DNA of 64,000 bases, from contig JAODTK010001010.1 in assembly GCA_026419785.1 (NCBI GenBank), forward strand, positions 119,059-183,058, read 5' to 3'. Below are positions 1-64,000 of the stretch, in pieces. Positions within the stretch are counted from its first letter, which is position 1. The number at the start of each line of letters is the position of its first letter. A program made the position numbers and the translations under genes. Source of the DNA: Sclerodactyla briareus. Its lineage: Eukaryota; Echinodermata; Holothuroidea; Dendrochirotida; Sclerodactylidae. The notes below the pieces were generated by a model. That model had not been told where the DNA came from, searched no databases, and was given only the letters and a program-made list of their open reading frames with translations.

Positions 1-894
1 ATAGTAGATGAGTGGATCAGAGGATTAAGAATTTAGTTGTCCTGAAGTGACTTCCCCAGTGACATGAGCATCAGGAAAAGAATAAATCTGTTAGAGAAAC
101 TCCCAATGTACCAGTTTAGAGTTGCAGTTTTGATGAGATGGTGTAAAGGTCATTCAGGCACACTTGCTGCCTGACATCATCCTAATAGCGCCCAAAGATG
201 CAGAGATTGAAGCATGCTACCTTGTTGGGTTATTTTAATTTATCAAATGTAGGAAAGATTACATCACAAGAATGTGGAGGGCGGGGGAGGGGGGGAACAA
301 TGTGAAGACTGCCTGTAGATACTACCCTGTAATTGCTGTCATTTTGCGTCACAAGGACAGGGAGTCAGAAACTGGTATTTCCACTTATGTGAGTTTTTAT
401 TGAGTTCCCAACCATAACAGAATTTGTTACATGGATTTTTATTAGAGTCCATTTTGTATCCCTGGGGCCACTACATGACATCCCAGAAGGGAGGGGGGGG
501 GGGGGGGGGAGGGGGGGCGGTGTATTTATGTATATATACTTCGCAAGCAGAGGATTAAACTTATTCAAGGCCTCGAAGGGTGCAGACCTGAATACTCCAC
601 TTTTTCTCAACTGTGAATCCTTCACTTGGTTCACGGGATAGGGCAATGCCTCTTTTGTGGTACCTCATTGCATGTGGCGGAGGGAGTGATCACACACAGA
701 CAGCCTGTCACTTGTTTACGCTCATTCTCTTACGCTGAGCGCCCAACGGGACTGCAACAGTCACGTACCAATTTTCAATTCTTTCATGACCTTCCCATGA
801 TTTGAACCGCAATCTCCTGGGCGCTCTACCAGCTGTCAAATCGGATATTGCTGGTGTTCTGGAGTGACCTATTCGTTTTCTGTTTTTTTTCCAG
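1..894. other. Intron or upstream flank, no exon recognised
   Basis: No coding module is seen. It holds a C/G-rich homopolymer tract (about 490-518), a minus-strand tRNA-derived SINE (about 700-850), and a stretch at about 530-690 that is repeated in diverged form at 5085-5260. It ends in a pyrimidine-rich acceptor just before 895. Confidence 0.5.
700..850 (-). repeat. tRNA-derived SINE copy 1
   Basis: On the minus strand this reads as a tRNA-like head. A box A-like AGCTGGTAGAGCG lies at about 822-835 and a box B-like GGTTCAAATC at about 799-808. They are followed by a body with TTGGTACGTGACTGTTGC. The same head-plus-body arrangement (box B, then a ..GGTACCTGTTGCC motif) occurs on the + strand near 22.75 kb and 53.7 kb, so this is a family and not a lone tRNA. 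No acceptor-stem pairing is convincing, so it is not called a tRNA gene. Confidence 0.65.
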
Positions 895-936
895 CAGACT
901 CTGGTGTAACACCAACACAACCTCCTGTCGACGATG
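895..936 (+). CDS. Mini-exon: Ser/Thr/Pro-type linker between modules
   Basis: A 42-base segment lies between a strong acceptor (tttttttttccag) and a consensus donor (gtaagt). Read in phase 1 on both sides it gives DSGVTPTQPPVDDG, an acidic, proline- and threonine-containing linker with no stop. Its length is an exact multiple of three, so it could be skipped or included without changing the frame, like the domain exons downstream. No domain is expected in so short a piece. The assignment rests on splice signals, phase and composition only. It is the most 5' exon I can support. Confidence 0.5.
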
Positions 937-1449
937 GTAAGTCATCCCGCACTATGGAACGAAAATCGAAAAGCTACAAAGAGAGATCGGGATCACTCAG
1001 CTGCTCATTGAGGATCTAGCATAACTTATGTAATTAGCATATACTGTGCGCAAAATTCATTTTGGAAGATCACACTTTCACTGCATCCTGCTGAGTTTCA
1101 ACCTAATTGCATGTACTGTTTAGAGTGAATGTGATGAACAGACAATGATGACTGCTGGAACTGTTTACCCACAGCTAAAGTATGGGTAGAGCCCTGGAAG
1201 ATCCTGTATGAGTATATTTACAATTATCTTCATGTCAGCATGGAGGCGGATAGGTAAATATCCATCCCTTGAGGGAAAGTTTGAAATTTTCTAACAATCA
1301 CATATTTTGATTGAGGAAGGTCGCTGATTACACTGCATATCCAACTTCATGAAAGAAAGCAACTCGTTTTTCAGCTTTAAAAAAAAATACTGCTATTGGT
1401 CAAGTTCATACCCAGTATTCCCACTATATCTTTCTTTACATCATCCTAG
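937..1449 (+). other. Intron
   Basis: Between a gtaagt donor and a tcatcctag acceptor. Nothing else is recognised apart from a short A run near 1380. Confidence 0.5.
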
Positions 1450-1690
1450 ATTCTCCCGTGGTCTTTTGTGGTCCAGACATCACTGTGACAGCACCATTCC
1501 TCAGCTCTGGATTGAATGTGACCTTTGACCCCTGCACAGCTGTCGATAACTCCGGGGTCGCTACCCTAGTCAGCAGCTCCCACAATCCGGGCGCATTCTT
1601 CCCCCTGGGGGTGACTCCGGTTACCTATATCTTTATAGACCCAAGCCGAACTTGGCTTTGGTTCATTCAACATAGAGGTCATTGAGGGAG
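1450..1690 (+). CDS. HYR (hyalin repeat) exon 1
   Basis: Encodes one HYR module, an Ig-like beta-sandwich of about 80 residues found in adhesion and matrix proteins. The start reads SPVVFCGPDITVTAP, matching the family opening 'PPVI-x-CPxDI'. The middle reads FDPCTAVDNSGVATLVSSS, and the tail has FFPLGVTPVTYIFIDPS, the 'FPVGxTxVxYxFxD' strand. Between about 1645 and 1656 the frame slips by one: the original frame stops at 1685, while the shifted frame gives FGSFNIEVIEGG, the normal HYR end, directly before gtaag. The length of 241 bases is one more than 80 codons, consistent with a single extra base. Acceptor and donor are both phase 1. Confidence 0.82.
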
Positions 1691-3258
1691 GTAAGACTTT
1701 GATTGTGAGGCTCATTGCTATCAAAAGCACATTGGTGCTTTACAAACAAACAGACATCCATGATGAAAAATTGAAAGGTTCTGCACTGAAAGATTGTGTT
1801 CGGAGCAATAATAATATCATCTCGTTCTTATATAGCACTTTACCAGGTCAAGACTTGCCCGAAGCGCTTTACAGATGTTATTACCCCTGATCATTAGTGA
1901 CTTAATTGCACACCTGTACGATACAGCACGCACCTCTCCAGTGTTCTCTCCCGATGCACCATTTCAGTACGTCACTTCGCTGTGTCCCTCAGGGGACTTC
2001 CCAGTCACAGGCAGCCATATACGGCGCTCGGTACTCGTCACAAGTCACCACACGGTAACCACTTCAACACGTGGGTGCCGTGGGACATTTCAGGAGACCT
2101 GCCTTGTCCGATAGCACTGCAGGAATGTCCTTGGGCTTTCAATGGGCCCTGAACTCGCAACCGATAGTTTCGCAGTCTGTAAAGGTATGGGGCTCTAACG
2201 ATCGATCGATCCGTCTCATGGCGATGAACCCCCATGCATGCCATGGGTGGTTGTTATGTGGAATGCAATTTGTTATTAGGAGGAGGGGGCTATGATCTCA
2301 CTCAATATTTCAACCAAACCAATATGTCACCACCAAACTACCCCGTGTCAAACCAACCCTACTACATAAAACCTGACAAGATATTTACCTAGACCTGGCT
2401 GGACCCAGACCAATCAGATTCGATGGTGCATGATACGAGTGCATATAGTAACCTGCACCGATTGGTGCCATACAAGAAAACATGAATACCGGTGCTGTGT
2501 CGTGATTACCTGCCGCCATGGTTTTTAGCCCATATGTTCAATAATGCTTGATTATCGTAGAATTGCTATAGAAGCTAGTCCTGGGGGGAATATGCATGAG
2601 CGTGAGTTCTCTGAACTGGCGTATCTGCAAAAATGGCCTAAATATGACAGTGGACCTCGATCGATTACCCTTCACGAAGAACAGGATACACTCCATTCCT
2701 CGCCTGGCCCGACGCACAGAGACTTCGTCAAATTTCTGATCCCAACCTAATCTGAACAATTGTATTTTGAATTGGAAAAATTATCGGCTGAAGATAGTAG
2801 GCTTCATGAAGAATACACTCGGAGAATTTTCAGGAAGCGTAATTCAAACCAAACCTTCACACCATTCTGAAAAACAGTAGCATTCTGGAAGAAGTTCACT
2901 GTTTGAATTCACACCAGTAGCATCTGCGTTCAGAGGGTGGGTGTTATAAGCGGAACTAGTGGGGCCTATATGTATGTTAATATGATGTGACTGAAGTGCA
3001 GTGAACTGACAATGAATTGACAATGAAATGAAATTGGGGGCAGAAATGCATTTATGTTAACATTGATGGAAAACATCATTCATGTATTCGATATCCAATA
3101 TATTTGGTTGTCCGATTGTGAGAACATGACCAGTCACTTCGATAAAAAAAGTAGTTCCACTCCGATTCCTACTGTGCTTTCATGACACAGAAGGAGCAGT
3201 TGGTAAAATTTCCGGAAGAGGTCTCTAAAAAACATCTTTCTTGTACGATCATATACAG
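1691..3258 (+). other. Intron with a minus-strand SINE
   Basis: Contains the SINE at 1800-2230. The remaining part (2240-3258) shows no recognisable module or repeat. Confidence 0.45.
1800..2230 (-). repeat. tRNA-derived SINE with AAAGCGCT-type tail, copy 2
   Basis: On the minus strand, a tRNA-like head lies at about 2200-2150 (box A-like TCGTTAGAGCCCC, box B-like GGTTGCGAGTTC). A body of about 300 bases follows, and then a tail reading TGTAAAGCGCTTCGGGC, GTGCTATATAAGAACGAG and ATTATTATTG. The 'AAAGCGCT ... GCTATATAA ... ATT-repeat' ending is a well-known kind of SINE/LINE 3' tail in marine animals. The tail differs from that of the other SINE copies here, so this is a second subfamily. Confidence 0.7.
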
Positions 3259-3516
3259 CTGATCAGGAGCCTCCGGTGGTAACATGCCCTGACGACATTT
3301 CTCTGGAGGCCCCCCCGAATAGTGAGGGTGTTCTCGTACCCCTCCCTTCCTGCATGGCGACGACAACACAGGCATCGTTTTCCCCATTGCACAAAGCCAT
3401 CCGTCAAGCGCTTTCCTGCCCGTCGGCAACACAACTATCACCTTCATTCACCTTCAGCGACATTTCTGGGCTCATCTCTGAAGGATCGTATAACGTCATC
3501 GTGACTGAGGGAGGAG
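3259..3516 (+). CDS. HYR exon 2
   Basis: After a tatacag acceptor the frame reads ADQEPPVVTCPDDISLEAPP, a textbook HYR opening with the conserved CPDDI. The end reads FSDISGLISEGSYNVIVTEG before gtaagc, matching the last strands. Between them the open frame gives an unlikely middle (HKAIRQALSCPSATQLSP). A neighbouring frame there reads AFLPVGNTTITF, the expected 'FPVGxTxITF' strand, so two compensating one-base slips lie at about 3390-3405 and 3440-3455. The total of 258 bases is a multiple of three, so the exon looks open although its centre is read out of frame. Confidence 0.82.
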
Positions 3517-4465
3517 GTAAGCCCCAGTCTTTGCAGGAGACTGTATGGTAGAGTACAGTGACTCTCATGACATCTTGCTGGAATCACCTATTCTACAACC
3601 CTCCCCCCCGCCCAGTGGTTGGAACTACACCCAGCATACCAGAGTTTATACTGTAGTTTTGTCTGTTCTGTGCCAGAAAACTTCTGAACCACGAAATGCC
3701 TTACTAGGGAATTTCCATAGATGCATTGGTTATGCAGTTCAGTGTATATGATCACTGTGTTGTCTGGTGTGTGTGTGGTGTGTCTGTCTGTCGGTCTTCA
3801 TGAGGTATGCAAACTGAAATTCCCCGCACATGAATGCCCTGATAATGAAATCCTGTGTGGAGTTGTATAGGCAACTTTCGTCACGTCTCCTATTTTCAGT
3901 CTAAATGATGAGTCAGAATGACCGGCCAGCTAATATGTTCTTGGGAAATAGCCTAAGCTGTGGAATCTTGTTACAAGATATCTCAAGATGGGTAGACATA
4001 TTATTGATGCAGTTTGGCGTGTATACCAACTAAGGTTCACAAACGGATTTCCGGGCATAGTATATATGCTGATTAAGTCTAATTTGCATATTTATAGTGC
4101 AAGACAAAACTGGAGGCGGTCAGGACCAAAAGATTATAGTTTTTTTTTTAGTAGTTCTGCATGGTGCTCTGTCCCAACCATAAGGGGGAGACAGTGGTCA
4201 CTATCGTCGTGTATGTATGTGCCTGTCTGTCAGTGTGCAGCGAAATCTCTCTCCTGAATCACGAATGCTTTCATGATGGAATTTTGTGTGTGAGGTGTAT
4301 GGTAAAGCTTTGCCTTGTCTCCTTATTTCAGGCCGGAACGACAATACCATTTGCATGTCATTGGAAATGTAGCTTACAAGCCGAGGGAACAAGATAACTA
4401 AGATACAAGGCTGATAGAGTGATAAACCTCATGGATACAGTTATTGATGAGACTATAACTCCATA

Positions 4466-4552
4466 GTCTTTAGGCTTAATTAAGCCTTTAAGGCTTTAAG
4501 GCTTAAAGCCTTTAAGGTTTATTTTAAGGCTTTAAGGCTTAAAGGCTTATTG
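4466..4552. repeat. AAGGCTTTA self-complementary simple repeat
   Basis: About ten alternating copies of TTTAAGGCTT and AAGCCTTTAA. Because the unit is nearly its own reverse complement, the tract can fold into alternative hairpins. Confidence 0.8.
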
Positions 4553-4679
4553 AGCATGCACAGTTACAACAGGGAAAAGGATTATTGGTGATTACAACTA
4601 TGGAGGGTACATGAACGGACTAGATAAGGTATAGTATTACTATTAGGACACCTATTGGTGTACCTGATTCAGGCAATTA

Positions 4680-5075
4680 TTTTATTCTTGGATGAAGTCA
4701 GAAACTAGCATGCTGGGCAGGGCATGTAGACCCCACTAGGTCAAATCAAGCTCATACTTGGTACGTAGCTTCCCCATGATGAGTACATGAACCGTAATGT
4801 TATGATGGGGTCTAGTCAAAGGCTCTCTGAGCTAATGGCACTAGTCTAGAATTTTGGGTCTGATCAAGTTTCATTCTCATTGAATGTACAATTTATCTGT
4901 TGTTTTTTTGGGTGTTCAGTGGGGAAATCATTTTTGTGAAAATGGGGGGAATTATAAAAAATATATTCGGTCAATTTTGGCTTGTATTCATGATTAACCT
5001 TGACGCCCACCTGAATGATGGATGAGTGCTCATACTAGGTATGTGGGTCCATTGTAACGATGGCAGTTTCCCCCA
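4680..5075 (+). repeat. Dispersed 'CCCATGATGAGTACATGAACC' family, partial copy
   Basis: Starts near TTATTCTTGGATGAAGTCAG and contains the shared phrases CCCCATGATGAGTACATGAACC-like, TCTGATCAAGTTTCA and GCTTGTATTCATGATTAACC. The same phrases appear at about 8.5-9.4, 9.9-10.6, 16.6-17.4, 49.5-50.5 and 63.7 kb. Confidence 0.65.
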
Positions 5076-5752
5076 TTTGTTTAAAATATATACTCACTGG
5101 GCAGAGGATTTACTTAGTCAAGGCTGGACAAGGGTGTAGACCTGATTTACTGCACATTATGTCAGCTTCGAATCCTCTTATTGTAAAAAAATAGGGCAAT
5201 TTTTCGATATCTTTTTATATGGGGGTGTGGGGGGGGTGTAATCACACACGGTTGAGCTCTTTGATCCGATCCGCCACCGACACCCTGTCAATCTAGCCAG
5301 TCTGTGAACTTTTTTTTTCCTTTTTGGGCTCTTCAAATTTTAGTTCCTCCCAGATGCTGATCAAACTTGGACACAATGTTTATTGGCCCATGGACATCTT
5401 TGACCTTATCAAGGTCATGGTCAATTAAGAGGCCTTATGCGGGCACACCCTCCACTTTCTGCCAATGACTGAATATTTATTCTTTCGTGTCTTTCACACC
5501 AACCAAAGGTTTATCTTTTGTATAAACAGATGATAGATTCATTCATAGTAAATAAGGGATTCAATGTCGAAGGTCATTGGGGCATATTGAGCTGCTAGGT
5601 AGGAAACTTCCAAGTCCTGCAAAAGTAGTTTACCATCATCTCATCCAGTTTTTCACATTGCCTAGGGTCTACTTAATGGGTAATACAGGGATTCAATGTC
5701 GAGGGACATTTTAGGGCATAATGAGTCCTCCGTTCGCAGATTGGAGATGTAG

Positions 5753-6395
5753 CTGCATTTCTAGCTCCTACAAATAGTAGACAATGCATACACTGGCAAT
5801 TCAACAGTAACCAAGCTACAATGCTGGTCCCTATGAATCAGTAGACAACACTTGGGGCCCTATAGCCAACCGATGGACAATTAGGCTACAATTCTGGCGC
5901 CCACAGATAGACACACCTAACTAGGCACTAGCCAGCCAATGGACAATAAAGCCACAATTCTGGCCCCCACAAATAGTAGACACGCTAGCATAAGCAAACC
6001 AATGGACAATCAAGCTACATTTCTGGCCCCCACAAATAGTAAACAGTGTGTGCTAGGCACTGCATGGCAAGTCAACAGACATCCAAGCTACAATGCTGGC
6101 CCTCACAAATAGTAGACAACCCATGCACTAGCAAACCAATGGACAATCAAGCTACATTTCTGGCCCCCACAAATAGTAGACACCTTTAGGCACTACGTGA
6201 ACAGTGAACATCCAAGGCACATTTCTGGCCCCCACAAATAGTATACACCCCTAGGCACTAGCAAACCAATGTACATCCAAGCTACAATTCTGGCACCCCC
6301 AAATGGTACACACCCGAGGCACTGGCAAACCAATGGACATCCAAGCCACAAATTCCTGGTCCCGCACCAATTGCAGACACTGCTAGTTAAAGATG
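5753..6395 (+). repeat. Minisatellite, about 9.5 units of 62-73 bases
   Basis: Each unit has the form CTACAATTCTGGCCCCCACA, then AATAGTAGACACxxCTAGGC, then ACTAGCAAACCAATGGACAT CCAAG. Units vary mainly in the short stretch after GTAGACA. It ends about 55 bases before the first EGF exon. Confidence 0.9.
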
Positions 6396-6451
6396 CATTC
6401 CTCAGTGTTGGCGAAAAGCTGTGTTAACTTTACCGTTTGTTCCAATTTCAG

Positions 6452-6567
6452 AGGATAGCCCCTGCGACATCGACGGTGCTTGAATGGTGGCACCTGTGAG
6501 AGTCGGGGTAGCCAAGGATTTTTCTGTGTCTGCCCAACTGGATATTCTGGTATCATCTGTGAAGAAG
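6452..6567 (+). CDS. EGF-like exon 1
   Basis: Encodes one EGF-like module: DSPCDIDG at the start, then NGGTCESRGSQGFFCVCPTG and YSGIICEEG before gtaag. All six cysteines with EGF spacing are present (C-D-I-D-G-C, GGTC, FFCVC, IIC), as is the 'GxxCxC..GYSG..C' signature. One base is missing near 6475: as written, GAC GGT GCT TGA stops, whereas one added base before TGC restores CLNGG. The 116-base length is one short of 39 codons, which agrees. No obvious calcium-binding D-x-N/D-E start is seen. Both flanking introns are phase 1, so the module can be shuffled with HYR exons. Confidence 0.85.
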
Positions 6568-7582
6568 GTAAGCAGGTTTGGTTGTCATGTGAGATTTGTT
6601 CCTACTACTTTATTTTGATCGATCTACTAAGAAGGAATCCCATGGATTCAGAATTCCGATCGGGAAAACGGGACAAACCTGTGCCTCCTGTTTATTTTTT
6701 TTTTTAAAGAGTGCAACAGTCTTGGGATGAACACATTCCTAGTGGAGATTTGACAGAGACTTTTTAGACATATATAGCAACTGTGCAACAACGGTATTGA
6801 TTTGAGACATGCACAGGTGTATTCATTGGTGCTAAATTGAATTGCCTTAATGTGGGAAGCAGGTTGCAGGAGGATTATGCTAGTTTCTAATGCAACGGAT
6901 TTAAAAAAAAAAACTAAATGTGCCTTTTGGTATTATTTTTGGTATGTCTATCTTAGAGAATCGATCAAATCTACAATTTGTTGAGATTTTTCTTCGGAAA
7001 AATTATGGGGACCATTATTTCAGAAGCAGCTATAGATCAATTCCCCCCCCCCCCAAACCCACTTGAAATTCAGACCTGGTTTGGTGGAAATAGACAACAG
7101 GAAACATGGCATCAGTGTGGAGCAGTGTTGATATCGCTCTAACTAATTATGATGCTATTCATGTTGAGTGCTCAGTATCACCAACAGGAGTTCAAGTGGC
7201 GCTCAGACTGATCAGAGTGCAAAACTGAGCATGCTGAAAATGAATATAAAGAAAAAAATAGAAGAGGAATAAGAGCTGGCCTAAACCAGCAGTCCAAAAT
7301 CTGAAACTGTTGGAAACTAATTTAAACAAGAATTTATTAATATTAATCCGAGGCCCCATTCTCATAAATTAATGTGTTCCATTTTAGGTGCCCAACACGC
7401 ACTGGCATGAAACATGGAGCTAGGCACAAAGGTGTGGATGCAAAGAGCCACAATTACTGAATGGACGGCTCTCGCATGGGGAGGACAGCCATTTCTTTGA
7501 GTTTCCCCCACCCAGACCATGAACTTGCGATAGCTGACCCTATGTTCTCAGAGAAATGAGTGCACATTTTTCTACTCCACAG
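6568..7582 (+). other. Intron, nothing recognised
   Basis: Contains a C10 run near 7046 and A runs near 6902. No module or clear repeat family is seen. Confidence 0.45.
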
Positions 7583-7824
7583 TTGTGGTCCCGGTTGTTC
7601 GTGGTGCCCGGGGGGACTTGTATGTGAATACTAGAGCGGGGGAGAAACTGAGTACCACGGTGAATGGACGGAGCCAACCGGCCTCGGACAACATCACGGG
7701 AGCCACACTGCGCCTCCTCCATCCGCAGCTACGGGGGATTCTCCCGGTTGGGATGACCTTGGGTGTACCTCTTGTGTCGAGTACGGTGCGATCAGTGTTG
7801 CGACTCACCGTCTCCATGTTCCAG
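7583..7824 (+). CDS. HYR exon 3
   Basis: Acceptor tactccacag is followed by VVPVVRGARGDLYVNTRAGE, which has the HYR opening but with Cys-Pro replaced by Ala-Arg (GCCCGG where TGCCC is expected, possibly one indel). Then come SQPASDNITGATLRLLHP and GILPVGMTLG, the 'FPVGxT' strand. The last third is better read in a shifted frame, where VEYGAISVATHRLHVPG leads into the gtgagc donor in phase 1. The original frame also runs open through the donor, so the break is easy to overlook. A weaker HYR match than its neighbours because the first cysteine is lost. Confidence 0.72.
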
Positions 7825-9524
7825 GTGAGCAGGATGTGGAATCGGGGATATAATGATTGTCACTGGCCTCATTTATGTGGAAATTCACCCCTGACTAATC
7901 TGGTGATGAAATAATGCCCAAGCTTTCAATATTAAACCCAATCACTGAAAATCGGACTGATCTGAGTCCGTAGGCTTATGGATAGATACCTCAGCGGGTG
8001 TGACACACACTCATTACCCTGGGCATAGTGAGTCATTGTCAAAGATGGGTCATAAAATTATACACAAATTGATGCACTCCTCAGTCACTTAAAAAATTGT
8101 GACGGTGACTGTTAAGCTGGTACAATTCTCCCATTTGTCCTTGTGTGGCCATTAGTTGTCAGAATGAGTCAGGAATCACTAAGCCTTTTTGGCTTTCTAG
8201 TTTATCACTCTACATAGTCTAGGTGACATTACACCCCAGAGTCACTTTGTGACCGACCGAAAGGGAGAGTGATGCACATGTGATTCACTTTGAATCTGAC
8301 GATGACCCACATTTTCGATTCTGACCATGGCCCGGGGCGTCATAGAAGTGACAAATGCATTTTTACCCCTATAAAAAGGCTGCTGATCTCGTTGAATAAA
8401 TTGGGAGTAGGTGGGAAGGGTGAAGAATGGAAGGTGCCCACCATTACTTTGTGTCGACCTTTTCTACTATGAAGCATCAATTTACAAATGGTTTAGATAA
8501 ACGTATGAACTTGGTATAGATTACCGGGGGCCTATGTTTTGTTTTGGTGTAAATCTGGGTCATTCAGGGGCCAAAAATTTTATGATTTTGTGCAAACAAA
8601 ATTTTGCCCAATTAACTTATTTGACATGTTAACTTGAACCCCACTTAAATGGATGAAAGCTCATACTGATTTGTATGTTCCCCATAATGGTACCACACAC
8701 TCCATTGTTTTGGTTACCCAGAATCCTTGAAAATCCTAAACATGGTACCGTAAACTCCAGAAGGTTGGTCCGATTAAGTTATTATTGGTATGTCTCTTCT
8801 ATGGTGAGTATTCTGCTTCTTACTCGTTGAACCCCCTTTCAAGTATCACAACGAGGGTAAACCCTATTGTACAGGAGTATAGGAACCCTATTGTGTTTGG
8901 GTGTAGAGTGGGTGTCTTTTTTGTTCCGAGTATGAGCTTCATCCATCTGAGTGGATACTTGTTTACATGTTTACAAGCTAAATTTGGCCAATAATATTGA
9001 TTTTTCCACAAAATTTCTATTTTTGACCAAAAAAGACTTCCTCTGTACTCATAAAAAGAGCTATATAATAAATCTCAACTTAATCAGACAAATCATTCTG
9101 GACTTAACGTGTTTACAGGATTTTCATACTTTGACCTCATACTGAGACGGGTGAGTGAGAGGTCAACAGAAGCAAGTTGGAAAATCCTGGTAAATTTTGA
9201 TAACGTTCAAATGCTTGGTCTGATTATTGTTGAACTTCGTGTGTAGATTTCTTAAAGATACAGGAACCCTATTGCTTGCTTGAATCTAGATAGCATCATT
9301 TTTTTTTTGTGGAAATTTGTCAGACATGCCATGTTTTTTCCATAAGAGCTGGTGCATTTTGCCCTTAGTCCTTGGTTGCTGCTGGCCGTAGGTCGTCAAA
9401 AAGAGTCAAGGAATTACTTAGCCTCCGCAGCCTCTGCTGTTTCTCTCCCTATTTTGTTGGGAAAAGCCATCAAAGTGGCCTGTTCCTGTTCACAAATTGT
9501 CCTGCATGCTCAATTTTTTTTCAG
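7825..9524 (+). other. Intron with dispersed repeats
   Basis: Holds the tail of one ATTCCTTGAC-family repeat (GTCAGGAATCACTAAGCC, about 8160-8205) and a longer copy (about 8490-9440). Nothing coding is recognised. Confidence 0.5.
8490..9440 (+). repeat. Dispersed ATTCCTTGAC-family repeat, long copy
   Basis: Shares ATGGATGAAAGCTCATACTG, CCCCATAATGG, TGGTCCGATTAAGTT, GGAACCCTATTGT and the ending GTCAAGGAATTACTTAGCC with the copies at 16.6-17.4 and 49.5-50.5 kb. The middle itself contains repeated sub-blocks. Confidence 0.65.
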
Positions 9525-9781
9525 TGGTACGACACCACAGAGGGTCCTTGATGTCCTCACATACCACTGCCACCCTCACTTGGTTCAGGAACCGTCTCTG
9601 TGACATGGACGGAGCCCACCGCCACTGATTTATCCGGTGTTGCCAATCTGGTCTCTCTCTCAGTCCTCACCACCTGGTCTGACTTTGAACCTGGAACGAC
9701 GACGCGGTTGGTTTTACTTCTTCACTGACGGAGATGCCAATTTTGATATGTGCGAGTTCTTTGTCACCATTGAAGCCTACA
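9525..9781 (+). CDS. HYR exon 4
   Basis: The acceptor attttttttcag is strong. Three frames must be joined by eye: TTPQRVLDV (opening 'PPRVLDCP', with the cysteine lost to a slip), then TVSVTWTEPTATDLSGVANL and FEPGTTT, then WFYFFTDGDANFDMCEFFVT. These are the HYR strands 'VTWTEPTATDxSG', 'FxxGTT' and 'YxFxDxxxNxxxCxFxVTI' in the right order. At least two single-base breaks, near 9585-9605 and 9700-9720. The donor (A|gtattg) is weak compared with the other exons, so the 3' edge is less certain. Confidence 0.75.
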
Positions 9782-9869
9782 GTATTGTGATCCAATTAGC
9801 CATGGTGCCCTCATAAACTTGCCTGATTCTCTGAGTAGTAAAAAACAATATATATATTCACCTAGAAGT

Positions 9870-10620
9870 TTTTTGATTCCTTGAGCAAGTCAGAAGAATT
9901 ATGCATCATGACAGTGTGGTGTATATGTGTTAAATTCCGCTGGCTTGTGAAACCACGCTAACTCACAACCCCACCTGAATGGATCCTGCTCAAACTTGGT
10001 ATGTTGGGTTCCCCATATTGAGTTACATAACCCTAACTGTTTGGGATCAGGTCAAAGGTAACAAGGTCCAGTTTAAACCTTGTGCCCACGAAGTCCAGAA
10101 TGCCTTGGGCCAGTCACGCTGAATTTTGGTGTGACTTATGGGAATGCAAAACCCTGTTGTTTGTGGTGTAGATTGGGGGTCCTTTCGGTTACAAAAAGAG
10201 AAATTGTCCAAAATTGATATTTTGGCAAATTTTGCTTTGTGACACGTAAGCTGGACCCACCTGGTGGATATACTTTGTGTGTTGGTTCCTCATAGTGAGT
10301 ATATGCCCTATTGTTTGAGGGTCAGGTCAAAGGTTCAAACAGAAGTCTGAAATTTTTTTGACAGATAAGTTTCGAATGGGGGAGTGCAAGAAAAGAGCCT
10401 ATTGTTTTTTGTGAGATTGAGGGAGTTCATTCTGGCCCATTTTTTGGTTTGGGAACAAGATAACTGGACCCCCATCCAAATGATTCAAACTCATAGCTGG
10501 TATGTGGGTTTCAATTTCCTATTGGTGACCCGTAGGGGCCTAGGATCCATTTCCCATGTTGAACTTTTCCATCACTCATGGGATCCTATGAACCCCATTA
10601 CCAATGGGTTCTAATGGGTA
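9870..10620 (+). repeat. Dispersed ATTCCTTGAC-family repeat copy
   Basis: Begins TTGATTCCTTGAGCAAGTCAG followed by a TG-rich stretch, then CCCACCTGAATGGATCC and CCCCATATTGAGTTACATAACC, with the same order of phrases as at 49.5 kb. The expected GTCAAGGAATC end is not found, so it is 3' truncated. Confidence 0.65.
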
Positions 10621-11119
10621 TTCTCCCATAGAAATTAAATGGGAGCTACAGTAAGCATGTGCATGTTATGTTAGTTACTTGCAGGTCCTGTGGAATTGTG
10701 AACCCTATTTTGTGAGTGCGACTGCTGATGCTTTTAGATTCGCCCAGGTGGAATGTGAGCCCCTGAACTTCAAATTTGGAGCTTCAAACTCATTTTGTTT
10801 TTGTGTTGCTGAATGAACTCCTCCATGTGCATGACGTCAGTTTGAATGATTTTGCTATTGAATTTCCAAGTAATTGCAGTTCATCCCCCTTCTTGAGTGG
10901 AAACTACAAGTGTGAATTTCTCAAGGTTGGTGAAGGCCTTCTTTTTTGTTGTTCTTTCAAAAACATTTGACTTCCCTCAACCTCAGATCCCCATTTTTGC
11001 ATTTCCGAAATGTCGTTTTTTACTTTGACTTGTATGAATTATTCTATTTGCTCACCTCCATGTCTTGAAGACATTGCACAAGAGAATCCTGTCCTCACTT
11101 TCAGGTTCATCCAAAAGTA

Positions 11120-12760
11120 AAATTCAGTTCGCATGTGGATTTTCTGTTGTCACTAATCAGTACGAACTGGACACTACCCCGTCCTCTCTCGTCTCGTTGG
11201 TTAATGCTGTTGGACCGAAGCAACGCTGTTGATATTATCTTCTTGGACTTTCAGAAAGCTCCGCTAAAGTCCCCATACACTTGTGTGCTCAAATTGGAGA
11301 GTTCTGGTGTGAGCGAGTTGGGAGATGCTCTTGCGCAGGCGTCACGGTCCCCCGCTGCTGGCATTTGTGACAAATTCTGTGCTGCTTGGGAATCCACCAA
11401 GTTTATCAATTGATTAACTTGGATTCTTTGAGAAACGCCCAGTCTTACTCCCTGCTGTTCAACATATAATTTCAAATCGGCCTTCACATAACGAAACACG
11501 TGTATATTTACTTCTGATTCACTGTATGCTAATAAATATGAACACAAGAGAAATTCGCGAAATGTATAACTGATCCACGTGTCATGTTTCATACGCACAC
11601 ATTCGAGATATCTAATATTTTTGGTAAGCTGGCGTAAATGAAATAATCCTCTTTAACTGTAACGTACTGCACCAAGAGCTGTGTTTGATTGGCTGGCACA
11701 TCCGAATTTTGCAGTCTGTGTGTGGTTGCATCAATTACCTGTTTATCTGAAGTTCTCATAGTTTGTTAGTGACTTGATAGTTTCGCTGTAATAATTTGAT
11801 AGATTTCCTTATTCATTTGCTAGAAACATCTGGTTCCTAACAAAGTTCTGCTTATCGACTGAATAATTTTGGCGCGCTCGAGCCTAACAGTAAGCCTATG
11901 GATCGGGACAAGCACGTGAGAAAGTTATCACATATGGACAATTGTGCAATGCCCGTGCTGTGACTCCGAACTGTCTCATTGAGACGTGAAAGTCCTCAGG
12001 TGTGCTCGAGGGTGGCTTCATAATAGGGAAAACGAGTTGTTTACCCCAGAAGGTCACTAGTGGCATTCCCAGTTAATCTTTCTTGGACCCCTACTGTTTC
12101 TGACTTACATTAGCGATCTTGATAATTCAGTGCAATTCATAGTGACAGTTTGCAGACACCAAAGTTGTACGGAGCAGTTTCATCTGACTACGATGTTAAC
12201 AATTGTTCAGAATGATCTTGACCTGATTTCCAAGTGTTCTTCTGATTGGCAATGTTCTTCAAACCTGGCAGTGTAAGTACTGCATGTTGTCCCCAAAATA
12301 GTAACGCCTCATTCAGTTTGAACTTGGTCAGGGATATTCTGTGGTGTACCGGAATAGATCTGGTGTGGTGCTTTGAAGGCTTGTTGAAACTTCCTAACCT
12401 GTGTGCTGAAGCGGCTAGGAAAGGCAATTGGTTTCTTGGTCTGATAAAGGGCATTTCACTTCTTGATAGGATATAGCTCTCAGACTCTTCAAGCAACTAT
12501 TGAGACCTCACCTTGAGTATCAGCCTAACGGCTTGGTCTAACTTCAATGGAGCTGGGCGGGTTCGGGGTGAATTGATCCAGGTCTTCAAAATTGTCCTGA
12601 TTTTGATATGACTTCTTTTGAGTTTCCAATGACTACACTCGTGGGCCCCCTTAAATCTTTTGAGGTACTCGCTGTAGATTGGATCTTCGGAACACACTTC
12701 TTCCCAAACAGAGTCATCAACTAGTGAATAGCCTTCCGGAAATGTTGTTATGTCTAGTAG
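11120..12760 (+). mobile_element. Decayed non-LTR retrotransposon (LINE) reverse transcriptase
   Basis: Three landmark pieces of a LINE reverse transcriptase occur in order on the + strand. VDIIFLDFQKAPLKSP followed by KLESSGVS (about 11228-11310) matches the palm motif usually seen as 'DVIFLDFxKAFDxVPHxxLLxKLxxxGVSG'. GPLLFLTYISDLDNS (12085-12129) matches the motif just before the catalytic aspartates. LRPHLEY (about 12499-12520) is the thumb/3' motif. The FADD box region (about 12150) is scrambled by indels, and no long frame is left. The arrangement resembles CR1/Jockey-group elements. About 600 bases between the first two motifs do not look like reverse transcriptase and may be an insertion. 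Certainly non-functional as written. Confidence 0.8.
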
Positions 12761-12949
12761 TGTGAATGCCTCCAAGAACGGGCCCTTTTTTATTCGTCCA
12801 AAATTGGGGGGCGAATTATGTAGTTTTTGTGCTCGTTTGTCCTTTTTTGAGGGTGTGGTTTCAGTTCGTTCATGAGGACTGTCCTTCCTGACCCTTCCTT
12901 CACTAACCTAAACTACTCCACAGCGCCCAACTGGGCATCAGATGGAGGT

Positions 12950-13018
12950 TAATATATATATATAGATGCATAGATATATATTATATACGAGTTACACAAT
13001 TATATATAGTATATACTA
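12950..13018. repeat. AT-rich simple repeat
   Basis: Imperfect (TA)n with TATATAGATGCATAGATATA-type interruptions. Confidence 0.8.
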
Positions 13019-13182
13019 TGTTGTGTTGGATTCAAACAAAACCTACCTTTTTGAGGAAGAACACCTCTGAACCGTTCTGTTTTTTTGTAACGAAACTGAG
13101 TGTCACCATATTGAGCACTGTTTACGTTCTATCTGCGGGTATCATCCATATTTGTCCGTATTGCTCTTTTCTCCCTCTTCAG

Positions 13183-13405
13183 GAGTGTGACGCATCCTAC
13201 CTGGCCAGAGCATCACACTCTTTGGCTCTGGCCCCTCGTCCAGTTTTCCCCTGGCAGCTTCCCTGTGGCGATCGACCATCTGGCTCGTCCCTCACCCCAT
13301 CCCATTCTCCTCGCCCGTCGATGATTTTGATCTCGGTTGTCCCGGCCGACGTTTCTTACCTCTTCTCCGCTGGAGCTTCTGATACCTGTACTTTTGTGTC
13401 TGTTG
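13183..13405 (+). CDS. HYR exon 5 (degenerate)
   Basis: The acceptor ctccctcttcag and donor G|gtgagc are clear, and the last strands read VSYLFSAGASDTCTFVSVG, a typical HYR ending (compare 'YxFxDGAGNxxxCxFxVxV'). The first half is poor: ECDASYLARASHSLALAP carries only a cysteine of the CPxDI opening, and 'FPVG' is not found. At 223 bases it is the shortest HYR exon here, so besides frame slips it may truly have lost sequence. Called HYR on its C-terminal third, splice phases and place in the series. Confidence 0.6.
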
Positions 13406-13996
13406 GTGAGCCTCTTTTCTTTCAATGGGTTCATTTGGCCATCAAAGTTTGGTTCACTCTGACTACTCGTCTTTGATTCGGCTCCAAAATCCTGTATGAT
13501 GCTCAAACCAGCTATGTCAGTTGAAGAAATCATAATAGGCCGTATAAACTGAATGGAGTAGAAATTCAAAATTCTTCTCCCAAGAGAAAGTATCGTACAG
13601 CCAATGCCGTAGCCCCCTGTTGATGAATTCTCTTTTCACACTTTCACTTTAAGTCAGGTAACGAGTAGTGAACAGGCGGTATGACGGTTATGAGCCAGAT
13701 TACTAACAACAGGCACACCCGCTCCTTATTGGTCCGTCAAACAACCAAAAATGACCACAAAGAGTGAATTTTGATCAAAATACTTTTGATCTTTCTCATA
13801 TAGCACATCTTGCATTCAGTCCCTTCTGCTGGAGGCAAATATCGTCCACCCTTCCCCACACCACCCCGTCTGTGATAGTAAACATTGCTTCTGTGCCCCT
13901 CTTGAATGTTATTCTAATTCCCCCATCTCCTCCCCCCCCCCCTGCATACCCATATATGTTTTTATATGTAGTTGTATATCATTCATTTTGCCACAG
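13406..13996 (+). other. Intron, nothing recognised
   Basis: Only a C-rich tract near 13930-13943 stands out. Confidence 0.45.
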
Positions 13997-14116
13997 TAAA
14001 CCCCTGTACATCCAGCCCCTGTTTCAACAACGCTCCTTGCTTCGGTTTAACGGTCGAGGCCTTCATCTGTCAGTGTACGGAAGATTACACTGGCAACTGT
14101 GGGCGAATGCCAATAG
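13997..14116 (+). CDS. EGF-like exon 2, intact
   Basis: This exon is exactly 120 bases with no break: NPCTSSPCFNNAPCFG, then AFICQCTEDYTGNC and GRMPIG up to the gtgag donor. Six cysteines have the EGF spacing (C-x4-C-x5-C, then C-x-C-x7-C), with the aromatic/glycine 'YTG' before the last cysteine. The usual 'NGG' is replaced by NNAP. Because it is intact at every codon it is good evidence that the locus is, or recently was, a functional protein-coding gene on this strand. Acceptor ttttgccacag; both splice sites phase 1. Confidence 0.88.
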
Positions 14117-14653
14117 GTGAGAAAGTTGGAAAAATATATTAATTTCACTGACCTAGTAATTTTGGACATTTTACCTGATGCCCACCACGCATTGTTGATT
14201 CCACCAGAGAACTCCATGGTCGGTTGTTAGATCTGATATAGAAGAGGGGGGGGGGCATAGAACGAGCAGGATGCAGATCGCGCAATGATCAAGATGGCTC
14301 CCTAGCACTCTCAGGGACTGGACCTCCTGTGGGCATGATGTCACTTGCAATCATGCTCCACCGATCCCGGCTGGGAGGCTCGGAAAATGGGAGGCGTGAA
14401 CCACTCTTACACCCTACGGGTGAACAGAGTGGACATGTGTGCAGAATACTCCCATGACAAAGGATCTCTGACTGATCCAAGGTTGTTAATTCACTTTCCC
14501 AGAGTCTGTCAAATTTTCCAAAATTGGCTGAACGAGGAGTTTCTCCCACTCCCAATCTAACAGTTGCTGGTCTGTCGTCTTTGTGTTGCCTCTGTTTCGC
14601 TGTCCCTATAATCCAACGTGATCCTTTCCATCCCACTTTAGTCTTGCATGCAG

Positions 14654-15552
14654 TACACCATTAGGGCTCTACCGATACTCGGATCGGACATCGAATCGGG
14701 CCGATATTAGCACTAGCGGCCTAACATCGGATCGGCAGAGCAATCCACTGAATTTACAGATGTTTCGCTACTGAATAACTCAAGTCTCCACACAGGCACC
14801 CATACCTGCATTGAACAGTTGCAATACATGCCAGCTAGCATAAATTACGGTTGAACTCTAACAGCCCGCAGTGGTCAGACTCTCTGCTTTTACCTATTTC
14901 AGGAGAATCACTAGTATGAAAAAAATCATGCTAATCAATATTTCCCCCAACCAAAAAAAAGGACTCACAACTTACAACGTCATCAAGTCTACACGTCTTC
15001 TGGACGCGAATAGTGCACAATGGAAGTGATAAACACATCGCTATATTTTTGGGGCAGCGAAATTTTATTAATTCAAGAGCAGCACTGGACTATGCGGTAC
15101 CAAGTGGTGGAGGTAGTGACAGACATGACATATTTTTGGCGCACTTAAAATGTAATTACTTCAGTGCAGCACATGTGGACATGTGAATAACGTTAGCTTT
15201 AGCTCATAGACGCTAGTGAAACAAAAACTAGTGATCAAAGCCTCCAATATCAAGTTTTCCTTCATGGAACATGTTCAGCTGATAGGTGATCCAAAATTGT
15301 GTTTATCAATAATTTATTCAGAATGGCTTACATCTGAAAGGGCTCTGTTGGGGCCCACTCTCCTAAGAGGTTCCCACAGATATAAACATGGATGCACTAA
15401 CCCAATGGAGCAAAACCAACTGGTCATATATGTACGTAATAGTTCATACTGTCCATCATCCGATTGGATCGAACATCAGCCGATGTTGGAAAGGAAAACA
15501 TCGGCCATCGGATGACTTGAAACAGTCATTTCGGTAGCGCCCTATATACCAT
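14654..15552. mobile_element. Non-autonomous hAT-type DNA transposon with target duplication
   Basis: Terminal inverted repeats: left TAGGGCTCTACCGA from 14662; right end, reverse-complemented, TAGGGCGCTACCGA (13 of 14 match), ending at 15544. The element is 883 bases and is flanked by 8-base direct repeats, TACACCAT (14654-14661) and TATACCAT (15545-15552), with one mismatch. A TAGGG-type end and an 8-base duplication are the hallmarks of the hAT superfamily. Subterminal GATCGG/CCGAT motifs repeat near both ends. No transposase frame is present. Confidence 0.85.
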
Positions 15553-16014
15553 GAAATGTGATGAGATCTTGCCGTGCATTTTTTGCTGTATGTCATCGAA
15601 ATCAGTTCTTTTAACCCATTCCTCTTTAACTCTGGTTCGTCCTGCGATTAAGCTTTGTCATTCCTTGCTGTACTCCAACAGTTGATGTCTTTTTTTTTTT
15701 CTAATTAAGGCGTCACAATGAGGGTGGCCTCCTTAGAGACTTCACCTTGTACATATTTTTTCTTACTCTGCAGTTGAAGTTCAACCTAAATGTTCTCATA
15801 ACTTTTTTCACAAGTTCTAAACTTCAATATCGAACATAACATTCCTGGAGGCTTAATTGTCTCAACAGGATTCAATAATATGTGCTGCACAGACTGGGTC
15901 AGTGGGTGAAGGCAGGGAAATTGCAGTTCATAGGGTCAGGCCCAAAGACCTTGGGGTATTATAGACCACTAAGTGAACACTATGATGCTCAATCAGTGTA
16001 ATCATTAAAAGAAA

Positions 16015-16546
16015 TCTTCAGGCTTGTATGCAACAGGGGTTATATTGTGAGAATGGAAAAACTGCATCTATCATAGGTCCAAACCCCATTCAATACGATG
16101 TTCCTATGTGGAGTTATTGGCCTCAAGTTTGGTCATAATGCATGACGTCACCACAGGAAAAAACACAGGAAAATTATGTTTATGATTTGTTGTTTAATTT
16201 TTGTTGAATAAGTCAATGTAGCAGAAGTTTGTTCCCTGTTCTCTCACAAAGAGTAACCATCAACACCTATCAACCAACACAGCAATCTCTCCCATGGCCT
16301 AAATGCTTTTCGAAGTGAAATTTAATGTTGAATTTCAATATAAAAAAAGAAGTGTGCAGTGGTGTGCAAGTATGACATTCATTTATATTTGCATGATGGG
16401 AGCATTTCGAGCTTGTGCAATACCACATGTTTCACAATACTTCAAACTGCAAATGGGACTATAACTCCGCAACGGAAAGTCCTCATGAACTTCCGGTCCA
16501 GCCCCTGTATAAATCATTCTGCAGTTTTCTTTAACTAGTGGTCCTT
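16015..16546 (-). mobile_element. AAGGACCACTGCAGG MITE, inverted copy
   Basis: Reverse-complement of the elements at 33.05, 39.3 and 43.4 kb. For example, CATAGGTCCAAACCCCATT (about 16074) and ACCATCAACACCTATCAACC (about 16257) are the complements of their GGTTTGGACCTATG and GGTGTTGATGGT blocks. The right edge keeps GTGGTCCTT at about 16538-16546. Confidence 0.75.
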
Positions 16547-16559
16547 GAAATTGGCATTC

Positions 16560-17380
16560 TTGGATATGGGGTTCCCATGATCCTATTGTTTTGGGGTCAA
16601 GGTCAAAGGTGATCGAAGGTCAGCAAAGGTCGTCTCTAAAACCTTGTGCGACACGATAAGTTCAGAATGAGTGGTTCGATCAAGCTGGAAATTGGAATAC
16701 GCTTCTTAGGGGGAGTGCAAGAACCCTATTGTTTTTGACGAGCAGGGGTCCTTTTGTAGAGATTGAGTAATGTATTTACTTATTATATTTTTTGTCAAAA
16801 ATGGGAAAATTTGGGAACAATCAATATTTTGGGCAAACTTAGCTTGTAAACATGATTATCAACCCCATCTGGATAGATGAAGCTCATACTTGAATGTATT
16901 GTATCATGATGAGTACATGAACCCATTGGTTTGGGGTCGGGGTCCGAGGGCCACTGAGGTCACTGCAGGCTAAGAAGAAATCTAGTAAAATGATCCAGTT
17001 GAGTTAGGGGGTGGCTTCCTATCAAGAGCAAAGGTACCCTGTGGCTGGACAGTGAAGTATAATATTTTGGCCAATACACTTAGATGGATGAAGCTTCCTA
17101 TCGGTATGTGTGTTTTTCACCAATGAGTACACCAGTGACGTTGTTTTATGGTAGCGTGAGGATTCAACAGAGGCCAGTTAGAAAATCCTTGGGAAGTTTA
17201 GAATGCTTGGTCGATTATTTTTGAAATTTAATTGTAGCTATTGAGAGTACAGAACCTATTTGCTCGATCAAGATAGCTTCATTTTCTGTGGGAAATGGTA
17301 ATTGAGTTGTACATTTTGCCATGGTCTGGCCCATAGGTTGTCAAAAGATGGGTCAAGGAATCACTAACCTTCCAGCTTTT
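16560..17380 (+). repeat. Dispersed ATTCCTTGAC-family repeat copy
   Basis: Contains GGTTCCCATGATCCTATTG, CATGATGAGTACATGAACCC, GATCCAGTTGAG and the ending GTCAAGGAATCACTAACC near 17353-17370. The start is missing. Confidence 0.65.
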
Positions 17381-17439
17381 GGTTCTTTTTTCATTCATAA
17401 TAATCACACATTACCTGTGGTTGTATTGTAATTTTTCAG

Positions 17440-17561
17440 ATGCCCCACCTGCCTCAGAATACGTGCAAGAACGGAGGGACTTGTTTTTGAACAACGGGGG
17501 GAACGAGTTCCTATGCTTCTGCACCATGAAATACATGGCGTCGTATGCAGCGACGTGATGA
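17440..17561 (+). CDS. EGF-like exon 3 (frame-broken)
   Basis: Acceptor gtaatttttcag and donor A|gtaag frame 122 bases. EGF pieces lie in different frames: a 'PPCLR'-like start with TGC after CCACC, then NTCKNGGTCF, the most diagnostic part, then NNGGNEFLCFC. A final cysteine lies in the stretch before the donor. All six cysteine codons exist in order if two slips are allowed (near 17448-17455 and 17490). Without the first three EGF exons as guides I would rate this lower. Confidence 0.68.
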
Positions 17562-18959
17562 GTAAGCAATAAATCAGAGAAATAGGTGCCAGTTGATTTT
17601 GATCTGTTCAGTGGGGTATTACAGTGTAAGTCTAAACAATCCTGGTATTATTCCATTGACAGTTGGTTTTGTGTTTGAGCAGGGGAAGAAGAGATGGGGG
17701 GTTTCAGGCTTCATTTTATGGTCCTTTCTAATATGCATCATGTGTGTATTATTATGATGACCTATGGTTGACACAGAGCATAGCGAGTATATTTATGATA
17801 TTTATATTCTTGCATGCAAGCTTTGCATTCTCCCTCAATCTATAGAATTCATGTGCACACTCATTTCCTCATCTATTCTTGCAAAATTGCGTAATTGTGC
17901 GACTCTTTGTATGGGATACATATCATCAACTTTATCTATGCAGCATATAATAGGTATAGATATGCACATGTTTGCTTTAATCTTTCTAAACATGCAGCGT
18001 GTATTCATGCATATATATATAATCATTCCGATTCTTGTGACCCACCTAATTGTCATAGTTGTATGTTCAATGGTCATGTAAATATGACTGAACTTCTGTT
18101 ACTCTCCTATCATCACATAGCTGCAACCCCATACTGAATTTCAGCCGATTCAAGTGATTATGATAAGGACATAATCAGCTGTTGCAAAAGTTTGCAGAGG
18201 GGGGGCCCAGATCCCCTGGATCCACTATATGCAAAGTAAATGTGAAAATTCATTTTGAAGATTTAAACAAAGCAAAACTATATAAAAAAAATAGTTCCCA
18301 CAAATTGAAAATCTTCTCATTGATTCGGATCATGACGATGCCGCAAAAATGCAGCATTTATGTTGTAGTTGTAGTGTTATGGGCAGCCTCCACACCCAGT
18401 GATGTACGTAGATTTCTCAATTTCTCAAAGGTGATTGAAATATCTCAACAAGGCAACATGCTAGAACCTGCAAAATTTTTTTTTTGTCATAGTGTCTTAT
18501 TTTCACCTGTGCTATTCGAAGCAAATCTGTTGCAGACCAATTTCCTTTAGGAATTCATGTTAAAAATAGGAAGTTTGAAATTATTCCACATTTTCATTGC
18601 TTGAATATTCCCATGCTCTGAAGAAGAAAGATTCATTTTTTCTTCAGAACTTGTGTTCGGTTGTACAGTGTCCACTGGCTGCATATGGAAATTCTCTGAA
18701 CAAAAATGTTTCAATTTCGATCAACAAAATGCCATTCCATTTCGGACCAATTATTAAAGACAATGGTTTTGCATTTTCAAAGATTAATAATCTTTTTGGG
18801 GGCATATTCATATCTGCATTTATGGCTTGGTGAAGTTTATTTCATAGTTGTTGACTATTCCATGTATTTCCTATTTCTGGCAAGATGGTCTTTTGCTCTC
18901 ATTTTCTCCCCCTCCCAACCCGTCTCCCCCATCCTATCGTACATGCTCCTACGTTATAG
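17562..18959 (+). other. AT-rich intron, nothing recognised
   Basis: No module or repeat family found. A 122-codon open frame at 18182-18550 has no similarity I know and is probably chance. Confidence 0.45.
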
Positions 18960-19214
18960 CGGCACCACTGGGCGACATTGAGCCGCTGTCATCCGGTTGC
19001 CCTGGCGATGTCCGGGTAACCTACCCTTCTGCTCTTTCACCCATGGTGTGACTGGGTCCACCCATAGACAGGTAACTCTGGGGCGCTTTCGACGGACTCC
19101 CAGTGTTGGCGCATGGAGATTCTCGCCTTTGTGGGACACTCCGATTGGTTTATACTGTGCTGACGAAAGTGCAAATTTGCTAGTGTGATTTGATTTTTGT
19201 AATTGTTTCTCTGG
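18960..19214 (+). CDS. HYR exon 6
   Basis: The opening frame reads APLGDIEPLSSGCPGDVRVT, with the conserved C-P-G-D. It stops at 19051 (MV*). After slips, the end reads CADESANLLV in one frame and CDFIFVIVSLG in the next, giving the normal 'ADESANxAxCDFxVIV' finish before the gtgag donor. The middle, including the tryptophan strand (GTGACTGGGTCC can be read as VTWV with one base removed), is recognisable but broken. The acceptor is acgttatag. Confidence 0.72.
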
Positions 19215-20167
19215 GTGAGTAGGAGTTGACAGGTCTTGTGATGCCAATGATCATCATAGGCGGACGAATGGGGGGCATTGGTTTCGTTCAGTATTTGAAA
19301 ACTGTTCCATGCGTTTGCTCATATTACATTGGTAAAACTATGGGTCGTGGGCCTCTCCAATATTGTGGATTATTTCAGTAATGTGGATCGTCTACATTCT
19401 GCCATGCAAAAAGAGTAAGATTCTGTAAACCCTACTCCTGATATGGCAGTTCTGTTTATGAGGTAAAATCACATTGATGAGTGGGTAACTCGATCTACTT
19501 CGCTGCTTTGTAATGGGCACATATGCATGTTTGATTAGTAACAGTAAACACACATATTTGATTGTTTATTTATCACATCAGCATTAGTCTGTTTGCAGAG
19601 GTTGGCTGACTAATACCATCAGCATTATTGTAAAGACATTCGCTGTAAGGAATGTTTCTTCTTGCTAATTTCTTCAATCTATATGCTCACTCTCTTGCCC
19701 TCATTGCGGACTTCTCTAATAATTTTCCTGCCGAGCATAATATCCATCTATCGCACTGCGGTAAGCTGTCTTCATATGCATGCTTATTGACTGCTCCCCA
19801 TGGTCGCTAGCCATGTATTCATAGCAAGACTATTTTCTTAGGAACTGCACACACATTCGGCTAATGGAAGCTCGTCTGTTAAGTCATGTGTGGCAGGATG
19901 TGTCAATCGAATTGTTTGATAATCGCCCCACCTTCGCTCACACTTAGGGGACATGGGTGGACAATTGGGATGGCACTTGATGGGATTTCCACCTTCCACA
20001 ACCTTGTGTGGTTATCTGCCTACCGGATGCATTAATACTGATTATTCTGATCCTGATTTCGATTTGATTTCTACAAGTTCAGGGAGCCAAAATAGGCTCA
20101 TCTTGGAACCCTCGCTGTATTGATCGTGGCTGATCGCCAGTGACAACTCGCCTTAGTGTTCAGATGA

Positions 20168-20305
20168 TATCGCGCAGGGGGGGCCATTCAACCTGCTCCC
20201 GGGGACTGCCATTTATTCCCTCCGAAGACGAGCAGGAACTCCACAACCTTTTGGAACCTGGTGGAGAGGAAGATTCATGTTCGAGTGTGACTGTTCACGC
20301 GCCCA
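20168..20305 (+). other. Possible divergent EGF-like exon (uncertain)
   Basis: Following tgttcag, a phase-1 reading stays open: DIAQGGPFNLLPGTA, then GTPQPFGTWWRG and FMFECDCSRAHLG. The final FECDCSRAHLG looks like the last part of an EGF module (F-x-C-x-C...), but only two cysteines are visible and no GT donor follows at the expected place. Confidence 0.2.
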
Positions 20306-20583
20306 CCTAGGAGACTCCTTGCAAAAAGCCCGAATAAAAACCCTACGCATAGCTCATGTCGGCTCAATTCAATATTCAATCTCATATGGAGATATAAACA
20401 GGTTTGGTAACCAGTCCGTACATGTTCGAAACCAGCCAAAATCGGGCTACGACCTGTACAGTATTGACTATCTATGAAGACCAACAGACTTGTGGCTATG
20501 AGAGTTTTTGGCTTGGTTGCCATCAATCGCCGCCCGTAGGCACACTCGAATTTTAATCGTTCAAGTGGTTTTCAGACTCGGAA

Positions 20584-20737
20584 CCATTGGATCTGATGTC
20601 CCAACCGTCCACGTGGCGTATTGAACATGGTTCGTCTGCAGCTGACCCCTACATGGAGAGAGAGTTTTTGTAAGAGGTCATTCAATGCGAACCCATTTTA
20701 GTATTCCGTGGATAGCTTGGGACATCAGATCCAATGG
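20584..20737. repeat. Inverted repeat (hairpin), probably a small foldback element
   Basis: CCATTGGATCTGATGTCCCA at 20584-20603 is exactly complementary to 20718-20737, with a loop of about 114 bases. Further weaker pairing lies inside (GCGTATTGAAC against TTCAATGCG). Confidence 0.8.
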
Positions 20738-21440
20738 CTTCATCTTCTCCTTTGGGCAACCAATCATGGGCATACTCGAGCAAAACTGTAGGAACTGAAA
20801 AGCACCATCTTAAAGGGCAATCCAGTCACAAAAATATTTAAATGTCACATGAGTGTTACTGCCAAATCATGCTGATCAAAGTTTTTGTTTCATTTCTTAG
20901 CATGTTGAGTTATAACGTTCAAATTATCTAAAGATTATCATTTATCATTGCTAAGTTGGCATTTTGCAAATTGGCAACATTTGATGAACATCACATCTAC
21001 CAATTTTGAAGGAAAAAGAAAATATTTCCCTTACCTTTTGCCTTGTGCTTGTACTGTTACACATAATTGGTTGCCAGTTTGCCCGATCACCAAATTATAT
21101 GAATTTGGAAGCCATATCTCCCAACCCGAACATGCCCATAACTTTGAACAAACGGGATATTCTCATGATTTTTTATTCTCTTCACATTATAACCCCAAAA
21201 GGAGTATTAATTTGGCCTGGACTTTGTTGATTGGACCTGAATAGCACCCCCCCCCGACCACCCCTCTACCCAAATCACACACCTTACCTTTACATGGACA
21301 CATATTCAGGGGAAATGGGATACCCTGTCAACGTTCGTAAATTTATTTAAACAGTATAACGCCACTGTGTTCGGTGTGGCAACATTTCTGCTGTGACCGC
21401 AGTAGTATTTTCTCTTCCACCCACCCTGCATCGAGCTCAG

Positions 21441-21554
21441 TCCTGCATGCCCATCCTTGCCTGAAACGAGGGTTGTGCCAGTTAGCCCCTGAGCTCACAT
21501 CCGGACGGCTATGTTCGTGCCTTCCTGGATTCACAGGACCAGATTGTGAGACGG
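21441..21554 (+). CDS. EGF-like exon 4
   Basis: Open over exactly 38 codons from gagctcag to the gtgagt donor: LHAHPCLKRGLCQLAPELTS, then GRLCSCLPGFTGPDCETG. Five of the six EGF cysteines are in frame with correct spacing (HPC, GLC, RLCSC, PDC). The first cysteine is missing in this frame but appears as TGC in the next frame at 21444, so a pair of small slips may have removed it. The alternative is a real five-cysteine variant. 'GFTGPDCE' is the classic EGF ending. Phase 1 on both sides. Confidence 0.8.
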
Positions 21555-22234
21555 GTGAGTTTTCCCAATAGCCTTGCTCCAGTAACCAGCTGGTTCTGTA
21601 AATGGTTTTACATAAACTGTCGGGTTAATACACAAGCCACTTTCAGGTAATTGCCTCGAGGGTTAATTGTTGCCCCAAGGAGTGGGGGGGGGGGAGAATA
21701 GTGTAAGATTTGACTTAGACACTAGCGTCAGTGTGGGTATGCAACATCATCGATGCCATGTAGCACACTGATCATCGGAATGTGTCGGAGAGAAATCGGG
21801 AGGCTATGTAGAAACATTTCATCTCTGTGTATCTATATGTCTGTCCGATTCCATGTATGCGGACCCTTTGATTTCTGTTGACCTTCACCGCTGTGTGGGC
21901 TCTTTGATGGTCCACCAAGAACTCAACCACACTGCAGTCAATCAGCCTGGTATGTCCCAGAGTAGTAACATTCGTACTTGGAAGAAAATACCTGTGTAGA
22001 TTCATGCCTCAACTCTATTATCTCTGTCTGTCTGTCTGTATGGGTCACAACCCCCTTTGTTAGTAGTTCATCTTCAAAGATACAGAGCATCTGAATTTCC
22101 ACAGATATTCCACAGATGGCAGCCAGAAGGCTGATCCCCCTTAGCACCATCACATCTGTATGGACACAATAAACTGTCTGTTGAGGATTTATGTGAATGT
22201 ATGTGTCTATCTATGCGATTGGTATTCTCTCCAG
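21555..22234 (+). other. Intron, nothing recognised
   Basis: A G10 run lies near 21684. No module found. Confidence 0.4.
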
Positions 22235-22477
22235 CAGGTGAAGTACGGAAGGGCCGATCATAGAGGACTGTCCGCAGGATATCAAAGGAGGCCACGGCCC
22301 CACTGACCACGGGAGGGGCACCCATTTGCATTCGACCTCATCAGCCAGGCGGGCCGAGACCGTTCATGGTCACACCACACCATCCGGGGATACCCGCTTG
22401 GACCACTGTGGTAGAGTACATCTATGCAGACGAGGCAGAAAACGTTGCAACTTGCTCGTTCACAATCACGATAGTCG
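22235..22477 (+). CDS. HYR exon 7
   Basis: Opening (after one slip) PIIEDCPQDIKGG, the CPxDI signature. The final 24 codons read VVEYIYADEAENVATCSFTI and TIVG into gtaag, an excellent HYR tail. The middle, expected to have the tryptophan and 'FPVG' strands, lies in mixed frames, with CCATCCGGGGATACCCGC corresponding to 'PSGxFPV'. The acceptor could be at 22234 (exon from CAG) or three bases later; both keep phase 1. The tail is closest in wording to the triplet at 26-29 kb (VEYIYMDLAQNIANCSFTVT). Confidence 0.8.
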
Positions 22478-23512
22478 GTAAGACATCATGCACAGATTCC
22501 TGTGCGAGGAACACCTTAACTGCTAGTTCTTACTAAATAGAGCTTACTCCCATTGGGAATTCAGAATGTTTCAGCATGTTGTGTGCAGCACACCTGCTTG
22601 AATTTTTTTTTCGTTTTGTGGTATTGGTAAAAAAAAAAAAAAAAACTTATCTGTATTTGATGTATGTAATCATATATTGAAAACCCAGACCGGGCTCATG
22701 GTATAGGTCAACCAAGTTCCCAAAGTTGTTAAAAAAAAGAAAAAGTTGTTAGAGCGTTGGCCCCCTACCCCGGAGATAGGGTTAAAAATCCCAGTCGGGT
22801 ATGCCAAAGACCATTTTAAAAATGGACCTGTTGCCTGCCCACTGGGGCCACTCAACAAGAGGGATTGGGGCGAAGGCAAACTAGGATTTGCAGCTGACTA
22901 AATCTGCAGTATCTAGGTCTTGCCCTTGTCCGACCTACAAACTGATTTTCTGTCGATTTTCAGTGGGAAATGATGGACAGACCTATTATTACGCTATGTC
23001 CTTATGGCGCCACCCCAAAGGGGGAGGAAGAGTGAGATGAACAGAATCCTTCAGAATATGGAGATTCAAGCATTATTGACTTATGGAGAAAAAAGACCTT
23101 TCACTTTTTTTATTATAAAGAAATATAAAATCAGCAATCACTCTGTAAACTCAACAGCAGACTGTATTGATCCTCTCGTGATGTAATGTACATAACCTAA
23201 AAACGAGATGAGTTTGGAACTTCAAATTTGAGGTTTTGGGGTTATGAAATACGCTCTTTCCATCTATGTAGTTTTGATGAAACCACCTAGTGCACTAGTT
23301 TCACTTCCACTGACCTTGAGAGGATGGGAAATTCAGAGTGACTGGACAGGATGGTGCCAATAAACTTTTCTGGCATTCTCTTTGGTAGTCATAAGAGCTG
23401 GCTTAGGTCATCAATGCGAGATAATGCAAGCTATCATCACTAACTACAAGATCGCATCCCCCCCAAAATAGGCAAGGAAGCTTACATGGCTTGATAGTTT
23501 GTCATTCTCACG
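22478..23512 (+). other. Intron with SINE copy
   Basis: Contains an A17 tract (22629-22645), a SINE (22738-22910) and otherwise nothing recognised. Confidence 0.45.
22738..22910 (+). repeat. tRNA-derived SINE copy 3
   Basis: Box A-like GTTGTTAGAGCGTTGG (about 22745-22760) and box B-like GGTTAAAAATCCC (about 22779-22791) at tRNA spacing. The body follows, with ATGGACCTGTTGCC and CTCAACAAGAGGGATTGGG. The same body opening is seen in the copies at 0.7 and 53.7 kb. Confidence 0.75.
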
Positions 23513-23750
23513 ATTCATGCCCCCTATTGTACTGAACTGTCCCGGGGACACCCACAGAGGTGCAACGGTACAGTCACCCCGTTCACCTTGGGCCGCAACA
23601 GTGGCTCGACGTGACCGGCCCGGTCAAAGCCGTAGATGGCAAGAGCGTCCTTCAGGAGTTTCCCCGTCGGATTGGGTCAGCACCGGAAGGACAATTTCCA
23701 GGACTCCACCGGGAATGTCGCTGACTGCTCCTTTGATGTCACTATCACCA
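23513..23750 (+). CDS. HYR exon 8
   Basis: Opening frame MPPIVLNCPGDTHRGATVQ. The tail reads FQDSTGNVADCSFDVTIT into A|gtgag. A middle frame gives KSVLQEFPVGLGQHRK, the 'FPVG' strand, so slips lie near 23570-23600 and 23680-23700. The 5' edge is not certain: the cleanest AG before PPIV is not consensus (ctcacg), suggesting a base error in the acceptor. It could instead start a little upstream at 23494 (cttgatag). Confidence 0.76.
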
Positions 23751-26299
23751 GTGAGTAACTGGAGATGTCCATGTTCAAGCAATCGCTGTACAAAATGAGC
23801 ACATTATAAGATTAGGGGACACCGTAATTTTAGTCCAGTCTGGGTAAAACAATCGGGAGGTGCACTTCTGAGTGAGAGATTTTGTGCAAGATGTTTCGTG
23901 CACCATGTATAGGACCCTAAAGATTAATGAAATTGATGGCAACCCTCCACTAATTGCTGATTTGGCCGACATCGTGGATCTAAAAATGGACACTATTCAG
24001 AATGATAGCTACGCAGCTATTTTGGTTGCTATATAGGTGACTGCTCCTGCGCTGTGGAATTCCACAGCACATTCGCGACTCGCCTACATTGGACACATTT
24101 AACGCCAGTCAAGACCTAATTCAAATTAAGGTTTAATTATTGTTTCTTTGTGAAGTGCTTGGAGCGGTCTATGACTATTAGCATATATTAATATTAATCT
24201 ATTCCATTTTATTCTCCGTCCCCCACATGGACTATGCACTCACGCCAACGCCATGTTGACTTTTCTGGCAATTACGTAAATCCGAGTCGGCAACACCCCA
24301 TCGCCCTCCTCTTTTTGCCATGCTAGTTTTGTCAACAATTTGCCAAGATTTCCACCCAAAATTGTTTCTTTCGAAGCATTTCCTATGTCCATTTTACCAA
24401 ATTCTAACCTCTGCTGTACTTCTTCAGCTTTTCACAAAACTTTTGAACAAGTATTCTTTGATTTTTTGTGAGTTTAGAAAGGATCTTATTCCCTCTCTGC
24501 TGTTGTTCCCTGTGCTAGTGCATTCTATATAGCCCTCTATAGGTTTATCACTCCACATCATACCTATAGGCTTGTTCCTGTAACAATGAGGAAATAAGTT
24601 CTGATGGGCAGCCATTTTGAGAGTACAATTTTGAGAGTAAAATTTCATGCTTCAATCAGAAGTTAACAACCCAGCATAAGGTCCCTAGAAACTGGAAACT
24701 CAAAGCATTGGCTTGTCAGGCAATATATGACAAGGGAGTCTCTGCAAAAGTTATGTTCATGAGAGGTCAGCAAAAGTAGAGCTCCATTCTTTCAATTTTA
24801 CACCTTTGCATCCAAGACCTACCGTTGTTACAATTGTCCCATATTTTTTTCAACCTTTGTACTGACAAACATGTAACCATATCTGACATATTGTGCAGGC
24901 CAGGGAAGAAGGCCACATTGCAAAATCGCACTTCTTAAGCTGAAACCTTTCACGGGTCATACACTGTGAGATTCTCCAGTTGCATCAAGTATGAGACCAG
25001 TTATCAATATTTCTGGAGATTACACGAAGTTCCAGTGAGGCTTGTAACACCAAATTTTGTGCTCTTCAGTGGATGAACCCTCGTATTGAAGTGTGGAGGA
25101 TTGGGTTTGCATACGACTTGCTCCGTTCTCAGCATTCTAGTTTTCTTAGGGGCTAAAACCATGCTTGCCAATCTCTTCTAGAATTGACAGTTTCAAAAAG
25201 TTTGGGTTTGGTCTTGCTTGACGGGGGAAAAATTCCAAAGCAATTAAAAAGGCCCCTGCGGAGGAGTCAACTTGAGAGGGGCTTCCCGTGGAGGGGTACC
25301 CACTCCGAGCAAGTAGCCCCTATCGCACACCAAGACCGCTGATGGTTCCGGAGACGGAAACTGGATAACAAGGTGTGTCGAACTCTGTCTCCTCAAGATC
25401 CCCCTCAGTCGCCTTCTACGTCAGGCGGTTCAAAACCAGGCTATTTTGAAGCCCCCAAACCACAGGTGGGTGGAATCATGGAGTATACTTAAATAATATT
25501 CTGCATGATATCAATGTTCTTAACAAGTGATCACCTGATGGATTTAAACCGAATCTGGAACCTCAAGATATTTGTTTCCGAGGGTGCGCTCCTGATATAC
25601 CTAGGGAGATAGACCAGGTTTTTTCTGAATCGTTGTAATGCAGTTCGGTTCGCTATGACCCCATCTCTGTCCTCGACCAAATATAAAAAAATGTCGTCGG
25701 GGTGCGGTGTCCAGTGTTTGGGTCCTTGGACCTGTGATCATCATGTTGGAGTATCTTCACTGAAGGTCAATGATCATGTAGCAGATTTTTCTGTATCAAC
25801 TAACACCGGCGAAAAGGGGACTTATCAAAACCCCACACCCCGAATTTGGCAAGTTCTAGCATAGCTGTTAGGAATTTTAGGAATCAACGACATCACATGG
25901 GGAACTGCACAAAATCCTCTCTGCAAATGGACTCATAGTTAATTATGTATTCTGTTCTGTGATAAACAGAAATAATTAAAGTGAGGTATTCACTTAGGAA
26001 TGAATGAGATTCCTCTTCACTGTACTATCTTGTGAACATGTTTTTGGCCGTATTCGTCTCCTCTTCGGTTCCATCATAGTTCATAGTTGTGGCAAGGTTT
26101 TTCCAAAGTACATATATCGCATTGACTTGTATTTTCACGGGTTCCCCCCGTGACATCACATGGTGAAATTTGCAATAATTGTTGTCTTATCATTGCACTC
26201 GGATCGATTGAAATTCGATCTAAGGGTTCGGTTGCCATTGTAATATATAGAAAGTATGAGAAGTCATGACCAAAGTACGAAACTTTGGCCATCTTTCAG
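23751..26299 (+). other. Intron, one unassigned GC-rich block
   Basis: A GC-rich segment at about 25240-25470 looks unlike its surroundings but matches no module I recognise. The rest is featureless AT-rich intron. Confidence 0.4.
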
Positions 26300-26551
26300 G
26301 TGGGCAGTTGATGTTAACCCACCAATCATCCTGAACTGCCCTGCTAACATCACTGAGCAGGCTGCAGGGGACTTAACCCCAATCAGTTGGGCTGCACCGA
26401 TCGCATTTGATGCCGAGGGGCCAGTCATACCGCTCAGTGTCCGCTGAGAACCCTTCAGGGGAATTCCCTGTGGGGGTTTCCCTGGTTGAGTACATCTACA
26501 TGGATCTGGCTCAGAACATCGCTAACTGCTCGTTCACAGTGACCATTATTG
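26300..26551 (+). CDS. HYR exon 9 (triplet copy 1)
   Basis: Reads VNPPIILNCPANITEQAAG, then ISWAAPIAFDAEGPVIPLSV, and after a one-base insertion in GTCCGCTGAGAAC (copy 3 has GTACCTGAGAAC) PSGEFPVGVSLVEYIYMD and IANCSFTVTIIG before gtaag. All HYR landmarks are present (CPANI, W, FPVG, VEYIYMD, CSFTV). Relative to copy 3 this copy has two extra bases at its 5' end (GTGGGCAGTTGATG) and one extra in the middle, 252 against 249 bases. The upstream intron differs from copies 2 and 3, whereas the downstream intron matches copy 2. Confidence 0.85.
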
Positions 26552-27140
26552 GTAAGATACAAATATGGTAATCTTCAAAACTATGAGAGAATAGTCCCAA
26601 GGCGGTCTGTTTCAATTTGCTCTAAATCAGTTTTCTAATAGTCCCTGCCAAGTTCGGTAATAAATTTACAGCACTTTAAAAGCCCTGTCTCTCAAAGGCA
26701 TACAGGGTATTTTCAATTTGGAGGACAAATTCAGGATCAACCCAAATCCTTGGAAACTGATTAGGAAATTTGTCATTTTTTGTCCTGCCTGAAAGAAGGT
26801 CAGGAAGAGACTTTGTGTATGCATGTGTGTTTGTGTGTCACGCTGGCCCATTCGCAGGATTTTTCCGAAACTGAAAAGCCAAATTATTTAGAAGAAATTT
26901 TGAATTTTGTATCAGGGTTAGTGGGTGAACACAACTGAGCATGATCGAAAGTCACTGATTAAATGGGATAATTAGCTAATTTTAATTAGCTGAGGTATCA
27001 CTGAGGCTCGTGTTGATATGCTTCAGGGTCATAAGGGGGACTTGCTTCAACTAAAGGGGTGGACTTGCACTTTATGAAAACTTAAAAGATGCACGTGTTG
27101 ATTTGTTGTTGAACTCTGTCCAACTCTCTTCCGGTGGCAG
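26552..27140 (+). other. Intron composed of duplicated flanks
   Basis: The first about 435 bases match 27389-27815 closely. The last about 150 bases (from GAGGTATCACTGAGGCTCG) match 28690-28849. The intron is therefore the join between two tandem units. Confidence 0.75.
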
Positions 27141-27388
27141 GTGACCGAGACATTAACCCACCAATCATCCTGAACTGCCCTGCTAACATCACTGAGCAGG
27201 CTGCAGGGGACCTAACCCCAATCAGTTGGGCTGCACCGATCGCATTTGATGCCGAGGGGCCAGTCATACCGGTCAGTGTACCCGAGACCCATCCGGGGAA
27301 TTCCCTGTGGGGGTTTCCCTGGTTGAGTACATCTACATGGATCTGGCTCAGAACATCGCTAACTGCTCGTTCACAGTGACCATTATTG
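27141..27388 (+). CDS. HYR exon 10 (triplet copy 2)
   Basis: Starts GDRDINPPIILNCPANITEQ after ccggtggcag and follows copy 1 almost letter for letter. GTACCCGAGACCCATCCGGG replaces copy 3's GTACCTGAGAACCCTTCAGGG and is one base shorter, so the frame breaks just before FPVGVSLVEYIYMD. Ends in the same ATTATTG|gtaag donor. The separate single-base differences from copies 1 and 3 suggest consensus errors more than shared decay. Product as for the other HYR modules. Confidence 0.85.
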
Positions 27389-28849
27389 GTAAGATACAAA
27401 TATGGTAATCTTCAGTACTATGAGAGAACAAGGCCGTCTTTTTCAATTTGCTCTAAATCAGTTTTCTAATAGTCCCTGCCAAGTTCGGTAATAAATTTAC
27501 AGCACCTTTAAAAGTCACGTCTCTCAAAGGCATACAAGGTATTTCAATTTGGAGGACAAATTTAGGATTAACCCAAATCCTTGGAAACTGAGTAGGAAAT
27601 TTGTCATTTTTCGTCCTGCCTAAATAAATGAAGGTCAGGAAGAGACTTTGTGTATGCATGTGTGTTTGTGTGTCACGCTGGCCCATTCGCAGGATTTTTC
27701 TGAAACTGTAAAGCCAATTTAGATGAAATTTTGAATTTTGTATCAGGGTTAGTGGGTGAACTCATGAGCACGATCGAAAGTCACTGATTAAATGGGATAA
27801 TTTGCTACTTTTTATCTCATTGTTTGAGATCGCTTGCAGGATCACAGATAGACCGTAGAAGCTCTGATGATGCAAGTTTGCAGATAGGTATAGGATATGG
27901 GTAGATGAATTGATAAGATTTACAGCCCAGCCTGAAATATGCTGAATAAGTAAAGTAGTCTCAAGTTGCTTAATTCATGCATATTTTGGGAGTTTCAGAT
28001 TTCCATGAAACTTATTGAATGTGGTCCACCTTGGTCCTGAGAAAGAGATCATGGAAGTAGAGGAAAACTGGGTCACTGGAGGGCTTCAAATAGTCTCATT
28101 TTTGTGATTCATGTAAGTTTATATTTTGGTCACATTTTGTATTCCTTGACATCAATCGAGAAATCTATGCGGTCATGTCAGTGCGTGTGTGTGTGTATGT
28201 TACCCCTGGCTTGTGATCACAATAACTTGACCCCACCTGGATGAATGAAGCTTAGTGGATGTACTCATGCCCTAGATTTTACGATCAGCTAAGCTAACAC
28301 CACTTCAATCGGTCTTCCTGAAATTCAGGCAAGGAATCACAAAGCTTGTAGCTTCCTTGTGCTGTATCATGTGTTGCATACATGTAAGGAAATTGGTTGT
28401 CTGTAACCTTGATTTGTTAGAGTAACACTAGCTGCCGGGTCACTGGTGTTATTACGATAGGTCAAATTCAATGTCTCCTGTGCTCCCCTCTGAATCCGCC
28501 CCTGATCACATGACCACCATATCAAAGTTATTCTTCACCTCGTCCATCCGCGTTCCTGGGGACCTCGATGCTGGCAGTTGCCTCTCGGAAACGGTGCCAC
28601 ATCGAGTGAAGCTAGCTGGAGCGTGCGATGTCACTGCTGCGAGCATGAGTACCGGGTCTGATTGACCCTTGAATCTTGAGTTATTCTGAAAAGGCAGAGG
28701 TATCACTAAGGCTCGTGTTGATATGCTTTCAAGGGTCACAAGGAGTACACTTGCTTCAACTAAAGGGGTGGACTTGCACTGTATGAAAACTTGAAAGATG
28801 CACGTGTTGATTTGTTGTTGATCTCTGTCCAACAATCTTTCCGGTGCAG
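27389..28849 (+). other. Intron with duplicated flanks and a short dispersed repeat
   Basis: Begins with a copy of the 26552-26985 sequence, holds a short ATTCCTTGAC-family copy (about 28140-28360) and an unassigned GC-richer stretch (28470-28680), and ends with a copy of the 26990-27140 sequence. Confidence 0.65.
28140..28360 (+). repeat. Dispersed ATTCCTTGAC-family repeat, short copy
   Basis: Starts GTATTCCTTGACATCAATCG, continues with TG microsatellite and CCCCACCTGGATGAATGAAGC, and ends CAGGCAAGGAATCACAAAGC. This compact version keeps both ends of the family and drops most of the middle. Confidence 0.7.
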
Positions 28850-29098
28850 GTGACCGTGACGTTAACCCACCAATCATCCTGAACTGCCCTGCTAACATCA
28901 CTGAGCAGGCTGCATGGGACCTAACCCCAATCAGTTGGGCTGCACCGATCGCATTTGATGCCGAGGGGCCAGTCATACCGCTCAGTGTACCTGAGAACCC
29001 TTCAGGGGAATTCCCCGTGGGGGTTTCCCTGGTTGAGTACATCTACATGGATCTGGCTCAGAACATCGCTAACTGCTCGTTCACAGTGACCATTATTG
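28850..29098 (+). CDS. HYR exon 11 (triplet copy 3, frame intact)
   Basis: Exactly 83 codons without interruption: GDRDVNPPIILNCPANITEQ, A-W-D in place of A-G-D, then ISWAAPIAFDAEGPVIPLSV, PENPSGEFPVGVSLVEYIYM and NIANCSFTVTII. It is the intact reference for the triplet. The donor, however, differs: copies 1 and 2 have ATTATTG|gtaagat, here the sequence is ATTATTGTAGATC, so either one G was dropped from G|gtagat or splicing uses ATT|gtagat, which would shift the frame. Downstream intron is unrelated to copies 1 and 2. Confidence 0.86.
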
Positions 29099-29149
29099 TA
29101 GATCAATATCTCTCTATGAAGACAGGTGTTTCTAGCTCTTGATCCATTC

Positions 29150-29960
29150 CTAATAGGTCATGCCAGGTTAGTAACACTTCCAGCATTTGGCCACACTTGG
29201 TCATGACAATCAAAAGTTGAAAGCGGTATCTTGGGTGTTCACAAGGATGAGGTCAAAGGTCATTTTGTGGGTCAATTCCAGCCATTTTGTATAAATATGC
29301 ACAATGCTTCTACATTTTAATTTGAATGATCATGAAATTTATTCAGCATTATTGGAAACCAAAGCTACATATGTGGTGCCAGAGATTGAGGTCATAGGTC
29401 ATCTTGTGGTCATATTTTGTCATTTTTAGGGTCATATGAACAACAGCTTCTACTACCGCAGAGTAGACAGGATGATCATTAGAATTAGTATTACATTGAA
29501 CCATCCCTTCCCATATTATTTGGAGGCCAAAGGTTGTCTAGGGGTCAATTCCATCCGTTGTGTTGATAACAATCAGGCGGCTTATTCTCCTAAAGGACAG
29601 ATGCAATGTTCATGAAAGTCCTTCACTATTATCAGTGAGCAATGTTACATAGGGGTTATTCAGGAATTTGAGGTCAAAGGTCATCTAGGGGTAAATATCT
29701 GCCGTTGTTTGGACAGTCAAGCAGTTTATTCTCCTTCAGAGTAGATGAGATGTTCATGAAGGTTGGTCAGTATTATCGCTGACCAATTTACATGTGGATT
29801 TGTTCGTGAATTTGAGGTCAAAGTTCACTTTTGGCCATTCCCCTCGAGACGTCCAGCAACTTTCACTCCTACAAAATAAATTGTAGATGGTATCATCAGC
29901 GACCAATGGTAAATATGGAGTTTTCAGGAATTAGAGGTCACCCATTGGTCAGTTTTGGTA
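29150..29960 (+). repeat. About 175-base tandem repeat, five diverged units
   Basis: Each unit has GAGGTCAAAGGTCATCTAGG or a variant, a 'CAATTCCAGCCATTTTGT'-like piece, GCAGAGTAGACAGGATG and TCATGAAAGTTGGTCAGTAT. Related single units recur at 62.2-62.8 kb and at the very end of the window. Perfect AGGTCAAAGGTCA occurs at 29250-29262 and 29671-29683. Confidence 0.75.
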
Positions 29961-30639
29961 GCCATGCCTCGATATACACTAATGAATACCTGAATGCAGT
30001 AATTACCTTGTCTACTGGGAATTATCGGTTGACAGGCTACTGTACCCTTGACACTCACAATTTTGGAAGTTTTCAAATGAAGACTGCTACAGTTGGTGTT
30101 CGTGCCAGGTCACGCGCAGGGCCCTCACAGGCCCCCAATTACAGCTGGGTAGGAGCAAGAGCAATTAGGATTATTGTGCCTTGAGATGAAGCCTCTCGTC
30201 CGGCTCCAGACAATGGGTTGAAAATGATCCCAATCAGGAGCTTGGAAAGTTTTACTACACATTCAGTATACATCTCATTCACAGATTTTAAAATAGATAT
30301 TTCTGTTAGGATTCTATAACATCACCGACACCAGCAGGTCTTGAAATTGTTATTGTCCGCCCTTTTCGGATATAGAGGTGGAAAAAACGGCGAAAGTTCC
30401 CCAAGGCTCGGAACATCCACCCCTGTTGCGAATAAAAATTGAAGCCTCAAACAATCTGCTGAATACAATAATTTGCATGTGATGAGGATCTAATTAGCAT
30501 CACAATGCATCGATGGAACAAAAACAGTTGCGGGAATGGTGGAGGGGGGAATGGTGGAGGGGGGGGGAGGTTATGACTGCGAGTTTGGAATGGTCTGATG
30601 AAATGTTATGTTCGACTATTACTTGAGGGGGCTGGGACC

Positions 30640-30735
30640 TTGCACTGTCTATCTATCTGTCTGTCTGCCTGCCTGCTACCTACCTACCTGCAACATCTAC
30701 CTACCTACCTGCTACCTATACCTACCTACCTTTGC
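30640..30735. repeat. Compound tetranucleotide microsatellite
   Basis: TCTA, TCTG, CCTG and CCTA repeats in succession, interrupted by CAACA. Confidence 0.85.
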
Positions 30736-31086
30736 CTTCTTTTGGCCTTTCTTTTTGGTCTTTGAGGGATGTTGACCAAACTTGGACACAATGTTCATTG
30801 ACACTGGGAATCTTTGTGAAAAATAACATTTCCCCGAAATTGAATTATAGTTCAGGCAAAAGTTTCAGGTGCCCCTACAGACTATCAACACCTGAATTGG
30901 TCTTTTTGCAATGAAATATTCAGTCCATTTGTGCAGTTTGGGTCACAGCCCCATTGGTGCTCTCGTTCCATTCAAGAATAGTTGCTGAAAACTTTCTCAT
31001 GGATTGGGAGTGGATTCTAGTCATATGATGTCAATGTTCTGAAGATGCCATTACCCATAGCTTTTTTGAGCGAGCTGTTCAATTGC

Positions 31087-31119
31087 ATTGTCCGGGGGGG
31101 AGGGGGGGGGGGGGGGGAA
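31087..31119. repeat. G-rich homopolymer tract
   Basis: About 28 G residues with one A, 34 bases before an HYR acceptor region. Could form a G-quadruplex or reflect consensus uncertainty. Confidence 0.7.
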
Positions 31120-31153
31120 ACAAATTCTTCTGACTTTCTTTTTCCATGACTAG

Positions 31154-31402
31154 ATGTAACCCACCGCTCATTTCTTAGCTGCCCCGATGACATTCTGGTA
31201 GAAATCACAAACCCAAGCCAGATGGCGGTGGAGGTTTTTTGGGACCCCCCAGTTGCCTTGGATGAGGGGGTGCCTATCGCCCCCGTGTCCGGACCCTTGG
31301 AGCCCTCGGGCGTCTTCACCGTTGGAACCCGGCTAGCCGAGTACGTCTTCTTCGACGATGCTGGCAACAGCGCCATCTGTGCCTTCAACATTACCGTCAC
31401 AG
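31154..31402 (+). CDS. HYR exon 12, fully intact
   Basis: All 83 codons are open from gactag to the ACA G|gtaagg donor: FLSCPDDILVEITNPSQ, VEVFWDPPVALDEGVPIAPV, EPSGVFTVGTRLAEYVFFDD, AGNSAICAFNITVTG. This shows the module's canonical order: CPDDI opening, tryptophan strand, 'GVFTVGT' hairpin, 'YVFFDDAGN' strand and the second cysteine in 'ICAFNITV'. No slip, substitution of a key residue or weak splice site. Two intact exons like this one and 13997-14116 argue that the protein is under constraint. GC-rich codons (GGC, GTC, TTC) contrast with the AT-rich introns. Confidence 0.93.
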
Positions 31403-31719
31403 GTAAGGCCGCGGGGCATTACTGATGACCATGCAGGTCCATGCGAGTGCCACATCATTTGTATTCAGTGCCTTATGTTCCCCATTTGTGTACCCATTAT
31501 AATCAGAGCCTGGTCACAAGGTTTGTCCGAGGTCACAAAGGATGTTTATCAGATAACGAGAGATGTCTCTCATCGTCCTGCCTCTAGACCCCTTAGGTAT
31601 CCCCCTGATGACAGGTTCGAAGCACCCCCAGATGAATTGATGCAATTCTAGTGATCACCGAAAAAAGGTCCCCCGTATACACAGTTGACTTTTCTGGGTT
31701 TTTGGTAGCTCCGATAGAA

Positions 31720-32680
31720 TGGTTGTCTGTGGATATACGAAAATACTGACTCCCCTCAATAAATCTAATGATACTAAACTCACGTATCAATACTACCAAT
31801 TCCAAATCGTGGGAAAGGGGCAAACAAGGGGCAAAAGACTAAAATATGCCAGTTACTCTCTAAACCGGCTACTGACCCAAGGCCATGAACTGTCGTTCCC
31901 ATAATGTTCAACTTCAACACATGGAAACCCGACCGATCGCCAGTTTCTAAATAATCAAACCATCTACACCCCTCCAATGCGAATAGCGTAAACAATGAGG
32001 CCTTTACAGACCCTCGTGACTCGAGGGGGGGGGGGGGGGTATTTCTCGGCCCTCCTTAAAACGTACAAATCAACTTAACAATAAACAATAAAAACCCTTC
32101 AACTGGCTCTAGCCCTGAAACCTCATACGACAGAGGAAATTCAACATTCTACTTGCCCTAATTACCACTCAACCTGAATATCAATTCCCCCATCTAGTGA
32201 AAACACGAAAAATACAATTTACTCACTCACAAATCCAGTGACAACGCCCCTAAACTCAACAAAAGTTTGGTCTACTGCCGTCCATACAGTCAGTAGCACA
32301 CACAAAAAGCATGGGATAAAAACGGGCCCACAAGACCATCTTAATTGCCCCCACTGAAATTATCTCCACCCGGGCTGGTCTCCTAGATAACGTATGTCCC
32401 CAAACAAGCTACTGCTGTCTCCCCAGGCAAAGGGTGAAGTACCTCCAACAGCGCAATCTGAAACCCAAGAAACCTCATGATTTCGCCTATGGCATGTAAA
32501 AATAAAAGCGTATACGAGCAATGCAAATTAGTCCCATTGTTTTAATATCACTCCTATTCGCGTATCCACCATTACGAATTCTTAAAGTTATGCAATCTCA
32601 ACGATACACTAGAAAGTCACCCACTGTATGACCCGACCCAGCAACATGTAGTAATAAGGACCATCCAACAACATTTAAAA
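31720..32680. other. A+C-rich, G-poor block of unknown origin
   Basis: For about 950 bases the + strand is strongly enriched in A and C and poor in G (for example ACAAATCAACTTAACAATAA, CTACACCCCTCCAATGCG), unlike both sides. No open frame of note, no tRNA or rRNA signature and no terminal repeats were found. Confidence 0.6.
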
Positions 32681-33053
32681 CATGAGAGTAAAATACACTT
32701 GCTCCCCAAAACTACGGAGGACAACAAGTCCATGCGCGAACTTCAAGCCATGGCAATCCGAAACATTATGTAGAAAAGGCAATGTAGGGAGAAGGCTGCT
32801 CCACCTACTGATAAGGTTGGCTTATCATCATACCTGGTCAGTGTCATTATGGGCTAATTATAGTACCAATAGAGTGTTCAGGGATTCAGGCTAAAAGGAG
32901 GGGCATAATGAACTCTTGAACGTTGAATACTGCAAAATGCTTCTCTACGATCATGTCGGATTTCCAATCATACTTGGTCATTGTTATAATGGACTAGTGA
33001 TATTCATGGAGCATTCAGGGATATGGTCCAAACTCCCTCTTTTTGGTCATCAA

Positions 33054-33639
33054 AAGGACCACTGCAGGAGATTATAAAGAGGCTAATATATTAGCTGAGA
33101 AAACTGAATGCGTGATCCAAACCCGGAGATCATAGGACTTTCCGTGTATGGAGTTACAGACCTTTGAAGTTCGTGGTGTGTGTGTACTGTGCGAGGTCGA
33201 AAAGCATCCCATCATGCAATAATATGAATGTCATACTTGCACAACCTACAAGCAATCTTTGTTTTCTATGAAACCCCACATCATTCTCACTTTGAACATT
33301 TAGTCTATGTGAGAGGATTGCTGTGGTGGGTGGTGGGTGTTGATGGTTACTTTGGTGAGATAAAGACAACAGGACTTCTGCCAAATGTTGACTCATTCAG
33401 TCATTCAACAAAATGAAACAATGAAATACATGACATAACTTTCTTGGTTTGTCCAAATGTGACGTCATGCGTTATTGTGCAATGGATTCTCGCCATTCTC
33501 TGCACATGGATGAAAGGCTGGGGTTGAAGCCACATGACTCCACATAGGCACATCCTATTGAAATGGTGTTTGGACCTATGATACAGTTTTCCCATTCTCC
33601 ATGATATGACCTCTGCTGTTTTCAAGCCTGCATTTTCCT
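33054..33639 (+). mobile_element. AAGGACCACTGCAGG MITE, direct copy
   Basis: Starts AAGGACCACTGCAGG and ends CCTGCATTTTCC. The inside matches 39.3-39.87 and 43.42-43.95 kb: GAAAACTGAATGCG, AGCATCCCATC, GGTGTTGATGGTTACTTTGG, GACGTCATGCGTTATTG and GGACCTATGATACAG. No coding capacity. Confidence 0.8.
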
Positions 33640-33776
33640 GTACTAATGAATGATTTTTCTCTTACATGCAGTTGTGCGTCAAAACATCCTGTACAGAGGA
33701 AGTTAATTAAATTTGAGATACAATAACAATTCTCCTCAATGAAAAGACACCTGAGTTAAACTTTTTTCCTCTTGAG

Positions 33777-34054
33777 ATCTGGCATTTGCCGCATAATGCC
33801 GCCCCTCATCTTGAATTGTCCCTGATGACATCTTCGCTGAGATTACTGATCCAACTGTTACCGAGGTCGCAATCTCCTGGGCTTTCGCCACTAGGATTGG
33901 ACGAGGGTGTTATCATTCAGGCCTGTGGCTGGACTAGGCACTAGCAACCACCTCAGGAACTTTCCTGTAGGAACTCCACTGGTGGAATAACCTTTTGCTG
34001 ATGCTGCTGCAATGTAGCAGTCCCCTGTTGCATTCAACATAACTATTGTAACAG
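33777..34054 (+). CDS. HYR exon 13 (pair copy 1, heavily frame-broken)
   Basis: Recognised by pieces in order: PPLILNC (around 33800-33820), DDIFAEITDPTVTEVAISWA, a 'LDEGV' segment after a slip, then TSGTFPVGTPLVE, 'FADAA' and AFNITIVTG before gtgag. At least four breaks, including an in-frame stop after the first cysteine (CCCTGATGAC read as P-*). It is 278 bases long, about 25 more than usual, with an extra TCCCCTG near 34021. Sequence order and wording match the next exon (34623), so the two arose by duplication. Confidence 0.7.
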
Positions 34055-34622
34055 GTGAGACCACTGGCCTAAATAGGCCTAGACTGGATCCCTGAGAGAC
34101 AACCATTAGGTGGCCTTTCTTTTCGTTCTGTTCATGGAATGCATAGTCTAGTCAGGGCATAGAAGACGGCCACTTGTTCCTGATCTCCCCCTTTGTTCCT
34201 TATAGAGTACTACATATTGCAGACGAGCGGTTTTCTCTCTGTGTGCGATTATGTATGTATTGGTCTACAGCCAGTCAACCTCTTGCAAGTTTGGTAATGC
34301 CTCACAACCTTCTGTCTTCCATATTGTAATTCCCCCCATGGTTCAGATCAGTGAAACTGTCTACATATGTTCCTGTTCTGTTGCTCTCACAAAAAAATAC
34401 ACTGCCACTCACCATAGATTAACGTGGCTTAAAAAAAGAGAAATGCCCCTCTTCTATGCTGTCTATTCTTGAGATGTGGGGTGATGGAGGTTCGCTCCAT
34501 TTCATAGCAGTCGTCTTGAAAGGGAACTTGATACGAGGGGGGTACATCAATATGAGACCATTTCTCTTTCTCTGACGGTGGACAACATAATGATATAACC
34601 TTTCTCCTTGCTTATGCTCCAG
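34055..34622 (+). other. Intron, nothing recognised
   Basis: A 570-base intron between the paired exons; no repeat family found. Confidence 0.4.
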
Positions 34623-34881
34623 ATGGTGGAATGGAACAACCTCCACTCATACTACATTGTCCTGCGAATATTTTTGCGGAAATTACGGACATCCGACCAT
34701 TACGGAGGTTGCAATCTCTTGGTCTGCACCATTCGCATTGATGAGGGTCTTGTCATTCCACCCACATCAGGACCTAGCACCACATCAGGGACTTCCCTGT
34801 AGAACTCAACTGGTGGAATATATACCTTTGCTGATGCTGCTGGCAATGTAGCGGTCTGTGCATTCAACATCACCGTAACAG
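34623..34881 (+). CDS. HYR exon 14 (pair copy 2)
   Basis: Starts DGGMEQPPLILHCPANIFAE after gctccag, with CPANI in frame. Later frames give ITEVAISWSAPFA, LDEGLVIPPTSGPSTTSG, and the tail FADAAGNVAVCAFNITVTG before gtgag. Breaks lie near 34690, 34738, 34790 and 34820. The tail is nearly the same as in HYR exon 12 (GNSAICAFNITVTG), so exons 12 to 14 form a subfamily. Splice phases are 1-1. Confidence 0.78.
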
Positions 34882-36408
34882 GTGAGACTGGCCACGATCG
34901 CGTCGGAGTTTGTAACAACCTTATGTCGGCCACAGTTTACTACATCTCATGAATGGCCGACTGTGCCTTCGACTTAACTGAACTACCAGGCACTCGCATT
35001 TGTCATGTGTTGGCCCGCATGGAAGAATGACACGGTAGTATCCGGATGCAAAGCAAACACCTCAGGTTTGAATTCCAGCAGTCACTGGACATTTTTCCCT
35101 GGTGGCTGTACTTACAGCTGGAAGGGCAAGTCTTGGTCTTCATTTTTATGGTTTCGGCTGCTTTTATGCAGTGGGATTGTGGTTTGGCTTGTAGTGTATG
35201 TTTTGGCATATTGGCAAAGTGTTCACAAGCGAGTACGATTCTTGACAAGCTACTTTGGAAAAAAAATAATGTTTGTACTAAAGACTGTGATTAGTAGATG
35301 TCATCCCTCTCCCAACCTTTTTTAAATAGGCTCTGGCACTTTTCTGTTTTTTTATTCCTTGATGAATCTAATGCAGCATGACCGTGTTGTGTGTGGTCCA
35401 TGTGTGTGTGTTCGCCTCGATGCCTAGACCTTTTTTGACAGGATAACTCAACCCTGATTGGATGGAACAAGTTCAAAACTTGGTAACTGGTAACTGGTGT
35501 GAGTAGCCCTTTGTAGTTGACTACAACTCTTATCTGAAAAAACTAATTTGCAAGAAGTCTCATAACTTGACTTCGAGCAGTCACTTTGGATGTGAATCTC
35601 TGCTCTGAGAAAGTATAGAAAGGGTGGGCTATTATGTACAATGAGATAAGGGACCAAGAATGGATCCCTGAGGTGCACATTGATGACTTTTCTTGCATGT
35701 GGAATGCCAGTCACAACAAAGTAACCAAAAACTTCTTGGTCTTTCTAATGTAGCTTAGATTGGATGCCAGCCACAGTTTTCAGTACATTGGACATGTCCT
35801 TTATTAGAGAACCAGGCCAGCAGCGGGATGGCCGTTTATTAGAGCTCCAGGCCAGCAGCGGGGATGGCAGGAGGATTGAGGACCTAAATGGGGGAAGCTA
35901 TGGTTCAATTCCTGGAATGGTTTCACTATACCAGGGACTCTACGTAAATGGTTCCTTCTGTCGGATGTACGTTGCTCCTGCCGTAGAACTATTATGAGGA
36001 GTTATTCACTCTAGGTATACCGACTGTTGGGAACATTTTACACAACTTGGGAGATGGTAATGTCCTGCGTGTTTGGAGGGACCAACTACAGGGTTCACAG
36101 CTTGAAACCTGGAAAAGTCATGGCATTGAACAAAAAGCTCTAAATTCTGGAAAAAAAAACTTGGAAATTGGCGACAAAATGCTTCAAATCCTGGAGAAAT
36201 AAGGGAATTTGATCGGCCAAAGACAGACGACGGAAAATTGATTGGCTAAGGGGCTTCCTGGAGCTGTCCGAACTGGAAAAAGTAACGCTTCCCCTCCGGA
36301 ATCTGAAATTTCATCATGGAGGAAATCATGGAAATTAATAAAATTTTCATTCTCTGGGAATGCTGGGGACCCTGCAATAACAGCTAGTGACCATTTCCCC
36401 TGATACAG
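34882..36408 (+). other. Intron with small repeats
   Basis: Holds a 5' fragment of the ATTCCTTGAC-family repeat (about 35345-35480) and a short tandem duplication of a TTATTAGAG/GGCCAGCAGCGG unit (35800-35870). A GGTTCAATTCCTGG box B-like string at about 35906 has no convincing tRNA partner. Confidence 0.45.
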
Positions 36409-36681
36409 TTTGGATGTGAACCAGCCGTCATCCTCAACGCCCTGGAGACATCACAGTCCGCTGATCTGACGCACAGCCAGCGAGGCAGATTGGGTATCGT
36501 TGGTCCAGGACAGTGGTCATCGATACCGAGGGGGCCTTTGTCACTCAGGTGCTGGGTCCGGAAGATCGAGGGGCGTCTTCTCCGTCGGAACAGAACTGGG
36601 ACCTACCTCTTCGAAGGACATGGCGGGGAATTTTTTTTTTTTTTTATTGGGTAGGGAGTGCCTTCAACGTCACTGTCATAG
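36409..36681 (+). CDS. HYR exon 15 (contains T15 run)
   Basis: Acceptor ctgatacag, donor ATA G|gtaaaa. HYR pieces: an opening with CCAGCCGTCATCCTCAACG ('PAVILN', cysteine lost to a slip), VVIDTEGAFVTQVLGPEDRG, then GVFSVGTELG, TYLFE in a shifted frame, and SAFNVTVIG at the end. A run of 15 T (36631-36645) sits where the conserved 'DxAGNxxxCxF' strand should be. No HYR protein has such a polyphenylalanine, so this is likely an assembly or read error. Length 273 is about 20 bases too long, which fits. Confidence 0.72.
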
Positions 36682-38288
36682 GTAAAAAACAAAAAAACTT
36701 TGTTCATAACTCATGGAGCCAGGGTTCCCAGCATTCCAAGAGAATTAAATTCCATGGACTTCTTGATTTATATCAACTGGAGAAGAAGGGCAGGCCAATG
36801 CATGTAACTATTTGTGAAGTGGGAATGTGGCCTCATCCAAAACTGCATGAAGGACGAAGCAATTGCATCTGTATGTGTAACACCATATCAGCAAGTAAGT
36901 TTGTTTAAGAAATGCAGGGGAGCTGGGAGACGAATCCAGGTAGAGCAGCCTGGAGACGTATGGGGCATGTAGTATGTGTGCATGTATATGTGTACATATA
37001 GTATGTGTGCATGTAGGCTTGTGCATGTTTAGATGTGTAACATTATAGTATGTGTTGCATGTAGGTATGTGTGCATGTGGTTATGTGTGCAGGTAGTATG
37101 TGTGCATGTGGTAGGTGTACATGTAGTATGTGTGGCCTGTAGTATGTGTGCATGTGTATCTGTGCCATGTGAGTATTCGGGTAAGGTAGTATGTGTGCAT
37201 GTGGTATGTGTTGCGTGTGGATGTGTGCATGTGATGGATGTGTGCTTGTGGTATGTGTACATGCTAGATGTGTGCCATGTAGTATGTTGTGCATGTATAT
37301 GTTGCATGTCGTATCGGTACATGTAGTATGTGGGCATGTGGTATGTGTGCATGTAGTATGTGTGCATGTGGGATGGATACAGTAGTATGTGTGCCCATGG
37401 GTATGTGTGCAGGTGGTATGGTGCATGTAGTATGTGCCCAATGTGGGAGGTGACAGTAGTATGTGTGCAGTAGTATGTGTATGTGGTATGTGTGCATGAG
37501 GTATGGTGCTTGTAGTATGTGTGCATGTAGTAATCATCGCCAAAGAGGGCAATTACCTCCCATTTCTCAAATGGTGAGAAGCAGCCACCAGACTTGCTGG
37601 AGTCGACGATGGATAGTATAGAAAAAGTAGTCCGCAATATGTGTCTTACCAGACAAGCGTTCGTGGAAAAACCTGGATAGTTAATCCTTGTCCCTATAAT
37701 GTTGGGTGGTCTTATTAAATTGACACCCTTAAATATTACATTTCTCGTGGGGAGGGGGATGAAGAGAAAGCCCACAGCAGCTCATCAAGCCCTCCCATGA
37801 CCAAAGTGATAAATAATTTTTTAAACACACAAAAAAATGAATTTTCTGACAGTTCCGTAGAGGTTTGCAGCGCAGATGTCTAGGGCCAAAATTGTACACT
37901 CATTGCTATTTGGGGAGGCCATTTTGAGGGCACACTTACCTGGTTCCGACCTCGAACCCCCCCCCCCCCTCCCTCCCCACCACCCCAGACAAACTCTCAG
38001 CACGGCCTGGCGCCTGGCAAGGAGGTTACTGTAGGAGAGAGCGAGGCGAGAGCGATGAACACCTCTATATGTATGGTAGAGGCAACATAGTTCCGTTCAC
38101 CCAACAGCTAGCTTTGTACACAATTCTAATGTCATCAGGCTAAGCCGAAGCTGAACATACTCAGGTCCCACCCTCATACTTAACACGTGTCCTTAACGGA
38201 CATCCATCAATTCATGAAATTGACCTGTGATGAGCTGCAGAAGATTGCACTCCTTTAAACTCTTCTTTACCCTCTTTCATTCTCACAG
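36682..38288 (+). other. Intron with long TG-rich minisatellite
   Basis: Mostly the GTATGTGTGCATGTA repeat (36960-37540), with a C-rich tract near 37960-37972. No exon recognised. Confidence 0.5.
36960..37540 (+). repeat. (GTATGTGTGCATGTR)n minisatellite
   Basis: About 35-40 diverged copies of a roughly 14-15-base unit, GTATGTGTGCATGTA or GTATGTGTGCATGTG. Alternating purine/pyrimidine makes it prone to Z-DNA, and it yields long spurious open frames of His/Thr repeats on the minus strand. Confidence 0.92.
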
Positions 38289-38557
38289 CTGCCAGTACTG
38301 ACGTGGACCCCTCCCACCATCACGGGGGGTGCCCGTCTGACATCAGCCGTCCTCTCACTGGGCCTACCGAAATGTTCCTATTCCTCAGCTGGGACTCCGC
38401 CCACGGCCACGGATTGAGGAGCGGCGGCGGCAGCTAGAGCTACATGGAGGGACTCCATATGCGGCGAGCTTTTTTGAGGGGGTGACCATCATCCAATATA
38501 CTTCGGGGATGCTGCGGGGCAATACCGACACTTGTACCTTCAGGGTGACTGTTACAC
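38289..38557 (+). CDS. HYR exon 16 (block copy 1, first exon)
   Basis: Starts ASTDVDPP, then 'TITGGCPSDIS' with one slip, PLTGPTEMFLFLSWDS, and ends 'YTxGDAxGNTDTCTFRVTVTR' into C|gtaagt. In copy 2 (43073) the tail reads clean: IRYTFGDAAGNTDTCTFRVT. Differences between copies are nearly all single-base additions in this one (GGGGGG for GGGG, GCGGCGGCGGCAG for a shorter stretch, extra A or G), typical of insertion-type read errors. Length 269 against 260 in copy 2 agrees. The phase-1 C before the donor makes an Arg codon, unlike the Gly seen in most exons. Confidence 0.76.
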
Positions 38558-38769
38558 GTAAGTCTGCAAAACTGGCCTTTAGGAAAATTGCTTGCACTGC
38601 ACCATCGATTCTTGAGGGAGTTGGTGGTAGAGTAGTGGTCCCAAGTAAAGGACAAAACGAAGGGTGAACTAGACATGTGAGGCGGGGAAACCGCCCACGT
38701 GTAGATCCCCGCTTTTGAGCAATCCCTGGGAAGAGTATCTAACACCCCCATAAAGACCCCCATTTGGTC

Positions 38770-39335
38770 AGAAACCAAGATAAATCATCCACCAAGTTTT
38801 GTCAAATCCATGGAAGTTATGGACAAACATGATTTATGCAAATTGACCCACGGTGGCTTGAAGTATTTACAACATGTGCCCTCATCCACCAAGTTTTGTT
38901 CAATCTTTCGAAGTTTGAAAAATCATGACAATTTAGCAAATTTGACCTCCCATGACCTTGAAATGACCTCCACATTTTTCGGGATCAGCTATAGTCCCTA
39001 CCACCCAAGTTTCATTCAAAAATATGAAAAAGTTTGGAAATCGCAAAATTCCGCAAATGTGACCTTCGATGACCTTGAAATAACATCCACATTTTTTGCG
39101 TAAATGAGCAAAGTAGCAGCCCCCAGCATTGCAGTGATGCCCAAGTTCGAACTCATCAGAGATTTCACCAGGGCGGGAATGTGTAACAAGTTTCAGATCA
39201 ATCGGGATAAAGCGTTAAGAGTTATTGCGCTAACGCCTTGAAGTTTCGGCGGCGGCGGAGGCCTGGGACGGCGGTGGCGGCGGCTACACACCCAAAACCA
39301 TCATTCCCCGGACACTTCCAGTGTCGCGGGGATAT
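38770..39335. repeat. Inserted repeat: CCACCAAGTTT-unit array ending in GGCGGCGG and a hairpin
   Basis: Three units of about 100 bases begin CATCCACCAAGTTTTGT or CTACCACCCAAGTTTCATT and end ..GATGACCTTGAAAT. ATCGGGATAAAGCGTTAAG, a GGCGG tract and the hairpin CGGACACTTCCAGTGTCG follow. It cuts off the left end of the adjacent MITE and is absent from block copy 2. Confidence 0.7.
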
Positions 39336-39868
39336 AATTATGAAGAGGCTTAATATATTAGATGCAGAAAACTGAATGCGTCAGTCCAAACTGAAGCTTA
39401 TATGAACTTCCCTTACAGATTTACAGTCTTTTGAAAGTCTGTGCGGTATATCGCCGCATGATCGAACTGCCATCCCATCTGCCCTGCAAACAATTTTGTT
39501 TTCTATTGAAATTAACACATTATTTTCACTCCAAAAAGCCATTTGTTTATGGGAGAGGACTGCTGTAGTGGGTGGGTTGGTAGGTGTTGATGGTACTTAG
39601 TGAGAGAAAGACAGCAGAACCTATGCTGAATGTGACTTATTCAACAAAATGAAAAGAATGAAATACATAAGATATTCCCTGTGTTGTCCATCTGTGATGT
39701 CATGCGTTATCGCGCAGTTGGGATTCTCCCCCAATTCCTGCATAATGGAACCAACTTTGAAGGCCGATAACTCCCACATAGGAACATCATATTGAAATGG
39801 GGTTTGGACCCATAGACACAGTATTCCATTCTCCAAGATATGACCATCCCAAGCCTGCAGTTGTCCTT
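39333..39868 (+). mobile_element. AAGGACCACTGCAGG MITE, copy lacking left end
   Basis: Same interior as 43420-43954 and the right end CCTGCAGTTGTCCTT. The left end is replaced by the neighbouring hairpin repeat. Confidence 0.75.
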
Positions 39869-40308
39869 CAACACCGCAGCATCGATGAGCAATGGAGCTG
39901 AAGCACTGCCCGAAGGGGACGTTTTTTTCAAGAGAAGTGATCGGCAATATCCAGAGTTGAAACCTCACAAAACAATTATAGCCCTACTGACTGACCGAGC
40001 TCATCGTTTCACACTTTGGTCAATTCGGTTTTGCTCGGAATGTATTTCGCCCTCAGTGCCCATTTACTATGCAAAGTTTTTTGGCAGGGTCCACCCCCAG
40101 CAAAGCCTAGATGTTGGGCCACAATTGGGTATATTCTAAGTGGACAAGCAACGCAAGATCAAGTATAAAAGAGCTGGAATTGCTGCATTTAGCTAAATAC
40201 AAAGTACACTCAGTTAATCAGTTCCACCAGTGTGATGCAAGAATTTTTTAGTGGTGTGTGATAGAGTTTGAGTGTTACCATTCATCCAAGGACAAGTTAC
40301 CGTGCATT

Positions 40309-40375
40309 CGAGGACTTAAACACACATCGCAAAAAACAATTCGGACTTAGTTTTTTTGCAAAATGGACGTCCTCG
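40309..40375. repeat. Short imperfect hairpin
   Basis: CGAGGAC (40309-40315) pairs with GTCCTCG (40369-40375), and CGCAAAAAAC with GTTTTTTTGC inside it. Confidence 0.65.
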
Positions 40376-42414
40376 CAAATACTGTGAAGTAGTCTGTGTG
40401 TGAGTGTGTGTGTGGTGTGTGTGGATGTATGGCACACTTTCTTGTTGCAGGATTCCTCACAAACCGTGAGGCCGATTATGACGAAATTTCGTGTGTAGAC
40501 CGGGGTTGATTGTACATGCATCTGATTAGATTTTGGCAGCAAAGTCAGTATTAAGTTGGGTATTGCTTAGTTTATTTAATTATGTTCAAGTAGTTGTTAG
40601 CAAGATTAGCAAGACCCGTAGTGCTACAGTGATGTAGTTTGGCAGTAGGGACCTGGATGACAGGTAAGATGAACTGATTAGATTTTCAGCCAAAATAGCT
40701 AATTAGTAGTCTAATTGGCATAATTTATGCAAGTTTCAAGTTTGTAGGATTTTCACGAAAATTGTGGTGTGGATGTGGTCACATGGTTCCCGAAGAAATT
40801 TAAAAAAAGTTGACGTCGGGGTCACGGAGGTCATTTAATGTGTCTTATTTGCATAATTTATGTAATTTTTTAAAGTTCGTGGGATTTTCACAAAACTGTA
40901 GATGTGATCCACTTTGATCGTGATCATTTTAAAGGTACAGATGGGGTCAGTAGGAGGGATTGTATGTGACTAATTTCCAACTTGGGTAAGAATTTCGCCA
41001 AACTCAGTAGGTAAGTCTGTTAACATTTCTGGATCTGATGTGTTTGATGTTCATGAATTTGATTGAATCACATATATAGCTCCTGTTAAATAAAGCATGG
41101 AAGAACGAGAAACCCCCAATAGCTCCTGTGACATGTTTACTGCTGTTATGAGCTGCCAACCAAGCAAACCCTCTCTTACCAACCAATGTGATTTAGGTTG
41201 ATTAGACCTACAAAAAATATGTAACATTTTGCTTTCCTCTCTTCTTACCTGGAAACGCACTTAAGAGATTAGACAAATGTGGAGTTTCCTAGAGATATAT
41301 TTGGGAATCCTTGACTGCTGCAGTGATAGGTTGTTGGTGTGTGGGGGAGGGTGTTTGCTGCCTGGCAGGGGTAGGGGGGGGGGCAGCTGGATGGGCATGT
41401 CTGGGCCGGCATTGGAAAAAGAGAAGGCAATGAATAATGAAGGAAATTTTGATTTTAAAAGGAAAAGAAGCCGGGCTGCTAAGGGGATTTAAACATTTCA
41501 AGTTGGGATTTTGGGTCAAAGAAGTGAGTTGACTGAGCGATAAAACTTGATCAAATTTAGGTATTTATGGAAGAAGAGTGGGGGGGGGGGCAATTGAAGG
41601 AGAAAAAGCAATTAAGGACTTTTGTATTAAGAGTCTAGTCGTTATTGGTCAGTTATTGTAGAATTTTTAGGATTTCATGTGTTATATGTGCAATACTGTG
41701 GATGTTCGTTTTGACATGGACGATGGTCTGCAGAACTAGTTGGTTGTTTTTGGTAGTGAATACTAGAAAACCTCCGATCACACAACCAGGCTAGACACTT
41801 CTTGTGACGCCTTGTTCTATTTGCGTAGATAGCTCTGATGTATGGCCACCAAAAATGAATATTTTAGAGATTGGGGGTTGTCTCATTTGCACATAATTTT
41901 TTGTGAATACATTGAAAATTAGCCTCTTTGAGGGGTGAATTAATGCTTCTGGGGCTGATAGGTGACTTTAGTATGAAATTAGTGCGTTATAACACGGAGA
42001 AACACAAAAGATATTTGCAGAATTTTTACAGTTGATGGTTCCATTGTAACACAAATACCATTAAAAATTCTCTTTATTGACTTGAGTCATGGTAGTTAAG
42101 TAGTCTAGAGAAAAAACCAAAAAACACACGATGTCCTGCAGAAGGCTGAAGGCAGTTGACACTATAAACAATCGAATGCATAGAAGATTCTCTCTATTGT
42201 AGAATGGCATCACACGGAGTTGGGTTTGGATCTATCTAATAACTTAGCTTTTACTTATTTACACTGTGCTTTTTAGTTTTTTTATTTGATCTGGCTATTG
42301 TCTTTCATACAACTCGGTGGCTGTCCAAACTGTGTATTTTTACCAGGTCTATCGTAATCCCTTGAACATGATCTGTTTTTTGTAATTTGTACTGCACCTT
42401 TTTTTCTTTTTCAG

Positions 42415-42676
42415 CATTCATCAGTGACCCAAATCCCCCCATTATCTCGCGGGTGCCCTGACATATTGTCACCCGTCTGGCAAACCCCACTGACGTTGTG
42501 GTTTTGGTACATGGACAGAGCCCTCATGCCTCTATGTGAAGGGCACAGTTTCTTGACTGCTGCTCCATCGAGACGCGTTCCTAAGCAAGGTGTCGGAGAA
42601 AACCGAGAGGATCGAGTATCAGTATCACTGTACTGCCGTAATGTTGCGTCCCTGTTCGTTCACGTGACAATCACAG
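42415..42676 (+). CDS. HYR exon 17 (block copy 1, second exon)
   Basis: Begins AFISDPN after ttctttttcag, then 'PPIISRGCPD' in the neighbouring frame. The tryptophan strand reads 'VTWTEPS' only after joining frames, and 'TERIEYQ' and a CSFTVTITG-like end (CCTGTTCGTTCACGTGACAATCACAG) lead into gtgagc. At least three slips. The same exon in copy 2 (45001) shows the intended reading better. It differs from exon 16 in wording, so the block carries two distinct HYR subtypes side by side. Confidence 0.75.
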
Positions 42677-43072
42677 GTGAGCAATCGTTGTGTATTCTTG
42701 GTCCTGACTGTGTTGTGTGTGTGTGTGTGGGGTGTGTGTGTATGGTGCTGTGTGCTGAATAGGGATGCCATTCATCATGATCATGATAGAGCTCAAGCTC
42801 ATATACCCAAATCAAATAACAAATGTATGAAGCTAGATACTGGGTATACCTCATTTCACTCAATTTCAACAAAGCCTCACAACCGTGCCTTCAGGTTATA
42901 CTTAACCACATAATCGGGTTTTTGCTGTTTCTGTTGTCAGCAAATTTTGATCAACATGAAGTCAGTCACACCACTAAAGTTAATTCCACCTGGGTCGATC
43001 CGTCATTGACATGATCTGTTTTGGTATCGTTTTTTTCCTTTAAACTCTTCTCTACCTTCTTCATTCTCACAG
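42677..43072 (+). other. Intron
   Basis: Has a (GT)n tract near 42713-42745, like the (GT)n at 45295-45325 that follows the second block copy. No other feature. Confidence 0.5.
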
Positions 43073-43332
43073 CTGCCAGTACTGACGTGCCCCCTCCCAC
43101 CATCACGGGGTGCCGTCTGACATCAGCCTCCTCCCTCACTGGGCCTACCGAAATGTTCCTACTCTCACTGGACTCCCTCCCACGGCCACGGATGAACGCG
43201 GTACAGTAGAGCTACTGGAGGGACGCCTCACTCTCCAGCCACTTTTCTTGGAGGGGGTGACCACCATCCGATACACCTTTGGGGATGCTGCGGGCAATAC
43301 TGACACTTGTACCTTCAGGGTGACTGTTACAC
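43073..43332 (+). CDS. HYR exon 18 (block copy 2, first exon)
   Basis: Opening ASTDVPPPTITGC, then SLTGPTEMFLLSLDS. After slips near 43110 and 43205 the tail is LFLEGVTTIRYTFGDAAGNT and DTCTFRVTVTR, open to the C|gtaagt donor. Compared with block copy 1 it is nine bases shorter and reads better. Its FLEGVTTIRYTFGD strand fills the 'FPVGxTxVxYxFxD' position with a Glu in place of Val. Acceptor ttcattctcacag is shared with copy 1. Confidence 0.82.
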
Positions 43333-45000
43333 GTAAGTCTGCAAAACTGGCCTTTAGGAAAATTGCTAGCACTCATCATCGATTCGTGATGGTTAGTGAT
43401 AGAGTACTGGTCCCAAATTAAGGACCACTGCAGGTGAATTATGAAGAGGCTAATATATAAGCTGGAGGAAAACTGAATGCGTCAGTCCAAACTTGAAGTT
43501 TATATGATTTCCTTTACAGTTACAGTCCCCGTTTGAAGTCTTGCATGTTGTATTGCGCATGATCAAAATGCATCCCATCTTGCCCTGCAAACAATTTTTG
43601 TTTTCTATTGAAATTCATAAATTCTTTTCACTCCAAAAAGCATTTGTCTAATGGAAGAGGACTGCTGTCGTGGGTTGTAGGTGTTGATGGTTACTTTAGT
43701 GAGAGAAGGCAGCAGAACCTCTGCTAAATGTTGACTTATTCAACAATGAACTGTAACATAACCACGTCCAAGTGCAACGTCATGCGTTATTGCGCAGTTG
43801 GGATTCTCCTCCCAAATTTCTCTGCATATGGCCTAAACCTTTTGAAGGCCAATAACGCCACGTAGGAACATCATATTGAAATGGGGTTTGGACCTATAGA
43901 CACAGTATTCCATTCTCCAAGATATGAACCCATCCCCAGCCTGCAGTTGTCCTTCAACACCGCAGCATCGATGAGCAATGGAGCTGAAGCACCTTGCCCG
44001 AGGCACGTCAGAGAAGCTGATCGGCAATATCCAGAGTTGCAACCTCACAAACAATTTATAGCCCTACTGACTGACCGAGCTCATCGTTTCACACTTTGGT
44101 CAATTAGGGCTCGGAATGTATTTCAGCCCTCAGCTGCCCCATTACTACTGCCAGCAAGTTTTTTTGGTCAAGGGATCCACCCCCAGCAAAGCCCTAGATG
44201 TTGGGCCACCATTAGGGTATATTCTAAGTGGCAAGGCACCTGCAAGATCAAGTATAAAAGAGCTGAATTGATGCATTTTAGCTAAATAAAAGTACACTAA
44301 GTTAATCAGTTTCCCTTCCACCCAATGTTTGTATGATTTAATTTCATTATAGTGTTAAGCTCTGATGTATTGCAACCCACAATGCAATATCATGCAATAA
44401 TTTAGATGTTTCTCATTTGCACATACATTTTTTTGAATCATTGAAAAATGTAGCTTCTTTGAGGGGGGAATTAATGCTTTGGTGGGCTGATAGGTGACTT
44501 TAGTCATTAAATTTAGTGACTTGTTATAACACTGAAGAAACACAAAAGATATTTGCAGAATTTTAAAGTTGATTGACACTATGAAACAATGAAATACATA
44601 GAAAATTCTCTTAATTGACTCATTGAGTCATGAAATTTAGTAGCCTAGAGGAAAAAAAAACACACACACGATGTCCTGCAGAAGGCTGAAGGTATTTGAC
44701 ACTATAAAAACAATCGAATGCATAGAAGATTCTCTCTATTGTTTAACATGTGACATCACCCATTGTGTCCCTATTTTCTCGTATATGGCCCTAGTTGATA
44801 TTTAGTAGAATGAAATCACACGGAGCCTCTATCTTTTATCATGATTACCATTGTAGCTTTTGTAGTTTTTATTTGATCTGGCTATTGTCTTTCAATACAA
44901 GCTCGGTGCAAGATCCAAACTGTGTATTTTTACCAGGTACTATCGGTCAGTGACATGATCTTGTTTTGTAATTTGTACTGCACTTTATTGCTTTTTTCAG
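43333..45000 (+). other. Intron of the second block copy
   Basis: Holds a MITE (43420-43954) and sequence shared with 39870-40205 and 41840-42414. This is the compact, probably older arrangement of the intron. Confidence 0.65.
43420..43954 (+). mobile_element. AAGGACCACTGCAGG MITE, best-preserved copy
   Basis: 535 bases from AAGGACCACTGCAGG to CCTGCAGTTGTCCTT. The two ends are inverted repeats matching at 14 of 15 positions. No open frame for a transposase; target duplication not clear (TTAAGG on the left, CCTTCAA on the right). Confidence 0.85.
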
Positions 45001-45257
45001 CATTCATCAGTGACCCAATCCCCCCATTATCTCGGGGTGCCCTGACGATATTGTCGCCAGTCTTGCAAACCTACTGACGTTGTGGTGTTTGTAACATGGC
45101 CAGAGCCCTCAGCATTTGTCGTGGATGCTTGGTTCCCTGACTGCCGCTCCAGCGAACTCGTTCCTAATCAGAGGTGTCGGTACCGAGACGATCGAGTATC
45201 AGTTCACTGACGAGGCCGGTAATAATGCTTCCTGTTCGTTCACGGTGACAATCACAG
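45001..45257 (+). CDS. HYR exon 19 (block copy 2, second exon)
   Basis: Starts AFISDPIPPLS in one frame and 'PPIISGCPDDIVASL' in the next; then 'VTWPEPSAFVVDA' and LTAAPANSFLIRGVGTETIE-type text. The end reads EYQFTDEAGNNASCSFTVTI into gtgagc. That tail is the clearest HYR signature in the block: Y-x-F-x-D-E-A-G-N-N-A-S-C-S-F. Slips near 45022, 45080 and 45125. TNLTD and GNNAS give possible N-glycosylation sequons. Confidence 0.82.
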
Positions 45258-45978
45258 GTGAGCAATGATTGTGTATGTCTGTCCTGACTGTAATATATGT
45301 GTGTTTGTGTGTGTGTGTGATGTATGCTGAATAGAATGCATGTGTATATAAGCTCTTTATACCTAGGTTATACTGAGAAATGGTGTAAGCTAGATACTGG
45401 GTATACCACATTCTAGCTGAGCCTCAACAGCCGCCTACTACAGGTTGGGCCGTTTCCCAATTCTTTCTGTTGTTAGCAGATTTTGATTGGCATGGGCCAG
45501 TCTACAAGCGACTTAATTGCATTTGCCATTCAAAAATATTCGCTGGCTATTGACAGGTTGGGGGTACCTTGTTACGCTGTGCATTGGAACCCATCCTGGA
45601 TAGTAGGGAAATCTTTCTGCATGTGTCATTCAGAAATACTCTGCTGGCTATGTGAGAGGTTGGGGGTCCCTTGTTTTGCTGTGCATCGTTACCGTTCCTG
45701 GATATCTTTTTCTGCATATCTGTTTGGCAGCTATGTCATCACCCCTCCCCCTTCCAAGTTGACTCGAAATCAGGATGGACCATGCACATGATTGAAATTT
45801 TGAAATTGTCAGGCCATTAGCAGCATATTCCCCTCATATCTTACAACTTTTCTCTCTCAATGCATTCCTATTATTCATCTTCCATGAGATTGGCTGGATT
45901 TGCCACAGGAGAAGGGCGGTTTTTTGTTTGACCTTTGAGCCATCTGATAACCTGAAGTTTACTGCCCCCTCTCAACAG
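45258..45978 (+). other. Intron with a 100-base tandem duplication
   Basis: (GT)n at 45295-45325. Two units at about 45519-45617 and 45618-45716 share ATTCGCTGGCTAT-like, GGTTGGGGGT and TTGCTGTGCATC-like text. Confidence 0.55.
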
Positions 45979-46215
45979 AGTACATGGACGTGACGACCCC
46001 GCATAACGGCATGTCCCGATGACATGATAGTAGAGGATCCGCGGGGATTTGCCGCCTGGATCCCACCCCATGCGCAGCGATACTGAGGGCACGTCCAACT
46101 TACATCTGGCCAGAGACGGGCGTTGACAATTCCCGAAGGCGTCACCGTGATCACCTATGGTTCCAGGATGAAGCCCGGAACAACGCGACATGCGAATTCA
46201 GTATCACAGTCGTAT
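45979..46215 (+). CDS. HYR exon 20
   Basis: Acceptor cctctcaacag, donor GTA T|gtgag, 237 bases (79 codons). HYR text in mixed frames: 'YMDVTTP', then CPDDMIVEDPRG, 'AWIPPHA' for the tryptophan strand, 'LTIPEGVTVITYGFQDEARN', and NNATCEFSITVV. Although the length is a multiple of three, no single frame is open throughout, so slips compensate (near 46000, 46090 and 46160). TIPEGVTVITY replaces the usual FPVG hairpin. NATC gives a glycosylation sequon. Phase-1 T before gt makes the next codon start with T, again unlike the Gly-type boundary. Confidence 0.76.
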
Positions 46216-48042
46216 GTGAGTCTCATTTCTGTTGAATTTGTTTGAATCTTTTTGTACTGGCCTTGAACATTCTTGTTTCTCCCTATATGTAGCTAAACTA
46301 GCTTTCATTGTTTGCGGATGAAGAAGGCCTTTGTGCGTAAATATGGGGGGGTGTGGGGGTGTGATGACACCCCCCTGAGATATTGATGAAAGTCCGTCCC
46401 GTAGCGGCAAAACATTGATTTTTAGGGAACCTTGAATAAACCCCAGAAGATGGAGGTTCGTGAACAAATAAGCTTAAAAATTGTAAAGAATGGACCGGTG
46501 TACGGAAGCCACATACGGAACGAATGGGCCCCTGCTGCCACCCCCCACCCCTTTGTCGGGAACGTTACCACGGTCGCCGAAAGAAAAAACACTGGGTAAA
46601 TACAAAATAGTCAATCAAAAAAGTTGGTCTCAGACAGAACATTTGTCAGCAAAAGTTCACAACCCTTTTGAGAAAATTGTTTTGTATTTAAGCACCTGGT
46701 TGGGTGTGTCACCCTCGCCCGTGGGCAGGTTTTCTCCAGAACTGTAGATGGTTTGATGAAACAATTCTGTCAGTTGAGGGTATCAGGGATGGCTCTGATT
46801 AGATTGTGAGGCAAAAAGACAGTATGGTCCTGGGGCGGTGGTCGTCGGCCGCCGCGCGTCTTGCTACAGCCACCACAGCCAGAAACATTAGGCAGTAGAG
46901 TGGCTATTGATTGATCTGAAAAACTGGTACACATGTATGCCCTAGTTAAAAAATCTTGGAGGGTCGAAAGTGGGGCCTCATGTTGTATGTTGCTGACTTC
47001 TATTTTGCACTTTATGTGAAAATACAAGTTAGTCCGATTCACACAAAACTTGATGGATGAGAAAAAAGTGCCGAAAGCTCACCAGAGGTAAAATTGTCAG
47101 TTATTATTGATAATACCACCTGCAGTTAGTCCTGAACTATAGGTAGGTCATCAAGTCACCCGAAGTGGAATTGATATGATGTGCTTCTTCAAAATGAGGT
47201 CCACAGAGGTAAATTTTGGGAAGATTCTCACATGTCGGTGATTTACCGCCTTGTCATGTCTATAGTAAGGGGTAATTGGCAGTTTAATTAGGCTCATCAA
47301 ATAACAGATGAACCATTGGTCATGTGGTTTGTCATATAGGAAACAGAATCAAAGGGGTCATTCTAGAATAAATATGCTAGTTAATTTTTTTTTTAAACAA
47401 AATTGTTTGGTTCTTCACAGGCCTTTTGGTCGGAAACAAAATCAAACTTGAAATTTGGATCACTGGAGTCATTGAATTGATTCCAATTGCATGGTTGTGG
47501 TCTGCTGATGTTCATTTGGCCAATAGTCATGTAACAGATTTGTTGTTGATGACAGGTGAAGAGGGTCCTTCCTCTCATGTATCTGTTGCTATATTTAAAT
47601 TCTTTTGCGAAATGTCAAGGGATCTATGAAATCACAGGGGAATGATGCAAAGGACGCCATGGACCCGACACGTAAATTGCTGAATTTTGACACCATGATA
47701 ACAAAAAACAGAAAGATGAAAAAAGGTAATCACTTAGAAATAAATAAATTGTTTATTGGTATTTTGTGAACAATTTCATAGATTTCTGTTTGAGATCCCA
47801 TCTATAAATTGTTTGGTACAAGATTCCAAAAGTATGTGTTCTACATTGAGTTTGGGATCATGTGGTTCCCCTGTGATGTCCACAAGGCAAATTTTGCAAT
47901 GGGAGATCGTGCCTTCATTGTAACACTCAATCAGCTGTGGAATTGCTGTGAGGGTTCGGCTGTCATAATGAATTATAAAGAAAGTACAAAACATCCAGTC
48001 AATGTACGACCATAGCCTTAATATATTAAAATATTTCCACAG
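46216..48042 (+). other. Intron, nothing recognised
   Basis: About 1.8 kb with no module or clear repeat. A GC-rich patch occurs at about 46830-46880. Confidence 0.4.
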
Positions 48043-48290
48043 CCCAAGATGTTACGACATCACCCCTTCCTGAGATTAATGAATGCCCCAAGGATATTCA
48101 TCCAGACAAACCCAATCGTCGCATGGACACATGTCCGACAGCCACGGACGACAGCGAGGGGCCAGTGACTCAGCTGTTCGGCCCCCAGATACCGTTCGCA
48201 GATTCCCGGTCGTCGAACCGTCGTTTCAACGTGTTTGAGGATACTTCGGGTAACAGAGCGTCGTGTAACTTCCCGTCATATTCAACGTAC
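48043..48290 (+). CDS. HYR exon 21 (divergent)
   Basis: After atttccacag one frame stays open for 83 codons: AQDVTTSPLPEINECPKDIH, then CPTATDDSEGPVTQLFGP, then a shifted stretch, and FEDTSGNRASCNF at the end. C-P-K-D-I, 'DSEGPV' and 'FxDTSGNxASCNF' are HYR landmarks. The expected 'VIFNV' strand (GTCATATTCAACGTA) is one base out of frame, so the frame stops at 48291. No consensus donor is found near there; the nearest, ttag|gttagt at about 48327, is in another phase. The 3' edge is therefore unsure. A tryptophan is absent. Confidence 0.7.
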
Positions 48291-49064
48291 TGACATTCCA
48301 CCACGAGATCATGTTTTATGTCTTTAGGTTAGTCCTTGTGTTACCAACGATGAACTTGATATTCCGATTACCTGCTGCTTTTAATGTACACACCACTCTC
48401 GGAATTTCTGTTCTGCGTGCGCCTCTGTTTTGTGTTTTGTATCTGTATCATCGTCTTGGTCCAAATGGGCAATCTCCTTCCAAATTGGAGGGAGCCAATC
48501 AGCAAAACTGATAGGGACCACACCCCGCTTCCGGAGATTCACATATGTGCCATGAATTTGGACGTATTAGCTGTTACCACCAACGTGACATCGAATTGCT
48601 TGTTGCATAAGTTTGACAATTCAATCAATGAATGCTTCTCACATGACCACGCCCACATTTTTTGTAATTTGACAAGACGATTTTTCAGCCAGTCGGGCTG
48701 CATATTTTTGTGCATACGGAAAAACAATCCAGCGTCAGAAGCGCTAAAACAATAATCATCTTAACACAAAACTTATCTGTAGGGTTGTATACCCCAGATC
48801 TTTATAGAAAAAACTTTGATAGTAGCAGCCACAGATCCGTCCTGAAAATCCGAGATGTGACCCAACCGTGATTGAAACCCTATCTTGTAGTGGGTGAGCA
48901 GACCTTCAACGTACCAAACTTCTAAGGGAAATTCAAGCCAACTAATACTCTTCTTGGGTCTTAATGTTACAGAGATAAAAACTCATTCAAATATCACTTT
49001 GTCCAGGTTCAAAGCATGTTCCGGTTTGGGAAGATACGACTTCTTCTTCAATTTCATGACCAGT

Positions 49065-49205
49065 TTGCTGATTTTGGCAAACTGGCAACCTTTTTTGTGA
49101 TGTCATATCTACAATAAGGGAAACGACAGATTCTTAACATTTTCCTAAAATTGGTAGATATGACGCATCACAGTTTCCATTTTCAAACTTGCCACTTATG
49201 CAGTG
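49065..49205. repeat. Long imperfect hairpin (foldback/MITE-like)
   Basis: Left arm GGCAAACTGGCAACC...TGTGATGTCATATCTAC pairs with the right arm GTAGATATGACGCATCACAG...CAAACTTGCCACTT. A related piece with the same core (TCACATCTACCAATTTT) is at about 20960-21010. Confidence 0.75.
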
Positions 49206-49504
49206 GAGTATTATTATCTTTAAATTCGTAACTTTATAATCCGAACTGCTATAACAGAAACAAATTTGATTGGCATAATTTTCAATGCACAATCATATGA
49301 CATTAAATATTTCCTGACTGACCTTGTCCTCAAACCCCATGGTTACCCCGATGGTAAAATGTCCAAACTTTGCTCGAATTAGAGTGACTGACCATGCACA
49401 GTCACACATCAGAAGCTTTTCTTCATGAGAATCATGAGACAGACAGTTCAAAGCTCTAATCGCTCCTATTAGTCTTTAGTAGACAAGAACAGAAGAATTG
49501 TTTT

Positions 49505-50470
49505 ATATTCCTTGACGAGTCAGAGGAATCTATTTGGCGTCCACGTCGTGAGTGTGTGTTGTGTGGGTGTGTATGTGTGTGTGTGACGCCCAGCTGTACA
49601 CACGATAACTTATCAGGTTTGAGTCGGTCAAGGCTCCATACTGGTATGTGTGTTCCCCATGATGAGTACATGAACCCTATTGTTTTCTTTGGGTCAGGTC
49701 AGAGTCATCTGAGTTACCAGAGGTATAAGGTCTGAAAAACCTGTGTTAAACACGATAAGTCCGAGATGGTTGGTCTGATCAAGTGAAATTATGTGTACAG
49801 CTTTCTTATATGGGGAGTACAGAACCCTATTGTTTTTGGTTCAGGTCGGGAGTGAATTTTGGTCGAAAATGGAAATTGTGAAAAATTTCGATATTTTGGT
49901 GGCCAATTTTTTTGGCTTGTAAACACGATAACTACTGCGACCCCACCCAGATGGATGAAGCCCATATTGGTCTGTGTGTTCCCCATGATGAGTACCTGAA
50001 CCCATTTGTTTTTGGGGTCAGGTCAGAGATCATCTGAGGTCACCAGAAGTCGAAGTCTGAACACCTTGAAACTTCGTGATCTGATAGTCCCAGAACGGTT
50101 TTGGTCTGATCAGGTTGAAATTAGGTGTGTATCTTTCTTAGGGGGAGTACATGAAACCCTTTGTCTTGTAAAGGGTGGGTGAAATGAGGCCTCATACTCG
50201 GTTTGCTGTATTCCCCATGATGAGTACATGAACCCTATTTGTTTTGGGGTCAGTCGGAGGTCATCTAAGGTTACCTCCAGAGTCTGAAACCTTGAAATTT
50301 AGTGTGTAGCATTTTCTTACCAAGGTACAGGAACCCTATTAGTTGGTAAGGATTAGGAAAATGTGCCCTAAGGAGTCTGATTACTATCTCTCATTTGGTC
50401 GTGGGTCTGGCTATGGGTTGACCCCCCAAGAAAAAAAAAAAAACCCAGTCAAGTAATCACTAAGAGCCTT
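49505..50470 (+). repeat. Dispersed ATTCCTTGAC-family repeat, most complete copy
   Basis: Starts TATTCCTTGACGAGTCAGAG followed by (TG)n and ends GTCAAGTAATCACTAAGAGC. The inside has three sub-units, each with CCCCATGATGAGTACATGAA or a variant, a CACGATAA phrase and a GATCAAGTGAAATTA-like phrase. The start is complementary to the end (ATTCCTTGAC / GTCAAGTAATC). Confidence 0.75.
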
Positions 50471-51523
50471 CTGGCTTTCTGGTTGTATAACCCAGAACTT
50501 CAATTCCTTGGGGGCCATCGAGATGGGACTATGGTTGGCGGGAGGGTGAACTGGGTTAGGTGTCTCTTCATTTTCGAGGTAGCTTTGACAATATTGATTA
50601 TCCCCCCTTGTTTTTCCATAGCCCTGTCATTCTATTACAATCACTTGCCTGTAATACCTCTTGGACGAATGAAAGGAGTTTTTTCATCAGTAAAATCCGC
50701 AGCACCTCCAGACTGTTGCAATTGAGCTTTAACCAGTGTCCAATTTGGTTAAGAGGTAGAACACGATAACGCTTCGCCGTACCCCTCACAACACACAGTT
50801 AGTTCTTCGTACTTTGTTGTTTGGGAAGGACCTGAAATAATAAATTAAGATATGGGAGCTGTATTGCGAATCAAAGTTTGCAGCAGTGTAATAAAGTGTA
50901 CTTCCCAACATGATGAGGTATGAAAAGCTCAAATTTTCGTTGTACGCTGGGTGCAACCGATGGTTATACTGTTTGCTGTGGTAAGTCAAACTATTAGATT
51001 TTGTCCCCACCACATTTCGAAAAAAACAATTGACCCCCTGGTTTGCTACTACAGGTTCAAGCATCTGCTTGGCCAACTTTGGGGATTAACAAAGTGTTAT
51101 CTTAACCTCATGTTCGGCATGAATATTTTGTTGTAATATGCACGGTCACAAATGCCAACCCTCCGTGGCAACAGCAACACTTGTGTGCGGGGGATAATGG
51201 GTTGTGGAATTTTTTTTTCTCCAGATTCGAGTTTGGTTTAAGGTGGGCTCACAATGTTCCTATTATGTACCATACCACCGACAGGCAATGGGGTGAGGGG
51301 GAAGGGCGGAATTCCCTGGATGCTTGAATGCATACTATGATGAAGCCCCCCCATGATCTACAATGATGCCAGATGCCCATTCTATCCAGCTCACTGTACT
51401 TTGGGGTCTCGTCACGTTGCTCTCTACCCAGGACACCCTGCTATGTCGTTTGATTGCTCAGACTCGAATACAACCTCCCTGGGCCAGCCTGGCTTTCACA
51501 TTTTTCCCTTTTTTTTTCCCCAG

Positions 51524-51555
51524 GCAGTGCATGGTTGGTCAGCCTGCAGTGGAAG
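51524..51555 (+). other. Possible mini-exon (uncertain)
   Basis: A 32-base segment sits between an excellent acceptor (ttttttttccccag) and a consensus donor (gtaagc). Read in phase 1 it gives SAWLVSLQWKG. The length is one short of a multiple of three, so it needs a lost base. No domain is recognisable. Confidence 0.25.
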
Positions 51556-52155
51556 GTAAGCACGTAGCCCAACTGGGGTAGTAGAATGCCACAGCCTGGG
51601 TCAGGCAGGGTAACCCCATTTTCCTAGCGGTTATACCTCCTGCCATAACAGTCAAGAGGAGCCATCACACTATAACATTTTCTGTTGGATGGCCACACTT
51701 CGTTCTCTTAAGGGTGAACATACGGTATGTTGGTATAAATGGTCATATATAACTAGTACAAACACTTGACCAACCTCGGATTTAAAGGCCTAAACGAACT
51801 ACTTCCCTAATGTTTGGCTCTCTAAAAAAAGAATGGAAACTTAGTATTCAAAAGTCAGGCAATAGCTCTTCTTATTCTTTGGTTCACCCTATAGCTAATT
51901 GATTTACCTATGCGTATATGCCCATAAGGACAAAGGGGCCTAGTGTTGTTCTGGCCCATCCTAAAAAAATGGTGATCATACCACCATAGCTGACAAACCC
52001 AAACCTGGGTGGAACCATGACAAAAAAACCGTGACTCGCTGCCATGGTCGGAGGGTTGTAATAGTGTGAGATTGTGCACTGTTTGAATCATATGTCAGCA
52101 CTGATCAGCTATTATTCTTTCTTGTAAAAATTTCTCCATATCCCCCCAACAACAG

Positions 52156-52409
52156 TGGACAACACCTCCCCAACTGTTCTCAACTGCCCAGCAGATTAGC
52201 AGATATCGTCCGGGGATTCTTCCGTCCAGGACGGCATTGGTACGTGGGCCATGAAGATGCGCCGTTGACGCTGAAGGGATGGTCACGGGTGGTGGCCGGT
52301 CCATCACAAACCCATGGGACTGTTTGACGTTGGGACGGAGACCATTCTGTACATGTTTGAAGACGAGGCCGGGATCAGGCAACTTGTTTTTCACCGGGAT
52401 GGATTCTTG
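52156..52409 (+). CDS. HYR exon 22
   Basis: Starts VDNTSPTVLNCPAD after caacaacag, with C-P-A-D, then stops in this frame (GAT TAG). Other frames continue with 'TWAMKDAPLTLKGWSRVVAG', and LFDVGTETILYMFEDEAG, which matches the 'FPVGxTxVxYxFxDxAG' strand well. The end (GGCAACTTGTTTTTCACC) should give 'GNLxCxFT', but the second cysteine is not seen. Donor TTG|gtgag. Three or more slips. Last HYR module in the window. Confidence 0.76.
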
Positions 52410-53711
52410 GTGAGATTTCAAAGGTAGCTGTCTGACGACGATGCCTACTTGCTAGATCTTGGCAATTTGTCAAACGTCAACGTGGACACAAAACCCCAGA
52501 AACTTGAAAAATTCTCTTGATGGCAACATGCCTGCGCATGTCAGTGACACTTAAATTTCTTAATATGGTCCTGCCAGCTTCCTGAAGGTCATGTAGACAA
52601 TAAACACTTTCCATGGTTGAAAATGACAAATTGTACAGGATTGGGGGTGAGAGGTAGTCTAGGAGTGATCTAGATCGGTTTAGCCATATAGACTCCCAGG
52701 AGAAATGCAGGTTGCCTAGGTGACGTATTACCGGCAGTTTAGGCCATTTTTGGTGGAGCAGGGATGGGGTGGAATCATCAGAATGCACATTTCAGGGTCA
52801 CAAATGTCACGGGAGTACTAAATTGTTATTGACAGTCTTGTCAGTTGTCAGATGTTGGTCTTGGTGGAGTCGGGGTCAGGGGTCAATGACAGCATCCGGG
52901 CATGACCATATACCTGCCATCTATTCTAGGGTTCTTTCACCCCTTGACAGGGTCTATCTTGAGAGGGCTCGCCTTTATGGTCTGACATGGCCACCCTAAT
53001 CTACCCCTGTTGGGACTGTGCAAAAGAGTGACAACAACTTTATGACGTATATCTCCATTGATTGGAAACTTGAGTGAATAACAAAAGTTGAGGAAGTTCC
53101 ATTTTCCATTTGGTTGGTGGCCCGAATAGCTTATCGTTATGACTGAGTGATTCAGCCATGGTGAGACGGTGACTGGCGTTGCTCGGCCTAGAATCAACAT
53201 GAACAAAAGAAACTTGATTGTAGTTTGATACAATTTAATTGAGGTGATAAGGGCCTCACTCTTATGATCTTTTCCTTGTGGGATTCCCTTCTCAAGAACA
53301 AACTGCAGAGACTTGACCCAACTGCTGGGACTTGTATGTTGACCTGTTCTGGGTAAGCGACCGAATGGTTTCCATTTTGACAAGGACACATTGTGGTCGC
53401 ACCCGTACCTATCTGCTCCATGGCGATGACAGACATTACTGTATCTCGCTCAATGGTGACATCACTGTCGTTCATGTTTCATTTCAATCTCTTGATCACT
53501 CCTATGATTGCTGGAGATCACCAGAATGTTTCCAACCTAAAAAAATGGGGTTGAAGTTCCAATAAACAGATACCAACTTGTTGCAGATTTCCACTTCCAC
53601 ATCTGCTCCACCACCTTGGTGAAACTATATGACACAAAAGTGTTGATGTGCCTTTTAAACCGTAACTGTTGCCATTCTGATCTTATACAGTATTGAGCTC
53701 TGGGGCTACAG

Positions 53712-53880
53712 TTGAGCCCAAATGGTTAGCACAATTGGTAGAGTGCCGAATCTGGGATTTGGGTTCGAATCCAGGTCAGGTCATACCGGAGGCTTCAATA
53801 ATGGTACCTGTTGCCCAGGGACAAACGAGGAGTGGCAATTTTGCAAGTTACCATCTGCTTGTGATTCCCCACCCCCACAT
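53712..53880 (+). repeat. tRNA-derived SINE copy 4
   Basis: tRNA-like head GAGCCCAAATGGTTAGCACA with ATTGGTAGAGTGCCG (box A region) and GGTTCGAATCC (box B, exact consensus, 53762-53772). The body starts ATGGTACCTGTTGCCCAGG as in the copies at 0.7 and 22.8 kb. Its box B is the best preserved of the four. Confidence 0.8.
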
Positions 53881-54830
53881 TAAGGTACTACCAAAGAGCA
53901 TACCCTCATTTCGTGTAAGACCTGAAGAATTCGCACCTGACAATGAATGCAGTATCCAGGTCTGCACCTCCGCAGGCTCTTGAATCGGTTTCAAATCCTG
54001 CATGTACACTGTACCCAATGAAAAAAAACAATGCTAAATGAGCATTATAATTCATACTTTGTGCTATGGAGGAGAAATTTGAACAGTTACTATTCAATCG
54101 AAAATAGTAACAGCGTACTCTTCACTGTCCATCGGCTAATTGGCTTCTACTCATCTACACCCCGCCTTCCTCATACCATGCCCTCCCTCACGTTTTCTTC
54201 TGTGACTGCTTTATTAATATCACTGTTTCTTCTTCTCTCTCTGCATTTGTATATCCCGGCCAGATGAGCGTTAAGTTGTGGAAGAACTGTTGGGAGACAT
54301 CTGTCACTACTTTGCTCAGATTTAGCATATTTTTTCTGAATATCCCCACTTTTCAAAGGGGGGAAAGATGGCCTAGTCCAATTGCTACCCCCCACACATT
54401 AGCCTAGTGTTATATATCAATAGACACGCACATTGTGCACACAGTAGGCTAACATCAGGCCCAATGTTGCCTTATGTCATAGTCATATGCCATTGGGCAT
54501 CTAAAGTTTACAATGCATCTTTTACCTGAATGAACAGAGCTTGTATTGCCTGATTTTCTCCTCCGACTGATTTCTTCTCAGCATATTCTACTTACCTGGT
54601 CCCAGCATGGTTCCTTCATGCTATTTGATATCTTACATTGCAGAAACTCTGACCGTTTTCTTCTTGTCTTGTAAACGAAAAGTCCAATGTACCCCTTTAG
54701 TATAGGGATGTTCGTAGAATACGCAAAAAAGACAAGCGGGCACATTCTACAGAAGTTTCTGTCAATGTGTGTTACAAATCAGGTCTTGGAGTGGCGATCG
54801 TGGAGTGCACTGACCGACCTTCAATTTGGA

Positions 54831-54854
54831 GGGGGGGGGGGGGGGGGGGGGGGG
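54831..54854. repeat. G24 homopolymer
   Basis: Twenty-four consecutive G; potential quadruplex or a consensus-length uncertainty. Confidence 0.85.
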
Positions 54855-55446
54855 TTGCATAAATGGCAGTCCCAGGAGCAGGATATCATCTGAACACTAG
54901 TCAAGAAGAGGAGGCAAGTGATCCTCAATCCATATGGCCAGGGTTCCTTGATGAGCCTCACTTAGTTAACTGAACCATAGAAATAAAAAAAATGAAGCTC
55001 TAAGCTGTTATGGTATTAGGGAAATTGATTCAGATCATATTTTCCAGTATTTAGGGTGGCGTGTAGGTTCGGAAACGGGGAAATGGTCAGCTGGAGTTTT
55101 GATCAGTTCAAATTTAGTTGTCCTGTTCGCTGATTAGGTGTGCTTTCGACGGGGGAGAGGGGAATTTGTTAGGCATGAAATTCCTGGGAATACCCTCAAT
55201 TGATGCAAAAATTTGGAGCTGGGACTGATGAGAATTACACTAGAATCATATAATTCGCCCATTTGGGTTCAGCTTAGTTAGCGGTGGAAATGAACACATT
55301 TTCCATAGCTTGTTAGATAACATTTCCACTAATTACCATCTTTCCGAGTATTTTCCTAAGCTTACCTCGCCCTAATTATAACACCAACGTACGCATCTAG
55401 TGCAAGAGGATATGCCAGTGATGAATATTCCTTCTATTTTACCCAG

Positions 55447-55698
55447 ATTGTCTTGGTAGAAGCTCTGGCAGATTTTGATGGTGACATCGCATTGGAATGG
55501 TCACAGTACCTCCTCAGTGAGGTTACAGGCTACACGATACAGAGGCTGGTCACGGCCAATGGGAGACCCGACCCTCAGATCCCTCACCCTCAGTCATCGG
55601 GCCTAATAGGACCGACGTCGTCAACGTGGACATGGCCACTGGACTGAGGGTGTTGGCAACCCTGGGACAGGGAGCGCCCAATCCGGACCCTAATCCTG
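55447..55698 (+). CDS. Fibronectin type III-like exon
   Basis: Acceptor attttacccag and donor CCT G|gtagtt. The first frame reads VLVEALADFDGDIALEWSQ, then YLLSEVTGYTIQRLVTANGR. The 'L-x-W' strand and the 'ExTGYxIxR' strand are the usual FN3 landmarks. It stops at 55647; one base earlier the second frame reads VIGPNRTDVVNVDMATGLRV and LATLGQGAPNPDPNPG, compatible with the later strands. So one slip lies at about 55590. No HYR or EGF signature. I call it FN3-like and not certain: it lacks the typical 'LxPxTxYxxxV' core in clean form. Its presence marks a change of module type on the 3' side. Confidence 0.55.
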
Positions 55699-57924
55699 GT
55701 AGTTGAAACATAACATGAAATAAGGGGGTGGTTGATCATCCTAGTGCGGACCTGTGGACCATTTCGCAGATCGAGCTATTCAAACTTGAGATTTTTTGAA
55801 GTATTTTTGGAATCATAAGGATTACACAGAGAAAGCAATATGAGTGGTGCCTATGACATCCCTGGAAGGGGGGGGGGCAATCCTGTCGAAAAATGAATCA
55901 TAGAGTGACTCAAAATAGTGACCTCCGCCAGCAGAAGGTGAGGTCAAAGGCAGTAGCTGATGGGATTGCTACTGCTTGGCTGGACCCATGATTACTTGTC
56001 CACATACCCTCTACTTTAGTACACTAAATCCCTATAAACATTAGGAGGATGATAGCCCATGGCAACTCCGCTGTGAGTTCCATCACAACGGCAACGTAGT
56101 GCGTACTCATACAGGACTAGCCGGGGTCATTTTGAGAAATAATTAAAAACATGTGTAAAAAAGTGTCTGATTTTGAATACATGCACTCAGCCATTAAAAT
56201 AACCCACAGTGCAGTATGATCTGTATAGAGAGCCCGGCGTGTGTAAGCATTGTCCGATTGAAACGTGTCCTTGTAACAACTAGAGTATATTTTAGGATGG
56301 CTCAGCATGTGTCAGCTTTGCCTGCCGATATGCCAAAGGAGTGCATATGCAGTATGTCTATTCATACGAGGCATGTTACAAACTGATGTACAGACCCGTA
56401 GTGGTAGATTGGCTCTGTCGGCGGAAATTCATGTAGCACGATTACTCCAGAGGCAGCAACATAAATGAGCATGAAATTGTGCTCTTTTGACGGCCACATT
56501 ATTGTATGAACTCAAATTTTCACTCAAGATGGTTCTGGAAAATTTAGAATGGTTAGGGATGCTAGGTTAAAATGTCTGGTGTTAGTATGATTTCGCCATT
56601 TATAAATCACTTTCTCGAATGCCAATGTTACTCTGACTTGATATATTACAGGACTATTATAGATGGTTGCGAAATAACAAACGCCGACCATATGACTGGG
56701 ATTAGCCAATCCGAAGGGTGTATCCATCAAATTTTAAGCGGAGAGTTGGGAGTGTTTGGAACATGGGATTGTTGTAGAAGCCATCAAGGGTATTTCCTGT
56801 CTGACCTCTTAGATTTTAAAGGGTCAAATTAACTTGCTTAAGACATTTTTTTTTTCCTCTCTTTCACCTACAATTGCCCCCTTAATTATGACCGTGTTAG
56901 AGCCAGGACTGGTAACAATATGTGACAAGTGTCAAAAACCTGCACTCACTCTCCCTATTTCTATGCAGAGCTGTATGCACGATACTATGAGCGGCAGGAG
57001 GATAACGGAGAGGGTCTCGCTTGAACTGGACAACCCCGGAGGACCCGAGCATCTTCACGACTAGGAGTTGTGGTCATTGCAGGGGGGGGGGATGCAGACC
57101 TTTGAGGGTTTCCCTCTACGGGCGATATCTGAAACGATAACGATACAGACTCCTCCGCCAGGCCAGGAAACGGAGATAACCAATTTCTGCCTTTGCTGAG
57201 TTACCAGTTTCGAGAAAAACGCAGCGAAGGTTGTACCACCTGTTCCAAAATTCAAATATTCTGAACAGAGTTGGTTTCTGATATCCGAAAGTTAGTGTTA
57301 TGTGTCTGTGCTGTGTGTGTGCAGCTTGTAGGCGCAGGGGTGAACGAGGGGCTCATACTTATGTAATAGATATATGTTACTTAATACCTATCATATACCA
57401 TCATTTCGGGGTCTGATCTGAGGTAAAAACAGAGGGAGAAATTTTAATGTACAACTATGTTATGAGAAGTAAACAACCCTGACCGTTGTATTTGTAAAAA
57501 ATTTACCAGGGGTGTGTTTTTGGCGTTTTATCCTTTCAAATACCATAAATCTGCAATATCGTTCAGATGGAGCTCATTCATGGTAAAGATTGTTCCTCAT
57601 GTAGAGTACATGAGGCCCTATGTCTCGGAAGCTGGCCACCTTCAGGGAAATAAGAATATGATTATGTGCCTATGTTCTTCTGGACCCCTACTCACAAAAA
57701 CTGACCAATACTCCAGTAAGCTCACTAAACAGTTGAGATTGCTAAATGGAATTCTTTGAATAGCATGCAAACCAGGGATGGTCACAGTATTAAATTGGTG
57801 GATTATTATGACATAACAGTATCGTACATGACTTTTACATTGCATGTGGCACTTTTTCCTGAGCGTCACTAATCGATATCTGTTAAGCTAGTCCGAAACA
57901 TCGGCCTCCTGTGACTTTTCTCAG
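55699..57924 (+). other. Intron, one uncertain coding-like stretch
   Basis: A possible exon begins at 56969 (see next entry). Remnants of the ATTCCTTGAC-family repeat are at about 57320-57640. Otherwise nothing recognised. Confidence 0.4.
56969..57190 (+). other. Possible second FN3-like exon (uncertain)
   Basis: After a good acceptor (ccctatttctatgcag), phase-1 reading gives ELYARYYERQEDNGEGLA and then a stop. Neighbouring frames give 'VVVIAGGG' and AISETITIQTPPPGQETEIT. The composition is exon-like and GC-rich, but no domain signature and no consensus donor are seen. Confidence 0.22.
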
Positions 57925-57969
57925 GGGCTAAGTCCACTATTGTCGTGGATATCAACTGTCTTCTTGGTG
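57925..57969 (+). CDS. Possible 45-base mini-exon
   Basis: Acceptor gacttttctcag and consensus donor gtaagtc enclose 45 bases, a multiple of three. In phase 1 they read GAKSTIVVDINCLLGG with no stop. Both splice signals and the shared phase agree with the rest of the gene. The peptide has no known motif; it could be a linker, or the first residues of a domain continued in an exon I did not find. Chance occurrence cannot be excluded. Confidence 0.35.
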
Positions 57970-58231
57970 GTAAGTCAGTCTAGTGCTGAGTGCCACAAAT
58001 CAATGAAAGTGTTCCAACCTGTCACATTTTTTGAAGAGGGATGGGAGTGGAGGGGGGGAGGGCTTTTTGTGTGCATATCCAGGAAATTCCTTAGCTTGCT
58101 TCCCCAACCTACCAGGCTAACTAGGCATCGTTGTGGTTACCCTTTTATGGCCTTGCACACGGGCTTCAGGTGTTTCAGCCTGCCTTGTGAAAACTGGAAT
58201 GTCAAAAAACCATAAAACTGTAAGAACTCTG

Positions 58232-59180
58232 AAGACGCGTTTACACTCAGAACCCCAAGCACGGGTTATTCTCCCAAGGGGAACCATTGGTAAAATCCTC
58301 GGGCTGTTTACACTGGAACCCCAAGGTTTAACAGACAGGAAATGGCTTTGCTACATTTGGCAAAACGCGCAAAACTCAAATGGAGGAGGCAGTGCAAGCG
58401 ATGGTAATTGCGTGAAGGCTATCTGCATGGGGGATCGGCGAGAGGTAGCACAGGCGTAAGGTTAGACCCGGTTACGTGTAGGCTTACACATTAACAAATT
58501 CATCACAATGGACGAAACGGGGAGAAGGAATGCTTCTCGCAATGCGTATGATGGTCTATTACAGATCATGCACATAGGCGAACAATGAATGTGAGTGTGA
58601 TCGAGTTCTAAGGGGAAGGAATCGGTTTTTGTACCAATGAGGGTTTAGACTTCGCCGTCTGCATTTTCAGTGTTGAATGGCCCAATGTTCATAACTGCTG
58701 GTTGTGGCAATAACCCTAGATCAACACGACGTGCGACACAGATCGATTAGGCCGCGCGTCGGACTAGTGCACTTTGGGAAACACGGTACAGAGACTCGCC
58801 AAGTTCAGACAAAATTTGATTCATCCGAAAACTTCACAGCAAAATCAACATGGTAATAATTAACTGAGAGTGAATGTAGATTTGCACTAAAATTTTCTAG
58901 ACAAATGAATCTGCATTAACATACCCAAACATGTACCGATGCGACGATAGCGAAATATGCATCTTTCAATGCTCGTACGTAGTACGTACAATATTATATA
59001 GTGGAATACCCACACAGTATACATTAGTTTGTTATTAATAGTCTAGCCAGTCGGCACAAAACGAGCGTGTATTGTTTAGCGCTCGGGTTCAACCCTAGTC
59101 TATCGCGGACTTGTCTCGGGGTTGACCCGGAGTTCAAACAGGGGGTTACCCGAGCGCGGGGTTGAGTGTAAACGCACCTT
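58232..59180. mobile_element. DNA transposon-like element with TIRs, no transposase
   Basis: The left end AAGACGCGTTTACACTC and the right end, reverse-complemented, AAGGTGCGTTTACACTC match over 15 of 17 bases. The similarity continues for about 35 bases (..AACCCC..CGGGT..). About 950 bases lie between them without a transposase frame. No clear target duplication, so the superfamily stays open. Confidence 0.75.
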
Positions 59181-62100
59181 GAGGTTCTGTATTAGTGCCC
59201 ATGTGGACAGCTGTTCATTGCCTGTGTGCAGGGCCAAGTGATTTATTACTTCTTCTGCTGGAGGAGCTGCCTTGGCAGAATGGAGGCTAGGATCATCCTG
59301 TTTATGAGATCCCTGGAGACCGTTGTGGTCATTCTCCTGGCTTGAGATCTAGGGAAAGAGCTAAAGGGGTATACCTCTAATGTGATAGAACTGGACTAGT
59401 ATATGAGTGCTAGATCGCGAATCGAACATGCTAGATATTTTTTTCACTTCTTCCTCTGACAGATTCCATAGAGGGTAGACCTGAGAAATGATGAGAGCAC
59501 CACTGACTATGGCAGTTTGATGTTACTATATCTCAGACTCCTGATGGGAGATTTTAACAACTTTTACTACTATATTTCCTCCTCATATTTATTTTTTATC
59601 TGTAACCATCTTACTATTTCATCCATGCTCTCTCTGGTTTAGGCAATCAATTTATTGCTGCATACCCAGTGTGCCACCTAGGGAGAACATATTTTTCAGA
59701 TGATTGGAAGAATTTTTTTCAATAAATATTTTTTGTTTTTTGCCTAGGAAAAACTTGTAGGGTTATTTTCCTGCATGAAAATTTGGGTCTTGGCCGAAAA
59801 ATATCGCAAATACAATAGGCTACTGAAAATAGCACTCTCCAGTTTCAAGTAACAGTTTCTTAATTTGGCTTGCTGTGGTGAAAAGGTCCAGACGGGAAAG
59901 TGGAGTTTGCCCCTCACCCCCACGCCCTCCAATGCAAGTGATGAAAAAATTAAGATAATTGGAAAGGTGCCAGCTTCCCCCCTCCTATTCTTCTCTCCGG
60001 TCATTACCCCTGATCTTAATTGACCGTAAACTGGGCTTGCTCAATAACAGTTATAGTTTCAGGACTTTCAGTAGAGGTTTCTATCTCATCTGTTGAGAAA
60101 AATGTTGAACATATATGTCTGGCCAAACCATGTTCAGCTAAATCAGTATATTCATCTCTGTACAAACTGCGCGTAATCCACAAAAAGGTTAATTCTTATG
60201 ATTTCCCTAATAAGTTCCTTCCCTGGACGGATTTTCATGTGAACAACATGAAATCAGTCCAGGTTTGGTAGAAATATCTACTAGATTTTCATGAAAATGC
60301 ACCTGATGAATACAATTCCTTCCACGAAGCAAGGTCAGCTGAATTCTTGCCGTTTTGTGACAATTAAAATCCTGCTAAACCGTGTCCAAATTGGCACGTA
60401 GTCGTTTATCCGGTCTTCATGGGAACAAAATACTTGAATGAATTTGATTCCTGGATGAATCAGGCTGTGATTTCAAAAAGTTTTTGTAACTCTGATTGTT
60501 TTGACTCTTGATAGGCCAAATTACTCCTCACCACTAAACTTGTCTATAGATTACTATTTTACGCTCATGATGAATGTGATTTCAGATACCGTGTCTTCAT
60601 GTGTTGTTATATTCTAGCATCAAACAATTGAATTTTTTAAATTAAATTTTTCATTCTACATTCAGGAAATTCTCATCTGATTAATGGTTAATTTTTGCAT
60701 TGTCATGTTACTGTTTTTTAATTGATCAATGTTACCATAAATACCTTATTTGAGGTTGCCGGCATTACATTTCATATGTCCTATATAACCTTGCACTCGG
60801 TAAGGTTTCTCATCATTGCAAGTAGTTTGGACGGTCTTTCTCTAACTGTGGTCTTCCATTAAAGTATCGTGAAGGGAACCTGAGTGATCATATCGATCAT
60901 TCTAGTAATTGTAATTTAGGGTGATTCAAAGCCATGTATGGACTTAACATCAAAACAGACCAGGTCGTCAACCCACTTCTAGTTTGGGTTGGTGGTTCAT
61001 AAGCAGACGCCCCTTAGGCTTTCAGCCCGTTAAAAGGTGGTTTTCTGCAGTCCGCTCGAGCGACTCCCGCATCTTCATCGCACCTTGCTCTCTAAAAAAA
61101 TAACTGTCCAAGTTTGATGTAGACCTGGACTTTATGCCACCTGTCACTGTTTTCTACCCTTTTTCTACCCTTTTGAATTTTTAGTCTATTTTTCAATAGA
61201 TTATTCTTGTCTATTTAATTTCTGGATGCAATTACTGTGGCTCCTTTGCATTCCTTCTTGAGGTGGTTTAAAAAAATCTCACATTATGCAAATATTGATC
61301 GAGGTGAGTCATTGTAGGTTCAAAAAAGGAGGGCCCAATAGGCAAAGTGACTCACACCTGGGTCATTGTATCAACCTTGTCAGTCACTGGTGTGTCATTG
61401 CTAGCTCACAATCAATTTCGCTCTGTATCGTCTTATCTTCTGTTGGTATCTTTTGTCGGTATTCTTGGTCTGAGGACCACAAAGGTGACCAAGGGGTGCG
61501 TCAATGTTGCCTTCTTCTGTCGACCTGCTGTCGTTTGAAGTGGTCATATGACCACCCTTGTCCTGGTGGTATGGTGAGTCATGCGACACTTGCAGGTGGA
61601 GTGTTGACTCGTTTTAATTTGAAATCCATTGCATGGTCGACTCTAGATATTTAATTTTGGTATTCAATTAACTTGTCACTGACTTTTAATGGTGCACCAT
61701 GCTATCTGTGTGATGTACAATTTCAATTTTTCAAGAATTTCATATGGGTTGGAACATTGTATAACCCATATGTGAAAGATTTGTTGCGTCTTGACAAATA
61801 TAATTCCAAAATATTTTTCCTCTCCTGTCCCACTTTCTGTTCAAACAAGAGCAGCAATCCCATAAACCGTCATCATGGTTGTGTGCATTTGTCTTCCATG
61901 AACTTTCGTTGAAATATTGTGCGAAGTGTGCATGGTCAGTGGTCATTCTCATCAATTTTCAGCCTGATGAACCTGACTATTTGCCTAAATTTGCATCCAA
62001 TAGAATTGCCCAAAAGCATAACTCATATAACACCTATGAAGACCTGATATATTTTTGTGTGTTTAGCTAGTGATGATTAATGTGCAAATTTATGCAATCA

Positions 62101-62199
62101 TTAGCTCACCTCGCTCTGTGCTGAATTGATTATTGTGACTTCCATGTCTGTCTGTCTGTCTGCAAATTATTCAAGTTTGCTAATCCTATTCATTGATGA

Positions 62200-62800
62200 T
62201 CAAGTGAAGAGGAAAATCTATGCTTTTAAAAAATTGAGGTCAAAGCAGCAGGGTTAATTTTTTGCAATTTTGGGGAACACGCAGATGGCTCCTCCTACAG
62301 TGAAGTGGATGACAGAAAGTTGTCAGCATTTGAGGACCACTGCTAAATAAACACAACGTCCGGGATCAAAGGTCATCTAAGGGTCATTTTTGGACAAATT
62401 ACTATTTTTGAAGTGTCATATAAACCAAATTTCTTACATAGATTAATGGGAGACCATATAATTAGGTGGTTCTGATTGGTTTATATGGGTATGCGAAATG
62501 GTTCAAACTGCCTCAATACCAAGAGTTGGTTAGCATTTTCATTGATCAATGTTGCATAGGGGATTCATGATTTTAGGTGAAAGGTCTCTAGGAGCCAATT
62601 CTGGTCTTTTTGTTTGAATGGTCATGCGGCTTCTATTCCCGCAAGAATAGATCGGATGGTCATGATGATTTTTCCGCATTTGACAGCTCCCACTGACTGT
62701 GCAGGTGCTACAAATGCTCAAGAAATCTTATGAAGAATGGTTATCACATGAAGAATTTAAAATCAATCTTTACATCAGATTCGACTAGGAATAGGTGAGC
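62200..62800 (+). repeat. Units of the 175-base AGGTCAAAGGTCA repeat
   Basis: Shares GATCAAAGGTCATCTAAGGG, CCGCAAGAATAGATCGGATG and ATTTTCATTGATCAATGTT-type phrases with 29150-29960. The first half of the tract is the more diverged. Confidence 0.65.
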
Positions 62801-63789
62801 TACTGTGCATGGCACTCTTTGTTTCCAGGTTTGTAGACTTTCACAACACTGGTGGATATGATCTACATTTGTCCCATTAATTAACAATAGTGGTGTCATG
62901 AAGACCATAATGCGAATAATTTACTTGATTTTATGCAAATTACATGAAAAGTGGGTAGCCGTGGATCCATCTTCGGTTGTGTGAAACTTAGTAGAACCCA
63001 GGCGGTGTCTTGATATAATACGTGGCTGAATGGATGTTCATTGCTGGTTCACATCGCGCAACCAGGCGATGAGACCCTTGTAGAGCTCGCCTTGATTTTA
63101 CGGCTAGTTAAGATAAGGAGTTGTTCATTTCATCCGTAAGTATTTTCAGTTAAGTAATGAGGGGCATGAATGAACTCAATAAAATCAGGCACATGATCGT
63201 CATTCTCATAATGTAAGAAGTTTTGATTTATAATCATTAGCAGCATAAATAAATCTCCCTCACTAAGCCTACCTCACACTATACCAGAGTTCAACGCTTC
63301 ATTCTGCCCATGATCACAAAACTACGTGAGCCTTGCGGAACTCAACTTCAAACAGTTCAAAATTCGCCGCAAATGCCTGCGGCCAGTCAGGCCGCTCGCA
63401 GTGAGTCGGTTGTTGTTGTTGTTTGTTGTTTTTGTAGCGGTCATCGGCCACCAATGACACCACCTGGTAATCCCCAAATGTACACCAACCTGGTAATACA
63501 TCTCGACCGTGAGTAAGACTGTAAGGTGTCGCAGCTTTACGGGTCAGCAAATTCCGCAGGGCAGCTTAAGACCACTGCTAAGGAATCTGAAATTACCAGC
63601 GAATGCACGGTACTTCCAGATTTCTTGCGGGCGTAGGGGCGGGAGAGGACAGCCGATCCCTCTCGTTATGGGGTCAGGTCAAGGTAATCTGCGAATCATT
63701 ACGAGTCAAAGTCTGAAAATCTTTGGGAAGTAAGAGTCAGAATGGTTGGTCCAATCCAAGCTGCAAATTTGGTGTGTAGCTTTATATGG

Positions 63790-64000
63790 GGAAGTAGTAA
63801 AAACAGGGTTGAATTTTTCTGCAATTTTTGAAAACGAACAGAATGATCCTCCTACTGTTAAATGGAATGATCATGAAAGTTGGTCAGCATTATTTAGGAC
63901 TAATGACATACAGAATGTTCAGGGTGTCAAAAGTCATTTAAGGTAATTCGGCAAAGGGTAAAATTTTGAGGGGCATATGAACCAAAAACTTCTGTCACAG
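63790..64000 (+). repeat. Unit of the 175-base repeat at the window end
   Basis: Contains GATCATGAAAGTTGGTCAGC, ATTATTTAGGACTAATGACA and GGGGCATATGAACC, as in 29150-29460. It runs off the end of the window. Confidence 0.65.

Follow-up and report, generated by a model that had tools for sequence, protein, structure and literature searches.

The HYR and EGF exon array

The window, a stretch of 64,000 nucleotides from the holothuroid Sclerodactyla briareus (contig JAODTK010001010.1), carries on its + strand a row of exons encoding HYR and EGF modules, most of the HYR exons being interrupted by frameshifts or stops. We scanned the + strand against Pfam in its three plain frames, with stops written as X, as 63 pieces of 1000 amino acids spanning 1-63002. 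HYR (PF02494) exceeded its cut-off near 1.45, 26.4, 31.2, 43.2 and 45.1 kb and in two stretches at 27-29 kb; weaker matches, short of the cut-off, lay near 9.6, 22.4 and 38.5 kb. Open stretches submitted to Pfam by themselves gave E-values of 6e-15 at 28852-29097, 1.9e-13 at 1452-1646, 2.5e-12 at 31156-31401 and 9.9e-10 at 43179-43328, and open exons or open exon parts reached 55.8, 51, 47.4 and 39.1 bits against a gathering score of 21.7. EGF passed its cut-off near 6.5 kb but fell short of it near 21.5 kb. The remaining families at E ≤ 0.1 all stayed below their cut-offs; apart from three unrelated families, they were HYR- or EGF-related models covering those stretches. The minus strand returned no family at E ≤ 0.1 in the 36 pieces scanned of 63 possible. 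With a HYR profile built by bootstrapping from the window, a six-frame search yielded 29 matches at E < 1, every one of them on the + strand.

We also ran a frame-tolerant HYR scan under a relaxed and a stricter frameshift penalty, with the minus strand and the reversed sequence as controls. The profile was trained on the same window that it was applied to, so the scores are inflated, and the weight therefore rests on the controls and on the independent Pfam matches. With the relaxed penalty, 19 matches on the + strand scored above 18, while the minus strand reached at best 16.6 and the reversed sequence 15.8; the stricter penalty left 18 such matches, against best control scores of 14.6 and 15.8, respectively. 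The original prediction had listed 22 HYR exons, all HYR and EGF exons lying on one strand, and had expected profile searches in all frames to find them. The strand assignment was borne out, as the profile matches fall on the + strand only, above the minus-strand controls. The number is less firm: 19 HYR exons (18 with the stricter penalty) stand above both controls, and the rest of the 22 are one borderline case and two recognised by eye. Many of the listed HYR and EGF exons were matched by profile, but several broken HYR exons, taken alone, fell short of the PF02494 gathering score or gave no Pfam match at all.

In the first third of the window the HYR exons are scattered. The exon at 1443-1690, whose start is that of the domain, has a Pfam E-value of 1.9e-13, a scan score of 65.0, one break near its 3' end and a donor. 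The next (3259-3516) matches Pfam below the cut-off (0.031), scores 69.6, has a second-frame match at 3362-3448 and probably contains two compensating shifts. A probable, badly broken exon with approximate borders (7580-7850) was recognised by eye only, being under the scan threshold and having no Pfam match, and the broken exon at 9552-9771 (Pfam 0.0087, below cut-off; score 39.4-43.3) has no GTRAG donor. The borderline exon at 13249-13405 scored 15.8 under both penalties (13249-13395), which is not above the controls, and has a phase-1 donor. At 18980-19030 a possible exon start, recognised by eye, scored 13.9 versus 13.6 for the best minus-strand match and was absent from the matches above 13.5 once the profile was retrained.

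The exons at 22254-22477 (Pfam 6.7e-4, below cut-off; one break) and 23520-23750 (frame-tolerant scan; two breaks) both start at the domain start and have phase-1 donors. They are followed by a triplet of copies, namely A at 26309-26551 (Pfam 2.2e-06; one break), B at 27148-27388 (frame-tolerant scan; one break) and C at 28850-29098, which is open (Pfam 6e-15) with a non-canonical donor border. The exon at 31154-31402 is also open (Pfam 2.5e-12) and is bordered by AG and GTAAGG. Further along lie three more: 33799-34054, starting at the domain start and heavily broken (score 24.3-31.1; two to four breaks, one or two stops; no Pfam match), 34623-34881 (frame-tolerant scan; two breaks; no Pfam match in the pieces) and the heavily broken 36418-36681, which scored 20.6 with the relaxed penalty and 13.6, inside the controls, with the stricter one. 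The broken exon at 38289-38557 (scan; Pfam 0.035, below cut-off) is a recent copy of that at 43073-43332 (Pfam 9.9e-10), whose 5' half has one or two breaks, and the broken exon at 42415-42676 (score 19.4-27.4; no Pfam match) is a copy of that at 45001-45257 (Pfam 6.8e-08; frame-tolerant scan; two breaks). The last three, which have no Pfam match, lie at 45979-46215 (score 55.5; one break and one stop; the acceptor a crude pick), 48043-48272 (score 52.4; end without a GTRAG donor) and 52156-52388 (score 46.5-51.3; two or three breaks, one stop, no GTRAG donor).

All EGF exons found lie at 6.4-21.6 kb; beyond 22 kb the scans detected HYR exons but no EGF exon. The PF00008 gathering score was exceeded at 6459, 13999 and 21443, corresponding to exons at 6459-6563 (1.5e-06), 13997-14116 (open; 2.7e-4, 0.1 bit over the cut-off, and matched as an exon but not in the 1000-amino-acid pieces) and 21441-21554 (2.9e-05 as an exon, below the cut-off in the 1000-amino-acid piece). 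In the matched frame we counted five, six and five cysteines, respectively, in agreement with the earlier remark that the exon at 21441 is short of one. Four EGF exons had been proposed, and these three are clear; the fourth, at 17464-17548, is frame-broken in two places and is a probable EGF exon, scoring 15.3 versus 14.0 for the best minus-strand match, with no Pfam match in the 1000-amino-acid pieces. Simple EGF cysteine patterns gave three matches, all three on the + strand. The FN3-like exon of the original prediction was not recovered, as no FN3 family appeared at E ≤ 0.1 in the 63 + strand pieces.

The same 63 pieces contained no sushi, VWA, pentraxin, SEA or kinase domain within the window and no unrelated Pfam gene between the HYR and EGF exons. 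Rfam (at gathering scores) and tRNA scans of the whole window found nothing, and ten other long open reading frames had no Pfam match at E ≤ 1. In a search of viral_contigs for relatives, 10 stretches fitted a peptide pattern, 0 of 10 being confirmed by tblastn, and a 26-base pattern had no exact match. The stretches at both end points (895 and 57969) had no domain match; the one at 895-936, which sits on the + strand between an AG and GTAAGT, may be a short linker exon, judging from its letters, and the gene may extend beyond the window. A minisatellite, in which a 65-bp unit is repeated about eight times, occupies 5863-6380, just upstream of the first EGF exon.

Splice donors and exon phase

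With the ends of 20 HYR matches fixed by the scan, we sought GTRAG within -6 to +26 of each end and took 20,000 random positions as background. A GTRAG donor was present at 15 of the 20 ends versus 4.7% of random positions, and in a tighter stretch at 13 ends versus 2.0%; because several HYR exons are recent copies, these donors represent fewer than 15 independent cases. All 15 donors lie at an offset of 1 modulo 3, that is, in phase 1. The ends without GTRAG are 9771, 29097, 36680, 48272 and 52387, and at 36680 a GTAAA sits in the right place. Crude acceptor picks, which one of the 20 exons lacked, were in phase 1 in 10 of 19 cases (p = 0.065).

Correct splice sites had been claimed for every exon. 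This does not hold, since five of the 20 donors fail and the "open" exon at 28850-29098 is followed by TAGATC. The assignment of all exons to one phase class (1-1) agrees with the 15 HYR donors found; the acceptors are less clear. Exons in phase 1 on both sides can be duplicated or skipped without loss of frame.

Recent duplication of exon units

The HYR exons at 26.3 and 28.9 kb are 97.5% identical, and those at 27.1 and 26.3 kb are 96% identical over 132 bases. The downstream intron is common to the 26 and 27 kb copies and the upstream intron to the 27 and 28 kb copies. Further copied blocks were found at 38.25/43.04 kb (mostly exon), 39.3/43.4 kb (intron) and 41.8/44.4 kb (intron plus exon). 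In three sets of copies (26.3/27.1/28.9, 38.3/43.1 and 42.4/45.0 kb) a unit of exon plus intron has recently been duplicated, which shows that unit duplication has enlarged the array. Much of the divergence between the three near-identical exons of the first set is concentrated in one short patch, at about 26433-26460 and 27272-27298, the matching place in two copies, which could be a context-dependent error or a variable loop.

Other repeats were noticed outside the exons. A dispersed family, roughly at least 69% alike and present in both orientations, occurs at 33054-33611, 39336-39845 and 43437-43927 and inverted at 16019-16497; it is perhaps a transposable element. At 36958-37532 lies a long degenerate repeat array whose period is about 15 bp, and a short dispersed repeat with a CATGATGAGTAC core occurs at 4759-4821, 49642-49704, 49968-50030 and 50207-50253. 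The open frame at 11069-11410, in which Pfam found nothing, resembles by eye what we take to be a LINE reverse transcriptase motif.

Frame breaks, indels and substitutions

In the stricter run, the 20 scanned HYR exons contained 26 frameshifts and seven in-frame stops; 15 exons had at least one break or stop and five had none, but the match at 3264-3506, counted among the five, probably contains compensating shifts. The breaks per exon are Poisson-like (variance/mean 0.90), and since the counts are not over-dispersed, they do not by themselves demonstrate noisy patches.

The recent copies allow indels to be compared with substitutions, and we took the ratios from BLAST pairs and from simulations (60 values per pair at ratios of 8:1 and of 4:1, both assumed and not drawn from the literature). 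Of three pairs of copies at 38-45 kb, the first shows 63 substitutions and 47 indels between its members, the second 32 and 20 and the third 116 and 53, which correspond to 0.75, 0.62 and 0.46 indels per substitution. The simulated maxima for these pairs were 0.22, 0.24 and 0.19 at 8:1 and 0.39, 0.50 and 0.30 at 4:1, so that all three pairs exceed every simulation, and the indel-rich pattern extends to the intronic parts of the blocks. The ratios are lower elsewhere. The 26-29 kb copies gave 0.29, 0.26 and 0.20, values that the 4:1 simulations cover and that fall within the 8:1 range or at its limit; a tandem pair at 29.5 kb gave 0.08; and the 33/34 kb exon pair gave 0.31, above the 8:1 maximum of 0.23 and below the 4:1 maximum of 0.39.

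Four pairs, two of which have one copy in common, span both exon and intron. Substitutions in these pairs are fewer in exons (62 of 979 aligned bases) than in introns (133 of 1357, p = 0.003), whereas indels are not (37 of 979 versus 49 of 1357, p = 0.82). When each region is tested separately, the depletion in substitutions is significant at 26-29 kb (p = 0.035) and not significant at 38-45 kb (p = 0.089). In the exons of the 26-29 kb copies, nine of 13 substitutions are synonymous; these changes are partly non-independent (copy C was used twice), and a neutral fraction of 0.25 was assumed. In the 38-45 kb copies the count is nine of 28. An error-free living gene would purge exonic indels first and a pseudogene would not protect its exons from substitutions; errors laid over a constrained gene would fit both observations.

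The single-base indels do not concentrate in homopolymers: of 30 such indels in the 39/43 kb pair, six fall in runs of at least 3 bases, and the homopolymer signature of nanopore reads is therefore missing. A MAFFT alignment of four copies contained few copy-specific single-base indels; we think that this alignment converted indels into substitutions.

Discussion

Taking together the domains, their strand, the donor phase, the recent copies and the indel pattern, all read directly from the window, we put at roughly three in four (0.77) the probability that the window contains much of an animal HYR/EGF gene, possibly of two, which is intact in the native genome and whose frame breaks are mostly indel errors. 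The introns, the architecture and the known distribution of such proteins also point to an animal. The gene would consist of about 20 HYR and three or four EGF modules, one module per exon with phase-1 joins, in an array grown through duplication of phase-1 exon-intron units. In the genome itself the gene is most likely unbroken and spliced, its exons being joined in one predicted transcript, and most breaks would be insertion/deletion errors of a poorly polished, probably long-read, sequence, where we infer both the cause and the technology. Long-read errors are described as predominantly indels in PMC12263367, and, according to PMC12007338, the resulting frameshifts and stops may make genes resemble pseudogenes. 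The reading as error is supported because the indel ratios at 38-45 kb exceed the simulations and because the exons are depleted in substitutions but not in indels. Against it speak the Poisson-like breaks per exon, the lack of homopolymer bias, the few copy-specific indels of the four-copy alignment and the non-significant substitution depletion within the 38-45 kb pairs; moreover, copies A and B are frame-broken despite the near-natural indel ratio at 26-29 kb, and seven in-frame stops persist beside the 26 frameshifts of the 20 scanned exons. The central claim of the original prediction, an HYR/EGF gene hidden by frame breaks, is nevertheless well supported by the scans, donors and indel patterns, with the breaks probably being sequence errors.

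A single gene across 895-57969 is plausible. In a variant of this explanation, whose odds overlap with it, two or more adjacent HYR/EGF genes, also broken by error, would share the array; one such division would place the EGF exons in a part ending at about 21.5 kb and leave a HYR-only part from 22 kb. The restriction of the EGF exons to 6.4-21.6 kb would suit such a split, but strand and donor phase are uniform throughout, and no unrelated Pfam gene separates the parts in the 63 + strand pieces. We regard the split as possible, at odds clearly short of even.

If the locus were instead a genuine pseudogene in decay, accumulating indels and stops after an HYR/EGF gene had lost its function, the high share of damaged exons (15 of 20) and the seven in-frame stops would fit, and so would the fact that only one of the three triplet copies in the quieter stretch at 26-29 kb is unbroken. 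A neutral sequence is not expected, however, to have fewer substitutions in exons than in introns or mostly synonymous ones in its cleaner copies, and the indel-to-substitution ratio at 38-45 kb exceeds that of all simulated 4:1 and 8:1 pairs. The donors are also largely retained, which separates the two readings weakly. We consider decay unlikely. Quite unlikely, too, is a lineage-specific, fast-expanding HYR array in which units still duplicate, some are truly dying and are skipped in frame, and individuals differ in module number; if it were true, a varying module number might be fitting for a protein of recognition or adhesion that evolves fast. An unusually high natural indel rate in this species, with a living gene that tolerates or bypasses the breaks, would account for a high ratio in introns and exons alike without homopolymer bias, but it is very improbable given the near-natural ratio about 10 kb away (26-29 kb copies and 29.5 kb tandem pair) and the failure of the exons to purge frame-breaking indels where substitutions are purged.

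Under the preferred reading of an intact gene obscured by indel errors, the product is likely a long extracellular HYR chain with EGF modules towards its start, a hyalin-like modular protein of the matrix or cell surface, as judged from knowledge of the family. A relationship of HYR modules to Ig and FN3 domains, and a possible adhesive role, are described in PMC10263333 and PMC3723904. The open HYR exon at 31154-31402 gave a confident all-beta predicted model (mean pLDDT 90.4). Foldseek returned 955 PDB matches at E ≤ 10 for this model, none of them at E ≤ 0.001, and the top, weak neighbours include Ig-like, Rib, PKD and cadherin-type domains. A sequence search of solved structures with one open HYR exon gave three weak matches, the best with an E-value of 0.12.

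These results indicate that unpolished sequence can erase a large modular animal gene from annotation, as gene prediction would miss this HYR/EGF gene. Comparing indels with substitutions, and exons with introns, in duplicated units provides a reference-free test of error versus decay. The locus is also a further example of a large HYR/EGF array, one that bears signs of having recently grown through the duplication of exon units.

Among known HYR proteins, we rejected the choanoflagellate HYR receptor kinases (PMC10263333) as counterparts, no kinase being found in the 63 + strand pieces, and also a bacterial HYR array such as HycP (PMC3723904), as introns with canonical donors separate the modules here. 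SVEP1/polydom and SRPX likewise combine HYR with other extracellular modules, EGF-like ones in the case of SVEP1, as presented in PMC10129328 and PMC3091736; they differ by their sushi domains, and SVEP1 also by VWA and pentraxin domains, none of which was found in the + strand pieces of the window. The sea star footprint proteins Sfp5 and Sfp7 contain three and one HYR modules, respectively, and Sfp7 also two EGF-like modules, but both are distinguished by FAMeT domains in the account of PMC9382459. EBR1_5, a putative egg receptor of strongylocentrotid sea urchins, is similarly a surface protein with multiple HYR modules; PMC5521101 describes seven of them with a SEA and a transmembrane domain, in contrast to the 18-19 firm HYR exons here, where no SEA domain was found in the 63 + strand pieces. 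Sea urchin hyalin, a large adhesive extracellular protein of HYR modules (PMC9382459, PMC3723904), resembles the predicted S. briareus product in being a large extracellular HYR-built adhesive protein. As described in PMC3723904, hyalin consists of HYR modules only, whereas the S. briareus gene adds EGF exons.
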